This document shows, piece after piece, positions 1-64,000 of a stretch of 64,000 nt of DNA. Source of the DNA: a virus. How positions within the stretch are numbered: position 1 is the first letter of the stretch; the number at the start of each line of letters is the position of its first letter. The stretch is taken from positions 62,001 through 126,000 of the IMG/VR virus record IMGVR_UViG_3300023179_000026. The stretch is one strand, 5' to 3'. Made by a program: the position numbers and the translations under genes. Below the pieces are notes generated by a model, which was not told where the DNA came from, made no database searches, and saw only the letters and a list, made by a program, of their open reading frames with translations.

Positions 1-41
1 ACATTCTTCATTTGACGTAAATAATATTGACGGTATGACAT
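1..41 (-). CDS. 5' end of an unidentified gene running off the left edge
   Basis: Only the first 13 codons are visible, starting MSYRQYYLRQ. An AAAGG ribosome-binding site lies about 8 bases upstream of the ATG. The start follows the stop of the small hydrophobic peptide by only 17 bases, so it would be co-transcribed with it. The fragment is too short to identify. Confidence 0.4.
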   Translation of the reverse strand, partial: MSYRQYYLRQMKN

Positions 42-58
42 TATTGCATACCTTTCAT

Positions 59-133
59 TTACCCTACCGTTATCAAATAAAGTAGTAAGAAAAACAAGAA
101 GAAAATTGCTAGATAAGTTCCAACTTTATCCAT
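59..133 (-). CDS. 24-residue hydrophobic (single-membrane-segment) peptide
   Basis: A short ORF starting MDKVGTYLAI is followed by a run of about 16 hydrophobic residues rich in Phe and Leu, then a stop. A GGAG ribosome-binding site lies 8 bases before the ATG, inside the last codons of the upstream gene. Only 1 base separates that gene's stop from this start, so the two are probably translationally coupled. The composition predicts one membrane-spanning helix. Such peptides in phages can act in lysis, lysis inhibition or membrane modification, but nothing here picks one. It could also be a chance ORF. Confidence 0.45.
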   Translation of the reverse strand: MDKVGTYLAIFFLFFLLLYLITVG

Positions 134-134
134 G

Positions 135-455
135 CTACATGCTCCAATACAGTTCACTTGAAGGATCGCAACAACGTGGTGTATCTGCAGGAATCACGAC
201 TTTTTCACCTGTTATATAATTCTTGACAGTCTTCATTTCTACAGGAGTTGTATCAACTTTTTCTACCTTCATCATCTTAAGGTAGGAATCGGAAGCACAC
301 ATTCTGATGGTGTTGGACTTCCCCATAATTTCAATAATGATCCAAGGGGTCATTGTACCATTAGCTGCAGGGGCAAGAAAGATTTTTTTGATAGTACCGA
401 GAAGGTTACCTGCTGCAGAAACCCAAGTAATTGTGTCAGCTACGTTCAAGTTCAT
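135..455 (-). CDS. conserved phage protein of unknown function, 106 aa
   Basis: I do not recognise this protein. The start at 455 (MNLNVADTIT) is preferred because a perfect AAGGAG lies 6 bases upstream. In-frame ATGs at 461 and 479 have poorer signals. The N-terminal half is predicted beta-rich with alternating hydrophobic residues, followed by a short charged segment. The C-terminus contains a CC pair (RCCDPSSE). It is the next gene after the Rieske oxygenase on the same strand and precedes the tiny hydrophobic peptide. Confidence 0.6.
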   Translation of the reverse strand: MNLNVADTITWVSAAGNLLGTIKKIFLAPAANGTMTPWIIIEIMGKSNTIRMCASDSYLKMMKVEKVDTTPVEMKTVKNYITGEKVVIPADTPRCCDPSSELYWSM

Positions 456-532
456 TTCCATCTCCTTGTTAATCACCATACATGTAGTATATGAAAATAT
501 AAGGTTGCTGTCAAGTGTTTTTTCTAATGTTG

Positions 533-1483
533 TTACTTCACTACAAAATAATCACTAAACTTGTCGATATGCTCGTAAAATTTAGCTATACCTAACTCTA
601 ATTGTGGATGATATGGGTAATTATCATAGCTTAATTTTCTACCATGCTGTATTCGTTCCCCTATTTCAACATCTTCTAATGCTGTTGAATGATATGCTGC
701 CAATTGAGTTTCAACAAAATCTTGGTCAAATGCTGATACACTGTCAATATGATGATACTCAATTAAATTAAAACATGTTTTATCGGTGTCAGGCCATACC
801 GTACTCATAACAATCATGTTAGGATACCACTCTAATGTCATGTTAGGATAGATAGTAGCCCATAATGCACCGTACTCCACATGTGAATAATTACTACGTA
901 TCATCTTTTGCAATTCATTAAAATGTGGATTAGGATTGTTACTGCTTTTATTATACTTAACCTCTTGAATTGACCAATTATCACCAAAGTGCAATTTGTA
1001 ATGGTTCATGTCAACAAAATTTCCTAAGCCTGGATGGAATGGTTTGACATGATACAAATCTAAATACACTTCAATAAAAACTTCCCAACTAAAATTTAAC
1101 TTCATAATTTCTGTTTTAGTATGGACATAATTACTTGTATCAAAATGTGACACCAAGTGTTTTGGAAAATTTATATCCATTGGTTTGGTAAACAAAAAGT
1201 TATTCCATTCATGTGTTGTTATAGTTGGTAAACATCCTTCAGTATCAAATGGTGATCCTAACAATACGCCATGTTGGTCATAAGTCCATCGATGAAGTGG
1301 GCATACAAGATTACCGTGAAATGGTTGTGGTTCATCAACGATAATAGCCCCACGATGCAAACATGAATTACTAACCACCTTAGTAATATTGTTGTATTTT
1401 TGTACTGCCCATAATTTATTAAATTGTTTTAGTGGTTGTACAGAATTGTTATTCAAGCTTAAATTTGATATTAAGTATGTCAC
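533..1483 (-). CDS. Rieske-type [2Fe-2S] non-haem iron oxygenase (alpha-subunit-like)
   Basis: The 316-residue protein carries a complete Rieske cluster motif: C41-x-H43, 17 residues, then C61-x2-H64 (SCLHRG and CPLHRW). It also has a catalytic-domain signature: D142 and H145-x4-H150 in a YLDLYHVKPFHPG context, and D271 in an ALEDVEIGERIQHG context. These match the bridging Asp and the 2-His-1-carboxylate iron site of ring-hydroxylating and choline/carnitine-type oxygenases. The family takes electrons from a ferredoxin or reductase to hydroxylate or demethylate small molecules. No reductase is encoded nearby, so a host partner is inferred. It is shorter than the usual 350-450 residues. The start is a GTG with GAGGATC upstream. 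The substrate is unknown. The protein looks intact and is unlikely to be a mere Rieske ferredoxin because both sites are present. Confidence 0.88.
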   Translation of the reverse strand: MTYLISNLSLNNNSVQPLKQFNKLWAVQKYNNITKVVSNSCLHRGAIIVDEPQPFHGNLVCPLHRWTYDQHGVLLGSPFDTEGCLPTITTHEWNNFLFTKPMDINFPKHLVSHFDTSNYVHTKTEIMKLNFSWEVFIEVYLDLYHVKPFHPGLGNFVDMNHYKLHFGDNWSIQEVKYNKSSNNPNPHFNELQKMIRSNYSHVEYGALWATIYPNMTLEWYPNMIVMSTVWPDTDKTCFNLIEYHHIDSVSAFDQDFVETQLAAYHSTALEDVEIGERIQHGRKLSYDNYPYHPQLELGIAKFYEHIDKFSDYFVVK

Positions 1484-1503
1484 AGTAGATCCTCAAACCG
1501 TAT

Positions 1504-2547
1504 TTAAGCAACCTTTAAGCTTGATTTAAGATTTCCTTGGTATGGTGAACGTAACCATTCTACATAAAAATTAGCTGATTCTGAAATTTTAATCAGTTGA
1601 TACTTACCGCAGAATCTCATAAATTCTGTACCAACTTGTCCTACAGGTTCTTTACTAACTGTATTATTAATCACTTCATCTAATACTTGTTTTACTTCTT
1701 CAGGCTGTAATGTCAAGTCTATTAGTACACGATTACGTTCGTAATCATCTTTTACTTTATGTTCAACCCCATTGTGATCGACCCAACGTTGTTGCATAAC
1801 ATTGTTCCAATTAAATCCTTTTTTATCACGATCTGCATATGCTTCAATCAGCCCAATTGTTTTTTTGGTGGATTTTTTTCGTACACCTGGGTATGCGCTG
1901 AAGATGTTATCAGTGCTATCACCACGCATACACTTTTCAAATAATATAAATTGTGGGTCACCTACTTGTTTGTGCTCTTTTGTTTTATTGTCAATAATAG
2001 GTTTACCATATTCATCATAGTAACCATCTATGGTAATTAACTGATTTGCTAAACTATTATATCGTTGTACATTGTGAGCAAGTAATTGATCAAAATCAGT
2101 ATCACTGCTAATAATGACATGTTGATTATGTGGATGTAGTTGAACAAAACGTGCAATTACATCGTCCGCTTCAGCGATATCGCAGCGTATAACTGATACA
2201 TTAGTTTTTTCACGTAGATACTTAATAAAATCATTGTAAGTATCATTAAACAATGTGTCTAATTGTAGGTCATGCTCTGTCTTAGCTAATTCTTTTACTG
2301 CACGATTACGTTTGTATGGTTCATAGAATTGTTTACGCCAACTACGACCTTCTAGCGCAAAAACAACGTGCACAGGATTGTTTGCGCTGAATTTGCGAAC
2401 CATAGTATTAGCACTTTGTAGAGTAAGGTGTAATGCCATACCTACACGTTCACTATCTGTTTCGCTACGACTAGCAATATATTTTGATTTGAAGAATAAA
2501 TTAGCAGTATCAATAATAATATACTTAACTGATTTCGGATCTTCCAT
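1504..2547 (-). CDS. rnh: T4-type RNase H / 5'-3' exonuclease (FEN-1 family)
   Basis: The protein removes RNA primers and adjacent DNA from Okazaki fragments. Acidic metal-binding motifs of the FEN/T4 RNase H fold are visible: D13 in YIIIDTANLFF, E126, D128 and D129 in AEADDVIARF, and D149 and D151 in SSDTDFDQLL. A helix-three-turn-helix-like segment follows, CMRGDSTDNIFSAYPGV. Length (347 residues) is slightly above T4 RNase H (305). It begins inside the last bases of the upstream proline-rich gene and is followed by the Rieske oxygenase. Replication genes for the clamp and polymerase lie a few kilobases upstream on the same strand, fitting a shared early or middle transcription unit. Confidence 0.93.
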   Translation of the reverse strand: MEDPKSVKYIIIDTANLFFKSKYIASRSETDSERVGMALHLTLQSANTMVRKFSANNPVHVVFALEGRSWRKQFYEPYKRNRAVKELAKTEHDLQLDTLFNDTYNDFIKYLREKTNVSVIRCDIAEADDVIARFVQLHPHNQHVIISSDTDFDQLLAHNVQRYNSLANQLITIDGYYDEYGKPIIDNKTKEHKQVGDPQFILFEKCMRGDSTDNIFSAYPGVRKKSTKKTIGLIEAYADRDKKGFNWNNVMQQRWVDHNGVEHKVKDDYERNRVLIDLTLQPEEVKQVLDEVINNTVSKEPVGQVGTEFMRFCGKYQLIKISESANFYVEWLRSPYQGNLKSSLKVA

Positions 2548-2974
2548 TGCCTATATCCTTAGATTTTACAACACGTAAATCGGTTTCACGGTTAAAGGGG
2601 TCTGCATTTTGTTGTTCATAAACTTCTAGAGCAATATTACGACATACTGTTTGAAACCAACGATCAACAATGTCTGCTTCAGTATCATCAGGACGTATTT
2701 TGTAACCTGCTTTTATCAAGTTTATCACAAACTTATCATTGAAATCAAGCTCAAAACTACCTGCATTAATATTGTTTGGGTCAATATCTACCTTAGTGAT
2801 GGTTATGTATGGTTCGTTATTTTTAGTAGCAAGTTCTTTATCTGATAATTTTTCTTCAGGTTTTTTCTTTGCTTCTTTAGTTTTTTTAGGTGGTTCAGGT
2901 TGTTCAGGTGGTTCGGAAGGGTCAGGTGGAATAGGTATAGGTTTATTCCACAATGCTTTTAATTTGTCAAACAT
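2525..2974 (-). CDS. conserved hypothetical protein with proline-rich N-terminal linker, 149 aa
   Basis: I chose the ATG at 2974 (MFDKLKALW) because GAGGAT precedes it. An alternative in-frame start lies five codons upstream. Residues about 10-30 are rich in Pro, Glu and Ser (PIPIPPDPSEPPEQPEPP), followed by a Lys/Glu-rich stretch. A compact C-terminal half then contains FELDFNDKFVINLIKAGYKI. The arrangement suggests a flexible tether before a folded domain. It overlaps both neighbours by a few bases, with the UVDE gene upstream and RNase H downstream, so it is probably coupled to them. Function unknown. Confidence 0.65.
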   Translation of the reverse strand: MFDKLKALWNKPIPIPPDPSEPPEQPEPPKKTKEAKKKPEEKLSDKELATKNNEPYITITKVDIDPNNINAGSFELDFNDKFVINLIKAGYKIRPDDTEADIVDRWFQTVCRNIALEVYEQQNADPFNRETDLRVVKSKDIGNGRSEIS

Positions 2975-4013
2975 ACGTATCCTCAACAATCATTGTCATA
3001 TCTTTCTTATATTCTTCATACAATTGCATACTAGCTAGGTTTTTAGCTTTGCTTTCACACATTATGTCACCCCATACCCAATGTGACATTGCCCAACGAT
3101 TAACAGATTTGTTCCAATAAAAATCGCTGTGTGCACGTAGCTCTTGTTTTTTATGTCCACTTTCTGCAAGCAGTTGATAATTTGGTTTGGTATGAACATC
3201 ATGTTTAACTAATACATCCTCACGACTGACAGAATAATGGATGACAGGGCGCACACCACGCCAACTATCAATAACCCTGTCGATACGGGCATCATCCATT
3301 TCAATGTATTGTCCTGTTTTACACCAATGGTGATGAATATCAAGCACAATAGGAGCAACATCACTAAGTTGAAGGCAATCATCGAGTCCATAAGTTATTT
3401 CTTCGTTTTCAATGGTAATACAGTTTCTTGCTTCTTGAGACAATCTTGCATATGCATGTCGAAAACCTGCGGCACCTTGTTTACCCGCAAGGTGGATGTT
3501 AATTTTAAAGTCTTGAAATTGTTTACCGTACCCCATGTAACGGGCCATATCCGCATGATACTCAAACTCCTTTAATGAATTCTCAACAATGTTCTCATTA
3601 TCACTAGCGAGCACACAAAACTGACCAGGATGAAAAGACAAACGTACACCGTTTTCTCTAGCACTATCACCAATAGTTGCAAAATGCCGCTCAAGATATC
3701 GAACAACATCAGGGTGTTGATAGAAATAACTCCATGATGGCTCAGTGTATACAGGAAGGATATCACTACTAAGACGCACCATCCTAAGTTCTTCATGCAA
3801 TTCTCCTACACGTTTAACTAACAGTCTTGTTGATTCAATATTACCCTTCATTAAATCCCATAGTTTATCTTCAGCAACACTGCGTACTTGTTTATTTAAC
3901 CAAGTACGTGTAGTAGTACCTGTATTGTATTTTTTGCAGTCATCCGTAGGTTTAATACCATCTACTTGATCTGCACGATCAATCCACTTACAGGCGAATC
4001 CTAGTTTGCGCAT
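2967..4013 (-). CDS. uvdE: UV damage endonuclease, UVDE/UvsE family
   Basis: This TIM-barrel metalloenzyme nicks DNA 5' of UV photoproducts and other distortions. The N-terminus (LGFACKW...NTGTTTRTWLN) is typical of UVDE. The metal-ligand set is legible: H128 in SFHPGQF, H153 in EYHADM, H174 in NIHLAG, E202/E204 in IENEE, D225 and H228 in VLDIHHHW, H259 in VIHYS, and E320 in DIMCESKAK. Length (348) is normal for the family. T4 itself uses the unrelated DenV glycosylase for this task, so this is a functional replacement suited to a sunlit habitat (inference). It overlaps the downstream proline-rich gene and starts just after the stop of a 69-residue unknown. Confidence 0.9.
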   Translation of the reverse strand: MRKLGFACKWIDRADQVDGIKPTDDCKKYNTGTTTRTWLNKQVRSVAEDKLWDLMKGNIESTRLLVKRVGELHEELRMVRLSSDILPVYTEPSWSYFYQHPDVVRYLERHFATIGDSARENGVRLSFHPGQFCVLASDNENIVENSLKEFEYHADMARYMGYGKQFQDFKINIHLAGKQGAAGFRHAYARLSQEARNCITIENEEITYGLDDCLQLSDVAPIVLDIHHHWCKTGQYIEMDDARIDRVIDSWRGVRPVIHYSVSREDVLVKHDVHTKPNYQLLAESGHKKQELRAHSDFYWNKSVNRWAMSHWVWGDIMCESKAKNLASMQLYEEYKKDMTMIVEDTYV

Positions 4014-4015
4014 GA

Positions 4016-4225
4016 TTAGGCACTTTCAATAAGTTGAGCTGCAAATACATTTAACTGTGAACGTGGCATGAATAATTCAAAAGTACTAGTCATGATACAC
4101 GTATTTTTCTCTACATCCCACAATTCTCGTGTAAAAGTTACAGCTCGCATGTCAGTAGGTAAAGTACATGTGGTGACTTTCATATATAGTTTAAAATCAG
4201 GGCGGTCAACAAGATATTCCATCAT
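4016..4225 (-). CDS. small hypothetical protein, 69 aa
   Basis: It starts MMEYLVDRPD behind a GGAGAAACT ribosome-binding site. The sequence alternates hydrophobic and polar residues and is probably a small beta-sheet protein. There are no recognisable motifs. It ends two bases before the UVDE start, consistent with one transcript. Confidence 0.6.
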   Translation of the reverse strand: MMEYLVDRPDFKLYMKVTTCTLPTDMRAVTFTRELWDVEKNTCIMTSTFELFMPRSQLNVFAAQLIESA

Positions 4226-4285
4226 AGTTTCTCCAAAGAAATTAGATTATAACGTATAACAAACTTTTAGACAAGTGTTGTTTAT

Positions 4286-4765
4286 TTACCACTTTTCTGA
4301 TTTGCTTACTCTTTGCATTTCAGCTTCCATGACACGTTTACGCAACGAACTTGAACTAAAGCTATGGTCACGTCCATTGTATATCAATTCTATACCACGG
4401 TCAAGGCATATCTGTTTACCCGTAAAATCTTTATCCTTATATTCTATGCCAAGAATACGCATGTCAATGGGTAGGATAAGAAACAAATCTTCTAAATCTT
4501 TTTCTGTATTATATATAACTATTTCATCAACAAAGCGTGTTGCGCTAAGTTGTATTTGACGCTCTACAATACTTTGTACAGGATTGTTTTTACTTGGTCT
4601 GTCTATACTAGCATCATTTTGTAAAGCAGCAATGAGGTAATCACAATGTTGTTTAGCCTCAGAAAGCATGGCGACATGCCCTGCATGTAATAAATCAAAT
4701 TGACTGCAGGTTATGCCTATTTTTAGATCACTATTTTTTAGTTCTTTGATACGATTGAATATCAT
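4286..4765 (-). CDS. cytidylyltransferase-like nucleotidyltransferase (HxGH superfamily)
   Basis: The 159-residue protein has the nucleotidyltransferase motif H27-A-G-H30 (in FDLLHAGHVAML) and a C-terminal SSSSLRKRV that matches the ISxT/SxxR nucleotide-contact motif. This is the fold of glycerol-3-phosphate cytidylyltransferase (TagD) and the RfaE adenylyltransferase domain. These enzymes activate sugar or polyol phosphates with CTP or ATP. It would make a nucleotide-sugar precursor, possibly for modification of DNA, glycans or surface structures, but the substrate is unknown. A hairpin terminator lies directly upstream, separating it from the preceding gene, and it is followed by a 69-residue unknown and UVDE. 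Confidence 0.82.
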   Translation of the reverse strand: MIFNRIKELKNSDLKIGITCSQFDLLHAGHVAMLSEAKQHCDYLIAALQNDASIDRPSKNNPVQSIVERQIQLSATRFVDEIVIYNTEKDLEDLFLILPIDMRILGIEYKDKDFTGKQICLDRGIELIYNGRDHSFSSSSLRKRVMEAEMQRVSKSEKW

Positions 4766-4770
4766 AAAAT

Positions 4771-4797
4771 ACCCCTATCTGTTATTTAGATAGGGGT
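4771..4797 (-). terminator. hairpin terminator between two minus-strand genes
   Basis: A perfect 10-bp inverted repeat, ACCCCTATCT with AGATAGGGGT, has a 7-base loop. On the minus strand it is followed by ATTTTAT, a weak U-tract. It sits after the 75-residue gene and immediately before the cytidylyltransferase start, so it could also influence translation of that gene. Confidence 0.6.
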
Positions 4798-4810
4798 GTT
4801 GGTTGAGAAA

Positions 4811-5038
4811 TTAAAAATCAGATTCCATTTTTTTCAAATCTTCTTCCCACATGTTTTTTGCATTCTTACCTTTTAAAAATTTTTGATATTGTTGGTAAGC
4901 ATAGCTACGCATGTTGTTAAGATCACGCTCATCATAACGATAACCGTACTCCCTACAAAACTGTAAATAATTTTCTAAATCCTCATAAATAAGGCTAGAA
5001 GTAGAAAAGTAGGAACGACCTTTGGTTGCTTTATTCAT
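4811..5038 (-). CDS. small hypothetical protein, 75 aa, Tyr-rich
   Basis: It starts MNKATKGRSY with AAGGAT upstream. The protein is charged, helical and tyrosine-rich (EYGYRYDERDL, YAYQQYQKF). No family is recognised. It is the last gene before the hairpin at 4771, so it probably ends a transcript that begins with the clamp and polymerase genes. Confidence 0.6.
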   Translation of the reverse strand: MNKATKGRSYFSTSSLIYEDLENYLQFCREYGYRYDERDLNNMRSYAYQQYQKFLKGKNAKNMWEEDLKKMESDF

Positions 5039-5052
5039 AAAACTGTAAATCC

Positions 5053-5430
5053 TTAAATTTTGATTGTTAAACTAGGTTTAGTACTACGATAATGTGTAAT
5101 GACTGCTGAGCCACTACTTTCTGCAACAGTAATTTTAATATCACTATCTGCAAAATGGTTTGATAACCTTAAGAAAAGTTCATCAGAAATTCTTTGGCAA
5201 TATTGTAAATCATCGTCAGCCTTGGGTTTACCAATGTCAGATGCTTCAATATCTTTTATTGCTTGGTTAATAGGTTTGGCATCAAGAATGCCATCTAGTG
5301 ATTCAACTTGTATGTTAGCAGTAAAAAAGTTTTTAATTCTAGTTTTTTTCCTAATGTAAATTAAACTTTCTCGCATAACACGATCATTGCGTTCTTTCAA
5401 TGCTAAGTTACGTTGTGCACTATATTCCAT
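5053..5430 (-). CDS. conserved hypothetical protein, 125 aa
   Basis: The protein has a basic N-terminus (RNLALKERNDRVMRESLIYI), a central acidic helix, and a C-terminal beta segment ending LTIKI. It begins in a TAATG overlap with the stop of the 71-residue gene upstream, indicating translational coupling. No motif is recognised. Its place below the clamp gene suggests a replication-associated or early role, but this is only context. Confidence 0.6.
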   Translation of the reverse strand: MEYSAQRNLALKERNDRVMRESLIYIRKKTRIKNFFTANIQVESLDGILDAKPINQAIKDIEASDIGKPKADDDLQYCQRISDELFLRLSNHFADSDIKITVAESSGSAVITHYRSTKPSLTIKI

Positions 5431-5645
5431 TATCTATCATCCCATGTATCGGTTTCACGACCACTTGTAGCTTCAAATTGAAGTTTACTCAATCTTGCGA
5501 TTTCATCCTTCAATTGTAGCTTACGCTTCTTTAAATTGGTCACTTGTTCAGGAATATAATGTGTTTGTCCTTCCATGTCAAGTATTTGTTTGTCTACAAA
5601 TCGATGTAATTCTTCAAGATGTTTAATACGCTCACGATAAGGCAT
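5430..5645 (-). CDS. small coiled-coil protein, 71 aa
   Basis: The sequence is almost entirely predicted helix with heptad-like Leu/Ile spacing (MPYRERIKHLEELHRFVDKQ, then LKKRKLQLKDEIARLSKL). This suggests a coiled coil or helical hairpin. It is coupled by TAATG to the downstream gene and lies one base from the upstream gene. Function unknown. Confidence 0.6.
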   Translation of the reverse strand: MPYRERIKHLEELHRFVDKQILDMEGQTHYIPEQVTNLKKRKLQLKDEIARLSKLQFEATSGRETDTWDDR

Positions 5646-5646
5646 T

Positions 5647-5994
5647 TTAACCTCCTTTATGATCCTTAACTAATTGTATAACTAAATCCATTTTTTCTTG
5701 CAAGTCTGCAATCATAGGATATTCTTTTGATAATTCTTCAATCTCTTTTTCACGCTGCATGGCTGATTTTGCCCATTCTAAAACGTTTATAGTTTCTTGG
5801 TCTAAACTTATTGTTGGTGTAGACTTAGGTATTGGCAACCAAGCATATCCATCATAAATTTCTAAATTTTGTGAATTAGTGTTATATTTTACAGATCCAA
5901 TTAATGGATTATTAGTTTGTTGACTAATGTAAGGCATTGACGGTCCGTTATTAATTACCGTAATGCCTTTACCTGATGTAAGATACACTATCAT
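5647..5994 (-). CDS. conserved T4-like phage hypothetical, 115 aa, next to the clamp gene
   Basis: The N-terminus (VYLTSGKGITVINNGPSMPY) is glycine-rich and beta-like. A segment resembling tail-fibre tip repeats follows (GSVKYNTNSQNLEIYDGYAW), then a helical acidic C-terminus (EEIEELSKEY...). It starts in an ATGA overlap with the clamp gene's stop, so it is probably co-translated with gp45. I recall similar small proteins near gp45 in marine T4-like phages, but no function is known. Confidence 0.6.
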   Translation of the reverse strand: MIVYLTSGKGITVINNGPSMPYISQQTNNPLIGSVKYNTNSQNLEIYDGYAWLPIPKSTPTISLDQETINVLEWAKSAMQREKEIEELSKEYPMIADLQEKMDLVIQLVKDHKGG

Positions 5995-6707
5995 GTTTGT
6001 GCAGGAATTAAATATTCATAATCAGCAATACCACTATCTACTGTAATTTTCATAACAGGAGAGTCACTAATGTGAATTACTTTGTCGCCTGGTAAGTCCA
6101 TGATGCTTATAAATTGTTTAACAGGCCATGACCATGATTGCGTAATTTTTCCACTAACCATTGATTCAAAGACAAAATTACCGCTGTGTGTAGAAGCATT
6201 TCCCATATAAATTTTCAAATCACGATTGTCTTGTTTTAAGATAAAGTTAGTTTCATCATTGTTTGCTTGTAATTGCTTCTTCAAACGTTGAATACTGTTA
6301 ACTCTAGGCTCAAACTGTATGTTCCATGTTGCACCTGCAAACTTCATTGGTCTAATCTTTTCTTCAACTAATGCTTGTGACATTAAACGATAATCATTTA
6401 CAAAATCACCTGTTGATGTTTCAAAATGTATGACTGTTGGAATGTTACCTGTTTTTACTATATTAATAGATGCAGTTTCATCATATTCATCAAATCGTAG
6501 AATAGTTCGCAGCTTATTTAAGTTAGGCATTCCAAACACACCTTCAAAATCAGGATGTGGTGTTTTTAATACACCTGATAGTATCACAGTGCGGTCTTCT
6601 GATATTGCATTAATTTTAGTCTCTGTTTCAGTACCTGTTACTTTGATTAGGTCAATAAACCCTAATGCACAAGTATGTTGTATTAAATCTAATAAATTAT
6701 CTCTCAT
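5991..6707 (-). CDS. 45: sliding clamp (DNA polymerase processivity factor, gp45-like)
   Basis: The 238-residue protein fits the trimeric T4 gp45 clamp in length (T4: 228) and layout. It has an N-terminal helix (RDNLLDLIQHTCAL), alternating beta strands, and clamp-like text such as TVILSGVLKTPHPDFEGVFG and KLRTILRFDEYDE. It would ring DNA and tether gp43, and in T4 it also activates late transcription through gp33/gp55. The polymerase gene is immediately upstream (60 bases), and the clamp loader gp44 lies at 29.4-30.4 kb. It overlaps the downstream 115-residue gene by ATGA. Confidence 0.88.
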   Translation of the reverse strand: MRDNLLDLIQHTCALGFIDLIKVTGTETETKINAISEDRTVILSGVLKTPHPDFEGVFGMPNLNKLRTILRFDEYDETASINIVKTGNIPTVIHFETSTGDFVNDYRLMSQALVEEKIRPMKFAGATWNIQFEPRVNSIQRLKKQLQANNDETNFILKQDNRDLKIYMGNASTHSGNFVFESMVSGKITQSWSWPVKQFISIMDLPGDKVIHISDSPVMKITVDSGIADYEYLIPAQT

Positions 6708-6767
6708 ATTATTTCCTTAAATTCTATATTATATTACTCTTTATTATTTTTCAATTACTTTGGATAA

Positions 6768-9488
6768 TCACTCAAAAGAAAACAATGAGTCAAATGTATT
6801 GTTGATATTGGTATTACGTTCTAAATCCCAACCTAAGACACCAAGTAAATTGTCAATCTTTTTATCCACCAATGTATATTCCATGTCACGATCATCAAAT
6901 GGCAAATCTATAAACCATTGTGGTAATCGTAGTTCATCTGTTGGATACGCCACACTTGTAAAACCTAATGCATTATTTCGTAATTTACATACAATAATTT
7001 TAGCACCGTTTGTTATTTTAGTACTATAATTATCATGATTAAGTTGTCTTAAAAAATTCCAATTGATTGAGGCACGAACATGACCTGGCATGTTTACTTT
7101 GTTATCTTTACTGCGATTTAATTTTTCTTCATACAATGTAAGCTTGTTTACTGCTTTAGGACTACCTTTGTTCCAACTTGGCATTGCACGTAGCTTATGT
7201 TTGAATGCTACAATCTTTTCAATAATATTTTCACGTGTAGAACCACTAAGTACATCTTCTAATACACTAAACAAAAATTCTTGTACAAATTTTGGTGTAT
7301 CAGCACGTTTCAAATCTAATCCCATGGCTTTAATTTTACCAAGCTTGCCATCCTTATCTAATCGTTTTCCTTCTTTATCATAGATATTCACCGCATAACG
7401 TTTCTTAGTAATAAACAACCCACGATCAGCAACCAACTCTCGCCCCGCTTTAATAATAGCACCATTGTTTTTTGGACAATGAAATGTATTGTACATAAAC
7501 TGTGGGAAACTATTATTCACTGTATTGCCAAGTTCGTCATAAATCATAATTGCGTGTTCTTTGCTCCAACTTTTGGCAAGTTCTACATCCTTTGACCATA
7601 TAGGCCATCCACTGAAATAGCATGAGTCAGTATCACCATATACAATGGCTTCACCTGTATGATCATAATTTCCTGTAATCAATTCATTTAAATAAGCACT
7701 CATATGTTTAACAATTTGTCTACCTGTTAAAGTAACACTTTGTCCAATACGAATGTCATAAAAACGACAATGTACATTTAACAATGCACCATATGCTGAA
7801 TTCAACAGAATTTTGCGTACTAATTGTCGTTTATCATAAAACTCAGCTTCTTCAGGGGTTTTAGCTTCTTTTAATTGTTTTTGAATTTGTTTACGTTCAT
7901 TATACCATCTCGTCAACAACCCAGGTATCACCCCCTCAGACTCATAGGTAAATATTGTACCATTAGCACTGAGCATCCATGGTTTACCACTATTAAAAAT
8001 TAATTCATGAATTTCAGCAGCACTTCCAACATCATGCCCACCTTTTTCCCAATCAATAGTTATAGTGGTTTCACGTTCTTTATTCATTACTGCGTTATAT
8101 TCTAATGAACCAAATAATCCTTCCCATAGGATAGGACCCATTTCACCTTCTACTTCTTCGTTTTCACTAACATTGCGATTCTTTTTCTTATCACGTGCTA
8201 ACTTTTGACTTTTATCATATAAGTATTTTTCAGTAGCTGTTTGACGTAATTGACCAATAATTGTTTCAGGTGCCATGTTTAATGCACGAATAACAGATGG
8301 ATAAAGCGAGTTCAAATCAACTGCAGCTATCCACTCGTGTATACCTTTTTTAGGAAAGGCAACATATGCACCTGCTGCCTTAGTTTCATCATCAGTTTCA
8401 CGTTTGATTTTGTCAGGTATGATTAACCCACGTGAATGTGCTTCATTAATCACAGCTTGTTCAATCATAGCAACACTGCCCATTACAGTAGGTAACAATA
8501 CTGTATTTTGATGTGCAATACTATTTGCTAAATCTAAAAATTTAAGCTTGTCGTGTATCTTAAATAACAACATTGTATCTTGTCTATTGTATTCAATAAA
8601 CGTTTTCCAATCATTGTTATACAGTTGGTCAAGCGTACCTTCATAGGGTGTTTTCTTTTCACCCACTTCCATTTCACCAATATAGTCTAATTTATAACTA
8701 TGTCGTTGTTCATAATTATACTTTTTGTATAATTCAAGATAATCCATATGAATACGACCAACTAAATCATATGTAACTTGTTTTTGGTCAAACTGTACGA
8801 ATTCACGTTGTCTAGGGTATTGGTTTAACAAACAAAAACGCATGGTATCTTCTTTAGACAAAACTTTAGTAACACGATTGACTAAGTATGGTATATCGTA
8901 ACCACTACTGTTCCATCCTGTCAAAACGTCTGCGTCTTGAATCAGTTCTAAAAATGCATCCAACATATCTGCTTCGTTATCAAATACCATAATATTTTCA
9001 AACGATTGTGTAATATTATTGATTTCTTCTTTTGATAATCCTTTTGGTGGAACACATAATGTGATTAGTGAGGTAATCCAATCAAGATACAGCGAAATTG
9101 AATTTACTGCGTTAAATGGATCATTAGGTGGAGCAAATCCATATTCAGGATCAAAGTTTACCTCAATATCAAAAAAACATGTATGTAGTTTAGGTGGAGG
9201 TATATCCAAATAATGATCAGCTAAACAACGAAAAACAGGATTAATGTCACTTTCGTATGTTTTCTTTTTGTTTATGAGGCGTAATTCTTTTTGAAATTCT
9301 GCACGTTTTGATGTAGTAAATTTAGTAAGTGGTTCACCGTCTACCCCACGATACTTACCTTTAGGGTCAGGATAATAAACTACATATTTTGCTTTATGTT
9401 CTTGGTAAACACGGTTAGCTTTTTCATCACGTTCAACGATGAATATAATATCTTTATCACGATCTAGTATTGCGTCAACATAACTCAT
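6768..9488 (-). CDS. 43: family B DNA polymerase with 3'-5' exonuclease (gp43-like)
   Basis: This is the replicative polymerase, 906 residues (T4 gp43: 898). The exonuclease motifs in order are FFDIEVNF (Exo I, D and E), TGWNSSGYDIPYL (Exo II) and YNRQDTMLL (Exo III). The polymerase motifs are AAVDLNSLYPSVI (motif A), KILLNSAYGALL (motif B) and IVYGDTDSCYF (motif C, catalytic DTD). The C-terminus ends in a hydrophobic tail (NNTFDSLFSFE), as expected for a clamp-interacting peptide. The gene is uninterrupted, with no intron or intein. It lies directly upstream of the clamp and follows a small 2OG-oxygenase-like gene. Confidence 0.97.
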   Translation of the reverse strand: MSYVDAILDRDKDIIFIVERDEKANRVYQEHKAKYVVYYPDPKGKYRGVDGEPLTKFTTSKRAEFQKELRLINKKKTYESDINPVFRCLADHYLDIPPPKLHTCFFDIEVNFDPEYGFAPPNDPFNAVNSISLYLDWITSLITLCVPPKGLSKEEINNITQSFENIMVFDNEADMLDAFLELIQDADVLTGWNSSGYDIPYLVNRVTKVLSKEDTMRFCLLNQYPRQREFVQFDQKQVTYDLVGRIHMDYLELYKKYNYEQRHSYKLDYIGEMEVGEKKTPYEGTLDQLYNNDWKTFIEYNRQDTMLLFKIHDKLKFLDLANSIAHQNTVLLPTVMGSVAMIEQAVINEAHSRGLIIPDKIKRETDDETKAAGAYVAFPKKGIHEWIAAVDLNSLYPSVIRALNMAPETIIGQLRQTATEKYLYDKSQKLARDKKKNRNVSENEEVEGEMGPILWEGLFGSLEYNAVMNKERETTITIDWEKGGHDVGSAAEIHELIFNSGKPWMLSANGTIFTYESEGVIPGLLTRWYNERKQIQKQLKEAKTPEEAEFYDKRQLVRKILLNSAYGALLNVHCRFYDIRIGQSVTLTGRQIVKHMSAYLNELITGNYDHTGEAIVYGDTDSCYFSGWPIWSKDVELAKSWSKEHAIMIYDELGNTVNNSFPQFMYNTFHCPKNNGAIIKAGRELVADRGLFITKKRYAVNIYDKEGKRLDKDGKLGKIKAMGLDLKRADTPKFVQEFLFSVLEDVLSGSTRENIIEKIVAFKHKLRAMPSWNKGSPKAVNKLTLYEEKLNRSKDNKVNMPGHVRASINWNFLRQLNHDNYSTKITNGAKIIVCKLRNNALGFTSVAYPTDELRLPQWFIDLPFDDRDMEYTLVDKKIDNLLGVLGWDLERNTNINNTFDSLFSFE

Positions 9489-9491
9489 AAA

Positions 9492-9917
9492 TTAAGCATT
9501 ATAAAGGAAATTACCTGATACACTTATTCTAGTACCATTAGAACTATAAAATGGATGAACAGAGTGGTTAAGACAAGAAGGAAAGATTAAACATTTATAT
9601 ATCATATTTTTATCAATTTGAATTTGGAACATTCCTAGACTGCCAAGTGGATCTGCATAATTAAAAATAAATGAGCCACCTAAGTTCCTTTTTGCAAAAC
9701 GCCCTGGGTTTAATTGTAGTTCTTCTTCTATATTATATGGCACTTCTAAATATATTACAAATGAAACTAGTCCTGAATGATTATGTATAGGATTAACCTC
9801 ATATTTTTTTTGAAAATTTACCCAACTATTACCAAGTTGTAATTCGTGATTATTCATATTTACAGTATGATAAGAATATAAATTTGTATAATCTACATAA
9901 CTATAAACGTATGGCAA
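9492..9917 (-). CDS. 2OG-Fe(II) oxygenase-like protein, short N-terminus, probable TTG start
   Basis: The C-terminal core resembles the phage 2OG-Fe(II) oxygenase family: IHNHSGLVSFVIYLEVP, then FIFNYADP, then CLIFPSCLNHSVHP and RISVSGNFLY. This gives an HNHS-type first ligand region, a distal His, and an Arg for the 2OG carboxylate. At 141 residues it lacks the usual N-terminal 50-70 residues. There is no ATG: TTG at 9917 is the first usual start codon, and the frame stays open upstream only into the preceding gene (an ATT at 9953). It is therefore either a minimal enzyme, one with an unusual start, or an eroded copy. It sits between the polymerase and a 64-residue unknown. Confidence 0.6.
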   Translation of the reverse strand: MPYVYSYVDYTNLYSYHTVNMNNHELQLGNSWVNFQKKYEVNPIHNHSGLVSFVIYLEVPYNIEEELQLNPGRFAKRNLGGSFIFNYADPLGSLGMFQIQIDKNMIYKCLIFPSCLNHSVHPFYSSNGTRISVSGNFLYNA

Positions 9918-9928
9918 TAATAGATTGT

Positions 9929-10123
9929 TTAAATAATTATGACTTTTTTTAATTTATATTCACATTCAATTTGTCCTGCTAATGCGTGATTAGCAGGGTC
10001 ATATTTGGATGGATATATTTTAATTTCATTGATTTCTTCAATGATTGGAATAAGATCATTTTGTGTTAATTCTATTTCATAATAACCAAGAGTAAATATT
10101 GTTTTAAATTTTATAGAATTCAT
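9929..10123 (-). CDS. small hypothetical protein, 64 aa
   Basis: It starts MNSIKFKTIF and ends in a basic-hydrophobic tail, KKVIII. It is beta-rich with a central acidic turn and has no known motif. It begins directly after the stop of the DsbA-like gene and is followed within 12 bases by the oxygenase-like gene, so it is part of the same transcript. Confidence 0.55.
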   Translation of the reverse strand: MNSIKFKTIFTLGYYEIELTQNDLIPIIEEINEIKIYPSKYDPANHALAGQIECEYKLKKVIII

Positions 10124-10381
10124 TTACATTGTTTTACCAACTGTAATTAAAATATTTTCCAATAGCTCGTGATCTTGACGTGCTTTACCTAATTCAGCCT
10201 TGTGTGCAATACGAATAGCTTTTTTAAGTACTGCTGCTTTAATATTCATTTCTTCTGCAATAGCTTTAACAGTATCACCCAAACCACTTTGTAGTGTATC
10301 GACCTCATGTAGCACTTGGCAACCTTCAGTAATTAAATGGGTAAGTTTTGCTTTTTGTTCTGCGGAAAATGTAACACTCAT
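10124..10381 (-). CDS. dsbA: DsbA-like double-stranded DNA-binding protein
   Basis: The start at 10381 (MSVTFSAEQK) is chosen because AAAGGAG lies 7 bases upstream. This gives 85 residues, close to T4 DsbA (89). The protein is all helical. Its text (LTHLITEGCQVLHEVDTL, then GLGDTVKAIAEEMNI and LKKAIRIAHKA) matches the small dsDNA-binding late-transcription accessory protein as I remember it from marine T4-like phages. In T4, DsbA binds near late promoters and modulates late RNA synthesis. It lies upstream of the polymerase block on the same strand. The family call rests on remembered pattern only. Confidence 0.65.
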   Translation of the reverse strand: MSVTFSAEQKAKLTHLITEGCQVLHEVDTLQSGLGDTVKAIAEEMNIKAAVLKKAIRIAHKAELGKARQDHELLENILITVGKTM

Positions 10382-10453
10382 GTATAACTCCTTTGAGAAA
10401 GTACTTAGTGTACACGGTAATTGCAATAAATCAATCTTTTTTGGATAATCAAC

Positions 10454-10977
10454 CTATGCAAACAACTCTTTCAATCTTGGCATGACTGAATTTAAATTAG
10501 TATATAACAATCCAATACCACCTGCTTGGTTAAATGCATCAATTTTTTTAGGTGTGTCATCAATAAGGACAGCAGGTTGATGACCATAGTTAGCATATTT
10601 CCATTTGTTAGGTTCAAAAATGGCTTTTTAGCTACTTCCCATCCTAAATTACTAGCTAACCAATCACGTTTACCTATTTCACTTGCTTTACGACTGTTTT
10701 TAGGATCTACGCCATCGCTGCGTAGCGGTGCACTTAATATGCGCCAATCAATTCGTTTATTGTCCAACCATTCTATCAATCGCATACCATCAACCATAGG
10801 TGGTAAAGAAGCAAAAAAATCTTTAACAGCATTAGGTCCCAACTTTCGTAGGTTATTTACCCTGCTTTCTGTATCAGCACCATCATAATTTAAGATAGCC
10901 TTATTAAAATCAGCTAACACACCATCCATATCAACAAAAACAAATGGTTTGGCTTTCGACACTTCAAAAATTTTCAT
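10454..10977 (-). CDS. HAD-superfamily phosphatase-like protein, interrupted by a one-base frameshift
   Basis: Residues 13-21 (FVFVDMDGVLADF) are HAD motif I with the nucleophile Asp. After WEVAKKPF the zero frame turns into non-HAD sequence and stops at 10492. Shifting frame at the A5 run (plus strand 10616-10620) restores 53 more residues. These include a textbook motif IV (PAVLIDDTPKKIDAFNQAGG) and a natural end (PRLKELFA) at 10454. One base appears to be missing from the homopolymer, by sequencing error, mutation or, less likely, frameshifting. The family dephosphorylates small phosphometabolites or nucleotides. The N-terminus MKIFEVSKA loosely resembles the putative capsid-targeting leaders nearby. 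It overlaps the upstream 142-codon gene by ATGA. Confidence 0.75.
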
Positions 10978-11390
10978 ACTCTACAATTCCCTATAACCTT
11001 AGTAATGGTTGTAAATTCACGTGCAATACGCTCATAAAACATTTCAGGTGGGCGTTCACTATAAGTACGATAACCCAAAGCAAGTTGACCCATGTCAACA
11101 TAATAGGATAAACTAGGCCAACGTTTTCTGTTGAGTTTTAACCCATCAATAAGTATACATTCTTCTGCTAGTCTTGTCAATGTAGCTTTTTTTGTTTCAC
11201 CCTCAGTGTTCATTGCTTCCATCAATTTTATGGCAATAGGTTCGTTATTCAGGTGTGGATTTTCCATATGTCTTGCAAACATGTGTACAGTAAATGCTTC
11301 AATTTCAGGGTCTAAATTGACACATGCAGCAGCTTCGGCGGCAATAATTACCTCGTAGCTATGCTTGACATAGGTCATCCAATGTTGCAT
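10974..11390 (-). CDS. hypothetical protein, about 138 aa
   Basis: The ATG at 11390 (MQHWMTYVKH) directly follows the stop of the GP88-like gene. A TTG four codons upstream is an alternative. The protein is mostly helical and Ala-rich (HSYEVIIAAEAAACVNLDP), with a Cys in LAEECILIDGLKLN. I recognise no family. It ends in an ATGA overlap with the HAD gene, so the two are coupled. Confidence 0.6.
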   Translation of the reverse strand: MQHWMTYVKHSYEVIIAAEAAACVNLDPEIEAFTVHMFARHMENPHLNNEPIAIKLMEAMNTEGETKKATLTRLAEECILIDGLKLNRKRWPSLSYYVDMGQLALGYRTYSERPPEMFYERIAREFTTITKVIGNCRV

Positions 11391-11391
11391 A

Positions 11392-12636
11392 TTAGTGTTC
11401 AAGTAATAGAGTTATAATTACATCATTACGGTTAGCACTATCGTCTCCATCGCCTGGGACTACGACAACGTTCCAATATGGTTCGCCATTTGATTTTACA
11501 CCATCTTTAAATGTCATCATTTGGTCATAGGTAATAATCGTATTTGGTTTAATACCATATTTTTGGGCAGCACGTTGTTTAAATGTTTCCCACGCTTCAG
11601 CATTTTTCCAACGCAATTTATTATTTGCATCACGTCCCATCAAATCAGTAAACATTTCACGGTCTACAATTTCACTACGTTTGACTTCTTGACCTGTTTG
11701 TTTTTTATAGATATCAACTTTTTTGTATTCACCTGATTTAGCACCCATAGAAAAATTAATTCTAAAGTTTTGTGGACGCTGACTTGTTGCTACATCGCCC
11801 ATTTTAGTATAGGCGTAAAATTGTACGTCAGGAAACTTTCTAGCTACATCATACGCCAAGTTTAAATATTCAGGGCTAAAGAAATCACCCGCATCATGCC
11901 AACGAATAATAACTTGTGTACCCTTTTTCTGATATTTTTCCCTAGCTGATTCAATTTCACTTTCAAGCATTGCTTTCCATCCATCAGGATCATTTAATAG
12001 AAAGTTTAATGACCTAGATCCTGCTTCAGATGGTGGGGCATATTGCACATAACCACCCTTCATAGCATAACATACTTGGACGCATTTACCTGCGCCTGGG
12101 CAGGTGTTGACTACTACAAATTTTTGTCTATCTTCATCAACTGCTAAACCAACTAATGCAGGTAATCCAATGTTAAAAAATATACTACTGCTTCCATCAC
12201 TATGTTGCATTTTTTCATTTTGTTTAAGCAACTTTTTAGGACGTTGCATAACAGATGCCATTAGTTTTGGTAAATCATATAATTGATTATTTCCATCAAC
12301 AATAGGTACTGTTCCACTATGAATATATGGGCGTATTAACTTATCTTGTTTAAATCGTTTGTAAATGTCATATTCCTCACCTGACATTTTTCCAAGCTGT
12401 TTTTTACTTGGTCTACGATACTTTTTTTGTAATTCAGGACTAAGTTTTCTACGAAGATAATCAGTTAACTCATCTTCAGGATAATCACGGCGTGGCGCAC
12501 CCAAAAATTTTTCAGCTTCATCTAATTCTTGTTCATCTTGAACAAACTGTTGCAACGACATAATTTGTACTCCTGAGGCTGCGCCTGGGAAATCAGACTT
12601 TAATGCATTTTCAAATAATAGTTCGCTAATTTTCAT
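11392..12636 (-). CDS. GP88-like protein with a capsid-targeting-like N-terminus
   Basis: The 414-residue protein contains a cysteine motif, NTCPGAGKCVQVCYAMKGG, followed by RWHDAGDFFSPEYLNLAYDV and FYAYTKMGD. This combination matches my memory of the phage 'gene product 88' family, whose biochemical role is unknown. The C-x6-C-x3-C spacing could bind metal or an Fe-S cluster (inference). The first residues (MKISELLFE, then NA) resemble the T4 capsid-targeting sequence, so the protein may be packaged in the head and cleaved after FE. Residues 45-110 are strongly basic. A late-promoter-like AATAAATA lies 20 bases upstream, with AAAGG before the ATG. Confidence 0.7.
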   Translation of the reverse strand: MKISELLFENALKSDFPGAASGVQIMSLQQFVQDEQELDEAEKFLGAPRRDYPEDELTDYLRRKLSPELQKKYRRPSKKQLGKMSGEEYDIYKRFKQDKLIRPYIHSGTVPIVDGNNQLYDLPKLMASVMQRPKKLLKQNEKMQHSDGSSSIFFNIGLPALVGLAVDEDRQKFVVVNTCPGAGKCVQVCYAMKGGYVQYAPPSEAGSRSLNFLLNDPDGWKAMLESEIESAREKYQKKGTQVIIRWHDAGDFFSPEYLNLAYDVARKFPDVQFYAYTKMGDVATSQRPQNFRINFSMGAKSGEYKKVDIYKKQTGQEVKRSEIVDREMFTDLMGRDANNKLRWKNAEAWETFKQRAAQKYGIKPNTIITYDQMMTFKDGVKSNGEPYWNVVVVPGDGDDSANRNDVIITLLLEH

Positions 12637-12655
12637 AGTAAAAATACCTTTACAG

Positions 12656-12663
12656 TATTTATT
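12656..12663 (-). promoter_or_regulatory. late-promoter-like motif for the GP88-like gene
   Basis: The minus strand reads AATAAATAC here, matching the T4-type late consensus TATAAATA in seven of eight positions. It sits 20 bases upstream of the ATG at 12636 and just inside the intergenic gap. Confidence 0.5.
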
Positions 12664-12668
12664 ATAAA

Positions 12669-13370
12669 TTAACCAAATCCAAACATACCATAATGTTTGG
12701 ACATAGCATATGGAGCAATGAATACTTTACCCCCAATTTTTCTCCATTCAGTACAAAAATGATAATCTTCAGATAACAAATTTACATCAATACTTGTTTG
12801 AAAAAATGCATATATAGTTCTTCCTGTATATTCATTCCAATTTCCAATATAGGTAGGCGTATGTGAGGCAAGTTTTTGAAAAACTTTTCGTTTAATTAAC
12901 ATATAACCTGTACCTGCATGAAGTACTTCTTTAAGCTTATTAGATTCAATGTCAATTTTTGGACTTTCATGATCTACGGGATTAAAGATATACCATGTAC
13001 TACAAAGAGATAATTTGTCAGTTGGGCAACCATTTTTAACTGCATTTTCTACCCATTCCCAATTAATCATTTTAGACGGGTAAATTCCACATATTAAGTC
13101 AACATTCTCTTGTAACATACGAATAACATCAGGTGGATTAATAATTATATCAGCGTCAAGGAATAATAAATGAGTACAATCGGATACCATAAAATCATTG
13201 ACAAAATTATCTCTTGCACGTGTAATTAACGATTGGTCATACATAAAATGGTATTCAAAATGCCATTTTTTCTTTCTAAATTCTTCAACTAATTTTATAA
13301 CGGAGTCAGCGAATAACCCGTGACATTGACCACCATACATCGGTGTGGCTAGAAAAACTCTTGGTTTCAT
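12669..13370 (-). CDS. GT-A-like glycosyltransferase family protein (copy 1)
   Basis: The 233-residue protein begins RVFLATPMYGGQCHGLFADS and carries HLLFLDADIII, a D-x-D motif typical of GT-A glycosyltransferases that bind a nucleotide-sugar through a metal ion. It also has ITRARDNFVNDF after the first strand, and CGIYPSK and HAGTGYMLIKRKVF later. The protein at 19739-20728 shares the same ordered motifs, so the two are paralogues. A GGAG site precedes the ATG. It may glycosylate DNA, a host surface structure or a virion protein. The donor and acceptor are unknown. Neighbours are the GP88-like and triple ADP-ribosyltransferase genes. Confidence 0.75.
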   Translation of the reverse strand: MKPRVFLATPMYGGQCHGLFADSVIKLVEEFRKKKWHFEYHFMYDQSLITRARDNFVNDFMVSDCTHLLFLDADIIINPPDVIRMLQENVDLICGIYPSKMINWEWVENAVKNGCPTDKLSLCSTWYIFNPVDHESPKIDIESNKLKEVLHAGTGYMLIKRKVFQKLASHTPTYIGNWNEYTGRTIYAFFQTSIDVNLLSEDYHFCTEWRKIGGKVFIAPYAMSKHYGMFGFG

Positions 13371-13426
13371 TATTACTCCACGTAAGTATGCTTATTTACG
13401 TGATTCAAAATTATAATTAAATTTTG

Positions 13427-15730
13427 TTAGGATGAGCCAAAAAACTTATTCATCAAAGCTTTTTGTTTTTTAGGTTTTGCTCCAAGTACAGGACTAATAT
13501 TAGCTACCTTGTCAGTGCCACTTAAATATTTTGGGTTACGTTTGTCCTCTTTAGTATAACGTGGGTCTTTAGGATCATACTCAGTACCAAACGCACTCTT
13601 AACTTGTGACGAATTGAATATGATATAAGACATATCTATATAGTCAGCTTGTTTTTGCAAATACTGATGCGCTTCTTGCTCAGCTTCTTCAGGTGTATCA
13701 CCTTCACCAATAGGTAAAGTAGGCATAACATTATCAGGTAAATATGCTACGTACTTTGATCCTTCTTTTTTAATCGTAAAATTAATGCGCTCATCAGGTC
13801 GCAATGTTCGCTTACCTTCATTAGTATTACGATATTGTATACCATCATATCCCGCATCAAACAATGAACGTGCTAATTCAGCATAGATTGTTGCTTTACA
13901 ATCATCCCAATCCATGTCACGATCTCTACGAATTGCATCAAGTTCGTTATATTCTTTTTGGTTAATAATCTTTTTCTTAAATAAAAAATTCATAACTTGA
14001 CGTAAATGTTCTTCATCAGGACCAAATATGTCAGGCATCGTAAATGGGTTAGTAATCTTTAAATAAACAGGAATTACACGTGCTCCACTATATTTGGCAA
14101 ACTCATTAGCTGCTTCACGATTGCCAAAATGTATACCAAAATCACGATATAAATTTTTAAACGTTGAAAAATCATTAGATGTACCATGATATACAATCAT
14201 AGGAGCACCATTGGTATCAACTACTTTACTATTGCCAAACCACGCTCTTAAATTTTCCTCACGACCTTCTTCTAGTTCTTTTAGAAAACTCATTGACTCT
14301 TTGTTAATATTAGGATTAGTTGGGTTAAATTCACCTGTATTAAATACTGATTTAATTTGTGTATTATCAAATGCAACAATCTCTCTAATATCACCTATCT
14401 TAGCCCTACCCTGAAATATTATGCCATCATATCCTTCACTTTGTAATTGTTTCTTATATTGTATTGCTTTACTCATAGGCCATTTGTTCTCAATTTCATC
14501 AATCAATGATAACGGTTCAACTTTTGGCTTTTGTATGGACAAATATACAGGCATGATAACAGCATCGTCTTTGTCAAAACCACGTCCTGCATAACGTTCA
14601 GCATAAGATGGGTCATCCGTAAAAAAATGCCCTAGATGTTTTTGTGCCGTGTTAAATTTGGGATAGTTTTTTAATTTTCTGCCTTTCTGAAACACACTGA
14701 AGTCTCTATCAGTACCATGATAAACTCGTAATGGCTTACCACTTGCATCTACAATTTTACTATTTTTAAACCAATTTTTAAAATTTTCTTCAGATTTTAT
14801 ATCAATATTTGTTGCACTTTTAAGTTTAAGTTTAGGTTTTTTCTCTGCAGGTCTAGGTGTGTCAAAATCCACATCAATAACGTCAACTTTTTCTTCTTTA
14901 GTAATATCAGGTTCATCCCTACCAAATGTACCAACATTATATATAGACTTGATTTGATATTGTTCAAATGGGCGATAAGTTAAAATAATGGGTGTACCCT
15001 CAGCACCAAGTTCTAACTCTTTTCCATCACGTGGTTCATATTTCTGTGCACCTGCTTCAAAAACATCTTTTAAAATGACCCCATCATATCCCATACCTTG
15101 TAGGTAACTTACAATATCTTCACTATCTGCAATAGTATATGTATCTATAACCGTATTGTCTAGTGCATCCTCAATCGAACTAATATCGTCTGCTTCACCC
15201 CATGTGTCAATTTGATCGGAAAGGTCACGAAATCCTTTTATTCTAAAACCATCATCATCATAAGCATTAATTTCAAATCTTGCGCCTGTTTTGTATATGA
15301 TTTCATCTAAATCATATATCATATAGGACACATCTCTCCAACCTAGTTTTTTACGTCCACCATCAGGTACATTTAGATCGCTAGGCACCGTATTAATAAA
15401 ATCTATTAATGATATTGTTTCGTTATAACGGGTAAGGTCTAATGGTTTAACAATACGTAAATATGCTGCGATTACAGTAGAACCACTACCATATTGTCTT
15501 GTATCTAAATGTCTAGCATATACACTAGCTGCTGCAGGGTCATTCGTAAATGATGGTACTGCACGACCTTGTGTTAATTTAAATTCTGTGGCAGTAGGTC
15601 GCTTACGTGTACCACGATATACAACAAGTGGGTTGCCATTACTATCAACCACTTTACTATTACCAAACCAACTACGAAATGCTTTTGTCTCTCTAGCCTT
15701 TTGGTACTCTAATAACTGCCCAATTTTCAT
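13427..15730 (-). CDS. triple ADP-ribosyltransferase-like (ART-PolyVal type) protein, candidate injected effector
   Basis: The 767-residue protein has three copies of one module. Each opens with W-F-x-N-S-K-[VI]-V-D-x-x-G-x-P-x-x-V-Y-[RH]-G-T (near residues 21, 320 and 497). Each then has an A-x-x-[FY]A segment, a strand such as IPVYLKITNP, a GYDGI/V strand (near 214, 433 and 627), and QIKS[IV][YF]NxG or QVKSAFG. This is the ART-PolyVal fold found in phage polyvalent proteins, related to NAD-dependent ADP-ribosyltransferases. Module 1 has YRGT where modules 2 and 3 have YHGT. Module 3 holds an insertion near 650-690. The leader MKIGQLLEYQKA suggests head packaging, as for T4 Alt. It overlaps the Dps start by ATGA. 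Activity and targets are inferred only. Confidence 0.8.
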   Translation of the reverse strand: MKIGQLLEYQKARETKAFRSWFGNSKVVDSNGNPLVVYRGTRKRPTATEFKLTQGRAVPSFTNDPAAASVYARHLDTRQYGSGSTVIAAYLRIVKPLDLTRYNETISLIDFINTVPSDLNVPDGGRKKLGWRDVSYMIYDLDEIIYKTGARFEINAYDDDGFRIKGFRDLSDQIDTWGEADDISSIEDALDNTVIDTYTIADSEDIVSYLQGMGYDGVILKDVFEAGAQKYEPRDGKELELGAEGTPIILTYRPFEQYQIKSIYNVGTFGRDEPDITKEEKVDVIDVDFDTPRPAEKKPKLKLKSATNIDIKSEENFKNWFKNSKIVDASGKPLRVYHGTDRDFSVFQKGRKLKNYPKFNTAQKHLGHFFTDDPSYAERYAGRGFDKDDAVIMPVYLSIQKPKVEPLSLIDEIENKWPMSKAIQYKKQLQSEGYDGIIFQGRAKIGDIREIVAFDNTQIKSVFNTGEFNPTNPNINKESMSFLKELEEGREENLRAWFGNSKVVDTNGAPMIVYHGTSNDFSTFKNLYRDFGIHFGNREAANEFAKYSGARVIPVYLKITNPFTMPDIFGPDEEHLRQVMNFLFKKKIINQKEYNELDAIRRDRDMDWDDCKATIYAELARSLFDAGYDGIQYRNTNEGKRTLRPDERINFTIKKEGSKYVAYLPDNVMPTLPIGEGDTPEEAEQEAHQYLQKQADYIDMSYIIFNSSQVKSAFGTEYDPKDPRYTKEDKRNPKYLSGTDKVANISPVLGAKPKKQKALMNKFFGSS

Positions 15731-16167
15731 CCACGGTCTTTTTTCAATATGCTACGTAGCATCCATGAATGTTTTGCGTGACTATCAATACGTCCTGCTA
15801 TAAAATCAGCAATACCTTGCTCATCTTCTGCTTCACATTGATGGAATGTTTCTTTTAATAATACAATAATTTTTTGATTATCTTCGTACAATTCTGCCAT
15901 CATTAACTCAGCACGTGGGATTTGTTGTTGCTCATCAATAATACTTAACTCTTGATACCTTGTCATTGAGCCAGGCGCATATGAGTCTAACTGACGAATT
16001 ATTTCAGCTAATTGATCAATACTACCATATACTTCATTATATAAGTCACCTAAAAATGCGTGATACTGTGGAAAGTTTGGTCCTTCTACGTTCCAATGAA
16101 ACCCTGCTGCCTTAATATAAAAAGCAAATGATGTTCCTAACACTTGCTTTAACTTATCTTTTAACAT
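15727..16167 (-). CDS. dps: Dps-like ferritin-fold protein
   Basis: The 146-residue four-helix protein keeps the complete Dps ferroxidase pattern: H24, H36, D51 and E55 (FHWNVEGPNFPQYHAF then SIDQLAEIIRQLD). The spacings of 12, 15 and 4 residues match those in E. coli Dps. Such 12-mers oxidise Fe(II) with peroxide, store iron and may shield DNA. In a phage it could limit Fenton damage to viral or host DNA during infection (inference). It lacks the long basic N-terminal tail some Dps proteins use to bind DNA. Its start lies inside the end of the upstream 687-residue gene, and it overlaps the triple ART gene by ATGA. Confidence 0.88.
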   Translation of the reverse strand: MLKDKLKQVLGTSFAFYIKAAGFHWNVEGPNFPQYHAFLGDLYNEVYGSIDQLAEIIRQLDSYAPGSMTRYQELSIIDEQQQIPRAELMMAELYEDNQKIIVLLKETFHQCEAEDEQGIADFIAGRIDSHAKHSWMLRSILKKDRG

Positions 16168-18217
16168 TATTTTTACCTTCTAGCATATTTTTTTGTGCTT
16201 CATGACCTTCCATATACTCTGCTACATCTTTAATAAGTTCATCAGCACGTGTGATATGGTCTGAGACCCAACCTGGCAAGCCTTGTCCTTCACTTCTACC
16301 TTTAATTATCTTAGCAAGTGACATTGCATTTTTAATGGTAGATAATAAACTATTTACTGCCATTGATACTTCATGGTCAGGTTCCATGCGCTTAGCTTTA
16401 ACTACATCACCACGCATACGCATCTTACCAGGCATTACTATGAGGTCTTGTTCATTTAATCCTTCTTCATCAGAATATTGTGCATCACGTAATGCATCTT
16501 CAAAAATTTCATCTAATCCATAAATTGCACTTTCTAATTCATGCTTAGCTTCATAAACACGGCTATTATGATAATTAAAATCATCCATGTCTAAGTTATA
16601 AGTTTTTATTAGTTCTTCAATTTCTACCATAATTTCATTTACGGTATTATCGTATGCAATTCCTTTAGTAATTTTTCTAGCTTGCATTAAGGCACGTTCT
16701 AAATCATCTGCACGACCTTCGTTAATACTTTCGTTCTTAGATTTGTTACCCCAATTTTTTGCACCTGCTTTACGACATTTAACTAAAGCACCACTAGCAT
16801 ATGCACTAGGCCAAATTTTATAACGACTTTTTACCTTATGGTAGCATGCATCTTTTTTACCTTCAGTAAATAATGCTTCACTGACCATTTCACCATTACA
16901 TTGTGGGCAAATACCTTCTTTGACATAATATTCAAGACTTTCATTCTTAGTCTTGTTGCTTACCATATCAGCTTTACCTTGACGTTGCGGGTTTGGATCT
17001 TCACGGCGTTTTTTACGTACTGCTGCTGCAATAGCTTTTTTACCACCACTAGCACGTAATGATGCTGCCTTTTCTTTACTTAAGCATTTTGGTTTACCTT
17101 CACCTGCTTTACGTTCGCCACACTTACCAATACGCTCACCTTTAGTATTGTAACGATCCCATCCACCGCCACCTGCGCCACCTTCACCACCTTTGCCAAA
17201 CCATGCACGTAAATCTTCGCTTAATTGTTCAGCAATTTCACCTTCACTAAATTCTTTGCCAACAAGTTTATTACCTGTAACACCTTGAATAAGTGCCCAT
17301 GCACGTTGGAATTCTTTTTCTTTAATTAATTGGTTTAGTATTTCTTTTTGACGTGGATCTGCCATTTTAAAGAATTTAACCATTTCCATTGCACCGATAT
17401 TACCTTCATAACCTAGTTCCATCAATGCTTCTTCATTAGTATGAGATTGGTATTCATCATAATCCATATACATATCGGTATCACGATCATAATACTTACC
17501 TTCTTTAGGATCGTAATAAACAATCTTACCTGATTTTAAACGAAATGGTCCTTCTAACCCTTGGTCTGACATATCTGTATAACGTTCTTTATCAATTGGA
17601 GTTGATATTTTCCAACTTTCCTCTACATTTTGCTCTTTGTTGAAAAATGATACTTTTGGCAAACGGTTAAGTGCCCTAGAGAACCCGACAACAGATTGGT
17701 TGCGTTTTTCTGCAGGGCGTTTAGTTGGGTTCATGTCGTGCTTTTGTGCGTCTGCGGCAACTGCTTTGGCGTAACGTAAAACAGTAGCAGGTGACAGTTC
17801 ATTTATTTGGTTATCGCCTTCCCCCACACCTTCTTTCCTAATACCAAGTGTACCCGCAGGATTACCTCCACCAAACATACTAGCAAATGCATCGCTTGCT
17901 TGTTGTTTAGTATCTGCTTTTTGTTGTTTTTTTACTTCTTTCTTACTCGTAACCTTTTTAAGCATTGTTTTAAACTTATCATCATCTGTTGTTGGAGTAG
18001 TAGCTTCTGCCACAGTCTTTTTCTTTTTGCTACCTGCCCAATTACCCCACTCTGAAACACCACGCTCTACACTATTCATGTATTTTTTACCACTATCTGC
18101 AGTCTCATCCGTTTTTTCACGTTTGACTGTTTCTTTGAATAATGGTGTGGCAACAGTAGCAACTGAACCTGCTGTCATTTCATTAATTTTATCTAAGGTT
18201 TTACGAATATCTGACAT
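16154..18217 (-). CDS. large low-complexity protein with zinc-ribbon-like segments, probable internal virion protein
   Basis: The 687-residue protein is a string of small segments joined by charged linkers. Residues about 336-415 (DLRAWFGKGGEGG, a GGGGW-x-RYNTKG segment, CGERK..KCLS, KKAIAAAVRKKRRED) form a basic Gly/Lys-rich block. Residues 437-440 give CPQC, and 455-490 give DACYHKVKSRYKIWPSAYAS followed by VKCRKAG, a block common in marine T4-like phages. Glu-bearing cleavage-like sites of the T4 gp21 type ([LI]-x-E) recur (INE, LSE). This fits an abundant head protein cut by the prohead protease (inference). A late-promoter motif lies 22 bases upstream of the ATG. It is not homologous to anything of known function that I can name. 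Confidence 0.6.
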   Translation of the reverse strand: MSDIRKTLDKINEMTAGSVATVATPLFKETVKREKTDETADSGKKYMNSVERGVSEWGNWAGSKKKKTVAEATTPTTDDDKFKTMLKKVTSKKEVKKQQKADTKQQASDAFASMFGGGNPAGTLGIRKEGVGEGDNQINELSPATVLRYAKAVAADAQKHDMNPTKRPAEKRNQSVVGFSRALNRLPKVSFFNKEQNVEESWKISTPIDKERYTDMSDQGLEGPFRLKSGKIVYYDPKEGKYYDRDTDMYMDYDEYQSHTNEEALMELGYEGNIGAMEMVKFFKMADPRQKEILNQLIKEKEFQRAWALIQGVTGNKLVGKEFSEGEIAEQLSEDLRAWFGKGGEGGAGGGGWDRYNTKGERIGKCGERKAGEGKPKCLSKEKAASLRASGGKKAIAAAVRKKRREDPNPQRQGKADMVSNKTKNESLEYYVKEGICPQCNGEMVSEALFTEGKKDACYHKVKSRYKIWPSAYASGALVKCRKAGAKNWGNKSKNESINEGRADDLERALMQARKITKGIAYDNTVNEIMVEIEELIKTYNLDMDDFNYHNSRVYEAKHELESAIYGLDEIFEDALRDAQYSDEEGLNEQDLIVMPGKMRMRGDVVKAKRMEPDHEVSMAVNSLLSTIKNAMSLAKIIKGRSEGQGLPGWVSDHITRADELIKDVAEYMEGHEAQKNMLEGKNNVKR

Positions 18218-18239
18218 GATGGAATTCCATAATATCTAG

Positions 18240-18247
18240 TATTTATT
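18240..18247 (-). promoter_or_regulatory. late-promoter-like motif for the 687-residue protein gene
   Basis: The minus strand reads AATAAATACTAG, a 7/8 match to TATAAATA, 22 bases upstream of the ATG at 18217. Confidence 0.5.
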
Positions 18248-18261
18248 CGCTATGAATTAAT

Positions 18262-19671
18262 TTAGAACTTACCTGATGGCTTTGCTATAGGTGGTATACC
18301 ACTACGTTTAATCTTACCTAAACCTAATTTTATAGCATTTTGTCTAATACTATCAGGTTTTATATCAACGGTTAATGCTGTTTTAAAACGTGGGTCATCT
18401 TTTTCTGTTTCACTAGGGATATATCCTGAAGCCTCATTAACATTAAATGTAGGATCCACTTTTTGACGTTTCATTCCTTTAGGTTGGTTAGGATCAATCG
18501 GGTCAATATCAGTAGTGGTTAAACCTGTTGCCTCTAAATCTTTTATATACTTGTGCTCCGTATCTTCATCACCAAATGACAATATGGTGCTAGGTGGTCC
18601 TTTTCCAAAATCATGCTTACCTAAACCTTTCATATTACTAATATGTTGTCCTAACTTATACCAATCATATACATCACTTACATCTACCCTAACCGTACCT
18701 TTTGGCATTGTGGGTTTAAACTCAGGACCAGGTGGCACTCCATTAGGGTCATAATCATCACGTAATTTACTATAATGTTTTCTATTTTTAGCCAAGTTTT
18801 TATATGCCATTTCAGTAGCTAAACTACGCACACTAGTATTTGCCATTTCAAACTTAATACCACGCTTTAGTTCACTAATGATATCATTTCTACTACAACC
18901 ATGCATCTTTGCTAATTCACTAATGCTATATATAGGTTGTTCAACATTTTTACCAACCTTTTGCTCCATACTCATTTTTTCACTATGTATTTCATTATAA
19001 GTATCACGCAAACGATGCAATAAACCACTTGTACGGAATGCTTTAAATGCTATATTTTCAGGTGAAAACTCACCTTGCAAATCCAACCCTGCTTTTCTAT
19101 ATTTTCTAATTGTATCTAGTAAGTCTTGAATTTTGTCCATATCTCTAGCTTGTAATGCTAGTTCAGCTACTTGTGCTAATTTTTCAAACTTTAACTTACT
19201 TGCAGGTTCATTAATATCAGCAACTCGTTTAGTTGGAAATTTTATCCAACGATCTTTTAATACGCTGTATTCACCACGACTGACAACAGGGTCAGCAGTA
19301 TCTTGTACGTAAAGTTCTACTTCATACCCACCAATAGTAATATCATGCTGCATGTTCCACAATATTTTCTTAGCATGAAAAAGTTCAGAATAAATCTCAA
19401 TGTTTTTTAACTTATCTATATCAACAAGTATATGTAAATCTATATCGCTATGTGATGTATAGGTATATGAAGCATTACTACCACTTAGTGTAATATCTTT
19501 TACATCTATATTATTCACACCGAGATGTTCCATAAAATCATCTGCAATTTCTAATAATCGGTCACGCACAGCAGGAATCATGTGTTCATCCCTAAAAATA
19601 GCAGGATTTAATTCATCATGAAATTGCACTGCATTTGTTAATTTGAAATTTTCAAGTTCTTTTAAGTTCAT
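18262..19671 (-). CDS. pol-beta-superfamily nucleotidyltransferase with DUF5661-like C-terminal region
   Basis: The ATG at 19671 (MNLKELENFKLTNA) is used. A TTG five codons upstream is possible. The nucleotidyltransferase signature is clear: G64-S65 then D76-x-D78 (LSGSNASYTYTSHSDIDLHI), with a third acidic strand near E119 (GYEVELYV). Residues about 255-330 (MHGCSRNDIISELKRGIKFE, then YKNLAKNRKHYSKL) resemble a helical domain often linked to phage genes (DUF5661, from memory). The enzyme could transfer a nucleotide to RNA, protein or a small molecule. No antitoxin partner is adjacent. A CTAAATATA box lies directly before the ATG, without a clear ribosome-binding site. A terminator follows the upstream gene. 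Confidence 0.75.
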   Translation of the reverse strand: MNLKELENFKLTNAVQFHDELNPAIFRDEHMIPAVRDRLLEIADDFMEHLGVNNIDVKDITLSGSNASYTYTSHSDIDLHILVDIDKLKNIEIYSELFHAKKILWNMQHDITIGGYEVELYVQDTADPVVSRGEYSVLKDRWIKFPTKRVADINEPASKLKFEKLAQVAELALQARDMDKIQDLLDTIRKYRKAGLDLQGEFSPENIAFKAFRTSGLLHRLRDTYNEIHSEKMSMEQKVGKNVEQPIYSISELAKMHGCSRNDIISELKRGIKFEMANTSVRSLATEMAYKNLAKNRKHYSKLRDDYDPNGVPPGPEFKPTMPKGTVRVDVSDVYDWYKLGQHISNMKGLGKHDFGKGPPSTILSFGDEDTEHKYIKDLEATGLTTTDIDPIDPNQPKGMKRQKVDPTFNVNEASGYIPSETEKDDPRFKTALTVDIKPDSIRQNAIKLGLGKIKRSGIPPIAKPSGKF

Positions 19672-19689
19672 AGATATATTTAGCAAAAA

Positions 19690-19718
19690 AACCGTGAGGA
19701 ATTTCTTCCATCACGGTT
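19690..19718 (-). terminator. rho-independent terminator downstream of the second glycosyltransferase-like gene
   Basis: The minus strand has an AACCGTGA / TCACGGTT stem (8 bp), a 13-base loop, and a T-run of six to seven bases right after the stem. It lies 21 bases past the stop at 19739. Confidence 0.75.
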
Positions 19719-19738
19719 ATAAGTACAACAATTAAAAA

Positions 19739-20728
19739 TTAAGCTTTTTCGGGTTCTTTGCTGCTAGGATCAATAGCTGCATGTGTATCTAATGCAGGGT
19801 TGACCGTAGTTGGTTTATAGGGAACTTCTTTTACTGAAGAATCTATAATAGTTACTTTACCATTTTGTTCCATAGCACCAACAAAAGCAGGTCCGATATG
19901 ATTAAACAAGTATTCTTGATTTTCCATGCAAAACACATATGAACCACTATGACGTAGCAATACTCGTTTATCAACCCAAATACGTCCACCTAAGTCACGC
20001 CAATTTTCACACATTGTCCAATCTTCACTATAATAACGATTTTGACGAACCGCAGTATCAAAAAATGTAGCTAAATGTTGGTCATAAACAGGATCTAAAC
20101 CAATATCATTTTTGTAAGGTTTTACAGCAGGATGCTTTTTAAGTTTTTCAAACACATGACGTTTTGTTAATAGAAAACCTGTACCTGCTTTACTTACTTC
20201 TTGTAGCCCATCAGCACCTTCTTCCGCACCTTCAAAACCATTAACCACCCATTTAATGGGCATAGTTTTCATAGGGTATAAACCACCAATCACGTCTACA
20301 TTACGATTTAACAATACTAGTAAGTGCCATGGTTCCCAACCAATATCAGCATCAACAAAAAACAAATGTGTAGAATCTTTTTGATGTAAAAATTTAGCAG
20401 TTAATGTGTTACGTGCTCTGCTGATAAGTGATTCATTAACCATGGTTTCTAATGTCCAATCCACCCCAAGCTGACGTGCGGTATTGGCAAACTTGATAAA
20501 TGACATAAAGGTAGATTCAGTCAACATACCGCCATAGCATGGCATTGCCACGTGCGCTTTTGTAGTACGCAAGAAATCTACGTTTACTTGTACTTGTCCT
20601 TGTTGTGGGGCTGCGGCTTTTTTAGCCTCTTCTTCGGAAACTGTACCACCAATGCTTGCAGCTTGTGATGCTTTATCAGCAAGCTCTTGTACAGCTTCTA
20701 CGGGAATTTTTGCTTGTTCTGTTGTCAT
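19739..20728 (-). CDS. GT-A-like glycosyltransferase family protein (copy 2, with N-terminal extension)
   Basis: The start at 20728 (MTTEQAKIPVEAVQEL) follows GAGGATCAAT and gives 329 residues. A helical Ala/Glu-rich extension of about 50 residues precedes a catalytic region parallel to the 233-residue paralogue: HVAMPCYGGMLTESTFMSF, ESLISRARNTLTAKF, HLFFVDADIGWEP (D-x-D), GGLYPMK, KAGTGFLLTKRHVFEKL and YSEDWTMCENWRDLGG. It likely binds a nucleotide-sugar. The target is unknown. A strong terminator follows, and a small unknown gene lies 52 bases upstream. The two copies flank the triple ART, Dps and internal-protein cluster. Confidence 0.75.
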   Translation of the reverse strand: MTTEQAKIPVEAVQELADKASQAASIGGTVSEEEAKKAAAPQQGQVQVNVDFLRTTKAHVAMPCYGGMLTESTFMSFIKFANTARQLGVDWTLETMVNESLISRARNTLTAKFLHQKDSTHLFFVDADIGWEPWHLLVLLNRNVDVIGGLYPMKTMPIKWVVNGFEGAEEGADGLQEVSKAGTGFLLTKRHVFEKLKKHPAVKPYKNDIGLDPVYDQHLATFFDTAVRQNRYYSEDWTMCENWRDLGGRIWVDKRVLLRHSGSYVFCMENQEYLFNHIGPAFVGAMEQNGKVTIIDSSVKEVPYKPTTVNPALDTHAAIDPSSKEPEKA

Positions 20729-20780
20729 ATTGATCCTCAAAAATATGTAAGGATATTTACACAGAAAAAATGAGGTGAAA

Positions 20781-20954
20781 TTATTTTTCTTCTAGATAGT
20801 CAGTGTTTTGTTTATTTTCTTGAACTAACATTCTTTTGTTTTGACGTAAAGCTTCACGAATTAAATGCATAAGACGTAACTTTTGCTCAGGTGTTGCACT
20901 GCTCAAAAGTGGTTTAGTTTCATGGATTAATTTTGCTAAAGCTTCTTTTTTCAT
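20781..20954 (-). CDS. small helical protein, 57 aa
   Basis: This short gene starts MKKEALAKLIHETKPLLSSA and ends QNTDYLEEK. It is wholly helical and basic in the middle (LRLMHLIREALRQNKR). The start lies 1 base from the stop of the gene at 20956. A late-promoter-like CATAAATA occurs 18 bases upstream of the ATG, inside that neighbour's 3' end. There is no obvious ribosome-binding site. Function unknown. Confidence 0.6.
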   Translation of the reverse strand: MKKEALAKLIHETKPLLSSATPEQKLRLMHLIREALRQNKRMLVQENKQNTDYLEEK

Positions 20955-20955
20955 A

Positions 20956-21294
20956 TTAGTACACTATAGAAATATTTATGATTCCGCTTGTAAAAGTGGT
21001 TGCTTTGCCTCGCATCCAAATCCAATTACCTGTTATACTTTGTGGAGCAGCATTTGAAAAATCAATGGTGATAAGATCAACCCAATCTTTTTCCGCACTT
21101 GGCAATGGTACTAAAGAACCTTGTATGACAACATTACCTGTTACCGCACCTGTATTAGAATAATTTACAGTAGTAACATAGGTAGGACGTAAGAAATAAG
21201 ATACGCCCTGAACTTTGTCACCTGTCCATGTTCCACTGATGTTAGCCCCGTTTACTGCATTGGCTATGGTTTCAGTTGTTGATACCAATGCCAT
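20956..21294 (-). CDS. small beta-rich (probably structural) protein, 112 aa
   Basis: The protein is beta-rich with Thr, Ser, Asn and Gly abundant (NAVNGANISGTWTGD, then TGAVTGNVVIQGSLVPLP and SITGNWIWMRG). This composition is like phage fibre or decoration proteins. The start at 21294 shares a TAATG overlap with the upstream 55-residue gene. I recognise no family. A virion-surface or fibre-accessory role is inferred from composition only. Confidence 0.6.
   Translation of the reverse strand: MALVSTTETIANAVNGANISGTWTGDKVQGVSYFLRPTYVTTVNYSNTGAVTGNVVIQGSLVPLPSAEKDWVDLITIDFSNAAPQSITGNWIWMRGKATTFTSGIINISIVY
20973..20980 (-). promoter_or_regulatory. late-promoter-like motif inside the 112-aa gene
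   Basis: The minus strand reads CATAAATATTTC, 18 bases upstream of the 57-residue gene's ATG and within the last codons of the preceding gene. Confidence 0.4.
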
Positions 21295-21461
21295 TATTGT
21301 GTTTCCACTTCAACAATAACACTATCACCTAATAGTTCTTGAACAATGTCTTCTAAGTTATTAGTAAAATCACTATTAGTTAAAGGTGGTGCTGATTTAT
21401 CACTTTCCTTTACCAATCTACTTAAACGTATAAGTACGACTTCTTCATGAATCTTAGCCAT
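21294..21461 (-). CDS. small hypothetical protein, 55 aa
   Basis: It starts MAKIHEEVVLIRLSRLVKES behind a strong AGGAGG ribosome-binding site and ends IVEVETQ. Acidic helices dominate. It overlaps the 112-residue beta protein by TAATG, so the two are likely produced together. A late-promoter-like motif lies 17 bases upstream of the ATG. Function unknown. Confidence 0.65.
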   Translation of the reverse strand: MAKIHEEVVLIRLSRLVKESDKSAPPLTNSDFTNNLEDIVQELLGDSVIVEVETQ

Positions 21462-21478
21462 AAAAGCCTCCTGTTATA

Positions 21479-21486
21479 TATTTATG
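21479..21486 (-). promoter_or_regulatory. late-promoter-like motif for the 55-aa/112-aa gene pair
   Basis: The minus strand reads CATAAATATATAAC, overlapping the stop of the 224-residue gene, with AGGAGG and the ATG shortly downstream. Confidence 0.5.
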
Positions 21487-22156
21487 CTGCTACAGGAGGT
21501 TTTTGTATTGCATATTCCTTTTTAATATGTTGGTAAAAGTGCATGTAATAAATTGACTGATATGCTTCATTATCATAATCAAAAAACAAATTACCATCAT
21601 TCCATCTTCCTGCTTTACCTCTAGTATCCCAATGTAAGAAAAAATTTAGATTTGCTGATGGGAAAAAAAGATTTTGGTGTTTGAGAAAAAAGTCACGTAA
21701 TTCAATTATCTCATCCGAACTGTATACCTTACTTTTAAAATACACCCTAAATTGATGTTTTGGGTTTTTATGATATATAACTTCTTTTGGTCTAGAGTAT
21801 GTATGTAATACTTCTTGAACCGTTGTAGGTTGATTTAAAATCTTAGCAAGTTCTTCTACAATATCATATCTTGTTGAATATACAGTAATAGAATTACGAT
21901 GTGTTAAGATTTTAAAGTTTCCAATATTTTCACCTTTCCACACAAGAACTTTTCTAAGTTCTATTAAATTATTAGCATATTTGATACGGATATTAGAACG
22001 TTCTAATTCACGATCAACATGACTGATATCGTACCATCGATGTAATCCAACTTGTTCTAAATTAAATTCAACCTTATATTTGTACTTGTCATACCAAAGC
22101 CAATTTTGCTTAGTATTTTGAACAAGCGTTGTATAACTAAACCCTGATAATACCAT
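21482..22156 (-). CDS. hypothetical protein, about 224 aa, aromatic-rich
   Basis: The ATG at 22156 (MVLSGFSYTTLVQN) is preferred over a TTG three codons upstream. The protein is rich in Tyr, Phe and Trp and in basic residues, with phrases such as NWLWYDKYKYKVEFNLEQVG and FFLHWDTRGKAGRWNDGNLF. Possible catalytic residues cannot be named. It begins inside the end of clpA, suggesting coupling to the proteostasis genes. I do not recognise it. Confidence 0.6.
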   Translation of the reverse strand: MVLSGFSYTTLVQNTKQNWLWYDKYKYKVEFNLEQVGLHRWYDISHVDRELERSNIRIKYANNLIELRKVLVWKGENIGNFKILTHRNSITVYSTRYDIVEELAKILNQPTTVQEVLHTYSRPKEVIYHKNPKHQFRVYFKSKVYSSDEIIELRDFFLKHQNLFFPSANLNFFLHWDTRGKAGRWNDGNLFFDYDNEAYQSIYYMHFYQHIKKEYAIQKPPVAA

Positions 22157-24413
22157 CTGTTCCAATTATGTCATACTTTTCTATTCTATTTTCTACATTA
22201 AACTCAATTTCTGAACCATTATAATGTACCTGAATGATTGCATCTTTTACACGTTCAAACAGTATCTTCTTACTAATTGGTACTCTAATTAATTCATCAA
22301 TTTTTCTAGCTAATGGTCTAGCACCCATCTTGTCATCATAACCAACCTTAGCAATATGTTCAACTGCTTGCTCACTCAAATTCAGTGTAATCTTATGCTG
22401 ATTAAACAATTGTGTTTTAAGCTCATTAACAAACTTGATAACAATTTTCTTAATTGCTAGTGTGTCTAGTTTCTTAAATTTGCAAATTAAGTCAATACGA
22501 TTACGTAACTCAGGCTTGAAGAATTCTTTCATTGCTTTATCATCTTCACCTGTTTTTACATTTGACCCAAAACCAATGTTATTACGCTCACTATCACGTG
22601 CTCCTAAATTACTTGTCATGATAATAATTGTATTTTTAGCATCAACTGTTTTACCATTAGTGCTAGATATTCTTCCTTCATCTAACAATTGTAAAAATAA
22701 GTTATAAACATCAGGGTGTGCTTTTTCAACCTCATCAAACAGTAAGATAGAATATGGGTTTTTACTTAAATCATTGATAATCTTTCCACCACCTAAATTA
22801 CCTTCACCATACCCAACATACCCAGGAGGTGCCCCAATCAACGCAGCTACACTGTGCTTTTCTTGATATTCACTCATATCATAACGTAATAGTGGCATGT
22901 TAAGATGTTCGCTTAATAGTCTTGCTGTTTCTGTTTTACCACTTCCTGTTGGTCCTAAAAACAAGAAGCTTGCCATAGGTTTCTTTTCATTAGAAATACC
23001 TGCAAAACTAACGTAAATACGTTCTAAAATTTGTTCAATTGTATTGTCTTGTCCATACAATTTTTCTTTAATATTTGCATCTAGGTTAATCATTCGTTCT
23101 GAAGAATCATTGGTTAGTTTATCAGCAGATACATTACACATTCTAGTAACTTGTTCTTTAATATTATCTTCACCAATAATAGCACCAACGTTGTTTAATG
23201 TACGTTGTTTAGCACAAGCAGCATCAAGTAAATCAATAGATTTATCAGGATTTTTACGATCATGAATATACCTTGCACTCATGGTTACTGACTCTTTAAT
23301 AGCTTTGTCAGTAATAACTACTTGGTGAAACTTTTGTAAACGATCACTCAAGCCTGTTAAAATCTTGATAGTTGTTTCCGTAGTAGGTTCATCAATGCTA
23401 ACACGATAAAAACGGCGCATCAGAGCACGATCTTTTTCAAATGATTCGTAATATTCTTCCCATGTTGTACTAGCAATTACTTTTAAGTTACCTTTAGTAA
23501 TAGCAGGTTTAAGCATGTTAGCAAAATCAACCGTAGTACCACTGCTATTACCACTACCTCGCATGGTATGTGCTTCATCAATAAACAGTATAGCCTTTGG
23601 TTTGCTAGCAAGTGCTTCCAATACTTGTTTAACTTTTTCTTCAAAATCACCACGATATTTACTACCTGCTAATAGTGAACCAATTTCAAGTGAATATACT
23701 TGATGATCATATAAAAATAATGGTACTTGCTTGTCTAATATTTTTTGTGCTAATCCTTCAGCTAGGATAGTTTTTCCAACACCTGGGTCGCCAACAAGTA
23801 GTACATTAGACTTGAATCGTTTAGCTAATACATTAACAATGTCATCAACTTCTTTCTCTCGTCCAATAAGTGGTTCAAGCTTGTTACGTTCAGCAAGGTC
23901 ACTAAGATTAGTTGTATATTCTTCTAATACTTCATTAGCTTGTTGTTCAGTCATTTTTCCGTTTTTACCACCACGATGCGCTTTATTCCAATAAGCAAGG
24001 AATTCTGCCCTGCTTACACCCCATTTTAATAAGAAATAGTGAGCATGACTATTGGTTTCTTGTAAAATTGACACGTAAATATCAATCAATTCAATTTGTC
24101 TGCGTCCTTGAAATAATACTTGTGTTACTGCTCGATTAAAAACACGGTCTAAACTATGTGTTTTTTTAGGTGAAATAGGTGAACCATCTTCATTAGGTTC
24201 AACTTTAATGTTTGTCATAGAATCTAAGTAAGTATCAACTTCTTGAATAAGGTTTTCAGTATCCACACCGAATTCATCTAAGTGAGTACGAAATGAATCG
24301 TAAGTAATTAAACTAAGTAAAGCATGCTCTAAGGTAACATAAGCATGATTTTTACTTTTGGCTATTTCAATAGCATGTTCGATTAATTTTTCGATTTCAG
24401 GGTTATTCTGCAT
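22137..24413 (-). CDS. clpA: ClpA-type AAA+ unfoldase with a ClpP-docking-like loop
   Basis: This is a 758-residue Hsp100 protein (start [10 protein letters not shown] at 24413, with GGAAA upstream). It has a Clp-N-like repeat domain, then Walker A GDPGVGKT (near 208) and Walker B LFIDEAHTM in the first AAA domain. The second AAA domain has GPTGSGKTETARLL and ILLFDEVEKAHPDV. The second domain contains RNNIGFGSN at the place where E. coli ClpA carries its IGL ClpP-binding loop, and there is no long ClpB middle domain. It should therefore feed substrates to ClpP. No clpP is seen in the window, so host ClpP is the likely partner. It is adjacent to peptide deformylase and DnaJ. Confidence 0.9.
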   Translation of the reverse strand: MQNNPEIEKLIEHAIEIAKSKNHAYVTLEHALLSLITYDSFRTHLDEFGVDTENLIQEVDTYLDSMTNIKVEPNEDGSPISPKKTHSLDRVFNRAVTQVLFQGRRQIELIDIYVSILQETNSHAHYFLLKWGVSRAEFLAYWNKAHRGGKNGKMTEQQANEVLEEYTTNLSDLAERNKLEPLIGREKEVDDIVNVLAKRFKSNVLLVGDPGVGKTILAEGLAQKILDKQVPLFLYDHQVYSLEIGSLLAGSKYRGDFEEKVKQVLEALASKPKAILFIDEAHTMRGSGNSSGTTVDFANMLKPAITKGNLKVIASTTWEEYYESFEKDRALMRRFYRVSIDEPTTETTIKILTGLSDRLQKFHQVVITDKAIKESVTMSARYIHDRKNPDKSIDLLDAACAKQRTLNNVGAIIGEDNIKEQVTRMCNVSADKLTNDSSERMINLDANIKEKLYGQDNTIEQILERIYVSFAGISNEKKPMASFLFLGPTGSGKTETARLLSEHLNMPLLRYDMSEYQEKHSVAALIGAPPGYVGYGEGNLGGGKIINDLSKNPYSILLFDEVEKAHPDVYNLFLQLLDEGRISSTNGKTVDAKNTIIIMTSNLGARDSERNNIGFGSNVKTGEDDKAMKEFFKPELRNRIDLICKFKKLDTLAIKKIVIKFVNELKTQLFNQHKITLNLSEQAVEHIAKVGYDDKMGARPLARKIDELIRVPISKKILFERVKDAIIQVHYNGSEIEFNVENRIEKYDIIGTDGIIRV

Positions 24414-24846
24414 TATTATTTTCCTTTTTTCTATCATGCATTGTCATACCATCTAAATGGTCTACTTCATGTTGAACTACTCTTGCTTCAAGATTCATAA
24501 ATTCTTCCGTTAAAAAATTACCATATGCGTCTTGGTACGATAGCACAACCTTTTCAGGTCTGTCAAGTTCAACCGATTCATTAGGATAACTTAAACATCC
24601 CTCCAAATATGGCACCTTATTTTCACTATATGACATAATGGTTGGATTAAAAAATACCTTTGGGTTATGGTCAACATCCATTACAAACATACGGTAGCGT
24701 AAACCTACTTGATTAGCAGCAAGTCCAACACCTCCACTAACATGCATAAACTGTAGCATTTCTTTAGCTAGTTGTTCATTTTGTAGTGGATATTTAAAAT
24801 CTATTGGTTTTGTTTTTAAATGTAGTACACGTTTAGTTAACTTCAT
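24403..24846 (-). CDS. def: peptide deformylase
   Basis: The 147-residue enzyme removes the formyl group from N-terminal Met. All three motifs are present: [10 protein letters not shown] (motif 1, GxGLAAxQ), EGCLSYP (motif 2, metal Cys) and [10 protein letters not shown] (motif 3, HExxH). Phage deformylases are known from marine T4-like phages and are thought to hasten processing of phage or photosystem proteins. It overlaps clpA by 11 bases and dnaJ by 4 bases, making a proteostasis operon. Confidence 0.95.
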
Positions 24847-25634
24847 GTCGTATTTAATTTTTGTTCCTGTTCTAAAACTCTGATTAAATTGTCACTTATT
24901 TGTTCAGGTAAAACAGGTCGAAGTATAACATATTGATCCCCTGTGCCAACATTATTAGATAGACCATGCCCATTCAATCTTAATGTAGTATTTGGTTTAG
25001 TACGTGGTTGCACATTAATTTCCAATTCTTTACCGTAAATGGTAGGTATAATCATAGTTCTACCTATCACCAAATCAAATATACTAATATCTTGATGGTA
25101 GTATAAATCTAACATTCTACGTTCAAACAATGGGTGTCTATGTTGTCTAAAATTAACTTGGAGCGGTCCATCAGGCAGTAAGTTGTCATATCGCACTACT
25201 CCACCATCATCTATGCCTTTAGGAATTACAATTTCATATAATTTAGAACCTTGTGGTGTATTCAAATGTATTGGATGTTTATCACCATGAGCAATTTGCT
25301 CTAAGGTAACAAATACGGTGGCAGTATATATTCGCTGTTGTGGGGCACTTTGTTGTCTAAAAAATTGTCCAAAAATATCAGGAAACCCTGACCCAAAATG
25401 AAAATCAAAACCATTTTGTTGTGGATTAAAACCATTAAATTGTGGTGGTGGGTTATCATATTGAGCACGTTTTTGCGGGTCACTTAATGTATCATAAGCA
25501 GCTTGAATGGTTTGAAAACGTGCAGTATCACCACCACGATCAGGATGGTGTTGACTAGCTAATTTACGATATGCTTTTTTAATTTCATCAGGTGTGGCAT
25601 TTTTTGCCACACCCAATGTTTGATAATGGTCCAT
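24843..25634 (-). CDS. dnaJ: DnaJ-type co-chaperone (J domain plus substrate-binding C-terminus)
   Basis: The J domain occupies residues 1-60 ([20 protein letters not shown]) with the essential H30-P31-D32 tripeptide. A Phe/Gly/Gln-rich linker follows ([13 protein letters not shown]), then the beta-rich C-terminal domain (HKD-type '[20 protein letters not shown]' and [20 protein letters not shown]). There is no cysteine-rich zinc finger, so it is CbpA-like (263 residues). It would stimulate host DnaK. The gene is coupled by overlap to peptide deformylase and ClpA. Confidence 0.92.
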
Positions 25635-25648
25635 CAGGATATTTAATA

Positions 25649-26149
25649 CTAGGCTTTACCTGCGATTTTTTCTTGACTTCTGCCATATGCAGTTACCCCT
25701 AAAACTGCACCCATTGCAATATGGTACAACCCTGCACCTTGTAGCGTAATTGGCATCCATTGACTATTGACTTGACCATGGCTTAGTGCTTGCAAAACAC
25801 TCCATAATATTGGAAATAATACAAAGTCTGCAAAACATGTTACCATATAGATAACACTCATCATGGGTCGCCAACGTTTGTTGATCCAATCTCCAAACTT
25901 ATCATCAGGTTTAATTAAAACTTCAGCAGGTCCGCTTTGCATTGCGCCACCTGGGTTTTTGAGAATTTCTGCTTGATTTGCTTGAGGTGGTGCTCCCCAT
26001 TGTTGTGCTGCTTTAAGATCATTTGGATCACTCCAACCATCTGTTTTTACACTTCTATCTTTTACTAAACGATCATGTGCTTCATCATTTAGAGCAAACC
26101 CCCTTTCATCATCACTACGTTGCGCTAATGTTAGTGTTGTTATAGGCAT
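25649..26149 (-). CDS. holin-like membrane protein
   Basis: The 166-residue protein has a polar N-terminal half and a hydrophobic C-terminal half. It is preceded by [10 protein letters not shown], then [20 protein letters not shown] and [20 protein letters not shown], giving at least two membrane segments. The WRP...QW.P.TLQG.GLYH pattern recalls 3TM-type phage holins as I remember them. It would permeabilise the inner membrane so that the GH19 endolysin at 40.2-40.8 kb reaches the cell wall. It could instead be an unrelated membrane protein. Confidence 0.55.
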
Positions 26150-26159
26150 TGTAAATTCC

Positions 26160-26702
26160 TTAGATTATTCCTGCTTGACGTTGCATTGCTATAATATCAG
26201 GATCTTCTGTTTTTTGTGTGCTTGCACTGATTCCCGCAATTGAACGCCACTCATTTAATTCTTCATCATGCTCTGCTGCATATTCTTTTGGACTAAGAGC
26301 TAGTTGTGATGTAATAAATTCTTCCGATGCATCACCTTTTTCATGGTTAATTTTTACTTTCCATTGATCCATTTTTAGTCCTGTTAATGTTTCTAAATCA
26401 GATATAAGTTCTACAATATGTTTGGGTGCTACCTTATTTCTTTCAATTTCAACAAATACTAAGAATTTTCCTTTAGCAACTTCGCCTGGGCTGCGGTCAG
26501 AATCTAATACCCAATTATATCCACGTTCAAACCATTCTACTAAATCACTAGCTGCATACTCATCCTTTACTGTAAAACTCAATGTAATAACATTTTTGTC
26601 TTTACCTACAGAAGATTTGTATACATCAACCCCAACTAATGGTAAAATTAAATTTTCCATGTCGAGGTATCCCAAACTTTCATTGATTATTTCTTTTTTC
26701 AT
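26160..26702 (-). CDS. conserved hypothetical protein, 180 aa
   Basis: It starts MKKEIINESLGYLDMENLIL and is coupled by ATGA to the upstream gene. It contains two alternating strand/helix units (VITLSFTVKDEYAASDLVEW; KGKFLVFVEIERNK) and an acidic C-terminus. I recognise no family. It may be structural because it lies between the holin-like gene and a late-promoter-driven gene. Confidence 0.55.
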   Translation of the reverse strand: MKKEIINESLGYLDMENLILPLVGVDVYKSSVGKDKNVITLSFTVKDEYAASDLVEWFERGYNWVLDSDRSPGEVAKGKFLVFVEIERNKVAPKHIVELISDLETLTGLKMDQWKVKINHEKGDASEEFITSQLALSPKEYAAEHDEELNEWRSIAGISASTQKTEDPDIIAMQRQAGII

Positions 26703-27301
26703 AGTGCAGGTGGGGCTAAAGGTGGTGGCGCAGGTGCAGCTAATGATGGTGCACCCATAGCATTTGGTTCTTGATTATTTGACTTAAGTTCTTTCTTGTC
26801 ATAGTCTTTTTGATATGCATCATCTAAATCTTCTAAATCAATAGTTTGTTCAGCAATATCAACGCTTCCTTCTCTAATATCATTCATTAAAGATTTTGGC
26901 ATGGTAATATTGACCAACCATACGTGTTTTTTGGTTTTTTTAGGGTAATGGGTGCCTGGCTTATAGTCCATAGGTTCTTTAATTTCAATAGGTACTTCAA
27001 CCGTAGTTCTTTTAAATTTAACTTTGCATCCAAGTGTTAACAAACGTCTTCCACCACGTGGATCAGGCATCATTGAATCAGGCCACATAAAAGTACAATC
27101 AACCAAGTATTTGCTAATGACAGGCCCATCGACTAATTCACCCATTTTCCAATTTTTAAATGCATAAAGGTCTGCTTCATCAAGCACACGTTCAAAATCT
27201 AATAATGTAGCCATAGTACCATCACTAATCATGATACCTTTTACATTATTAACAATATCAACCCATTCTAACGAATCTAAGAATGTATGTTTCTTAGGCA
27301 T
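26699..27301 (-). CDS. conserved hypothetical protein with Pro/Ala-rich C-terminus, 200 aa
   Basis: It begins MPKKHTFLDSLEWVDIVNNV and has a beta-rich core (LLTLGCKVKFKRTTVEVPIE). It ends in a low-complexity tail (LAAPAPPPLAPPAL). This looks like a folded domain with a flexible tail. It is the first gene of a minus-strand transcript, 20 bases below a late-promoter-like box, and divergent from phoH. Function unknown. Confidence 0.6.
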   Translation of the reverse strand: MPKKHTFLDSLEWVDIVNNVKGIMISDGTMATLLDFERVLDEADLYAFKNWKMGELVDGPVISKYLVDCTFMWPDSMMPDPRGGRRLLTLGCKVKFKRTTVEVPIEIKEPMDYKPGTHYPKKTKKHVWLVNITMPKSLMNDIREGSVDIAEQTIDLEDLDDAYQKDYDKKELKSNNQEPNAMGAPSLAAPAPPPLAPPAL

Positions 27302-27321
27302 AATAGTTTTCCATGATACAG

Positions 27322-27329
27322 TATTTATC
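27322..27329 (-). promoter_or_regulatory. late-promoter-like motif in the phoH divergent region
   Basis: The minus strand reads GATAAATACTGT, a 7/8 match to TATAAATA, 20 bases upstream of the ATG at 27301. The rest of the 178-base gap (27302-27479) is AT-rich and carries the phoH leader. Confidence 0.55.
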
Positions 27330-27479
27330 CTAGTTTAAATTTACGCTAGGATATAGGAATTTTGGGCACAGTTTATTATTTATAATAATAACTCATGAAA
27401 AACAAGAGCACATATGGTTACATAAAATATCTTAAATAGTTTTGAGCATAGGTTGCTCATTACTAAAAGGAGTGTAACT

Positions 27480-28250
27480 TTGAGTCGTAGAAAAAATTCG
27501 GCTATCCGAAAAGAGCAAGAAAGATATATGAAAAAAACAGGCAAAAATGAACTTCAAACCTTCTACCAAAAATATGAAAATACAATAGAGTTCAATCCAC
27601 AGCGTCAACGTAAACCAATCAACTTACTTCCTAAAACTCCAAATCAAGAAACATACATTCATGCATTACTTGATGATGGTATTGATATTGTTGTTGGAAC
27701 AGGTCCTGCGGGAACGGGTAAAACTTATCTAGCAACATTAGCAGCTATACAAGCTTTGCGCCATCGTTATTGTGACCGTATTATTTTGACAAGACCTGCT
27801 GTTACTGTAGATGATGAGAAACACGGATTTTTACCAGGCGATCTTAACGCAAAAATGGAACCATGGACTAAGCCTCTTATTGATGTTTTCCGTGAATTCT
27901 ATCACGTAAAAGAAATTGAAAACATGTTAGCTGAACAAATAATTGAAATTTCACCACTTGCTTATATGCGTGGCAGAACATTTAAAAATGCTTGGGTCAT
28001 TCTAGATGAGGCACAAAATGCAACACCTAGTCAATTTAAGATGTTACTAACTCGTATTGGGGACAATAGTAAAATTGTAATAACAGGTGATATTGAACAA
28101 TCAGATCGCAAAAAAGTTGATAATGGATTAATTGATTTGCAATATAGGTTGGAAAAGTATCCTATAGGAAACTTAGAATTGTGTAAGTTTGGTGTACAGG
28201 ATGTACAACGACACCCCATCATAGAACATATTTTAAAGCTTTATGAGTAA
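27480..28250 (+). CDS. phoH: PhoH-like ATPase
   Basis: The P-loop NTPase has a Walker A GTGPAGTGKTYLA, an RIILTRPAVTVDDEKHGFLP segment, and a Walker B VILDEAQNATPSQF followed by KIVITGDIEQSD, all diagnostic of PhoH. The start is TTG at 27480 (LSRRKNSAIR) with AAAAGGAG 7 bases upstream. An in-frame TTG at 27453 has no such site. The 256-residue protein is one of few plus-strand genes and is bounded by divergent minus-strand genes. phoH is very common in marine phages and is often discussed with phosphate stress. Its role in infection is not settled. Confidence 0.93.
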   Translation: MSRRKNSAIRKEQERYMKKTGKNELQTFYQKYENTIEFNPQRQRKPINLLPKTPNQETYIHALLDDGIDIVVGTGPAGTGKTYLATLAAIQALRHRYCDRIILTRPAVTVDDEKHGFLPGDLNAKMEPWTKPLIDVFREFYHVKEIENMLAEQIIEISPLAYMRGRTFKNAWVILDEAQNATPSQFKMLLTRIGDNSKIVITGDIEQSDRKKVDNGLIDLQYRLEKYPIGNLELCKFGVQDVQRHPIIEHILKLYE

Positions 28251-28252
28251 AA

Positions 28253-28275
28253 AATAAGGCTCAATGAGCCTTATT
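28253..28275. terminator. bidirectional terminator between phoH and the HAD gene
   Basis: A perfect 11-bp palindromic arm pair, AATAAGGCTCA and TGAGCCTTATT, has a single central base and lies between convergent phoH (plus) and the HAD gene (minus). It overlaps the HAD stop codon. An A-tract precedes it on the plus strand, which is the U-tract on the minus strand. Confidence 0.7.
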
Positions 28276-28863
28276 AATAATAATATCAAAAATGTCTTTC
28301 CAATTTTTTACTCTTGGAATGAGTGGGTTATCATACCCCATGTTATGTCCGTGTTCCATCAATAATGGTTTTAGACCAACTTTTAATCCTGCTTCACAAT
28401 TAGCGTACTTATCTTCAATCCAAAAATATCCACTGTTTGCATACTTAATCAGTTCATCATCTTTATCAGCACCTGTGTCTAGGCAGATGATTTCTTCAAA
28501 AACTGTTTGACCAAACAATTTTTCAAGGTTCATTTTTCGTAATTTTTGTGCATTTTTATCTAAACTTAGTGAAGTAATTGCATGGAATACGTATCCATGT
28601 TCTTCGTGAAGTTTTTTGACATAGTGAATTGCGTCACGTAATGGTGGCAAAAAACCAATAGCAGCAGACTCATTGAATATTTTGATTAGTCTTTTACCAT
28701 CTTCTTTAGCAATACCATATCGTTTTCCGATGTTATATTCAAATTGTGAACCATCTAGTTTATGGTGACCATGTTCTTGCATCCAACAGTCAAAAGCATA
28801 TTCCCAATTACAAAGCACACCATCAACATCTACAAGAATCAAATTATTGTCTCTCAAGATCAT
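28261..28863 (-). CDS. HAD-superfamily hydrolase
   Basis: The 200-residue protein has HAD motif I LILVDVDGVLCNW (nucleophile D12, acid D14), a motif II region HAITSLSLDK with T/S, and FWIEDKYANCEAGLKVG with the acidic motif IV. Family members are phosphatases of nucleotides or sugars. It resembles other phage HAD 5'-nucleotidase-like proteins and differs from the frameshifted HAD gene at 10.5-11.0 kb. It ends inside the terminator shared with phoH. Confidence 0.8.
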   Translation of the reverse strand: MILRDNNLILVDVDGVLCNWEYAFDCWMQEHGHHKLDGSQFEYNIGKRYGIAKEDGKRLIKIFNESAAIGFLPPLRDAIHYVKKLHEEHGYVFHAITSLSLDKNAQKLRKMNLEKLFGQTVFEEIICLDTGADKDDELIKYANSGYFWIEDKYANCEAGLKVGLKPLLMEHGHNMGYDNPLIPRVKNWKDIFDIIINKAH

Positions 28864-28911
28864 TCCTCACTAAAAACCTATTATAACATAAGGAAAAATG
28901 GTTGTCAAATT

Positions 28912-29169
28912 TTAGGGTTGATTTTCAGCAGCAGCAGATAATTGAGTAATTAATTCAGGATAAATTTTTTTGTAGTAGGTATTCAAAGCATCAAAATCAG
29001 TGTCAACTTTTTTTCCTTCGATAAGACATTTTATCACTTTTTTATCTTTATAGTCAACAATTACGTTGCAAGTGTCTAAATCTTTGTCACGAACTCGTTT
29101 AGAAAAACCAACTTGTTCGTCAATTTGCCCCGCAGGTTTGCGGATATAAGTAATCAACAAATATCTCAT
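28912..29169 (-). CDS. small hypothetical protein, 85 aa
   Basis: It starts MRYLLITYIRKPAGQIDEQV. It is beta-strand rich (CNVIVDYKDKKVIKCLI), then helical to the end. It is coupled by ATGA to the upstream basic protein and lies in the clamp-loader transcript. I recognise no family, though similar small genes seem common near gp44 in marine T4-like phages. Confidence 0.6.
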   Translation of the reverse strand: MRYLLITYIRKPAGQIDEQVGFSKRVRDKDLDTCNVIVDYKDKKVIKCLIEGKKVDTDFDALNTYYKKIYPELITQLSAAAENQP

Positions 29170-29435
29170 GCCTTTTTCTTTCTAGTTGCTTTTTTAGGTT
29201 TTTCTTGAGTAATAACTGCCCCCTCATACCCAGGGTGATACGGTGCTTCCTCCACTAATTTAGTACGATGAAATTCTTCAATTGCTTCATTTACATGTTG
29301 ACGTAAATGATCCCAATCAATAACAAATTCTACTCGTCCATCACCATGTATGGTTCTTGTAGAATAATGCCCTGAGGTAATACTTTCAAGTTCTTTTTTA
29401 GGTTCAGTTTTTTTGCTTTTTGCTTTGGTTGCCAT
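29166..29435 (-). CDS. small Lys-rich hypothetical protein, 89 aa
   Basis: The start at 29435 (MATKAKSKKTEPKKELES) follows a TTGGAGA site. The N- and C-termini are Lys-rich (KPKKATRKKKA), flanking a folded core (YSTRTIHGDGRVEFVIDW). The basic tails suggest nucleic-acid or acidic-partner contact (inference). It is ATGA-coupled to the 85-residue gene and follows gp44. Confidence 0.6.
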   Translation of the reverse strand: MATKAKSKKTEPKKELESITSGHYSTRTIHGDGRVEFVIDWDHLRQHVNEAIEEFHRTKLVEEAPYHPGYEGAVITQEKPKKATRKKKA

Positions 29436-29457
29436 AATGTTCTCCAAGTTTGACTAT

Positions 29458-30399
29458 TTACTTTCCATGTGAAGTTAATTCAATTAAAGTTGCAGCTAAG
29501 TTAATTTCAGGTATACCAACAAGCGAAAGATTAGCCATGCCATTACGTATAATAACAACAGCAGTATCTTTTTCTGTTTGATTTTTACCCCATAATTCTA
29601 GATTATTATACATCCATTGATAGATAGATTCTATCCTAGATGGATGTAAGCTAAGATATTGAAGTAAATATTTTCTACCTTCAAGCACCTCACCACGTTT
29701 AAATGAGTCAGCCACTTCTAATAACGCTGCATTTTGATCAGAATTTTCTTTTTTGGCAACGACTAGTTCACCACTTGTGCTATTTGTTTGTAACTGATTT
29801 AAACACTTACGCAAATCAGGATATGTATTTTTTACATAATAATCAAGTGTATCAATAGTAAAATCAACTTTTTCTTCAATTAATACGGTAGCAGCACGTG
29901 CAGTAAATTCAGTATAATCAGGTTTACTAATGTGCATTTTAACGCAACGTGACTCACGTAATGCAGGAATCACACGGTACTCATAATTACAAGTAAGTAT
30001 AAATCTAACCGTAGAAGCATATGTTTCCATATCATTACGTAAGCTAGCTTGTGCATCACGTGACAAATAATCTGCCTCATCAAGTAAAACAATTTTAAAC
30101 TTACCAAAAGGAATAGTTTGTACAAAGTTATGTATTTTAGTTCTTACATTGTCTACACTGTTTTCACGTGATGCATTGATTTCTAGTACATCGTAATCTT
30201 CTATGTGTAATTCGTGAATAAGAATTTTTGCAAGCGTGGTTTTACCTGTGCCTGGTTCGCCGCTAAGTAACAAGTGTGGAATAATACCTTCTCTAATCCA
30301 ATGTTCAACTTGAGTTTGCTGAGAAGCATCAACAAAAACATAGTCAGTAATAGTGATAGGACGATACTTTTCAGTCCATAATTTATTTTGTAAAATCAT
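29458..30399 (-). CDS. 44: clamp loader large subunit (gp44-like AAA+ ATPase)
   Basis: The 313-residue RFC-like ATPase loads the gp45 clamp. It has a Walker A SGEPGTGKTTLAKIL, a Walker B IVLLDEADYLSRDAQ, and RESRC, the SRC arginine-finger motif. The N-terminus LWTEKYRPITITDYVF is typical. T4 gp44 has 319 residues. A gp62 partner is not recognised next to it: the small upstream gene overlaps it by ATGA but does not look like gp62. Confidence 0.93.
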   Translation of the reverse strand: MILQNKLWTEKYRPITITDYVFVDASQQTQVEHWIREGIIPHLLLSGEPGTGKTTLAKILIHELHIEDYDVLEINASRENSVDNVRTKIHNFVQTIPFGKFKIVLLDEADYLSRDAQASLRNDMETYASTVRFILTCNYEYRVIPALRESRCVKMHISKPDYTEFTARAATVLIEEKVDFTIDTLDYYVKNTYPDLRKCLNQLQTNSTSGELVVAKKENSDQNAALLEVADSFKRGEVLEGRKYLLQYLSLHPSRIESIYQWMYNNLELWGKNQTEKDTAVVIIRNGMANLSLVGIPEINLAATLIELTSHGK

Positions 30400-30683
30400 C
30401 GTGTAAGCATTTGAACAGTTATTATTCTAGATAGCATTTCTGACAAATCATCCTTTTCAGTAACAATATGCAATTGATTTTCCCATTCATCTTTTTTGGG
30501 ATTAAAAATACGTGTTTCAATAATCATACCACCACTTGCATAATAGACATAAAAATTTAGACTATTTCTTGGATTATGGAAGCTCTCTCTGCCTAATTTT
30601 GATTCACTTATCATAGCAACAGGTTGATCTTCCCTGTCTACTTGTCTTAGTTTTTCTCTTAACCATTTGTATATAAATTTCAT
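30396..30683 (-). CDS. hypothetical protein, 95 aa, coupled to gp44
   Basis: The N-terminus is basic (MKFIYKWLREKLRQVDREDQ), followed by a beta-rich core (LNFYVYYASGGMIIETRIFN) and an acidic helix. Its stop overlaps the gp44 start (ATGA), implying coupling. It is not a clear gp62 homologue and the function is unknown. Confidence 0.55.
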   Translation of the reverse strand: MKFIYKWLREKLRQVDREDQPVAMISESKLGRESFHNPRNSLNFYVYYASGGMIIETRIFNPKKDEWENQLHIVTEKDDLSEMLSRIITVQMLTR

Positions 30684-30692
30684 TTATAACCT

Positions 30693-31841
30693 TTATTTGA
30701 ATAAATTAGTTGGGCAATTAAAACCTTTCAAATTTTGGTACCAAGAATAAACACCCCACGTTGCATAATCTCTTACTTCACCTTGAAAATTAGCATTATC
30801 AACATGCTTTAGCATGTCTTGAAATTCAGTAGAATGTTTTAAATAAGTAATTGCTTTCTTACCTTTTTTCTTAGCTTCTTTCCAAAATTTTGTATTAAAA
30901 ATTGACCCATGATAGTAATGATACCCTATCATAGCTTCAATGTCCAATAATTTAGATAGATAAGTCTCATTTGCAAATGGTACACTTATATTATCAAACA
31001 TGATATCCCATGACATTCGATTAATAAGGTCAATAGTAGCTAATGACGTAGCTTCCATAGGTTCTAAAAAGAAGGATGAATTACCGTTATAAAACACTCT
31101 GTCAGTAAAATTTTGCTTTTTGTAATAATTGTGGAAGGAAAAAGAATTAGTGGTATCGCTTGGTGTTAGGCTATATTCTGAAAACACTTCTTTTACATCT
31201 TCTTTAATTTCATCAAGTGTATTCAATGTATTATTGTAAAGATATCCTACTGAACATCTATTCTGAAGTGGTATACAAAATACCCATCCGTATTTTCTTG
31301 CTACCGTTCCTGTATATTGAAAAGTAGGTTTATCCCACCAACATTGAGTGACGTAAACTGAATTAACAGGAATAATAGCACTTTCATAAAAGTTTTCATA
31401 GGTTTCGGGTTTGCCACCACAATCTATAATATAATCCGCATCAATATCATCATGTGATCTAACATTAGTATTAATTAATTTGACACGTGAATTTTTTTTA
31501 ACTGTTTCTATGATATAATCTTGCAATTTTAATGCATTAAAATGAATTGATATAAGCGGTGGTTGGAAATAATGTGTATATTCGCTACCCTTCCCCCAAT
31601 TTTGTTTTCTAATTCCATACTTTAATGTACCATCAATTTTATTAAACAAGTCATTATAGTTGTAATCATTAAATTTATATAATAAACGTACAAGTTGTAA
31701 GGTAGTTCCTTCACCAACTGCTTGAACTTTAATATTTTCATCATAATACCAATCTATTTCAAAATCAGTATATGTTAAAAAATGTGCGGCGGTAATACTT
31801 CCTGCAGTACCTTTACCAATAATAGCTATTTTTTTATTCAC
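30693..31841 (-). CDS. flavin-dependent halogenase-like monooxygenase (copy 1)
   Basis: The 382-residue protein resembles tryptophan halogenases. FAD motif: IAIIGKGTAGSITAAHF (GxGxxG). The catalytic lysine region is TLKYGIRKQNWG, with K74 matching the K79 position of PrnA. YGWVFCIPLQNRCSVGYLY parallels the GWxWxIP-R-GY block, with Phe for the second Trp. FFLEPMEATSL parallels FLEPLEST, with a candidate catalytic Glu at 263. Such enzymes use FADH2, oxygen and halide to make hypohalous acid and halogenate aromatic compounds. A host flavin reductase would be needed. Cyanophage Syn10 encodes a characterised viral halogenase, so phage examples are known. It overlaps copy 2 by 8 bases. Confidence 0.85.
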   Translation of the reverse strand: MNKKIAIIGKGTAGSITAAHFLTYTDFEIDWYYDENIKVQAVGEGTTLQLVRLLYKFNDYNYNDLFNKIDGTLKYGIRKQNWGKGSEYTHYFQPPLISIHFNALKLQDYIIETVKKNSRVKLINTNVRSHDDIDADYIIDCGGKPETYENFYESAIIPVNSVYVTQCWWDKPTFQYTGTVARKYGWVFCIPLQNRCSVGYLYNNTLNTLDEIKEDVKEVFSEYSLTPSDTTNSFSFHNYYKKQNFTDRVFYNGNSSFFLEPMEATSLATIDLINRMSWDIMFDNISVPFANETYLSKLLDIEAMIGYHYYHGSIFNTKFWKEAKKKGKKAITYLKHSTEFQDMLKHVDNANFQGEVRDYATWGVYSWYQNLKGFNCPTNLFK

Positions 31842-32985
31842 TATCTAATCCTTTAATTTCATAACCTAAACCGATTAAATTTTCATACCATGACCTTTCA
31901 TTCCAAGACCCAAATGGATTTTTATCCGTAAAAAAATGATGACTTGTAATGGAATTTACACATTTTAAAAAGTTTTCATCTGAATATAATTTAGGCATAA
32001 CGTCTTTTGTTTTTTCATAAGCAAAATCCCAAAATTTTGTATTAAATTTAGATTTTTTCGTGTAATGAAAAGCTATCATTAACTCAATATCTTTTAAAAA
32101 ATTAGTAAAAAAGTTATTACAGTCATCTAGTTTACGATTAAAAAACAAATAATCATATAATGTTCTATTAACATAATCAGCACACACAAAAGAAGTTGCT
32201 TCCATTGGTTCAAGAAAAAACGATGCGTTACCATTATAACTTACACGTTCAGTAAAATTAACTTTTCTTATATAATTACTAAATGAAAAAGCATTTGTCA
32301 TATCACTTGGAGTTAACTTATATTCTGAAAATACTTCTTGTACATCTTTTTTAACATCGTTTAAATCATTAATTGTATTGTTATACAAATAGCCAACTGA
32401 GCATCTATTTTGTAACGGTATACAAAATACCCATCCATGTTTCCTTGCAATTGCCGCTGTATAATCAAAATCAGGTTTATCCCAATAACATTGTGTAACA
32501 TAAACTGAGTTAAGTGGCATATATTGTGCCATATAAAAATTATCAAAATTATCAGGTTTTCCTGAACAATCTATAATATGGTCTGCGTCAATATCATCAT
32601 ATGATTTAATATTTTGTGAAACAATTTTAACATGATTATAACCTTTTAAATGATTGAATATATATTCTTGTAGTTTGTATGAATCAATGTGCATAGCAAC
32701 ATTTGGAGAGTAAAAATGATGAAAAAAATCGTGATTAGTTTTGCCCCAATTTTGCTTTCTTATACCATACTTATAATTACCATTTAGGTTTTTCATATCA
32801 GTGTAACTAAAACCAAAATAGTTTTTTAAATTACGTGGTAAAATAAGTGTAGTGCCTTCTCCTACTGCTTGTGTTTTAATATTTTCATCATAATACCAAT
32901 CAATTGTACAATCTTTTGTCCATGTTGCAAAATGTGCTGCAGTAATAGCACCTACAGTGCCCCTGCCTATAATAGCTAATTTCAT
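31834..32985 (-). CDS. flavin-dependent halogenase-like monooxygenase (copy 2)
   Basis: The start is the ATG at 32985 (MKLAIIGRGTVGAITAAHF), in a TAATG overlap with the upstream gene. This gives 383 residues. The same motif set as copy 1 is kept: GRGTVGAITA for FAD, NYKYGIRKQNWGK with the candidate catalytic Lys (residue 72), HGWVFCIPLQNRCSVGYLY and FFLEPMEATSF. The two copies are clearly tandem paralogues with long identical stretches near the IP-loop, but their termini differ, so they may have separate substrates or form a heteromer (inference). Both share the WVF deviation from the canonical WxW. Confidence 0.83.
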   Translation of the reverse strand: MKLAIIGRGTVGAITAAHFATWTKDCTIDWYYDENIKTQAVGEGTTLILPRNLKNYFGFSYTDMKNLNGNYKYGIRKQNWGKTNHDFFHHFYSPNVAMHIDSYKLQEYIFNHLKGYNHVKIVSQNIKSYDDIDADHIIDCSGKPDNFDNFYMAQYMPLNSVYVTQCYWDKPDFDYTAAIARKHGWVFCIPLQNRCSVGYLYNNTINDLNDVKKDVQEVFSEYKLTPSDMTNAFSFSNYIRKVNFTERVSYNGNASFFLEPMEATSFVCADYVNRTLYDYLFFNRKLDDCNNFFTNFLKDIELMIAFHYTKKSKFNTKFWDFAYEKTKDVMPKLYSDENFLKCVNSITSHHFFTDKNPFGSWNERSWYENLIGLGYEIKGLDSE

Positions 32986-33413
32986 TAATTTAACAGCCTT
33001 GTACACTCCAACTCGCTGTCAGTCCAACATTCTGTTTCAGTTTGTACCCATCCTTCATTTTCCCAACTTGAATAAGAATCTTCATCCCATATTTCGGACA
33101 TACGTTCTTGTTCTTCTTCATCCATATCATCAGGATACATTATATCTAAATACCAACCATCATCTAACACTTCTAATTCAACATCTTCAATATTATTGAT
33201 ACAAGTATTATTCATGTCAATACTATCTTCTACTTCATTACCTAGCGGGTTACGAACACGCTCAAATTGTGGTTCTTCATCATTATCCGTAGTTACAATC
33301 CAACTACCCCAACGAAAACCTGTTACACGTATAATAGTTACACCATCTTTAACCCAATACTCGTGTTCTTCAACTGATTTTTTATTTAATGTTGATACAT
33401 GCCACTTAGCCAT
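32985..33413 (-). CDS. acidic hypothetical protein, 142 aa
   Basis: The N-terminus is WGSW-rich (EYWVKDGVTIIRVTGFRWGS), followed by a strongly acidic stretch (YPDDMDEEEQERMSEIWDED) and a Cys-containing tail. It is TAATG-coupled to halogenase copy 2. Function unknown. Association with the halogenases is positional only. Confidence 0.55.
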   Translation of the reverse strand: MAKWHVSTLNKKSVEEHEYWVKDGVTIIRVTGFRWGSWIVTTDNDEEPQFERVRNPLGNEVEDSIDMNNTCINNIEDVELEVLDDGWYLDIMYPDDMDEEEQERMSEIWDEDSYSSWENEGWVQTETECWTDSELECTRLLN

Positions 33414-33415
33414 AA

Positions 33416-33628
33416 TTACTCTCTATCCATTTCTGATGCTTCTTTAATCAGTACAGTTAATTCTTCAATTGAATTTACCAATATTTTAACTTGCGACCAA
33501 TTATCATCATGATCACGACCACCTACTTCAATCATAAAACCATTGTCGTACATATTAATACTAAAACTATCATTAACAGTTTTCATTTTGTCGCTAATCT
33601 TTTTTACACCACTCTTTACTTTAGCCAT
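33416..33628 (-). CDS. small hypothetical protein, 70 aa
   Basis: It starts MAKVKSGVKKISDKMKTVND with a GGGG-type site a few bases upstream. A basic amphipathic N-terminus precedes a beta segment with a Met/Gly turn (YDNGFMIEVGGRDHDDNW) and a C-terminal helix. Two bases separate its stop from the next gene. No family is recognised. Confidence 0.55.
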   Translation of the reverse strand: MAKVKSGVKKISDKMKTVNDSFSINMYDNGFMIEVGGRDHDDNWSQVKILVNSIEELTVLIKEASEMDRE

Positions 33629-33637
33629 TTTATACCC

Positions 33638-34003
33638 CTAAATTGTTTTATCGCCCATGGTTTCATCCATGACAGGTTCGTCACTAACTAATAAAATATC
33701 ATCATTGTCAACTTTACGAATGATGTGTTCTCCACTATCGTCCATAATTTTAATACCTCTAGTCCATCGTCCATGAGTTACTAAAATATATTGACCTACT
33801 TTAATCTCTTGTTGTTCAGGACCGATTGCATACACCTTGCCCCAACGTGGTCTAATACCACTATTTTTTCCATCATCACTAACCACCACAATACCTGATG
33901 AAGTTTTACGTTCTTCAAAATTCATTTCTGATACAATAATTGCATCATGTAATGGTGTAACTTTATGTACTCGATGTGCTTCAAATAAATGTTTTGTATC
34001 CAT
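33638..34003 (-). CDS. GroES-like co-chaperonin (gp31-like)
   Basis: The start at 34003 (MDTKHLFEAHRVHKVTPLHD) follows AAAGGATATC and gives 121 residues. The GroES fold text is visible: KVTPLHDAIIVSEMNFEERK, TSSGIVVVSDDG as the mobile loop, RPRWGKVYAIGPEQQEIKVG and GIKIMDDSGEHIIRKVDNDD. Like T4 gp31 it would replace GroES on host GroEL to fold the major capsid protein. It belongs to the chaperone theme with DnaJ and ClpA. Confidence 0.82.
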   Translation of the reverse strand: MDTKHLFEAHRVHKVTPLHDAIIVSEMNFEERKTSSGIVVVSDDGKNSGIRPRWGKVYAIGPEQQEIKVGQYILVTHGRWTRGIKIMDDSGEHIIRKVDNDDILLVSDEPVMDETMGDKTI

Positions 34004-34011
34004 GATATCCT

Positions 34012-34326
34012 TTATTTCTTTAATTTTGGATCCCAATCGTCATCAAAACTTTCAAACTCTTTTTCAAGCTCAGTTTTTGGAACGTTGGGTTTTACAACTT
34101 CTTCAGTGGGTTGTGGCACTCTATTTAATGCCTTGCTTGCTTGCATTGTTTTATTATACATTGTACTGACACGCTTGGTATGGTCATTGATAATACGATT
34201 ATGCGAATCAATGATATCTCCACGTGCATTTACATTCATGTTGCCTACAGCACGTACTCGCTCATTTTTAGCAATTAATGAATTCATATCTAACATTTTG
34301 CCATTTGCTGTTCTTCGTTGAGCCAT
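34012..34326 (-). CDS. hypothetical protein, 104 aa, helical
   Basis: A basic, helical N-terminus (MAQRRTANGKMLDMNSLIAK) leads to a central helix (NRIINDHTKRVSTMYNKT) and an acidic C-terminus (LEKEFESFDDDWDPKLKK). It lies 9 bases before gp31-like. No function is known. Confidence 0.55.
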   Translation of the reverse strand: MAQRRTANGKMLDMNSLIAKNERVRAVGNMNVNARGDIIDSHNRIINDHTKRVSTMYNKTMQASKALNRVPQPTEEVVKPNVPKTELEKEFESFDDDWDPKLKK

Positions 34327-34335
34327 AATTTTTTC

Positions 34336-34842
34336 CTATCTTAAAAATTCAGTGTAGTCTAAGTCATAGTACATACTATCAATTTTATGTACCCCAATCT
34401 TGTATAGCACGTAACTGCTTACGCTGCTTCCACGACCAACTCCCCACACTATATTATTTAAGCGCATTGTATCAACTATATATTTTAAGTATTGTAGTAA
34501 TGAAAATAAGTTAAGTTCTTGATAACGAATTAACTCAGCAGCACATCGCTGTATTTGTGGCTGATTATCACATGCTAACAACACCCACTCCGCAATATCT
34601 AATTCATAATATGATTGTGGCATATACCACATAGACTGATTTTTCTTATCAAAATCATTTACACTAAGGTTTGACTCAATATATGTTTTACAATGTGGTA
34701 TATTATTCAACTCTAATGCAGAGTTAAATTCAATAGGTTGTTCAATTAAAGCGTTTTTAATTTGAATGCCCGTATTTTGCATATACAACTTGCACAAATC
34801 AAGCTCATTCAAAATAATTTGCCCATACTTATCTATTTTCAT
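34336..34842 (-). CDS. DNA polymerase III alpha-subunit-like fragment (C-family palm segment)
   Basis: The 168-residue protein carries, near its end, WGVGRGSSVSSYVLYKIGVH and IDSMYYDLDYTEFLR. This parallels the GPGRGSAAGS...LGIT-IDPLxYDL-FERFLN region of bacterial Pol III alpha. The catalytic aspartates that follow it in a full polymerase are absent, and there is no PHP domain, so it cannot be a complete polymerase. A B-family replicase is encoded elsewhere (gp43). It may be a repurposed primer-binding or accessory domain, or a relic. I recall similar pieces in marine T4-like genomes. Confidence 0.65.
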   Translation of the reverse strand: MKIDKYGQIILNELDLCKLYMQNTGIQIKNALIEQPIEFNSALELNNIPHCKTYIESNLSVNDFDKKNQSMWYMPQSYYELDIAEWVLLACDNQPQIQRCAAELIRYQELNLFSLLQYLKYIVDTMRLNNIVWGVGRGSSVSSYVLYKIGVHKIDSMYYDLDYTEFLR

Positions 34843-34880
34843 AGAGTAAGTATATCATATGGCATTGAAATTACTTGAAA

Positions 34881-35111
34881 TTAGGATATGTCGATTTTGG
34901 GAGAAGAATTACCACGCTTTGCCCACATTTCATTTTGTTGTTTAGCGTATTCTGCCTTGTATGATTCTAGCACCATTTGCATTTGACGAACCATATCATG
35001 CTTGCCCATCTTAAAAGCCCATTGCATACGTGTGTTTAATGTGGCAATTTTTTCACCTAACTGCTCCATATTTTCACCACTTAAATCACTTACGAATGGA
35101 TGATTAAACAT
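34881..35111 (-). CDS. small hypothetical protein, 76 aa
   Basis: The start at 35111 (MFNHPFVSDLSGENMEQL) lies in a TAATG overlap with the upstream fibre gene. The protein is one long helix rich in Met and Lys (NTRMQWAFKMGKHDMVRQMQ). It ends in a short acidic tail. It may be a small chaperone or fibre accessory, judged by coupling only. Confidence 0.6.
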   Translation of the reverse strand: MFNHPFVSDLSGENMEQLGEKIATLNTRMQWAFKMGKHDMVRQMQMVLESYKAEYAKQQNEMWAKRGNSSPKIDIS

Positions 35112-35863
35112 TACCAAGCTGTTAAAGTTATACGCTTCCAAATAGCAGTTGCACCATCATAATTTGCTGTACAAACATAAAAATATGTGGCATCTGATGC
35201 TACAGTACCCGCTTTATCACCTAAAACACCAACATTACTAACAGGTACACTTGTAACTACTTGTGTAGCTTTACGTGGTCTGTCAATTGGTGTTACTGTA
35301 ATATTCGTACCGCAATCCACGGTGGAAAACTCATGATGCACTTTGGTAACATTTGCTGCCATTGTAAAATTACCACCTGCAACACCATTACCTGCATAAT
35401 TTTCTAAAGTAAGCATACCATCTGTTACACTAGATGGCATTGTAATTACTGCATTTGCATTAGCTACAGTAAATATCGTCTGTATGTTTTGCTGAGTTCC
35501 CGCAGGTGCCCATGCTGCAAAAGCTAACGTAACATTACCTGTTATAGTACCATATTGTACATCACCATTGGTAACATTGATGGTGACTGTTCCACTTAAA
35601 TTGTTACCTAAGTTATAAGTAGTTGCCCTGAAACCTTGTGTCAATGCATTGCTTATTAATGTGTTAGCCATGTCATTGTTTAAGGTTGTACCTGTTAATG
35701 CACTTTTAACAACAACTTTATTTTGTAAATCAGTGATTTCAGTTGATGCAGTATCTAAACCACTTTTAATAGCAGTAAAATTAGTTCTAAATCCTTGTGA
35801 ACTATTGTTTATCCCAGGAATAGGATACGTTGTATCAATCTGACTTGTATCAATTGCGCTCAT
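35111..35863 (-). CDS. fibre-like structural protein, 250 aa
   Basis: The N-terminus TTYPIPGINNSSQGFRTNFT resembles the attachment region of phage fibre proteins in marine T4-like phages, followed by a helix (AIKSGLDTASTEITDLQN). The rest is Thr/Asn/Val-rich beta sequence (GTVTINVTNGDVQYGTITGN). It likely forms part of the tail fibre or a head fibre. A late-promoter-like GATAAATATA lies 5 bases from the ATG, making the transcript nearly leaderless. It overlaps a helical small protein. Confidence 0.65.
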   Translation of the reverse strand: MSAIDTSQIDTTYPIPGINNSSQGFRTNFTAIKSGLDTASTEITDLQNKVVVKSALTGTTLNNDMANTLISNALTQGFRATTYNLGNNLSGTVTINVTNGDVQYGTITGNVTLAFAAWAPAGTQQNIQTIFTVANANAVITMPSSVTDGMLTLENYAGNGVAGGNFTMAANVTKVHHEFSTVDCGTNITVTPIDRPRKATQVVTSVPVSNVGVLGDKAGTVASDATYFYVCTANYDGATAIWKRITLTAW

Positions 35864-35868
35864 AGTTA

Positions 35869-35876
35869 TATTTATC
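35869..35876 (-). promoter_or_regulatory. late-promoter-like motif for the 250-aa fibre gene
   Basis: The minus strand reads GATAAATATAACTATG, with only 5 bases from the box to the ATG. The box overlaps the stop codon of the adhesin gene. Confidence 0.45.
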
Positions 35877-38800
35877 CGCTTTGTAAGGTGCGTGGAAGAA
35901 TTGTCTTTTGTGTAATGTAAACATATTGGTCAGCAGAATTATTAGTTACAGGTGGCTGTGCACTAGGTAATGTGCTTACCCACTCTACTCCATTCCAATC
36001 AAATGTTAATGATTTATCAACTTCAAAACGGTCTATCGTAAATTGAACTTGATTAACTTTTATACCACTTGCAGATGTTTGCCATGCATTAATGTTGTTT
36101 TTAACAGTGGTACTATAATTTGGTTTTGTATAACATATGACCCACGCAGGTGTATATCCCAATGTGCTTCCATTAATTTGTTGACTTGTCATCCATAATG
36201 GTAAAATAGTGTCATTGTTTACATATCCTAACACATCTTCTAATTGTTGACGCATATTGTCTAAACTGTTAGGATACAATGTCCTTACATACCCAGGCGT
36301 TAACGCTGTAAAATAACTTGGTGTATAAAATGTAAGCGTATCACCTGCGCTGTAACTTCCTGCAGGTGCTTGATTTAAAACAATTGTGTAGGTATTAGGT
36401 GTTATGCTTGTAATATATGGCACTGCGTTGGTATTACCTAATACCATATTCAATGACAAACCCTCTACACTGTTGACAACATAGGTTGTAACATTTACAA
36501 CACTAGAAATGGTAACAGATATTGGTGATGTTGAATAAACATAACTTGTATAAGTTGAACTATTGCTGTCATACCATTGTCCTAAATTAAGGTTTATGTT
36601 TCGAGGCCATCCTATTTCTTTTGGTATACTTACACCTGCATTATTAACTAAGTTATCAATAATTTCACAATAAACAACCTCGTATACAATTTCATTATTT
36701 GTATCTCTTGCAACAGCAGTCTTTACTTCGCCTAGCGTAATATCACGCCAATAAAAGTTTTTACTCAATGCTGTGATGTATTCTTGCACAGTATTAGCGG
36801 GTATACCATATGCATGATTGTAAATTATATTTTTTGCACGACCATAATATGGGTCATTAATACGATACACAGCAGCATCAGGTATAATTAAATTAGGATT
36901 CCCAGGTGTGCTATTTCTTATTAAATCATTAATTTTTGCTCTTGTAGTTAAGTTTGGATAGCATTGCATATATACTGTTTCCCATGGTGTTGGGAACTCT
37001 TGCACAGCAGTAAAGTAAAACTCTTTTGTTTCACTAATTTCCTCTTGCCCTACAATATATGCTTGTACAGTAAAATAGTATACTCTTGAACTATAAGGGT
37101 ATACACCATTTTGATCGTCAGTAGCTTCAAACGCTAAACGTCCACTTATTTCTCCACTTGATAACATTACTAAGTTAGGGGGCAACTGACCTAAGGTTGG
37201 GCTAGTCCATTCTATTACATACTTTGCATTTTGGTCATAGAAAGTTAAATCATAATTAAACTCATCATATTCGTCAGTAATTGCTTCAGGATTGTAAATC
37301 AATATATAACGGCTATTTACAACTGTTCCATATTGACCAACTGCTACAAAATTATACTCAACCTTTTGTGCACTACCACCACTAATATAATTACTATAAG
37401 ATAATGTACTAAATGGTGTGGTTAATGATACATCAGTGTATAACTCAAAAGTATTAATAGTTAAAACTTTTACATAAAATTGTTGATCGTTTATTTCTGT
37501 CATACCTAATACATCAACAATACACACACGATCAGCATCTGTAAATTGGTGAGCATTAACTACGGTGACCACAGCAGTACCTGTTTGTGTAATATTTGTA
37601 ATTAATACTCCTGCATTTGGTCTAGTCAGTCCAAGTGTAATACTATATAAATCATTACCTGTATTACCTGACAAATAACTCCAAGAATTATTATCACCAT
37701 TTTCGCTATATGCAGTAAATCCATCATCACCAACTACAAAAAATTGGTTTGATTCATATATAATATCATTCAAACGTTCTGTGGTAAATGCTTTTTGTAA
37801 TGACCAAGTTGTGCCATTACTACTTTCTAATACATATCCTTCTTCACCAACTGCAATCCATTTTGAACCATTTGTTGCAATTGATCGTAGTGCAGGTATA
37901 GTTAATGTTATAGTTCCTCCACTTACATATGCACTATATGCACTAGAATTAACAGGTGTAGTTAATGTAACGTTAGTATACAATGCAAAGGTATTAGTAT
38001 GATACCCTGTTGCTTTTACATAATAATTATTACCATTTAAAGCTGTCATACCAACAACACCTGATATAGTGATGCGTTGACCATCACTCATATTATGAGC
38101 AGTTGATGTAGTTACTACTGCAATAGTTGCTTGAGTAACATTAGACATAGCAATGGTATTAACTGTTGCTGCGCTCCATGTTCCACCTACAGGAAAACCA
38201 ACAGCATTAGAATAATATATTGCTCCTGTATTATCTGATTTGTTACCTACTACAGTATATGTATAAGGTGAGGTTGAACCTGTTCGTATTAATTTTCTAA
38301 AGACATAATTTACGTCAGTTGAAGTTGAACCTGTGACAGTGATTGTTCCTTGTGTCCAAACAAAGCCTGATTGACTACTAGTTAATATGGTTGCATCATC
38401 GCCTACTGCAATAAATCGTTCACCACCTGAACGATTATCAAACATGACACTATATAAAGCACTATTTCCTGCGGTTGATGCAGGACTCCAATTAATACCA
38501 TCATTTGAACCGTATATACTAGGTTGAGAAGATTGTGTATAGCCTACAGTAACTAATGTACCTGTAGAAACAGTTGGGTAATATCCTGCTGCAATTGATG
38601 TTAAGTTATCAAAAGTGAATTGATTAAGATAGTTCCATGTTCGACCATAATTATCACTATAAGCAATTTCACCTAAATCACCCACTGCGTAATATGATGG
38701 TACCGAAGTAGCACTTACGCCACCAACTACTGAATTTACCACTGAGTTTAAATTCTTTCTATTCTCATTAACGATACGATAATTCACTGTTTCACCAACT

Positions 38801-40188
38801 AGATTGGTTTCAGCCTCTATCGTAAAATTAGAAATGCAACCATTGTTGATAATACCAAGATTTGTTGGCGTAACCCATGTAAAATCATTGTCCAAGTCAC
38901 CAACCAAAGTCAAAGTAAAACGATATACTTGACTTGTTCTATCATACTGATTTGCCCAACATACACCACGTGTGGTTACTGTGATAGGTGGATTAGGCCA
39001 TGGTGAAGTTAATGCTTGATTTTGGTACATCTCAAAAGTTGTGGAATTAATAACTTTTGCATAAATTGTTGTACTATTAATTGTTGTTGGTATACAGCTA
39101 TCCAACGTAATTTGCTGTCCATTAAAAAAGTTATGTGGTGTAATGGTTGTTACTCTAGTAATTGAGCCTATTATAGTAAAACTTGCAATACCTATAATAT
39201 TTCCCGTGACATATCCTGATGGAACAGTTTTAATTACAGTTGCACTTAAATAAAAATCTAATACACGATTGCCAATATTAGGAAATTTTCCTGTAATCCA
39301 TCCCGTATCATGGTCAATCGCTAACGTGCCAGGTGTAACCATATTTGATTGGTTAATAGCTTGTAAATTAGTTATATTGTAAGATAATGAACCTGCATTT
39401 TCAAAATCATATCCTGCTAATTTAAAAACCCATTCATTATCATGTCGAACTCGTCCAATATTTCCATCATAGGGCGTATAATATCCATAATATGGATTAG
39501 TAGGTGGAATAACTGTGCTTAATGGTTGGCTGTTTAATAACACAGGCAATCTTGCATTATCAGATGGGATAGGGTTTTGAACGTAATAGTTAATAACAGT
39601 AATGTTATAGTTTATAATTGCTATACCACTACCTGATGACAACTGTAAAGTAAATGGATAGTTGGTTGATGTAGGTTGACCATATATGTTTAATGGTGGT
39701 TCCGCATAGCCTGTTATCAAACCTGTTATTGACATCTCTAGACCAAGCGGTAATTCACCTGAAATTATTGTTACTTCAGCTACACTTTGTGGGTCAGTAT
39801 TTTCATATTGCACTTGATAATGTACATACGTGCTGTCTACCGTGGTTATAATGGTACCAGGATACGTCAAAAACCTAGGAGGACTTGCCCCCACTACAGT
39901 TAACGTAAATGCTCTATCCCTAATATTTCCAAAACTATCAGTGGCACGTATTGTAATACCATAAGTTGTATCAGTAGCTACTTCAGCAGGAGTACCATAC
40001 AAGTATCCATCAGGACGTAGCGTAATTGGTGCTTCAGGTAAACTCGATGGAAATCTTCCACTTTGTAAAGTATAAACAACGTTGCTTAAACCGTCTGCAC
40101 TAATTGCGTTAAATTGAAATGCGATTGGTCTAAGTTCTTTAAATTGTCCTATACTTCCTGCAGGAGTATTCCAAATTGGTTGTGACAT
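35872..40188 (-). CDS. giant tail adhesin with Ig-like, beta-propeller-like and E1-FCCH-like repeats
   Basis: The 1438-residue protein begins with a He_PIG-like Ig module (GYLYGTPAEVATDTTYGITI; GLEMSITGLITGYAE). The middle (about 490-620 and 780-850) has propeller-like repeats: YYAVGDLGEIAYSDNYGRTW, GERFIAVGDDATILTSS, KWIAVGEEGYVLESSNGTTW and FFVVGDDGFTAYSENGD. These recall YCF48/BNR-type blades. Three copies of a domain (VVTTSTAHNMSDGQRITISG, GMTALNGNNYYVKA, FALYTNVTLTTPVNSS) match the FCCH-like module in phage fibres. The family role is receptor binding. It is flanked by the GH19 endolysin and a smaller fibre gene. Confidence 0.75.
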   Translation of the reverse strand: MSQPIWNTPAGSIGQFKELRPIAFQFNAISADGLSNVVYTLQSGRFPSSLPEAPITLRPDGYLYGTPAEVATDTTYGITIRATDSFGNIRDRAFTLTVVGASPPRFLTYPGTIITTVDSTYVHYQVQYENTDPQSVAEVTIISGELPLGLEMSITGLITGYAEPPLNIYGQPTSTNYPFTLQLSSGSGIAIINYNITVINYYVQNPIPSDNARLPVLLNSQPLSTVIPPTNPYYGYYTPYDGNIGRVRHDNEWVFKLAGYDFENAGSLSYNITNLQAINQSNMVTPGTLAIDHDTGWITGKFPNIGNRVLDFYLSATVIKTVPSGYVTGNIIGIASFTIIGSITRVTTITPHNFFNGQQITLDSCIPTTINSTTIYAKVINSTTFEMYQNQALTSPWPNPPITVTTRGVCWANQYDRTSQVYRFTLTLVGDLDNDFTWVTPTNLGIINNGCISNFTIEAETNLVGETVNYRIVNENRKNLNSVVNSVVGGVSATSVPSYYAVGDLGEIAYSDNYGRTWNYLNQFTFDNLTSIAAGYYPTVSTGTLVTVGYTQSSQPSIYGSNDGINWSPASTAGNSALYSVMFDNRSGGERFIAVGDDATILTSSQSGFVWTQGTITVTGSTSTDVNYVFRKLIRTGSTSPYTYTVVGNKSDNTGAIYYSNAVGFPVGGTWSAATVNTIAMSNVTQATIAVVTTSTAHNMSDGQRITISGVVGMTALNGNNYYVKATGYHTNTFALYTNVTLTTPVNSSAYSAYVSGGTITLTIPALRSIATNGSKWIAVGEEGYVLESSNGTTWSLQKAFTTERLNDIIYESNQFFVVGDDGFTAYSENGDNNSWSYLSGNTGNDLYSITLGLTRPNAGVLITNITQTGTAVVTVVNAHQFTDADRVCIVDVLGMTEINDQQFYVKVLTINTFELYTDVSLTTPFSTLSYSNYISGGSAQKVEYNFVAVGQYGTVVNSRYILIYNPEAITDEYDEFNYDLTFYDQNAKYVIEWTSPTLGQLPPNLVMLSSGEISGRLAFEATDDQNGVYPYSSRVYYFTVQAYIVGQEEISETKEFYFTAVQEFPTPWETVYMQCYPNLTTRAKINDLIRNSTPGNPNLIIPDAAVYRINDPYYGRAKNIIYNHAYGIPANTVQEYITALSKNFYWRDITLGEVKTAVARDTNNEIVYEVVYCEIIDNLVNNAGVSIPKEIGWPRNINLNLGQWYDSNSSTYTSYVYSTSPISVTISSVVNVTTYVVNSVEGLSLNMVLGNTNAVPYITSITPNTYTIVLNQAPAGSYSAGDTLTFYTPSYFTALTPGYVRTLYPNSLDNMRQQLEDVLGYVNNDTILPLWMTSQQINGSTLGYTPAWVICYTKPNYSTTVKNNINAWQTSASGIKVNQVQFTIDRFEVDKSLTFDWNGVEWVSTLPSAQPPVTNNSADQYVYITQKTILPRTLQSG

Positions 40189-40189
40189 A

Positions 40190-40807
40190 TTACCTCTGTA
40201 AAATCTTTAAGGCAGCTTCGTAATGTTTTTTTCTATCTTCAATTCCAATAGTGCCGCCATTTATTCTTTTTGTTAACATAATAAAATCATTTTTATCACA
40301 ATATTGATTTAACTTGTTACTGTCCCAAAACCATCCTGCACTAGCCACAGCACCTGCATGAGTTTCCATATATGCAACTACTTCATCTATTTCAATTCCT
40401 AGTGATTTTGCAAATTTAGTGTAGTTTACTTTACCTGTTAATTGAATCAATCCACGTCCACAAAATTTCCACCCATCACCACTTGCTTCATCTCCATTGC
40501 CCATACGATTTGCATAAACACGATTGGCAATTTTTTCAGGTTTGCGCTCATAAGGTTTTGCAGCAGCTTCATTTGGAAAATATTTCTTAAAAATTTTTGT
40601 TAAACCTTGTGAGCTATAATTCAAGTTTTCTTTAAGATATTGATACCCACCACTTTCATGTCCTGTTTGCGCTAAAAAACCTGCAATACGTTGTGGCGTA
40701 TTAATTTCATAATGTTCACATGTTTGGTTTAATGGTTCAATAAATGGTTCTAATTTTGCAGCAGGAGTTTTGTCGCACACTGCTCGTAAAATTTCTAATG
40801 TTATCAT
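40190..40807 (-). CDS. GH19-type endolysin (chitinase/lysozyme fold)
   Basis: The 205-residue protein has the GH19 pattern: AGFLAQTGHESGGYQYLKEN with candidate catalytic Glu51 and Glu60 (in ENLNYS), then GDGWKFCGRGLIQLTGKVNY and AGWFWDSNKLNQYCD. GH19 phage enzymes cleave peptidoglycan (muramidase-like). No signal peptide is visible, so it needs a holin, and a candidate lies at 25.6-26.1 kb. It overlaps the large fibre gene upstream by TAATG and abuts the adhesin gene by 1 base. It may instead be a virion-associated hydrolase because it lies between fibre genes. Confidence 0.88.
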   Translation of the reverse strand: MITLEILRAVCDKTPAAKLEPFIEPLNQTCEHYEINTPQRIAGFLAQTGHESGGYQYLKENLNYSSQGLTKIFKKYFPNEAAAKPYERKPEKIANRVYANRMGNGDEASGDGWKFCGRGLIQLTGKVNYTKFAKSLGIEIDEVVAYMETHAGAVASAGWFWDSNKLNQYCDKNDFIMLTKRINGGTIGIEDRKKHYEAALKILQR

Positions 40808-43800
40808 TACATTTTTCCTATAACTATTTCAATGACACCTTTGTCACCGTCAAAATTTTGTAAAGCTTTTCCTATAATTGTTCCTGCCCTAGCTTGGTTG
40901 TTTGCAGCGGCAAATCCATTAGGTGCACTAACCATAAGATCACCCTTCTTAACAGGACCACGTACTTTGGTTGGTACTCTACCTTGTAGTGCTAACATGA
41001 CTGTATGTGGTGCTTCTAAAGTTGCATTCATAACATATGCAGGATTAGTTGATACAACTCCTGCTACTTTTGTTGAATCATACTCGTACGATAATGTAAC
41101 TTCCTTATCACCATCAAATAATAATACAGTGCCACTTGGATACTCATCATCAGATTCATAATATTCTGCCAAGTCAGCGTAAGTAGCATTAAGTTTTGAG
41201 CCACCACTTAATGACCAATTACCTGTAATTGTTCCTGCTGTACCGCTACCACCTGTTGTTAATGTCGTGCCATATAGTGTAGCAGATGCGCCACCTAGTT
41301 GACCATTTGAATTAACATTACCTGCATTAACATTAGCTGTTACATTTGCATTAGCAGTAACATTTAAGTTACCTGTTACGTTTGCATTTGCACTGAATGT
41401 TGCCAATTGTGTAACATTAAGATTACCAGGCATATTTACCGTTGCATTACGGATATTTGCAGTTCCTGATGTTGATCCTAATACTAGTGTAGTTGCTGCA
41501 CCAAATGCATTTACTGTAGTTGCATTAGTATTAATAACGTTAAAGGACGTTTGATTTGTTGTAATGTCACCACCAACCACATCTAAGTCAGCACCCAATA
41601 CTAAATTATTATTTACTGTGGTATTACCTGTGGATGCACCAATAAACACATTCGTCGCTTGCCCACCAAAGTATATGGTAGTTGCTGTAGTGTTTGCAAT
41701 ATTAAAGTTAGCAGTTGATACCGTTAATGAACCACCATCAATGTTAACATTTCCATCAACATCTAAGTTATGATTAATATTTGTATTTCCTGTAGCAGCA
41801 CCAATTTCAATCGTAGTTGCTGCACCAAATGCATTAACTGTTGTTGATGTTGTATTCCACAAATTAATACCTGTTTCTGTTCCTACAACGGTTGGATTAG
41901 AAATGGTTACTGTGCCTGTATTAGCACCAACATTAATTGCTGTAGCTGCATTACCAAAGTTAATTGTAGTAGCTACAGTATTAAACAAGTTTTGTGTAAT
42001 TTGTGAACCAACAATTATTGGATTGCGTAACGTCATAGTACCACTAACATTACCTAAATTGATAGATGTTGATTCACCACCAATATTAAGAGTAACTGCT
42101 GTAGTATTGTATAAATTTTGAGTGGTTTGTGTACCAATCAATGTTGGGTTTTGTATTGTTGCTGTGCCACTTGTAGCACCCATCGTAAGTGTCGATGCTG
42201 ACCTTGCAAAAAACATTGTAGTAGCAACATTATCATATAACTGCTGTAATGTGTTAGCACCATAGACAGCAGGATTTCTAATTAACATCTTAGATCCTGC
42301 ACTGTTTTGACCAATGTTTAATGTTGTTGCTTGTCCACCAAGATTAACTATACCTGCTGTGTCATTGACAATATTAAAAGTAGCAGCAGTTGTTTCAATA
42401 TTACTTTGAGTACTATCACCAAAAAGTGCTATAGATTCACCACTACCTACACCACCTGCATTACTACCAACACCTAAATAGTTTGCTCTGACATTAGAAC
42501 CAACATTTAATGATTTAGCAATACTTACACCACCTGCTGTGCTAAATGAAGCACTTGTATCTACTGAATTAGCAGAATCTGATGTATTGGTTATGGTAAT
42601 AATTGTATTACTTATTGTACCATTACTGCTATTACCCACCAAGTATAAATTACCACCAATAAACACATCTTTAGCAAAACCGCCACCACCTGCTACTTGT
42701 AACGCACCACTTAAATATGAATTGTTAGTTGCATTTTGTGTGCCACGAATTAGTACAACCCCTGTGCCACCACCATTACCAATAGTAACGTTAGGATCAA
42801 CTGAAGCACCAAGATTAATTGATGTTGCATTACCTGCAAAATTCATCGTTGCTGTTACAGTATCATATAAGTTTTGGGTTGTTTGCCCTGCTGCACCAAC
42901 AACTGTATTACTACGTAAAGTTAATGTACTATTAGCTGCACCTATATTTAAAGTATTAGCTTGTCCAAATGCGTTGACTGTATTAGCTATTGTATTGAAT
43001 AAACTTAATGATGTTTGTCCTGAATCACCAACAATTGTATTACTTCTTAACATGAGTGTACTATTTGCTGCGCCCATGTTAATACTAGATGCTGCACCAA
43101 ATGCGTTAACCGTAGTAGCCACTGAGTCAAATAGTAGTTGAGTTGTTTGTCCTGCACTACCAACAACATTGCTTGCAGATAATATCATAGTTGCATTAGA
43201 TGCACCCATGTTAATCAATGATGCTGCACCAAATGCATTTACAAAAGTTGTTACAGTGTTAAAAACATTTTGCGTCGAACTTGTTCCAACAATGGTTGGA
43301 TTTTGCAACGTTAATGTTCCTGAATTTGCACCTATTCTTATGGTTGATGAATTACCTGCAAAATTCATTGTAGAAGTGGTTGCGCTATCAAACAATGATT
43401 GTGTTGAATTAAGTGGGTATCCTATAATGTTTGGTGTTCTTATTTGTGTATTGCCTGTAGTAGCACCAATAGTTAATGAACTTGACCCAAGTGCAAAATT
43501 TAATGTACTTGCATTATTAGGAAATAGTGATGTTGAATTACTCGTTGTTTCAATAACACCTGTAGGCGAAATTGAAACTACAGCATTAGCAAAACCATTA
43601 CCACCTGCATTATTACCAATGTATAACGAATTAGCTGCAACACTTGAACCTACATGCAGTCTCTCACCTATACCTGCACCACCTGCTACGGTAAATGCAC
43701 CATTAGCAGAGTTTGCGCTACCCTGAATGCTATTAATAGCAAATGTGCCTGTTATTGAAGTATATACGGTATTACCACCAACATACAAATTACCGCCAAT

Positions 43801-45405
43801 ACCTGCACCACCTGCTGTTATAAACGAACCTGTTGTTGTTGAATTAGCTTGATCAATAGCTGATATTCTTACGTTACCGTTAGCTAAAATACCACCATCA
43901 GTGCGTATGCTATAATTACTTGTATTAATATTACCACTAAAGTTATTAGTTATTGTAATAACACCTGTGGTTGAAACTGCCACACATGGTGAACCACCAT
44001 TTGGAGCATTTGCACCGATAGTGACTTGTGCCACACCTAACATATCACCAACGTAAAGGTTAGCACCTATACCAACACCACCTGCAATTCTTACATCACC
44101 TGTATTTGTGTTTGATGAATTGTTTGCTGAGCCTACATACAAATTATTGCCAACACTTATACCACCAACTGTTCTGAATGAACCTGTGCTAGACTCAAAA
44201 CCAATAAGGACAGCAGAGTTGCTGCTTGTAGCCATTTCACCATTTGATGCTACCGTAAATGAAGCAAGACCACCGTTACCTGCTGAGTTACCAATTCCTA
44301 AACTATTTCCAAAAATGCCTGTACCAACATTTAACGACCCACCAATACCAACTCCACCTGTTACAACAATTGCTCCTGTAGTAGAATCAAATGAAGATGT
44401 TGTATTAAGTACTTGGAAATTGTTTGCTGTACTAGTTATAATAATTTGTGAACTATTTGCAACAGTGATTGCTGCATTTGTAAAATCTGTTGGTGTATTT
44501 AAAATTGAAAATAAACCATTTGCTGCATAAGTTAATGCGCCTGAGTTTGCGTTAGCTGTTGTTGCTCCTGCATTGGATTTGATTACTAAACCACGATCAA
44601 TACCACTGACTGTAATATTTCCTGTAATATTTCCAACAAATGTGCCACTAATATTTCCATTTGCAGTAATGTTGTTTGCTACAAGATTAGGAGTTAACAA
44701 ACTAAAATTTGCTGCGTCATATCGTAAGAAATCAGGGTCAGTAGTTAATACTTGAATACCTTGTGATGCCAAGTAAGGAACAGGACTTAAAGCATTGTAA
44801 ACAATACCACCTACATTACTATATGGTGTATCACGCAATGACACATTACCAACAACACGACCTGTTGGTGTAGTTTTAAAATGGTCTGCAACAATGTTAC
44901 CTGATGGAATACTATTTACAGTATTTGCCCCAATTACTACCAATGGTGGATTTAAATTAGAATAAAGTGAAGAACTGTTTCCAATCGTTGCTCTATTACT
45001 AACGGTCAAATTAGCTACATTAAAGTTTGCTAAGAAATTAGAATTAATATCAAGAATTACATCAGGAATCGACCCAGGATTACTCGCATTAATCGTAGCC
45101 ATAGTATTGCCATTAAACGTAAGTAATTGTGCACCCAAACTGCTTGGATTGGATGGATCACCTGCCTGAAAGGTAATCTTATAAATATTTGCGCTTACAT
45201 TAACATTACCTGATAGTTGTGTTGCAATCGTACCACTTGGGTTGGTAAGTGTAATACCCGCACCACCAACAAGTTGTGATACACCTGCTTGAGGTATATT
45301 GAATAGTTCGGTAAAATTTTCTTGGGTTGCAATAAATGCATCACGAATACTATTCGCATTACCATCATCAGGATAGGCACCGTAGTCAATATTTCGTTGA
45401 GCCAT
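40807..45405 (-). CDS. large repetitive tail-fibre protein with G2-peptidase-like C-terminus
   Basis: The 1532-residue protein begins QRNIDYGAYPDDGNANSIRD, a fibre N-terminus, followed by Asn/Ser/Gly-rich beta-repeats (TGAIVVTGGVGIGGSLNVGT type). About 14 units of roughly 35-43 residues occur, of the form TVNAFGAAxxINMGAANSTL with xRSNTxVGxxGQTT between. The C-terminus (LNATYADLAEYYESDDEYPS, VAGVVSTNPAYVMN, LQGRVPTKVRGPVKKGDLMV) resembles the G2-type autoprocessing or chaperone domain of phage fibres. It should bind the host surface. The low-complexity repeats generate spurious plus-strand open frames. A late-promoter box lies 25 bases upstream of the ATG. Confidence 0.75.
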   Translation of the reverse strand: MAQRNIDYGAYPDDGNANSIRDAFIATQENFTELFNIPQAGVSQLVGGAGITLTNPSGTIATQLSGNVNVSANIYKITFQAGDPSNPSSLGAQLLTFNGNTMATINASNPGSIPDVILDINSNFLANFNVANLTVSNRATIGNSSSLYSNLNPPLVVIGANTVNSIPSGNIVADHFKTTPTGRVVGNVSLRDTPYSNVGGIVYNALSPVPYLASQGIQVLTTDPDFLRYDAANFSLLTPNLVANNITANGNISGTFVGNITGNITVSGIDRGLVIKSNAGATTANANSGALTYAANGLFSILNTPTDFTNAAITVANSSQIIITSTANNFQVLNTTSSFDSTTGAIVVTGGVGIGGSLNVGTGIFGNSLGIGNSAGNGGLASFTVASNGEMATSSNSAVLIGFESSTGSFRTVGGISVGNNLYVGSANNSSNTNTGDVRIAGGVGIGANLYVGDMLGVAQVTIGANAPNGGSPCVAVSTTGVITITNNFSGNINTSNYSIRTDGGILANGNVRISAIDQANSTTTGSFITAGGAGIGGNLYVGGNTVYTSITGTFAINSIQGSANSANGAFTVAGGAGIGERLHVGSSVAANSLYIGNNAGGNGFANAVVSISPTGVIETTSNSTSLFPNNASTLNFALGSSSLTIGATTGNTQIRTPNIIGYPLNSTQSLFDSATTSTMNFAGNSSTIRIGANSGTLTLQNPTIVGTSSTQNVFNTVTTFVNAFGAASLINMGASNATMILSASNVVGSAGQTTQLLFDSVATTVNAFGAASSINMGAANSTLMLRSNTIVGDSGQTSLSLFNTIANTVNAFGQANTLNIGAANSTLTLRSNTVVGAAGQTTQNLYDTVTATMNFAGNATSINLGASVDPNVTIGNGGGTGVVLIRGTQNATNNSYLSGALQVAGGGGFAKDVFIGGNLYLVGNSSNGTISNTIITITNTSDSANSVDTSASFSTAGGVSIAKSLNVGSNVRANYLGVGSNAGGVGSGESIALFGDSTQSNIETTAATFNIVNDTAGIVNLGGQATTLNIGQNSAGSKMLIRNPAVYGANTLQQLYDNVATTMFFARSASTLTMGATSGTATIQNPTLIGTQTTQNLYNTTAVTLNIGGESTSINLGNVSGTMTLRNPIIVGSQITQNLFNTVATTINFGNAATAINVGANTGTVTISNPTVVGTETGINLWNTTSTTVNAFGAATTIEIGAATGNTNINHNLDVDGNVNIDGGSLTVSTANFNIANTTATTIYFGGQATNVFIGASTGNTTVNNNLVLGADLDVVGGDITTNQTSFNVINTNATTVNAFGAATTLVLGSTSGTANIRNATVNMPGNLNVTQLATFSANANVTGNLNVTANANVTANVNAGNVNSNGQLGGASATLYGTTLTTGGSGTAGTITGNWSLSGGSKLNATYADLAEYYESDDEYPSGTVLLFDGDKEVTLSYEYDSTKVAGVVSTNPAYVMNATLEAPHTVMLALQGRVPTKVRGPVKKGDLMVSAPNGFAAANNQARAGTIIGKALQNFDGDKGVIEIVIGKM
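41440..43540 (-). repeat. degenerate tandem repeats in the fibre gene
   Basis: Within the fibre gene, units encoding a [TV]NAFGxAxxINxGAxxxT beta-turn motif recur at roughly 100-140-base spacing. Near-identical copies cluster at 42.8-43.4 kb, with a more diverged block at 41.4-42.3 kb. Such repeats commonly recombine and change fibre length. Confidence 0.7.
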
Positions 45406-45430
45406 TTGTATAGAATTCCATTAATATTTG

Positions 45431-45438
45431 TATTTATC
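45431..45438 (-). promoter_or_regulatory. late-promoter-like motif for the large fibre gene
   Basis: The minus strand reads GATAAATACAAAT, a 7/8 match to TATAAATA, 25 bases upstream of the ATG at 45405. Confidence 0.55.
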
Positions 45439-45457
45439 AGAACATAAGTATAAAAAA

Positions 45458-45482
45458 ATCCCAACAGGGTTAGTGTTGGGAT
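45458..45482 (-). terminator. rho-independent terminator after the 1126-aa protein gene
   Basis: A 9-bp stem ATCCCAACA / TGTTGGGAT has a 7-base loop and a seven-T tract directly after it on the minus strand, 27 bases past the stop at 45510. It insulates the fibre gene and its own promoter. Confidence 0.85.
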
Positions 45483-45509
45483 TATAAGTTGCAGTCTTAT
45501 TGAAGCTGC

Positions 45510-48500
45510 TTACTTAATACCTGCTAATTTTAACCAACCATCAAGACTTTCACTTTCTACCACAGGACGTACTTGTGTTTTAGGAAGTGTAGTGTTATCA
45601 ACTTTAGGACCATTTAATCCACCACTTAAAGCTTGTAACATATAATTCATTTCTGTTTGGAATTCTTCATCACTTAATTTATTCTGTGGTGAATTTGCCC
45701 ATTCATCAACTTTTTTCTTATCTTTTTTATCATCGTACTCAATATCTTTGGTTACTTTTTTACCTGCTTTTTCAGCTTTGGCATCATCTTTACCTTTATG
45801 ACCTTCATCATACTCGATATCTTTAGTTACTTTTTTACCTGCCTTTTCTGCATGTTCATCTTTTTCAGCAGTAGATTCTTCAGCAATCATTGCTAATTTT
45901 TTGAACAATCCCTCAAAAGTGTAACCTTCTTCATCTAACTTATCATGTTGAGCACGAATTTTAGCCATTTCTTCTTTGCTCGCACCATCACGACCTGCTT
46001 GTTGAAGTGCTTTCATACCTTCTTCACCATATTTCTTTTTACCAAGATATGCTTGTAGCGCACTTTCTTCAACTTCATCTTCGTGCATGGCTTCCATGTA
46101 ACCGCATTCATTGCACTCATGTGCTGATTCTTCCATAGGTGAACCACACTCCATACAAGACTTTTCTTCAAATGTTGCAGGTTGATCTAATGCTTCTTCG
46201 GGTACATATGATGCTGCTAAACCTGCATCACGCATCGCTTCAGATCTTTCATCTTTTTCACCTGCTACATCTGTAGGATCATCTGCATCATAAGAATCTT
46301 CTTTGATATCTTCGTCATCGTCATCTTTATCTTCAGATCCACCATAATGCTTACCTGCATGATGTTTTGTTACACCATCTTTGCGCTCAATACGACCACC
46401 TGTTGATGATTTTTCTGAATGATCTTTATGATCCTCATCATCAGCTTCTTCAACTTGTTTTTTATAACCCATTGCTTCATATTTTTTAATTACATCAGGC
46501 TCATCTCGTACTACAATTTCTTTACCTGATGTTTTATGAACCATCATACATCTACCACCTGTATCGGGTTTAGCTCCCATATCGTCAGATTCTTTTTGAA
46601 CCTTTTCCATATCACCGTCACCATCTAGATCTGCTTCTTCTTTGCCTTGTTCTCTAGCTTTAAGCAAATTATATGTAAAACGATTACCTTCTTCTACTTC
46701 AGCTTCATCCATTTTGTTAGCCATTGGACTCATACGAGCATCTCCTGGGCTAGCGGTTTGTGTTTGACCTTCGTCACAACTAGCTGCCTCAACAGGTGTA
46801 CCAATCATTTTTTTCAAGAATGATAGATCTGTATCACCGCTATCATCATGCTCATGACCACCTAATTGACCTAATACTTCATCTTGCCCTGTTACTTCAG
46901 GCTCATCACTATGTATTTCACTTGCACCACCATGACCAATACCTGCATTGCGTAGTAATTCCATCATAGATTTAGCGTCCTCTCCTGATGCACTTACGCT
47001 AACGCTATCTTCTGCACCCATTGGACCACCTGTAGAAGTGGTAACAGTTAATCCTTCATTCAAAAGTGAATCTAATTGTGACTGCCAACTTTCTTCTACT
47101 TTACCAAATTTTTTACCTTTATGTTTTGAACGAATTGCAAACTCAATTTGGTTTTGTTTTTTATACTCAGGTGACCCTTCTTTATGTGGTCCTGATTTCT
47201 TTAACTTTGATAACATGCTTTCTAACTCATCAATAGTTTTATCAGCATATTCACCTGTTTTTTCAATCTTTGCATCACCTGCCCATTTTTCATCAAGGCG
47301 ATCACCCTTATTAAAGTAGCTTACTACATCATCTAATTCATTGAATGCTTTATCGCCTTTAACGCCTGGGATTTTGAACCAAAAAGAATTTGATGGAAAA
47401 TGATACATACCTTTAGCAACTACTTCGCCATCTACTTTGACCACATAATCTGCAGGATGACCATCAATAAAACCTTGATGTATCTCTACATTTCCAATCT
47501 TTTTAAGAGGTTTATACATATGATCCTCTTTCAATGATTTAACTTCGTAGCCCATTTCTTTATATTTTTTTCTATTTTCAGGTGTATCTTTTATAACAAG
47601 TTCTTTACCTGAGGTTTTATGAGTTACTGTTACAGTTTTTTCTTTTTTAGTGATTGGTCCCATATCATCTGATTCATTAACTGCTTTATGTTCCACATCG
47701 GCTAAATGAGCATCAATTCCTGCAGTATTTTTCATACCCCAATATGCTGCTGCTTTTTTAGCTGCTTCATAACTTGAAGATGCTTTGCATTCATGCTTAC
47801 CTTTTTTAGCATTTACACATATATAAGAGCGTTCTTTACTATCACTTTCATACGTCATTGGACGTTGGGTTGTTTCAAAGGGAGTTTTTCTCATACTTGG
47901 TTCCAATTCTAATTGTTTGTTTAATTCACGATTTGCTTGTTGCTGTGGCACCAAGTCTACTGTACGTGATGCCCCTACAGTATCTAATGTAGCAGGTTGA
48001 CGCATACTTGGGGGAAGATCGTATTCCTTTTTTTCTTCACTAACATATCCTGTATCCTCCATATAACATTCTTCAACATACTTTCGTAATTCTTCGAGCG
48101 GACCATGCCATATTTTACGTGGAATACGACCTTCTTTATAATAATGGTCACATAGAGCCTCATAAAATCCTTCATCCATTGCCCAACCTTCTTGACACAT
48201 TTTGTGCTCATGTGGATAAGCTTCTAAAATTTCTTGTAACTTACCTTCCATGATAGGTTGTTTATCAGCATCAGCACTTTCATACATACTTTCATCTTTC
48301 TTATGCTTTTTGTTATATTCATCCCATGCAGTAGCATAAAGAACACCTTCCCAACGATTACCATATTGTTTTTTGAATGCTTCTTTTCTACCTTTAATCC
48401 AATCTTCCATGCCTGGAGGGGCAACTTCTTCTAAGTTTTCCTCACCTAATGCAGTAACTTCTTTATTCTTTACTGCTTTATCTAATGCAGCTTTTAATGG

Positions 48501-48890
48501 ATCATTGGGATCCTTAAAATCTATTACTTTCATGCCAATAGCAGCATTACCCGCAGGACGTGATGTTGCTGATGGTTGTGCTGCTGCACCAATTGAAGGC
48601 ACTGCTACTTGACTTTGATCAAGTGCAACTTCATCAAGTTGTTTTTTAGTAGCTTCAATTTGTTCCATATATTCTTTAAGCTTATGTGATACACTTGTTT
48701 TACCAACTTCTTTAGCAGGTTTTTTACCAATCATATCTTGAATATCTGCACCACCACTTGTGTCTAACTCTTTAGATGGTTTATCATCTTTGTCATCATC
48801 TTTTTGTGCAGTACCACCATAGGCTTTACCCGCAACTTTGCGATTTTCTTCCAACTGTTCAAGTTGTGCAATAATTGTTTTTAAATCCAT
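45510..48890 (-). CDS. giant acidic/basic low-complexity protein, probable internal head protein
   Basis: The start at 48890 (MDLKTIIAQLEQLEENRK) follows AAGGAAAG and gives 1126 residues. The protein is a chain of repeats. A HKTSGKE[LI]V[IV][KR]D module occurs twice, near residues 417 and 783. AEKAGKKVTKDIEYD is duplicated near the C-terminus. A Cys4 zinc-ribbon-like segment is present (CMECGSPMEESAHECNEC). Charged linkers dominate. [LI]-x-E sites typical of T4 prohead protease targets recur (LNE, LKE, LDE). This suggests a head-internal protein processed and possibly injected (inference). A terminator follows it and the 205-residue protein precedes it. Confidence 0.6.
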   Translation of the reverse strand: MDLKTIIAQLEQLEENRKVAGKAYGGTAQKDDDKDDKPSKELDTSGGADIQDMIGKKPAKEVGKTSVSHKLKEYMEQIEATKKQLDEVALDQSQVAVPSIGAAAQPSATSRPAGNAAIGMKVIDFKDPNDPLKAALDKAVKNKEVTALGEENLEEVAPPGMEDWIKGRKEAFKKQYGNRWEGVLYATAWDEYNKKHKKDESMYESADADKQPIMEGKLQEILEAYPHEHKMCQEGWAMDEGFYEALCDHYYKEGRIPRKIWHGPLEELRKYVEECYMEDTGYVSEEKKEYDLPPSMRQPATLDTVGASRTVDLVPQQQANRELNKQLELEPSMRKTPFETTQRPMTYESDSKERSYICVNAKKGKHECKASSSYEAAKKAAAYWGMKNTAGIDAHLADVEHKAVNESDDMGPITKKEKTVTVTHKTSGKELVIKDTPENRKKYKEMGYEVKSLKEDHMYKPLKKIGNVEIHQGFIDGHPADYVVKVDGEVVAKGMYHFPSNSFWFKIPGVKGDKAFNELDDVVSYFNKGDRLDEKWAGDAKIEKTGEYADKTIDELESMLSKLKKSGPHKEGSPEYKKQNQIEFAIRSKHKGKKFGKVEESWQSQLDSLLNEGLTVTTSTGGPMGAEDSVSVSASGEDAKSMMELLRNAGIGHGGASEIHSDEPEVTGQDEVLGQLGGHEHDDSGDTDLSFLKKMIGTPVEAASCDEGQTQTASPGDARMSPMANKMDEAEVEEGNRFTYNLLKAREQGKEEADLDGDGDMEKVQKESDDMGAKPDTGGRCMMVHKTSGKEIVVRDEPDVIKKYEAMGYKKQVEEADDEDHKDHSEKSSTGGRIERKDGVTKHHAGKHYGGSEDKDDDDEDIKEDSYDADDPTDVAGEKDERSEAMRDAGLAASYVPEEALDQPATFEEKSCMECGSPMEESAHECNECGYMEAMHEDEVEESALQAYLGKKKYGEEGMKALQQAGRDGASKEEMAKIRAQHDKLDEEGYTFEGLFKKLAMIAEESTAEKDEHAEKAGKKVTKDIEYDEGHKGKDDAKAEKAGKKVTKDIEYDDKKDKKKVDEWANSPQNKLSDEEFQTEMNYMLQALSGGLNGPKVDNTTLPKTQVRPVVESESLDGWLKLAGIK

Positions 48891-48900
48891 AATACTTTCC

Positions 48901-49518
48901 TTATTTTCTCGCACCTGTTTCGGGTCTTGGTGGTCTTGTAATTGTAGTCATTGGACTCTTGTTACCCATAGTTGACATAAACTTTTTCTGATCAAACGGG
49001 TCAAAAGCAGGTTTAGTTTTATCACCTGCATATGGCATCTCTATTTTGTCTTTTTGTTCAGCAGCACGAATACGTGACATATATTGTTCTCCATACTCCT
49101 TACTAGCTTCTTTACCATCATCTTCTAATTCAGTATGATCTAATACAGGACTATGCTCCATTTGATTAGCATATTGCTCAGCTTCATGTGTTACACTGTC
49201 ATCGTATCCTGCTTGTATCATACGAACCATGTTTTCATCATAATTTAACAAACGTGCAACTTGCTTGACCATTGGCTCAGTGCATGGATATCTAAATTCA
49301 ACATCAATAATCCATACTGATTGATTCTTTAATTGTGGAAATCCATAGGGATCTTTTTGTATAGGTGTACTTTTTGGTTCGCTCATTTTTACAGGATCAA
49401 ATTTCTGCAAATTGTACATAAAAAGGTCTAACCAATTTCTGTCACAATCCCCTGCAACTTTGATCTTGTAATTATAAGTGCGTACACTTTCAGCTAAATA
49501 TTGACGAAAAGTTTTCAT
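48901..49518 (-). CDS. protein with T4 IPIII-like capsid-targeting leader, 205 aa
   Basis: The leader MKTFRQYLAESV is strikingly close to the T4 internal-protein leader as I remember it (MKTYQEFIAEA): nine of the first eleven positions are identical or similar. In T4 this leader sends IPI-IPIII into the prohead and is cut after AE by gp21. The rest contains CDRNWLDLFMYNLQKFDPVK and FRYPCTEPMVKQVARLLNYD, then a charged helix and a Pro/Arg tail. It is therefore a likely internal protein. It lies downstream of gp16 and has its own late-promoter-like box. Confidence 0.7.
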   Translation of the reverse strand: MKTFRQYLAESVRTYNYKIKVAGDCDRNWLDLFMYNLQKFDPVKMSEPKSTPIQKDPYGFPQLKNQSVWIIDVEFRYPCTEPMVKQVARLLNYDENMVRMIQAGYDDSVTHEAEQYANQMEHSPVLDHTELEDDGKEASKEYGEQYMSRIRAAEQKDKIEMPYAGDKTKPAFDPFDQKKFMSTMGNKSPMTTITRPPRPETGARK

Positions 49519-49538
49519 AAACTATATTCCTGTTAAAT

Positions 49539-49546
49539 TATTTATC
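49539..49546 (-). promoter_or_regulatory. late-promoter-like motif for the 205-aa leader protein
   Basis: The minus strand reads GATAAATAATTT, adjacent to the gp16 stop and 20 bases before the ATG at 49518. A CAGGAATATA site follows it. Confidence 0.5.
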
Positions 49547-50062
49547 TTAATTACTTTTTTTATCTTGTTGATTTTTCTCTATCAACGTTTTCAGTAATTC
49601 ATTACGATCTAATATTCTACCCTCACCTAGATCTTCTTTTTTGCTTTCTTCTTTTGCAGTTGTAACGCTTAGTTTACGATCAAGTTCAGCTTTTTTAAGT
49701 TGTAAATCAATCATTTTTAGTTTTTTATTAAGCTTAGCAGTCTTTGCTGTGATAGCATGCCCTAACATAGAACTAGCAACAGCAAAAATTTCAGCACTAA
49801 ATCTACTGTCAACTTGCATACCTAAGTTGCTTAAATCATGAAAACTTTCTACTGCTAATTTTGATATTTCATCTAGTTCACCATCACTTGATTCTAATCC
49901 ACGTACTTGAGGCAATGCTGCTTCTACCTTTTCAATGGTGTTTAACGTATCTTCAGAAATTAATTCAGTAGGCACAATTTTAGTATGTTTAATATCAGGT
50001 TCAGACTCAGATGGTTTTTCCTCTAAATCTAATTCAAATAAATCAATAAGGCTTTTAGTAAT
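49547..50062 (-). CDS. 16: terminase small subunit (gp16-like), probable ATT start codon
   Basis: The C-terminal region (FHDLSNLGMQVDSRFSAEIF, SSMLGHAITAKTAKLNKKLK) matches the coiled-coil packaging subunit gp16. A GTG at 49975 gives only 142 residues and has no ribosome-binding site. Reading upstream, the frame is open for 29 further codons (TKSLIDLFELDLEEKPSESE...). It begins at ATT (50060-50062), with GGAG exactly 7 bases before it. The added text resembles the LDINKLLDI start of T4 gp16 and gives 171 residues (T4: 164). No ATG exists in this interval. gp17 is not in the window. gp4 is the next upstream gene. Confidence 0.8.
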   Translation of the reverse strand: MTKSLIDLFELDLEEKPSESEPDIKHTKIVPTELISEDTLNTIEKVEAALPQVRGLESSDGELDEISKLAVESFHDLSNLGMQVDSRFSAEIFAVASSMLGHAITAKTAKLNKKLKMIDLQLKKAELDRKLSVTTAKEESKKEDLGEGRILDRNELLKTLIEKNQQDKKSN

Positions 50063-50097
50063 TTTAATTCTCCAAATCTAAAAATATTTAGTTATAA

Positions 50098-50529
50098 TTA
50101 CTTTGAACCGTTATGAAATATTTCAGATTCAGTGACTACTCTAAATTTTAGACCTTTGCTTTTACACCAAGCATTTGCTGCTTGCCACTTAGCATGATTT
50201 AATGCTACTGCTAATTTGTCTTTTCTTGTTTTTGCTTCTGTTAAATAAGCTTGTTTTTTCGGCTTAATTTCAACAACTTCGCCAATCGTTTTACCATGTT
50301 TATTCTTATAAACAATAAAAACATCAGGTACATAAATGGTTTGTTTACCTGTTAATGGGTTACGGTATGGTATATGTATGGCTTCACTTGCCCATTGTAT
50401 TACTGCGGGGTTATTATCACAAAACATAAAGAAAGTCATTTCCCATCCACTTCTATATTTTGGTTTACCATTACCAACATACTTTTGTGGATTTCTTACT
50501 TCATAAATGCCTTGTGCATATCTTGACAT
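50098..50529 (-). CDS. 4: head completion protein (gp4-like, nuclease fold)
   Basis: The 143-residue protein matches T4 gp4, needed to finish heads after packaging. Legible family text: YRSGWEMTFFMFCDNNPAVI, QWASEAIHIPYRNPLTGK, YVPDVFIVYKNKHG and EVVEIKPKKQAYL. PD...E-x-K is a PD-(D/E)xK-type metal site (D in YVPDVF, E-x-K in EIKPKK). It lies between a conserved structural unknown and gp16. Confidence 0.87.
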   Translation of the reverse strand: MSRYAQGIYEVRNPQKYVGNGKPKYRSGWEMTFFMFCDNNPAVIQWASEAIHIPYRNPLTGKQTIYVPDVFIVYKNKHGKTIGEVVEIKPKKQAYLTEAKTRKDKLAVALNHAKWQAANAWCKSKGLKFRVVTESEIFHNGSK

Positions 50530-50532
50530 ACT

Positions 50533-50901
50533 CTACTGAACAACATTGCGTTGTACTGATTCTACAGGTGCTAATACATTATTATACCCAAACATAACTG
50601 ACTTATGTTCACTAATACTGTTTAAATAATATGCCATAGTCAAATTAATTTGCATCGTATTCGTGGCATTTTTAAAACTATCAAGTAATGTTAAAACATT
50701 TACACCTGTTAAAGTTGCTACTCTGAATAAGTTTACAGTAAATGCTTCAGATGTTTGCTGATTATCAGTATATTGATTAAAAAAAGAATTTACAATTTCA
50801 TATTGACCTGCAGGTGGTTCAATTTGAATATCATAAAAAGCATCATAGATTGCGGTTGTTGGATCTTGATTTTTTTGTTGTGAAGTAACGGTAATAGCCA
50901 T
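50533..50901 (-). CDS. conserved structural-type protein, 122 aa
   Basis: It starts AITVTSQQKNQDPTTAIYDA. The protein has a central helix-strand arrangement (YEIVNSFFNQYTDNQQTSEA; LLDSFKNATNTMQINLTMAY). It lies between the tube-like protein and gp4, a place held by virion genes in marine T4-like phages. The exact counterpart in T4 is not identified. A late-promoter-like CATAAATA overlaps the preceding stop, with only 7 bases to the ATG. Confidence 0.6.
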   Translation of the reverse strand: MAITVTSQQKNQDPTTAIYDAFYDIQIEPPAGQYEIVNSFFNQYTDNQQTSEAFTVNLFRVATLTGVNVLTLLDSFKNATNTMQINLTMAYYLNSISEHKSVMFGYNNVLAPVESVQRNVVQ

Positions 50902-50908
50902 AATTTAC

Positions 50909-50916
50909 TATTTATG
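50909..50916 (-). promoter_or_regulatory. late-promoter-like motif for the 122-aa structural gene
   Basis: The minus strand reads CATAAATAGTAAATTATGG. The box is 7 bases from the ATG and overlaps the upstream gene's stop, so the leader would be almost absent. Confidence 0.4.
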
Positions 50917-52021
50917 CACCAGGCGGTATCCCAGGAGGACTTGTCGGTGTTGTTACATTATTTGAACCCGATATAACTTGATTATTACTTGGTTTAAATG
51001 TTGGGAACTTAAAGTTTGCTGCTGTTGCTACTGCTAATTGACCAACACCTTCAGTTAATTCTGCTTTTGCTGCTGCCTTCAATCCTGATTTTGTTAGATT
51101 CTTTGAAGCTGTAATGCCTTTTATAGCTGCACCTATAAAATTACCTGCGCTTAAATCTTGTTGTATACCTAATGCTGCATCAATTAAACCACCTTGACCC
51201 ATAATAGTATTACGTGTACCTGCTTTAGTAATTGGGCTTTTCTCCAAATCATAATGTGATGCCTGTCCAAAACCTTGTACAATTTGATCAGGTGTATTAC
51301 CATTTAATGCACCATCATAATACTTTACATACTCATATCGAATTGACATACGATTTTCCATTGTAGAACTAGTTTGATAATAATCATATGTATCATGTTG
51401 CCATGAATCAATAATTGGATTGACTAATTGATACAATGCAAAATTGTGTTGGTTAAAACCGTAAATATTTATATTTCTAAAAAATGGAACTTTACCTGTT
51501 GCTAAAGATACAGTTTGTGGAGTAGGATTAAGTTCTACGCCTGTATATCCCCACTGATCAGGTGGCAATTCAGGTAGATATTGATTAGCTGTACTAGCTG
51601 CACTATTGTTTTCGTTGTTAGGATCACCAATATTGTAGCTATAGTAAGCATACCATAATTTACGAATTAAGTTTGTGTTATCATCATGGAATGTTATTTG
51701 TACGGGATCATATTTGATTTTTGTTTGCACAAAACGATGATGGTTATACTGATTTAAATCATGTAAATCAAATGAATATTTTGGCAAGTCTACACTTTTT
51801 ACCGCTAATCCAAAGTTTTTATCAGTAGGGAACAGTTGAGATTGATTAACAAATTGTTCGTTAATATCAAAGTATACATGAAATAGCCACTTAAACTTTG
51901 GTGAATAACCAAACCCATTTGTAATAAATGTTTTTGAAGCGTGTTGGTAATCTTTTAAAAATTTGCGACCGAAGAGTTCTTCAGTCGCACCTGCCAACAC
52001 TTGTTGGAAAAAACCTGCCAT
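50912..52021 (-). CDS. tail-tube-like baseplate protein (gp54/gp19 superfamily)
   Basis: The 369-residue protein has tube-fold text: FKWLFHVYFDINEQFV, LAVKSVDLPKYSFDLHDLNQ, YDPVQITFHDDNTNLIRKLW and YYSYNIGDPN. The middle resembles T4 gp54 (SVKMPENRLSYET..NYNSP..DPLVISF), the cap and initiator of the tail tube. The C-terminus is Gly/Ala/Pro-rich. It directly follows gp19 on the same transcript. It could also be the gp48 counterpart. Confidence 0.6.
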   Translation of the reverse strand: MAGFFQQVLAGATEELFGRKFLKDYQHASKTFITNGFGYSPKFKWLFHVYFDINEQFVNQSQLFPTDKNFGLAVKSVDLPKYSFDLHDLNQYNHHRFVQTKIKYDPVQITFHDDNTNLIRKLWYAYYSYNIGDPNNENNSAASTANQYLPELPPDQWGYTGVELNPTPQTVSLATGKVPFFRNINIYGFNQHNFALYQLVNPIIDSWQHDTYDYYQTSSTMENRMSIRYEYVKYYDGALNGNTPDQIVQGFGQASHYDLEKSPITKAGTRNTIMGQGGLIDAALGIQQDLSAGNFIGAAIKGITASKNLTKSGLKAAAKAELTEGVGQLAVATAANFKFPTFKPSNNQVISGSNNVTTPTSPPGIPPGA

Positions 52022-52034
52022 AAAATTATACTAA

Positions 52035-52673
52035 TTAGCCACCAACACCACTTACATTGGTAAGAACTTGACGTGCTACTGCTGCACCAACACCCTGTTG
52101 AATACCACTTTCTGTAGGTGTTTGTACTGCATTATCATAACGAATTGTCAATGAAATTGTTACAGGTTCATTTGTACCATAATTTAATGTATTATAGTTT
52201 GCATTTTGAATAAAGCAACCATAAAGTTCCCATGTTTCTAGCACTGTTGGAACATGAATACCGCCACCACCATCAAGAATTTGAATTGTAGTTTGGAACT
52301 TATAGCTGCTACCTGCTGCCGCACTTGCTTGCTCTTCAAAATCAAATTGCTTTTGAATTTGTTCGCCAACACGCATAGCAACTGCACCCGTAGCATCATC
52401 ACGTAAGTTTACAGTAATTGCTTGCCACTCAGGTTTACCTGCCAAATATACACGACTGTTGTAAATTTCTAAAGGAATCTCAGGAAAACTTACTTGTGGA
52501 CGTGATACATCAATGACCTGTTTGGTTAATTCAGTAGTTACTTTATCAACACCAATGTTTTGAAACAATACACGAAAACGGTATTGTAACTTTGGCATCA
52601 ACAAACCTTGGCTATCACCCCCTACATCACTACCAACAGGTACTGTCATTTTTGAGATTGAACTGAAACTCAT
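52035..52673 (-). CDS. 19: tail tube protein (gp19-like)
   Basis: The 212-residue protein carries family text: RFRVLFQNIG near the start, IDVSRPQVSFPEIPLEIYNS, WQAITVNLRDDATGAVAMRV, and WELYGCFIQNANYNTLNYGT. It forms the hexameric inner tube through which DNA passes. T4 gp19 has 163 residues and marine homologues are near 210. AAGGAG precedes the ATG, with a late box upstream. A homing endonuclease gene on the opposite strand separates it from the sheath gene. Confidence 0.85.
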   Translation of the reverse strand: MSFSSISKMTVPVGSDVGGDSQGLLMPKLQYRFRVLFQNIGVDKVTTELTKQVIDVSRPQVSFPEIPLEIYNSRVYLAGKPEWQAITVNLRDDATGAVAMRVGEQIQKQFDFEEQASAAAGSSYKFQTTIQILDGGGGIHVPTVLETWELYGCFIQNANYNTLNYGTNEPVTISLTIRYDNAVQTPTESGIQQGVGAAVARQVLTNVSGVGG

Positions 52674-52693
52674 TTTAAATTTCTCCTTATCTG

Positions 52694-52701
52694 TATTTAT
52701 A
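52694..52701 (-). promoter_or_regulatory. late promoter for the tail tube gene
   Basis: The minus strand reads TATAAATACAG, a perfect TATAAATA, 20 bases upstream of the ATG at 52673, with AAGGAG between. Confidence 0.7.
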
Positions 52702-52721
52702 TTAGTTTAAACAACAGCATG

Positions 52722-52729
52722 CATAAATA
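52722..52729 (+). promoter_or_regulatory. late-promoter-like motif for the plus-strand homing endonuclease
   Basis: The plus strand reads CATAAATACTTTAT, 34 bases before the ATG at 52764. It faces away from the perfect late box of gp19, making a divergent pair in an 80-base gap. Confidence 0.45.
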
Positions 52730-52763
52730 CTTTATACTACTTTGATGGGGATATCGAGCCAAC

Positions 52764-54377
52764 ATGTCAATAACTTGTAAAATTTGCAATAAGATATTTG
52801 AGAAACAAATTACCAACAGTCATTTAAAAACACACAATGTAAGCACTCAAGACTACAAAATTAAATATGGTGAATTATCATCATCATTATACAAAAAAGA
52901 ATTAAGTGTAAGCAGAAAAGGTGAAAACAACAGTAATTATGGAAATAAATGGAATGATGAGCAAAAATTAAATGTATCAGAAAAAAATAAAAACAAAATT
53001 CCGTGGAATAAGGATAAAAAAATTGAGCCAAGTAGTAAATTGCTTGATAGCATTGTAGAAAGAGAAGAAAAATATAAAAAAGGTATTTTAGTACGTTCTT
53101 ATGGCAGAACAGTTTCTGATGAAACTAAACAACGTATAAGCACAAAAGTAAAAAACTATGCGGATAGTAACAAAGAAAAATTAAGAGAAAGGGCAATAAA
53201 AGCTACTCAAACCAAAAGAATAAATGGGTACGATTTTGGTTCGGTCATGCGTAATAAAAAACATAATGAAGAAACAAAAAAACTTATATCTGAAAAATCA
53301 AAAATAGCAAACAAAATTAAAGTTGAAGATTCTTTTTTAAAACGATTGGAATATATTAAAGAAGCTAATTTAACCTTGCTTAATGAAGAAAATAAGTTAT
53401 TAACTTTAAATTGCAAAGTATGTAATTCAGTTTTTTCATTAACACGACAGTGTTTTACTGAATCAAAATTCAGAAAAAATTGGTGTCAAGTATGTTATCC
53501 CATTGAAACAAATTTTAGAAGTAAACATGAAATTGAATTATTTGAATTCGTAAAATCATTATCTGCAGACAGTGTAAACTCAAATCGACAACTATTATCA
53601 AAAAAAGAGGTAGACATTTATGTACCTAAAACAAAAATTGCGATAGAGTTTAATGGTTTATATTGGCATAGTGAGGATGTTTTGCAAAAACAAGGCAAAT
53701 CTAAACTATCTGATTATGAAAAGATGAAACAGTTAAATTCAATGAACATAAAATATATTGGTGTATTTGAAGACGAATGGATATACAAGCAAGAAATCGT
53801 AAAGAGCAGAATAAAAAATATATTGGGTTGCACAAGTAATATTGTTTATGGTAGAAAATGCAAGGTGAAAGAAATTTCATCTAAAGAAGCTTCTACTTTT
53901 TGTGACAATAATCACATACAAGGACGTGGCAGAAGTAATGCTCGTTATGGATTATTTTATAATGACGAACTTATCTCTGTTATGACATTTAGCAAAACAA
54001 ATTTATCACGTAAAATTATTAATTGGGAAATTAATAGATTTTGTCATAAAATTAATACTTCAGTAATTGGTGGAGCAAGCAAATTATTTGCAGCTTTTAT
54101 TAAAGATTACAATCCTGATTGTGTAATATCATATGCTGATAGTCGATGGAGTGAAGGTAATGTATATAAAGCTTTAGAGTTTTCATATATGTCATCAACA
54201 AAACCTAGTTATTGGTATTTCCTTCCCAACGAACTTAAAAGAATACATAGATTTTCCTTGAGAAAAAATGAAAATGATGATAAAAATTTAACAGAACAAG
54301 AAATAAGACAAGCAGAAGGTTTTATGAAAATATGGGATTGTGGAAATACTAAATGGATATGGAAAAAGGGGCATTAA
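52764..54377 (+). CDS. EDxHD (Vsr-like) homing endonuclease
   Basis: The 537-residue freestanding endonuclease has an N-terminal zinc finger (CKICNKIFEKQITNSHLKTH) and a Lys-rich NUMOD-like region (NSNYGNKWNDEQK, RTVSDETKQRIS). A second Cys4 cluster follows (CKVCNSVF, CQVC). The Vsr-like nuclease core then has SKHEIELFEFVKSL (E256), KKEVDIYVPKTKIAIEFNG (D284) and LYWHSED (H302). The C-terminal lobe contains VKEISSKEASTFCDNNHIQG. Such enzymes cut an intronless or empty homologous locus and spread by repair. It lies on the opposite strand between gp19 and gp18, and a terminator closes it. Its Lys/Ile/Asn-rich codons differ from the neighbouring structural genes. Confidence 0.85.
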   Translation: MSITCKICNKIFEKQITNSHLKTHNVSTQDYKIKYGELSSSLYKKELSVSRKGENNSNYGNKWNDEQKLNVSEKNKNKIPWNKDKKIEPSSKLLDSIVEREEKYKKGILVRSYGRTVSDETKQRISTKVKNYADSNKEKLRERAIKATQTKRINGYDFGSVMRNKKHNEETKKLISEKSKIANKIKVEDSFLKRLEYIKEANLTLLNEENKLLTLNCKVCNSVFSLTRQCFTESKFRKNWCQVCYPIETNFRSKHEIELFEFVKSLSADSVNSNRQLLSKKEVDIYVPKTKIAIEFNGLYWHSEDVLQKQGKSKLSDYEKMKQLNSMNIKYIGVFEDEWIYKQEIVKSRIKNILGCTSNIVYGRKCKVKEISSKEASTFCDNNHIQGRGRSNARYGLFYNDELISVMTFSKTNLSRKIINWEINRFCHKINTSVIGGASKLFAAFIKDYNPDCVISYADSRWSEGNVYKALEFSYMSSTKPSYWYFLPNELKRIHRFSLRKNENDDKNLTEQEIRQAEGFMKIWDCGNTKWIWKKGH

Positions 54378-54388
54378 GCCCCTTTTTT
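54363..54388. terminator. bidirectional terminator between the homing endonuclease and the sheath gene
   Basis: AAAAAGGGGC pairs with GCCCCTTTTT around a 5-base loop, giving a GC stem flanked by A and T tracts on both strands. It overlaps the endonuclease stop codon and lies 19 bases beyond the sheath stop, so it can serve both convergent transcripts. Confidence 0.85.
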
Positions 54389-54406
54389 AGTACGATATAA
54401 TTACTA

Positions 54407-57400
54407 TTATACCCCTGCTGCGATCTCACCCGTATTCAAAATACGAACAGGGATATAAATAAATTCAACCGCTTTAACAGGTTCAATTGCTATATCGATC
54501 CATAATTGATTAGCATCAATTCTAGCAGGAGTGTTATTACTTTCATCACACACTACGAGATAATCGTAAAGACCACGCTTTGATTGAACATCAGCTAACA
54601 ATGTTTGAACCACTGCTCTTGCTTGTGAACGTGTAATTACATCATTAGGTTCAAATATGAACGGACGTACTGCTTGTTGTAAACGCTCACGTAAGTAGCA
54701 AATTAAACGTGCTACATTTGTACGATCAAGTGCACTTTGACTATCAAAGCTATTCTTATTACCAAAGTTGAGTAAACCAATATTAGTAAAGAATGCTACA
54801 GGATTGATAAAGTTTGTGTACTCAATATTACGCAATGCTAAACGATTCTTTGTTACAACAAATTCGCCCGTTGCTGCATCTATGTAACCAATGTTTGTTG
54901 CATTGTCTACAATACCTCTACGCTGACCTGCAGGAGCAAACCATGGGTAAGCAATTGTATCGTTACGTAAAATAGTACGTAAGATCATATAGCTTGGTGG
55001 TAATGCCACTGCTGCACCTGATAAATCACTACCAAGACAACTTGGATAATAGATACCCATGTATGTATCACGTGTGACTAATCCTTCTTCCCCTGTTGAT
55101 GAAGCACCTGCTGCATTGGTTGCCCATGCTGAAATTGCATTAGCATCATCTGCTAAACGCATTGGTGTATCACCTACAATGTATGCAGTTTGTCCACGAT
55201 CATTGTTTAAAACAACCATGTTGGGCTGCAATTCAGGATAGTTTGGTGTAGCCATTAAGTTAAAGTATGTGTCTTCTTCACGAACCTGTTGATTTGTATC
55301 GATAGAAGCTTTCATTGCTGATACAACCATTGCACGTTGTGCTTTACGACCCATATATGGTGCACCATTTGTCATATTACCGCTTGTAGTTACCCATGTA
55401 TATGTAAACTCAGGCAAGCTTCCAGGCGTTGACGTTGGACTTACATAAGCACCTGCATCAGGATAGTTAGCTTGTGTAAAATAATTTGTTCTAAATTGTT
55501 TTACATTGTAACCACTACGACGAGTGTTAAACAATAATGTACCACGTGGGTATAATGTGTAGCTTGGTGCATCTAAATCAATGTAATTGCTTGATAATAA
55601 ACTTACAATAGTTGGAATTGCATCATTGATAGGATCCACACCACTGTTTGGTCCCCAACGTCCATCAGCAAATACAACACCATTTTCTGTAACTTGATCG
55701 GTATTGTCAATTAATACCCACTGATTTAAACCATCAACTTGTTGCCAACGATTAATAACAGGATAGTTTTCTAAATCACTTGTATCAATCCAAATATCAC
55801 CATAAACAAGAGCTGTACCATCACTTTGTGTTGTTGGCTCACTTGCACTAACGATTGGACCGTTTGGATCAGTAGTACCTGTTGCTGTAGCACTCCATAA
55901 ACCATTTGAACCATATTGTGCATTACGGTATCCAACCCATTGTGTACCTGTGTTTACCATAATATCTACTTCATCAACTACACTGTAATACCAATTTGTA
56001 TTGTTAGTTGGTGCTGTGCTTGGGCGAACATCATTTGATGTATAATTAAACTCATCCCAATTACTCAATGCTGTCATATAAACAGGACTCATTTGTCCAC
56101 TATATGGTAACAATGAAACTACTGCTCCACCTGCTGCTACAACATAACATGTAATTGTGCTAGATACATAGGGTGACAATGCTGTACCACCTAATGTTAC
56201 AATATCACCTGTTACATAACCTGTACCACCTGAGACAGAAATAGTATTAATTGTATAACCTGTATAGATAATACCTGTCACAGCAGCACCTGTTCCTGTA
56301 CCACCTGTTACAGTAAATGTACCTGCGGTTGGTCCTGTGGTTTGTAGTGTAACTTGAGAAACGTCACCTGGCTTGCTGCCTGTTGGGGCACCTGTACCTG
56401 AAGTTAATGCTAAACCTGCTGTATCAATTGCAGTATTAGTATAACCATTTGAATCAAGTAAGATTTGTCCACCTTCAGTATGAGTAAGAACAACTGCTCC
56501 TGTTGTAGATACTGATGCTGTTGTATAAGGAATATTTGCTGCTGACCATGCATCAACAAAATCCTGTGCACCTTTAGCTGCTACTGTTACAGGTAATGAA
56601 ACTACATAACGACTTGACAACGATGTGCTACCAGGTGTACTCACATACACACCAAAACTTGATGCTCCTGTACCAAAGTTTGGACTAGTATTTGTTCCTG
56701 TGAAAATTGAAGCACCTGTTGCACTTCTACGGAATAATTGCAATGGTGCAGCATTATCTGAACCACTAAAACCATATTGTGCATAAATTGTGTTTACAGC
56801 AATATTCTTTCCACCTGCGCTGTCTAATGCTGCACTTGCGCTTTGATCATTGCTATACAATGGGCATGATAAAGAAACAAATGTATCAGTAGCTGCTGTG
56901 TAACGACTTGTTACTAAGTTTGTACCTTGGTTAGCACTATTTGTCTTAACCCATACACTACCTGTTGGACGTGCAGTTGCTGCTGAACGCCAATTAGGTT
57001 GTTGTGCATTGTTACCATAGAATACTGTAGGAGCATTATAGGTACCTGTTGTAAAACCAAATTGTGCCCAACTTGCACCACTTGCACCATCTGATAATGT
57101 AATTGTTGAATCATACAATGATGTTTGGAAAATATTAACACGTGAATTTACACAAACTGCTTTTAATATTGGCACATCAGGAATAGCATTAATTGCTGCT
57201 GCTAAACTTGCTGCACTTGTGCCTGAAGCAAATGTTTCAGTAAATGTTTGGGCACCACGTGTTACAGAAATTGTTAAATTAACTGATCCACCTACTGTTA
57301 TCGCACCACCTTGTAAAATGGGGACTGAACTTAACCAATCTTGGCTACCTACTGCAACCCATGTGTTATAATAGTTGTCACCTGAATCAAGATATTCACC

Positions 57401-58030
57401 TGCTTTATACCAATAAGTATGAAACGCATCAGGATCACCATAATCAGTCACGCCCGTTACCACTGCATAATCGCCAATGTTACCAACATAACCTTCAGGT
57501 TCTTGTGTTGAACCTACTACATCATCGCTACTATCAACAACGATAGGTGTTTGTACATTAAACAAACCTGTGGTTGCATTAAACTCAAACATACCCCATG
57601 TACTATTTGTTGTATCTAACCAATAAGTACCATCAGCAGGATCACCTAATGGGCGACTAACCTGTCCAACTAAACTTGCTAAATCAATGTCAGCACGTAA
57701 AACGTAACAAAGATTTGTTGCACCTAATACACTGTATGCGGTCATTAAACCATATTCATTAAGCTCATAACCTTGAATAGGTGTACCATTTGTGGTTTTA
57801 TAGAAAAATGGATTACCGTATAGTGTAACTAAATCACGCTGACTTGTTACACGATATAATTTATTCGCATTTGCTGCGGTAGTTGCTACAGCGACTCCTG
57901 TGCCCGAAGCATTTGCCTTATTTTGTGCTGTTGCTACCAACACCATTGGAACTGAATTTGAACCTGCGGGTAAGTACTGACTTTGGTCGATGATAGTAAC
58001 TTCCACGCCTGGCGAAACTAATGTAGCCAT
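54407..58030 (-). CDS. 18: contractile tail sheath protein (gp18-like)
   Basis: The 1207-residue protein starts ATLVSPGVEVTIIDQSQYLP, the classic sheath N-terminus. The C-terminal domain has FAPAGQRRGIVDNATNIGYI, NPVAFFTNIGLLNFGNKNSF, LICYLRERLQQAVRPFIFEP and IDIAIEPVKAVEFIYIPVRI, all typical of gp18. T4 gp18 has 659 residues. The extra roughly 500 residues in the middle are Gly/Thr/Ser-rich beta repeats (TTGPTAGTFTVTGGTGTGAA), probably surface-exposed insertions. It is flanked by two homing endonuclease genes on either side. Confidence 0.93.
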   Translation of the reverse strand: MATLVSPGVEVTIIDQSQYLPAGSNSVPMVLVATAQNKANASGTGVAVATTAANANKLYRVTSQRDLVTLYGNPFFYKTTNGTPIQGYELNEYGLMTAYSVLGATNLCYVLRADIDLASLVGQVSRPLGDPADGTYWLDTTNSTWGMFEFNATTGLFNVQTPIVVDSSDDVVGSTQEPEGYVGNIGDYAVVTGVTDYGDPDAFHTYWYKAGEYLDSGDNYYNTWVAVGSQDWLSSVPILQGGAITVGGSVNLTISVTRGAQTFTETFASGTSAASLAAAINAIPDVPILKAVCVNSRVNIFQTSLYDSTITLSDGASGASWAQFGFTTGTYNAPTVFYGNNAQQPNWRSAATARPTGSVWVKTNSANQGTNLVTSRYTAATDTFVSLSCPLYSNDQSASAALDSAGGKNIAVNTIYAQYGFSGSDNAAPLQLFRRSATGASIFTGTNTSPNFGTGASSFGVYVSTPGSTSLSSRYVVSLPVTVAAKGAQDFVDAWSAANIPYTTASVSTTGAVVLTHTEGGQILLDSNGYTNTAIDTAGLALTSGTGAPTGSKPGDVSQVTLQTTGPTAGTFTVTGGTGTGAAVTGIIYTGYTINTISVSGGTGYVTGDIVTLGGTALSPYVSSTITCYVVAAGGAVVSLLPYSGQMSPVYMTALSNWDEFNYTSNDVRPSTAPTNNTNWYYSVVDEVDIMVNTGTQWVGYRNAQYGSNGLWSATATGTTDPNGPIVSASEPTTQSDGTALVYGDIWIDTSDLENYPVINRWQQVDGLNQWVLIDNTDQVTENGVVFADGRWGPNSGVDPINDAIPTIVSLLSSNYIDLDAPSYTLYPRGTLLFNTRRSGYNVKQFRTNYFTQANYPDAGAYVSPTSTPGSLPEFTYTWVTTSGNMTNGAPYMGRKAQRAMVVSAMKASIDTNQQVREEDTYFNLMATPNYPELQPNMVVLNNDRGQTAYIVGDTPMRLADDANAISAWATNAAGASSTGEEGLVTRDTYMGIYYPSCLGSDLSGAAVALPPSYMILRTILRNDTIAYPWFAPAGQRRGIVDNATNIGYIDAATGEFVVTKNRLALRNIEYTNFINPVAFFTNIGLLNFGNKNSFDSQSALDRTNVARLICYLRERLQQAVRPFIFEPNDVITRSQARAVVQTLLADVQSKRGLYDYLVVCDESNNTPARIDANQLWIDIAIEPVKAVEFIYIPVRILNTGEIAAGV

Positions 58031-58738
58031 TTATAATTCTCCTAAAATTTTATAAAGTTTTCTTTTTGTTATGTTTAGTGTTTCTAAACATTCTTTACGG
58101 GTTCGGTATGTAACACCGTCAACTGTTATTGGTTTAGCATTTGCGTTTTTACCACCTTTTCTACTATCACCAATTGTTTCCCTCATTTTTTGTAATGACT
58201 CACTATTATGAGTTTTTCCATAAAAAGGATTTGATTGACCAGGAAAACCAAATTTTGATTTACGTTCTTCTGGGGTAAACTCATTCCATTTTTTTTGTAC
58301 ACTATGAGAAATTCTTTTTTTCACATCATTCGTTGGATTATACGGATTTAATGTTTTACTCTTACTAATTGCTTCTTTATGCGTTTCAGTTTTTGCTTTA
58401 CCAAGCAACGCTTTTGAGGTATTTTTACTAATTTTTTGATTTACTAAATTACCAAGATTTCCACCCTGACCACCGAGAGCTATATTGTAAGACTGCTTAT
58501 TATGAATTAAGTTTTCATTTACTAGCTCTCTTTCTTTTATTTCCATATCTATTTGATTTTCAAAAATAAAGAGTATTTCACGAGTAAAATTTTCAATACC
58601 ATATTTCTTGATAGCTTTAGTTAAACTTAATCCACTTCCAAAATAACCATCATCAATCACATCAGTAGAATGCTTACCAATGTAAAATTTGCCATTCAAC
58701 TTGTTAGTTGTTTTGTATATGACGTGACATTTTTTCAT
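58031..58738 (-). CDS. GIY-YIG homing endonuclease
   Basis: The ATG at 58738 (MKKCHVIYKTTNKLNGKFYI) is used, giving 235 residues. Upstream open frame lacks coding character. The GIY-YIG motif reads VIYKTTN...KFYIGKH, then a conserved helix (YFGSGLSLTKAIKKYGIENF), a central Glu (ERELVNENL) and IALGGQGGN. The C-terminal DNA-binding part has NUMOD3-like repeats (KNTSKALLGKAKTETHKEAI; SNPFYGKTHNSESLQ) and a helix-turn-helix (TRKECLETLNITKRKL). It lies 3' of nothing but the sheath start, immediately upstream of gp18. A CTAAATAC box lies next to the ATG. Confidence 0.88.
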   Translation of the reverse strand: MKKCHVIYKTTNKLNGKFYIGKHSTDVIDDGYFGSGLSLTKAIKKYGIENFTREILFIFENQIDMEIKERELVNENLIHNKQSYNIALGGQGGNLGNLVNQKISKNTSKALLGKAKTETHKEAISKSKTLNPYNPTNDVKKRISHSVQKKWNEFTPEERKSKFGFPGQSNPFYGKTHNSESLQKMRETIGDSRKGGKNANAKPITVDGVTYRTRKECLETLNITKRKLYKILGEL

Positions 58739-58780
58739 AAAAGTATTTAGTGTAAAAGTCTTAAAAATGACCTTTAACAC

Positions 58781-58794
58781 CTCTACTAGTAGAG
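58781..58794. repeat. 14-bp perfect palindrome in the divergent endonuclease gap
   Basis: CTCTACTAGTAGAG is a perfect 14-base palindrome between the divergent GIY-YIG and HNH genes, just before the plus-strand TATAAATA. It could be an operator or a binding site for a dimeric protein. Confidence 0.5.
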
Positions 58795-58801
58795 TTGCGC
58801 A

Positions 58802-58809
58802 TATAAATA
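58802..58809 (+). promoter_or_regulatory. late promoter for the HNH gene
   Basis: A perfect TATAAATA on the plus strand, 5 bases before the ATG at 58815. The transcript would be almost leaderless. Confidence 0.6.
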
Positions 58810-58814
58810 GCAAA

Positions 58815-59159
58815 ATGAGACCATTTTGCAAAGTTTGTAACAAAAATCCACGTGCTCCTGCTTACTACAGAAATGGTAAGCGTTATTTTAGAGCAAGATG
58901 TAATGCTTGCATCACAGCAAATAAACAACTTAAAAAACTCAAACCAAGGTGGGAGTTAAAAAACTACAAAAAGAAAACTACATGTGACATGTGTAATTTT
59001 CGTGCTCAATTTCCATCACAAATTACAGTATGGCATATTGATGGTAACCTAAACAATTGTGAGTTAATTAATTTACGTAGTATATGTTTAAATTGTGTAG
59101 AAGTTGTCAAGCGTAAACAGACTGTATGGAAAGTTGGCGATCTTGAAGTAGACTATTAA
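58815..59159 (+). CDS. small HNH-type endonuclease with zinc-finger
   Basis: The start at 58815 (MRPFCKVCNKNPRAPAYYRN) gives 114 residues. The first half has CKVC...CNAC, a Cys4 zinc finger common in short phage HNH proteins. The second half has CDMCNF, WHIDGNLNNCELINLRSICL and C, an HNH core in which the H-x-D-G-N and N-L-R segments are the metal and phosphate site. It is on the plus strand, divergent from the GIY-YIG gene. Its 3' end overlaps the end of the minus-strand dNMP kinase gene by 53 bases, an unusual tail-to-tail overlap. Confidence 0.72.
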   Translation: MRPFCKVCNKNPRAPAYYRNGKRYFRARCNACITANKQLKKLKPRWELKNYKKKTTCDMCNFRAQFPSQITVWHIDGNLNNCELINLRSICLNCVEVVKRKQTVWKVGDLEVDY

Positions 59160-59769
59160 TTTTTTTATGTAAATCATCAATAGTAGAATCATTTTCAATA
59201 ACAGCATCAAATTGTAATCCACAATGGCTATATTCACTTGCATGAATTTTTGCATGTTCTAATTCATTTCTTGCTAGTGCCCATCCCATATTTTTTGGTC
59301 CTGAGTTGTATGATACTGCTGCTTCATACCAAGACGGTTCAGCACCACGCTTGACACGAACAACAATACCACCTGAACGATGTATAGCATCAACTTCATT
59401 TTTAAAACGACAATCTGTTATAACAATGTTATCTTCAGTTTTAATCAACTTACGTTCTACGCTAGCTACCCATATTTCATCATGAAAGTGATTACGAAAT
59501 AATTCTGTGCCCCAATGTTGTAGTATCATACGTGGAGTAAGATTGGGTATACCTAAACGTTCAGCCCACCATGTATCTACTTGTTCTCGCCATAGTCTAC
59601 TCGATTTTGTTACTCCATCAAGCATTTCACGATCCCATCCAAACACAGCAGCTACTGTGTCTTTTAACGACTCAGCAAATGAAATACGCCTAAATCCATG
59701 CTCATCAATTAAGTAACTTGCTATAGTGTCTTTACCACTGCCAATTAATCCGCAAATTCCAACAATCAT
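59107..59769 (-). CDS. 1: deoxynucleoside monophosphate kinase (gp1-like)
   Basis: The start at 59769 (MIVGICGLIGSGKDTIASYL) follows GGAGGGCATT and gives 220 residues. The P-loop is GLIGSGKDT. Further text: GFRRISFAESLKDTVAAVFG, LTPRMILQHWGTELFRNHFH and NIVITDCRFKNEVDAIHRSG fit T4 gp1, which phosphorylates dNMPs (including modified dCMP) for replication. T4 gp1 has 241 residues. The last 53 bases run antisense to the HNH gene. Confidence 0.88.
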   Translation of the reverse strand: MIVGICGLIGSGKDTIASYLIDEHGFRRISFAESLKDTVAAVFGWDREMLDGVTKSSRLWREQVDTWWAERLGIPNLTPRMILQHWGTELFRNHFHDEIWVASVERKLIKTEDNIVITDCRFKNEVDAIHRSGGIVVRVKRGAEPSWYEAAVSYNSGPKNMGWALARNELEHAKIHASEYSHCGLQFDAVIENDSTIDDLHKKINSLLQDRQLSIQSVYA

Positions 59770-59821
59770 AATGCCCTCCACATAGGCGTATTATGTCATA
59801 CTTATTACAGATTTCAAGTAA

Positions 59822-60451
59822 TTACGATTTTTGTATGTTCCAAGTTGCAATTTTAGATGGTACGATAACTCCTCTTGGTGCACTAAATTTACCTATATCT
59901 AATGTATCTTGCCACCATACACCATCATAGCCTAATTCTTCTGCATAAAGTGGTAATACATAATCAATCACTGAAGTTGGGGTCATTCTTGGATTTTTAG
60001 TCAATGTTTTTAGTTTATCAGTTGGTTTATACGACCCTGCTATTTTCTTAATATCGCTTTCATCATCAGCTTCAATTTTAGCTTGCTCATATGAATCATA
60101 ATCTGAATAAACTTCAGAATCTAGCTCATCATCATAATAACTAACACGGTATACAATACTTGGTTCTAACAAACCACTTTTAACTGCCCATTGTTGTATT
60201 TCACTTTTAGCAGTCTTATTTAAATTATTAGCACTTAAAAATTTGTTACCACTTTTTTGTAGTACATAGGTATCCCCTGTTACAAATCCTTTTGCAATTC
60301 TTCTCCATGCATCAGGATGTGTACTTACACTTAGCCCTGCACCTTCGTAACTGCCTTCACGCTTTTTAGATGCATCTAAGTTACCAACGTGATATAATTG
60401 CTTAAAACTTTTTGTTGGTATTTTAGATTCAAATAAGTCACTAATTCGCAC
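59822..60451 (-). CDS. ADP-ribosyltransferase-like protein with capsid-targeting-like leader, 209 aa
   Basis: The start is a GTG directly after the gp13 stop, with leader MRISDLFESK resembling the proposed head-targeting leaders here and the ELFDE of T4 Alt. The body has FKQLYHVGNLDA and GAGLSVSTHPDAWRRIAKG near the start, then LGYDGVWWQDT and a closing strand FSAPRGVIVPSKIATWNI. This layout (LYH-G..., S-x-S, YDGV) parallels single ART modules in the 767-residue protein and other phage ART-like toxins. The catalytic triad is not proven. Acting inside the newly infected host is inferred. Confidence 0.55.
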   Translation of the reverse strand: MRISDLFESKIPTKSFKQLYHVGNLDASKKREGSYEGAGLSVSTHPDAWRRIAKGFVTGDTYVLQKSGNKFLSANNLNKTAKSEIQQWAVKSGLLEPSIVYRVSYYDDELDSEVYSDYDSYEQAKIEADDESDIKKIAGSYKPTDKLKTLTKNPRMTPTSVIDYVLPLYAEELGYDGVWWQDTLDIGKFSAPRGVIVPSKIATWNIQKS

Positions 60452-61225
60452 TTAACCTTGTACCCAAGTTAAAGGTTGTGACCAATCTACATAACGTTTT
60501 AGCTCATCAACAAGTTCCGCAAAGCCTTCTTTAGCCTCAGCTTTCATTTGTGCACCGTTTAATGATGTGCCACCCGTTGGTCCTGCAATCGATGTAAACT
60601 TTTCTCTAGCTTCACCAATAATCATCTTACACTGACATAATGTCCAACTTATTATCCAATTCGCAATCGATGGGTCACGTAATAGTGTAATTTCAGGTTT
60701 TTGGTTATATGTCCATAATAATAACTGTTCACCACTACCTTTAAAATTACGCACAAAACTAATTTCTTTAGTTACAGGATTAAATGTAAAAATAACATAA
60801 CCACCAAACATACGTGCAGCTAATTCTATATAACCTGCATAAAAGTCATAAGTTGCTAAACCACCTGCATAGTTATAGTTTAACAAGTATGTATTTAAAA
60901 TCGCACTAGAAAATGGATCAAATGATGAAGCAGCAGGTCCTGTCTCTAAACCAACTGTTCTACGAAATACTTCACGTACTGTAGTAACTTCTTGTGGAAG
61001 AATATAAGTATATTGATTACTTTCTACAGTGAGTAAACTATATGATTCTTCATAAGCATTTTGGGCACGTTGACGATATGTTGCGATTGCATATTGATAT
61101 GCTGCTTCATAGTGTTCAGGATCTAATTCAAGATCAATAATTCCTCCACCCAAACGCAAGCGAACATTGTTAAATAAAGCTTCTTTTTGGGTTTGTAACG
61201 GTGGTAGTACAGGTGTAACAGCCAT
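60452..61225 (-). CDS. 13: neck protein (gp13-like)
   Basis: The 257-residue protein begins with a helical text LFNNVRLRLGGGIIDLELDP, then HYEAAYQYAIATYRQRAQNA, YILPQEVTTVREVFRRTVGL and SFDPFSSAILNTYLLNYNYA, with LATYDFYAGY later. This matches the T4 gp13 neck protein (309 residues), which joins the completed head to the tail. A late box lies 25 bases upstream. The ART-like gene follows directly. Confidence 0.82.
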   Translation of the reverse strand: MAVTPVLPPLQTQKEALFNNVRLRLGGGIIDLELDPEHYEAAYQYAIATYRQRAQNAYEESYSLLTVESNQYTYILPQEVTTVREVFRRTVGLETGPAASSFDPFSSAILNTYLLNYNYAGGLATYDFYAGYIELAARMFGGYVIFTFNPVTKEISFVRNFKGSGEQLLLWTYNQKPEITLLRDPSIANWIISWTLCQCKMIIGEAREKFTSIAGPTGGTSLNGAQMKAEAKEGFAELVDELKRYVDWSQPLTWVQG

Positions 61226-61250
61226 AATATTACTCTCTAGTTGATAGGAG

Positions 61251-61258
61251 TATTTATT
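61251..61258 (-). promoter_or_regulatory. late-promoter-like motif for gp13
   Basis: The minus strand reads AATAAATACTCC, a 7/8 match to TATAAATA, 25 bases before the ATG at 61225, with AGAGAG between. It overlaps the stop of the 61-residue gene. Confidence 0.55.
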
Positions 61259-61439
61259 CTGTTTTACCTTCTTCTACATCTTCCATGTACATATCACCAC
61301 ATTGTGGACACACAAAGCAGCATGCTTGCTGTACATAAACAAACCCATTGACATGTCCGCATTTACCTTGCAAGATATCAAAAGTTGATTTTTCTGTATA
61401 GGTATTTAAACGCTCAACTGCATTAAAAAATTGGTTCAC
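61254..61439 (-). CDS. small zinc-ribbon-like protein, 61 aa
   Basis: The C-terminal half has CGHVNG, CCFVCPQCGDMYMED, a C-x2-C pattern suggesting one zinc site, followed by an acidic tail. The N-terminus MNQFFNAVERLNTYTEKSTF is helical. Its start abuts the MazG stop, indicating one transcript. Function unknown. Confidence 0.6.
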   Translation of the reverse strand: MNQFFNAVERLNTYTEKSTFDILQGKCGHVNGFVYVQQACCFVCPQCGDMYMEDVEEGKTE

Positions 61440-61876
61440 AAATCGCCTTCTTTACGGTTTTCGCTATACCATGGATCAAACGAACCACTTGGATAACGAG
61501 ATTGTAGTTTATTGACATTCTCAGCAATTACATCATTTGGGTCTAAGTCTAAAGCACGACACATATTAGTCCAATACCATATAATATCACCAAGTTCACG
61601 CTTCATGTGAAATAAATTTTCTTCATTAAGGGGTTTACCTTGGAAACACATCTTTTTTACAATTTCCATTAGTTCACCTGATTCACTACATAATCCCATA
61701 GCTCCCGTCAGCATAAGTGGCACACTGACACTAGGTCCATGTTGATTATTTGCAAAATCAAAATTACCGTCAATAATATCCAACCTATTCATAAATGTTG
61801 TAAGATCATTACTTGCTTCGCTAGTAACTGCTTGTACAAATTCTGTATATTTGTTTAAATCAATTTGTTTATTCAT
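61436..61876 (-). CDS. mazG: MazG-like nucleotide pyrophosphohydrolase
   Basis: The 146-residue protein has the helical MazG core: LCSESGELMEIVKKMCFQGK with the E-x-x-E pair, and MKRELGDIIWYWTNMCRALD with the E-x-x-D pair, plus VNKLQSRYPSGSFDPWYSEN. These residues bind Mg and hydrolyse NTPs or ppGpp-like alarmones. It has been proposed that marine phage MazG affects (p)ppGpp, but this is not settled. It precedes the small zinc-ribbon gene and follows a 2OG oxygenase. Confidence 0.88.
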   Translation of the reverse strand: MNKQIDLNKYTEFVQAVTSEASNDLTTFMNRLDIIDGNFDFANNQHGPSVSVPLMLTGAMGLCSESGELMEIVKKMCFQGKPLNEENLFHMKRELGDIIWYWTNMCRALDLDPNDVIAENVNKLQSRYPSGSFDPWYSENRKEGDL

Positions 61877-61887
61877 ATAATTTCGTC

Positions 61888-62490
61888 CTATCTTATTATT
61901 CCAAGAGAAGGTGAACCTAGTGTCTTTCTACCGTCAAACATAAATCGTGGATAAAAAATATTATTCTTGTCAATATAGTGTAAAAAGAACTGAACGTGCC
62001 TTACCCCTTGAAAATTGTCTCTCCAATGTTTTAAGTATGTACCTTGATATATTATTGCATCACCTTCGTCTAAAACAACAGGAATAACAGTTTTATTTTC
62101 AAGTTCAAGATATAAAGGCCATTCAACAAAATCTTTCTGGATACAAATAGAAACAGAATATTCACATGATTCTCTATCTACATGTGGTATTAATTTACAA
62201 TTATTATAATAAATTCTTTGATAACTATAAGATTCTACAAGATCTTTTTTGACAATTTTAGATACTTTGTTTTTAAACTTAATTAACAAAGATTCAGTAA
62301 CGAATCCTCCATACCAACTGAATGATTCAAAACAATCAAGATCATTATATGGATATGGGTTATCTAATGTTGGTGGTTTTACTCGATAACAATTAGTTTC
62401 ATGAAGCAAGCAAATATTTTTGATAATTTCAATTGTTTGTTTATTTAGAAACTTTTTTGTAACTTGGTATTTGTATTTTTTAAATGACAT
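61888..62490 (-). CDS. 2OG-Fe(II) oxygenase (prolyl-4-hydroxylase-like)
   Basis: The 200-residue protein has the facial triad H103-x-D105 (LIPHVDRESCEYSVSI) and H155 (GTYLKHWRDNF), with R164 for the 2-oxoglutarate carboxylate (GVRHVQFFLHY). VVLDEGDAIIYQG is the core strand. Such enzymes hydroxylate protein residues or small molecules. Several are typical of marine T4-like phages. The substrate is unknown. It lies between MazG and a 385-residue unknown. Confidence 0.8.
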   Translation of the reverse strand: MSFKKYKYQVTKKFLNKQTIEIIKNICLLHETNCYRVKPPTLDNPYPYNDLDCFESFSWYGGFVTESLLIKFKNKVSKIVKKDLVESYSYQRIYYNNCKLIPHVDRESCEYSVSICIQKDFVEWPLYLELENKTVIPVVLDEGDAIIYQGTYLKHWRDNFQGVRHVQFFLHYIDKNNIFYPRFMFDGRKTLGSPSLGIIR

Positions 62491-63648
62491 TTAATGTACT
62501 TTCAATATTATAATACTGTTTCCCATTCTCCCACTTGGAATGGTTTGTAAAGTTTTGATATTCTTAAAAAACTTTTTAGCTTCAGATTTGCCAATGTTTA
62601 ATAAGTCTTTTAATTGTGTTTCAGGTTTTCTTAATGTTTTTGTTCCACTTAAATTAGTATCAAAACCAACAATCATGTTACCTTTAACAGACATTGTTTT
62701 TACATGTTGGTCTGCAATATAATAACTTAACTTACGTTTTGCTGTATCATACACCCAAATTTCTTCAGCATTAATCATTTTAGATGGAGCAATACTTCTC
62801 AAACCTAATGTTTCATCTTTAACTTGATACTTTACATTTTTAACTAACTGTTCAGGAGTAAGTGCCTTTTTCTTTCTAGCAGGTTGCTCTGTCTTTTTAA
62901 TAACAACATAACCATTTAAGTCATTGATAACCATTTCACAAAACTTAATAATGTTTTTAATTTGTGTTTTACTTAAATGTTTGTATGCTTCAACCAAGTC
63001 TGTATCATTACCTTGGATTACTGCTTGAAATTCAAACAATTTTTTAGTCCATGCTTCAGTCAATATATTTACATGTTGCGGCAATATGTTTTTTTCTGTA
63101 AGTAGAGCAATCGTATTAGGTACTATTTTGCTCTTTGTTTGTAAGCATTCATCAAATAACCCCTCTAGTTCACCACATATTTCATGCGCTCTAGATTTCA
63201 TAATTTCTTGTACGTTTGGTTTGTTTGATTCTTTTTTTATAACAACTTCAGGTTTTGCAGTGGTTTCTAATAATCGTGTAACTTCATTGGTTAAAATTTC
63301 TGATTCATGCTGTGTAAGCTCTAAACCACGCATATTCATTCTTGCTAACCAACATAAGGTTACCATAAACTCATTTTCACTAACACGACTCATTACTTTT
63401 GCATGATTGGTTTGTTGTAACCACTGTAAATATTGAACCATAATTTCTTTAGCATCTTTTTTATCATAAAACCTAGAGTACCAAGTAAACGCTTTTGCTA
63501 ATGCACCATCTCTAAGGTTTTCATCAGGTTGCATTACAAAATGTGGTTCATATCCATAATATTTCAAATCGGTGTCCTTTGGGGTTAAATCTGCTATCGG
63601 TGATTTCTCAGTTTGTTTTTTATTTCTCTTTGCCATATCCATATCCAA
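62491..63648 (-). CDS. conserved hypothetical protein, about 380 aa
   Basis: The start could be the ATG at 63648 (MDMDMAKRNKKQ) or at internal Mets 3 and 5, since several ATGs lie together. The N-terminus is basic (AKRNKKQTEKSP), followed by a helical part (FTWYSRFYDKKDAKEIMVQY) and a long helical middle. A Lys-rich hinge (TEQPARKKKALTPEQLVKNV) precedes a C-terminal domain with a repeated beta pattern (EIWVYDTAKRKLSYYIADQH). I recall it as a conserved unknown in marine T4-like phages. It divergently faces the gp14-like gene. Confidence 0.6.
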   Translation of the reverse strand: MDMDMAKRNKKQTEKSPIADLTPKDTDLKYYGYEPHFVMQPDENLRDGALAKAFTWYSRFYDKKDAKEIMVQYLQWLQQTNHAKVMSRVSENEFMVTLCWLARMNMRGLELTQHESEILTNEVTRLLETTAKPEVVIKKESNKPNVQEIMKSRAHEICGELEGLFDECLQTKSKIVPNTIALLTEKNILPQHVNILTEAWTKKLFEFQAVIQGNDTDLVEAYKHLSKTQIKNIIKFCEMVINDLNGYVVIKKTEQPARKKKALTPEQLVKNVKYQVKDETLGLRSIAPSKMINAEEIWVYDTAKRKLSYYIADQHVKTMSVKGNMIVGFDTNLSGTKTLRKPETQLKDLLNIGKSEAKKFFKNIKTLQTIPSGRMGNSIIILKVH

Positions 63649-63685
63649 TCGTACATTATTTACATTAGAAACACAAAATTATTCA

Positions 63686-63693
63686 GATAAATA
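63686..63693 (+). promoter_or_regulatory. late-promoter-like motif for the gp14-like gene
   Basis: The plus strand reads GATAAATACAT, 8 bases before the ATG at 63702, in the 53-base divergent gap. Confidence 0.5.
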
Positions 63694-63701
63694 CATAAAT
63701 C

Positions 63702-64000
63702 ATGCCTAAATTAAGCCTGTGGAGACCACAAAAATCAAACGATTACCAATTCTTTGATAAAACAATCAGAGAAATGTACACCGTTGGTGGTACAGATATA
63801 TATGTTCACAAATACATTGGATCAAATAATCCACCTAACGATGACCTTACTACCCCTGCTTATGATCAACTAAACCCTACCAATATTCAAGATTTAATGT
63901 GGTTAGAAAACCGTGATAGAAAATACGATCCTAATATCTATCGCATCAGAATGCACTATAATGTTTCAAATATTGATTTTGATTTAAGTCAGTTTGGTTT
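63702..64000 (+). CDS. 14: neck protein (gp14-like), truncated by the right edge
   Basis: The first 99 residues are visible: PKLSLWRPQKSNDYQFFDKT, VGGTDIYVHKYIGSNNPP, NIQDLMWLENRDRKYDPNIY and FDLSQFG. This N-terminus is common in marine T4-like phages. It parallels T4 gp14 (RGVECYYVPREYVSPD... then FGMQVQDE) in layout, so it is probably the second neck component, partner of gp13. The protein continues beyond 64000. It is read on the plus strand, unlike most virion genes here. The gp14 name is from remembered pattern. Confidence 0.6.
   Translation, partial: MPKLSLWRPQKSNDYQFFDKTIREMYTVGGTDIYVHKYIGSNNPPNDDLTTPAYDQLNPTNIQDLMWLENRDRKYDPNIYRIRMHYNVSNIDFDLSQFG

Follow-up and report, generated by a model that had tools for sequence, protein, structure and literature searches.

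The T4 internal proteins IPII and IPIII share the N-terminus MKTYQEFIAE/A (a slash marks a cut or candidate cut throughout). The first 10 residues of IPIII suffice for packaging; residues 4 and 7 weigh most in targeting and residues 8 and 10 in processing, and some leader mutants are targeted yet unprocessed (PMC9026906). Polyvalent proteins were proposed by Iyer et al. (2017) to be injected and to be released by embedded metallopeptidases (PMC5512222). The proteins described here look, from their sequences, like capsid-targeted cargo, some of them made as polyproteins that the head protease would cut.

The window, i.e. the whole stretch of 64,000 nucleotides that was analysed, corresponds to positions 62001-126000 of a 136,878-base virus record. 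The tail sheath has its nearest relatives in the large T4-related myoviruses Agrobacterium Atu_ph07, Sinorhizobium Phosso, Pseudomonas PA5oct and Salicola SCTP-2. Judged against the 287-490 kb genomes of the named relatives, the 137-kb record is a fragment, and no gene for an S77 (gp21-type) protease was found in it. This gene is present in all four relatives, in several environmental contigs and in G009, an 83-kb contig from close kin that also encodes the w48901 protein (see below) at 91% identity. It was found in 3 of the 21 contigs holding multi-module chains or their modules, most of these 21 being fragments.

Four non-homologous proteins of the window, all encoded on the minus strand, have in common an N-terminal leader of 8-10 residues ending in (L/I)xE, as in the T4 gp21 rule. 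They are listed here with a fifth protein whose leader is degenerate.

48901 to 49518, minus strand: w48901, a 205-aa protein with the leader MKTFRQYLAE/S, orthologue of PA5oct EST35_0202
49489 to 49518, minus strand: codons 1-10 of the w48901 leader, in the T4 IPIII register (aromatic residues at 4 and 7, L8, E10)
11392 to 12636, minus strand: w11392, 414 aa, GP88 domain (PF17338, E=6e-37), leader MKISELLFE/N and second site ELDE/A
12610 to 12636, minus strand: codons 1-9 of the w11392 leader, P1 being E9, from the alignment of homologues
12517 to 12609, minus strand: putative second propeptide segment of w11392, residues 10-40, ending in (L/V/I)xE at E40, from the alignment and AlphaFold
13427 to 15730, minus strand: w13427, 767 aa, leader MKIGQLLE/Y, three ART-PolyVal modules (PF18760, three stretches, E=4e-58)
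59822 to 60451, minus strand: w59822, 209 aa, leader MRISDLFE/S, GTG start
10492 to 10977, minus strand: w10492, NT5C-like phosphatase whose leader MKIFEVSK is degenerate and has no Glu

The leaders of w48901 and w11392 fitted the pattern fully (hydrophobic residues at i and i+3/4, followed by (L/I)xE), the latter being shorter by one residue and equally spaced. Variants of 8 residues that keep the xE site are seen in w13427 and w59822, and the start of w10492 did not fit. An earlier note on this DNA had proposed that five proteins start alike. Its coordinates and N-termini were correct for the four with (L/I)xE, and the w48901 leader, which it had compared with the T4 internal-protein leader, is the closest T4 match of the set and shares the IPIII register. 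The fifth protein, starting MKIFEVSKA, had to be redefined: its open reading frame spans 10492-10977, lacks the xE and stops short of the full NT5C domain, the remainder lying in another frame up to about position 10454. Homologues of w10492 carry full leaders (MLIREIISE/, MLINDIINE/, MKIIELIE/), and the sequence at the start of the NT5C protein of this phage reads as a decayed copy.

Comparison of w11392 with its homologues indicated that the leader is conserved as a site and exchanged as a sequence. The GP88-like domain claimed earlier was borne out by the PF17338 match. Among 80 homologous loci with 50 distinct N-termini, 46 of the 50 had a leader ending in (L/I/V)xE followed by a small residue, as against 14 of 467 neighbouring open reading frames (3%; p=2e-48, a value that overstates independence because the homologues are related). 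At least five dissimilar leader types were found, with examples such as MNFRKLIKLVTE/G, MDIRNILNIITE/N, MKTFKQHLNE/A, MALRQFRHFISE/G, MSLKPFKHYIAE/A and MYSFAGFIVE/T. In the alignment, E9 was present in 18 of 20 sequences and most surrounding residues were variable; E40 was present in 19 of 20, with a hydrophobic P3 in 20/20 when one shifted row is allowed. The AlphaFold model had low confidence over residues 1-39 and a fold from residue 40 on (numbering without the first Met), placing the second xE site exactly at the start of the predicted fold. The leader was absent from GP88 of two phages that have no T4-type head, Gilgamesh (Streptomyces) and Lilbunny (Mycobacterium), these being only two cases; a search for S77 in Gilgamesh found none. 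The first leader was also missing from the L102 GP88, which comes from an S77-bearing genome. Separately, a fold search with GP88 gave the radical-SAM protein NifB as top match (E=1e-3, low TM-score), which is a lead only.

The ART-like modules that the earlier note had assigned to two proteins were found in one of them, w13427, which contains three copies.

14789 to 15685, minus strand: ART copy 1, without the C-terminal catalytic-type Glu
14258 to 14788, minus strand: ART copy 2, with the YHGT and REIVAF motifs kept
13430 to 14257, minus strand: ART copy 3, without the C-terminal Glu

The linker between copies 2 and 3 contains LEE/G, and the leader of w13427 is retained in three close relatives only. 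For w59822, an ART assignment was not supported: there was no Pfam or PHROG match, the hhalign probability was 0.3%, and Foldseek was negative with a low-confidence model (pLDDT 62). Elsewhere, the w59822 module occurs alone (MKITDFINE/A) or within polyproteins (AFNE/A, QFNE/A). The reading of the shared start as a capsid-targeting leader is well supported for w11392 and for the families of w59822 and w10492, where the P1 Glu and a hydrophobic P3 are kept on unrelated cargo and the other leader positions diverge; for w13427 it extends to the three close relatives only.

Enrichment of the leader over background, which the earlier note had expected, was found in some genomes. Three regex classes were built from T4 and kin leaders and frozen; the null was obtained by shuffling residues 2-17 with composition kept. 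In the own record, 7 of 1,747 possible starts matched, four being w48901, w11392, w13427 and w59822 and three being new and outside the window. Its predicted genes gave 5 matches versus 0.27 expected after shuffling, a figure that is partly circular, as the proteins of the earlier note helped to shape the classes. When a profile was trained without this phage, on others alone, the own genome showed weak enrichment (at the 1% level, 4 versus 1.7 expected; p=0.097), as it did with a profile trained on GP88 leaders, and a loose (L/I/V)xE pattern applied to whole proteomes gave no clear excess in the own genome or in PA5oct. Among relatives, the leader was found in 15 of 303 proteins of G006 versus 0.45 expected (some of these were known before the classes were frozen; G005, which repeats proteins of G006, does not count as an independent genome) and, out of sample, in 4/425 versus 0.5 in G004 and 4/161 versus 0.2 in G007. 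There was no excess in Phosso (2/496 versus 0.8 expected) or G003 (0/153), and that in PA5oct was marginal. In two phages without an S77 hit, none of the proteins matched (0/220 and 0/101).

The virion of PA5oct has been analysed by mass spectrometry (MS), and the MS-annotated proteins include EST35_0202, the orthologue of w48901, together with leader proteins unrelated to those of the window. The small virion protein EST35_0150, whose gene adjoins the portal gene, starts with MKINDIITE/G, and its G007 relative, encoded near the protease gene, with MRSNEFLVE/Y. EST35_0238 starts with MKIKDILVE/S. The virion protein EST35_0205 starts with MKLFEVFTLYE/D; different leaders (MRANEFLIE/Y, MRAIEFLIE/Y, MRANQFLRE/S) are found on its G006 and G004 relatives, the G004 relative being fused to an ART-PolyVal segment (a weak Pfam match, below the cut-off). 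With the first pattern, a leader was present in 5 of 93 MS-detected versus 3 of 352 undetected PA5oct proteins (p=0.012; p=0.057 when length-matched); with the frozen regex, the counts were 2/93 and 1/352 (p=0.11). The link between leader and MS detection in PA5oct is modest and suggestive only.

The gene for w48901 lies in a conserved late block, adjoining gp4-like and small-terminase-like genes. Because of this position and because its PA5oct orthologue was detected in the virion by MS, w48901 is probably a conserved head or core component rather than an effector. In the distant orthologues from PA5oct and Phosso, the P1 Glu is missing and the hydrophobic pattern is kept; judged from these sequences, the predicted cut site is not universal, being absent in both phages.

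Following the homologues of w59822 and w10492 into other contigs brought up multi-enzyme proteins with GNAT, polyA-polymerase head, NT5C, ParB-like and other modules. One kin chain, L126, combines a polyA-polymerase head, NT5C and others, and GNAT chains occur in L119 and L123. In five to six families, the same module was found alone after a leader ending in xE and fused after an xE, as in the pairs MKITDFINE/AKDGL and AFNE/AKDGL, MLIEEIISE/VSKEEF and SVNE/VSKEEF, MRLNELTE/ALDNPYP and SITE/AFDNPYS, and MLIREIISE/KPESKPIVY and VFE/GPESKPIVY. In an unbiased scan, for which the single-module protein needed no leader, (L/I/V/F)xE occurred within -9 to +8 of the junction at 34 of 47 chain junctions versus 12.1 +/- 3.0 for random positions, peaking sharply at the junction itself; this range was widened from an earlier one of -9 to +2, which gave 20/36 versus 5.6 for the chains. 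As a control, multidomain proteins outside this set but from the same genomes had the motif at 8 of 38 junctions versus 6.2. The scan replaced a first automatic one, which required the leader in the subject and was noisy (60/222 exact), and an exact-register figure of 17/19 was set aside, as its junctions were hand-picked. No embedded peptidase domain was found in four kin chains scanned with Pfam, and searches of the open literature brought up no description of head-protease sites at the module boundaries of polyvalent proteins. The only several-module proteins of the window are w13427, with its repeated ART, and w16154, its one chain of the kind seen in kin.

16154 to 18217, minus strand: w16154, a 687-aa polyprotein-like protein starting MSDIRKTLDKINE/M
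17216 to 17218, minus strand: codon of E334 of w16154, at the candidate junction AEQLSE/DLRAWFGKGGEGG

The module that follows this junction stands alone in G007, where it starts MLIEDIITE/DLRAWFGKGKKGG.

Collectively, the leader, the conservation of P1 and P3, the exchange of leaders between cargos, the junction sites and the protease gene of kin, all of which can be read from the sequences, suggest that the shared N-terminus is probably a capsid-targeting leader of the T4 internal-protein type, a portable tag on unrelated cargo, some of it in chains that the protease would cut. In the mechanism that we infer, the short amphipathic leader would bind the prohead core and the cargo would become enclosed; the S77 gp21-type head protease would cut after the leader Glu at (L/I)xE, and the cargo would exit with the DNA and act in the host. 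Tagged cargo of this phage would comprise GP88, the triple ART, the w59822 protein, the head protein w48901 and the three proteins encoded outside the window. GP88, ART and NT5C may be injected effectors. In related phages, the same xE at each chain junction means that one leader could bring a whole chain into the prohead and that the head protease could then cut it into its modules ahead of DNA packaging and ejection. We lean towards the proposal that the head-maturation protease doubles as a polyprotein protease, effector chains being cut at (L/I/V/F)xE before DNA packaging and modules being gained or lost by insertion between sites.

The N-termini could resemble each other by chance, since Met-Lys-hydrophobic starts are frequent among phage proteins, and the weak enrichment in the own genome with the other-phage profile, like the unenriched loose patterns there and in PA5oct, would agree with this. 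The comparison of homologues contradicts it: the leader is present in 46 of 50 GP88 N-termini and 3% of neighbours, and G006, G004 and G007 exceed composition-preserving shuffles, so that chance similarity appears highly improbable. The tagged proteins could also be core or scaffold components, with leaders that serve head assembly and not the delivery of effectors to the host. The late block and virion orthologue of w48901 fit such a role, as do the leaders on the portal-adjacent virion protein of PA5oct and on its G007 relative near the protease gene. The cargo itself makes this unlikely as an explanation of the whole set, GP88, ART-PolyVal, NT5C, polyA-polymerase head and GNAT being enzymes or enzyme-like, patchy in distribution and typical of polyvalent proteins.

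Packaging without cutting, in which the leader targets the prohead and the xE belongs to the binding helix and is no protease site, is a rather improbable alternative. It draws on the T4 leader mutants that are targeted without processing (PMC9026906), and on the NT5C protein here and the w48901 orthologues of PA5oct and Phosso, which keep the hydrophobic pattern without the Glu. Against it, the xE recurs at internal module junctions, where a targeting helix would be needless, and at E40 of GP88, immediately ahead of the fold. If a portable leader with cutting at xE is indeed what these proteins have, the packaged cargo of large T4-like phages, environmental ones included, could be listed from sequence alone; polyvalent proteins would gain a mechanism of delivery and of release, the latter having been credited to embedded metallopeptidases; and one could test which proteins, e.g. 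ADP-ribosyltransferases, GP88 and nucleotide phosphatases, take effect on the host upon infection.

The system proposed here resembles T4 IPI-III and Alt, which are cut by gp21 (PMC9026906, PMC3012670), in its leader of 8-10 residues with spaced hydrophobics and an (L/I)xE end, in the unrelated cargo under one tag, with ART among it, and in the S77 protease of kin. Unlike the T4 internal proteins, the cargo consists of GP88, ART-PolyVal, NT5C and others, leaders come in several lengths, GP88 has a second candidate site, and multi-module chains carry internal ones. Multi-domain chains with ART, GNAT, nucleotidyltransferase and ParB-like modules are shared with polyvalent proteins (PMC5512222), whereas the chains scanned here had no metallopeptidase and had head-protease-type sites at their junctions. 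According to the part of the P1 account available to us, the large antirestriction (polyvalent) protein of P1 is likewise directed to the head by a signal at its N-terminus, and processing is assumed for other Dar proteins; the predicted protease (Pro) differs, and that part describes no repeated xE junction pattern. Head proteins of the SPN3US type (PMC5694885, PMC10052503) are similar in that a head protease strips packaged proteins of their propeptides, in some cases at more than one site; their propeptides are mostly far longer than the T4 leader, unlike the short leaders on enzyme modules described here.

Further leader-bearing proteins were found in the same virus record (record numbering; a slash marks the predicted cut after Glu):

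start at 21125, minus strand (locus L002), outside the window: leader open reading frame, MLIKEILTE/STNRK
40411-40758 (locus L003): leader protein, MRFREFIIE/D
40761-41462 (locus L003): its neighbour, leader protein MKLTELNE/S

Simple gene calling masked the first of these by an upstream start. The protein at 40761-41462 is a weak homologue of EST35_0237, a virion protein of the Pseudomonas myovirus PA5oct.

Other features are given in window positions:

10454-10977: NT5C-like gene, interrupted by a frame change
12669-13370 and 19739-20740: two mutually related PHROG 1574 proteins (glycosyltransferase-like)
15727-16167: Ferritin/Dps-like DNA-binding protein
33638-34003: GroES/gp31-like co-chaperonin
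45510-48914: Glu-rich protein of about 1,126-1,134 residues with repeated modules

The open frames of the NT5C-like gene are longer in the close relatives L038 and L040; its frame change may reflect either a sequencing error or real decay.

The GP88 domain (11392-12636) carries a conserved Cys motif, TCPGAGxCxxxCYA, and an HDAGDFF motif; radical-SAM NifB ranked best among fold matches, yet insignificantly. Both PHROG 1574 proteins flank the GP88/ART cluster, and the Ferritin/Dps-like protein sits between the ART protein and the polyprotein-like chain w16154.

The co-chaperonin displays an additional N-terminus of about 13 residues, MDTKHLFE/AHRVH, that is absent from its PA5oct homologue and looks like the same leader. 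The Glu-rich protein ends in WLKLAGIK, and short LAG(I/V) motifs are also present in PA5oct and Phosso (Sinorhizobium myovirus) proteins encoded at nearby positions.
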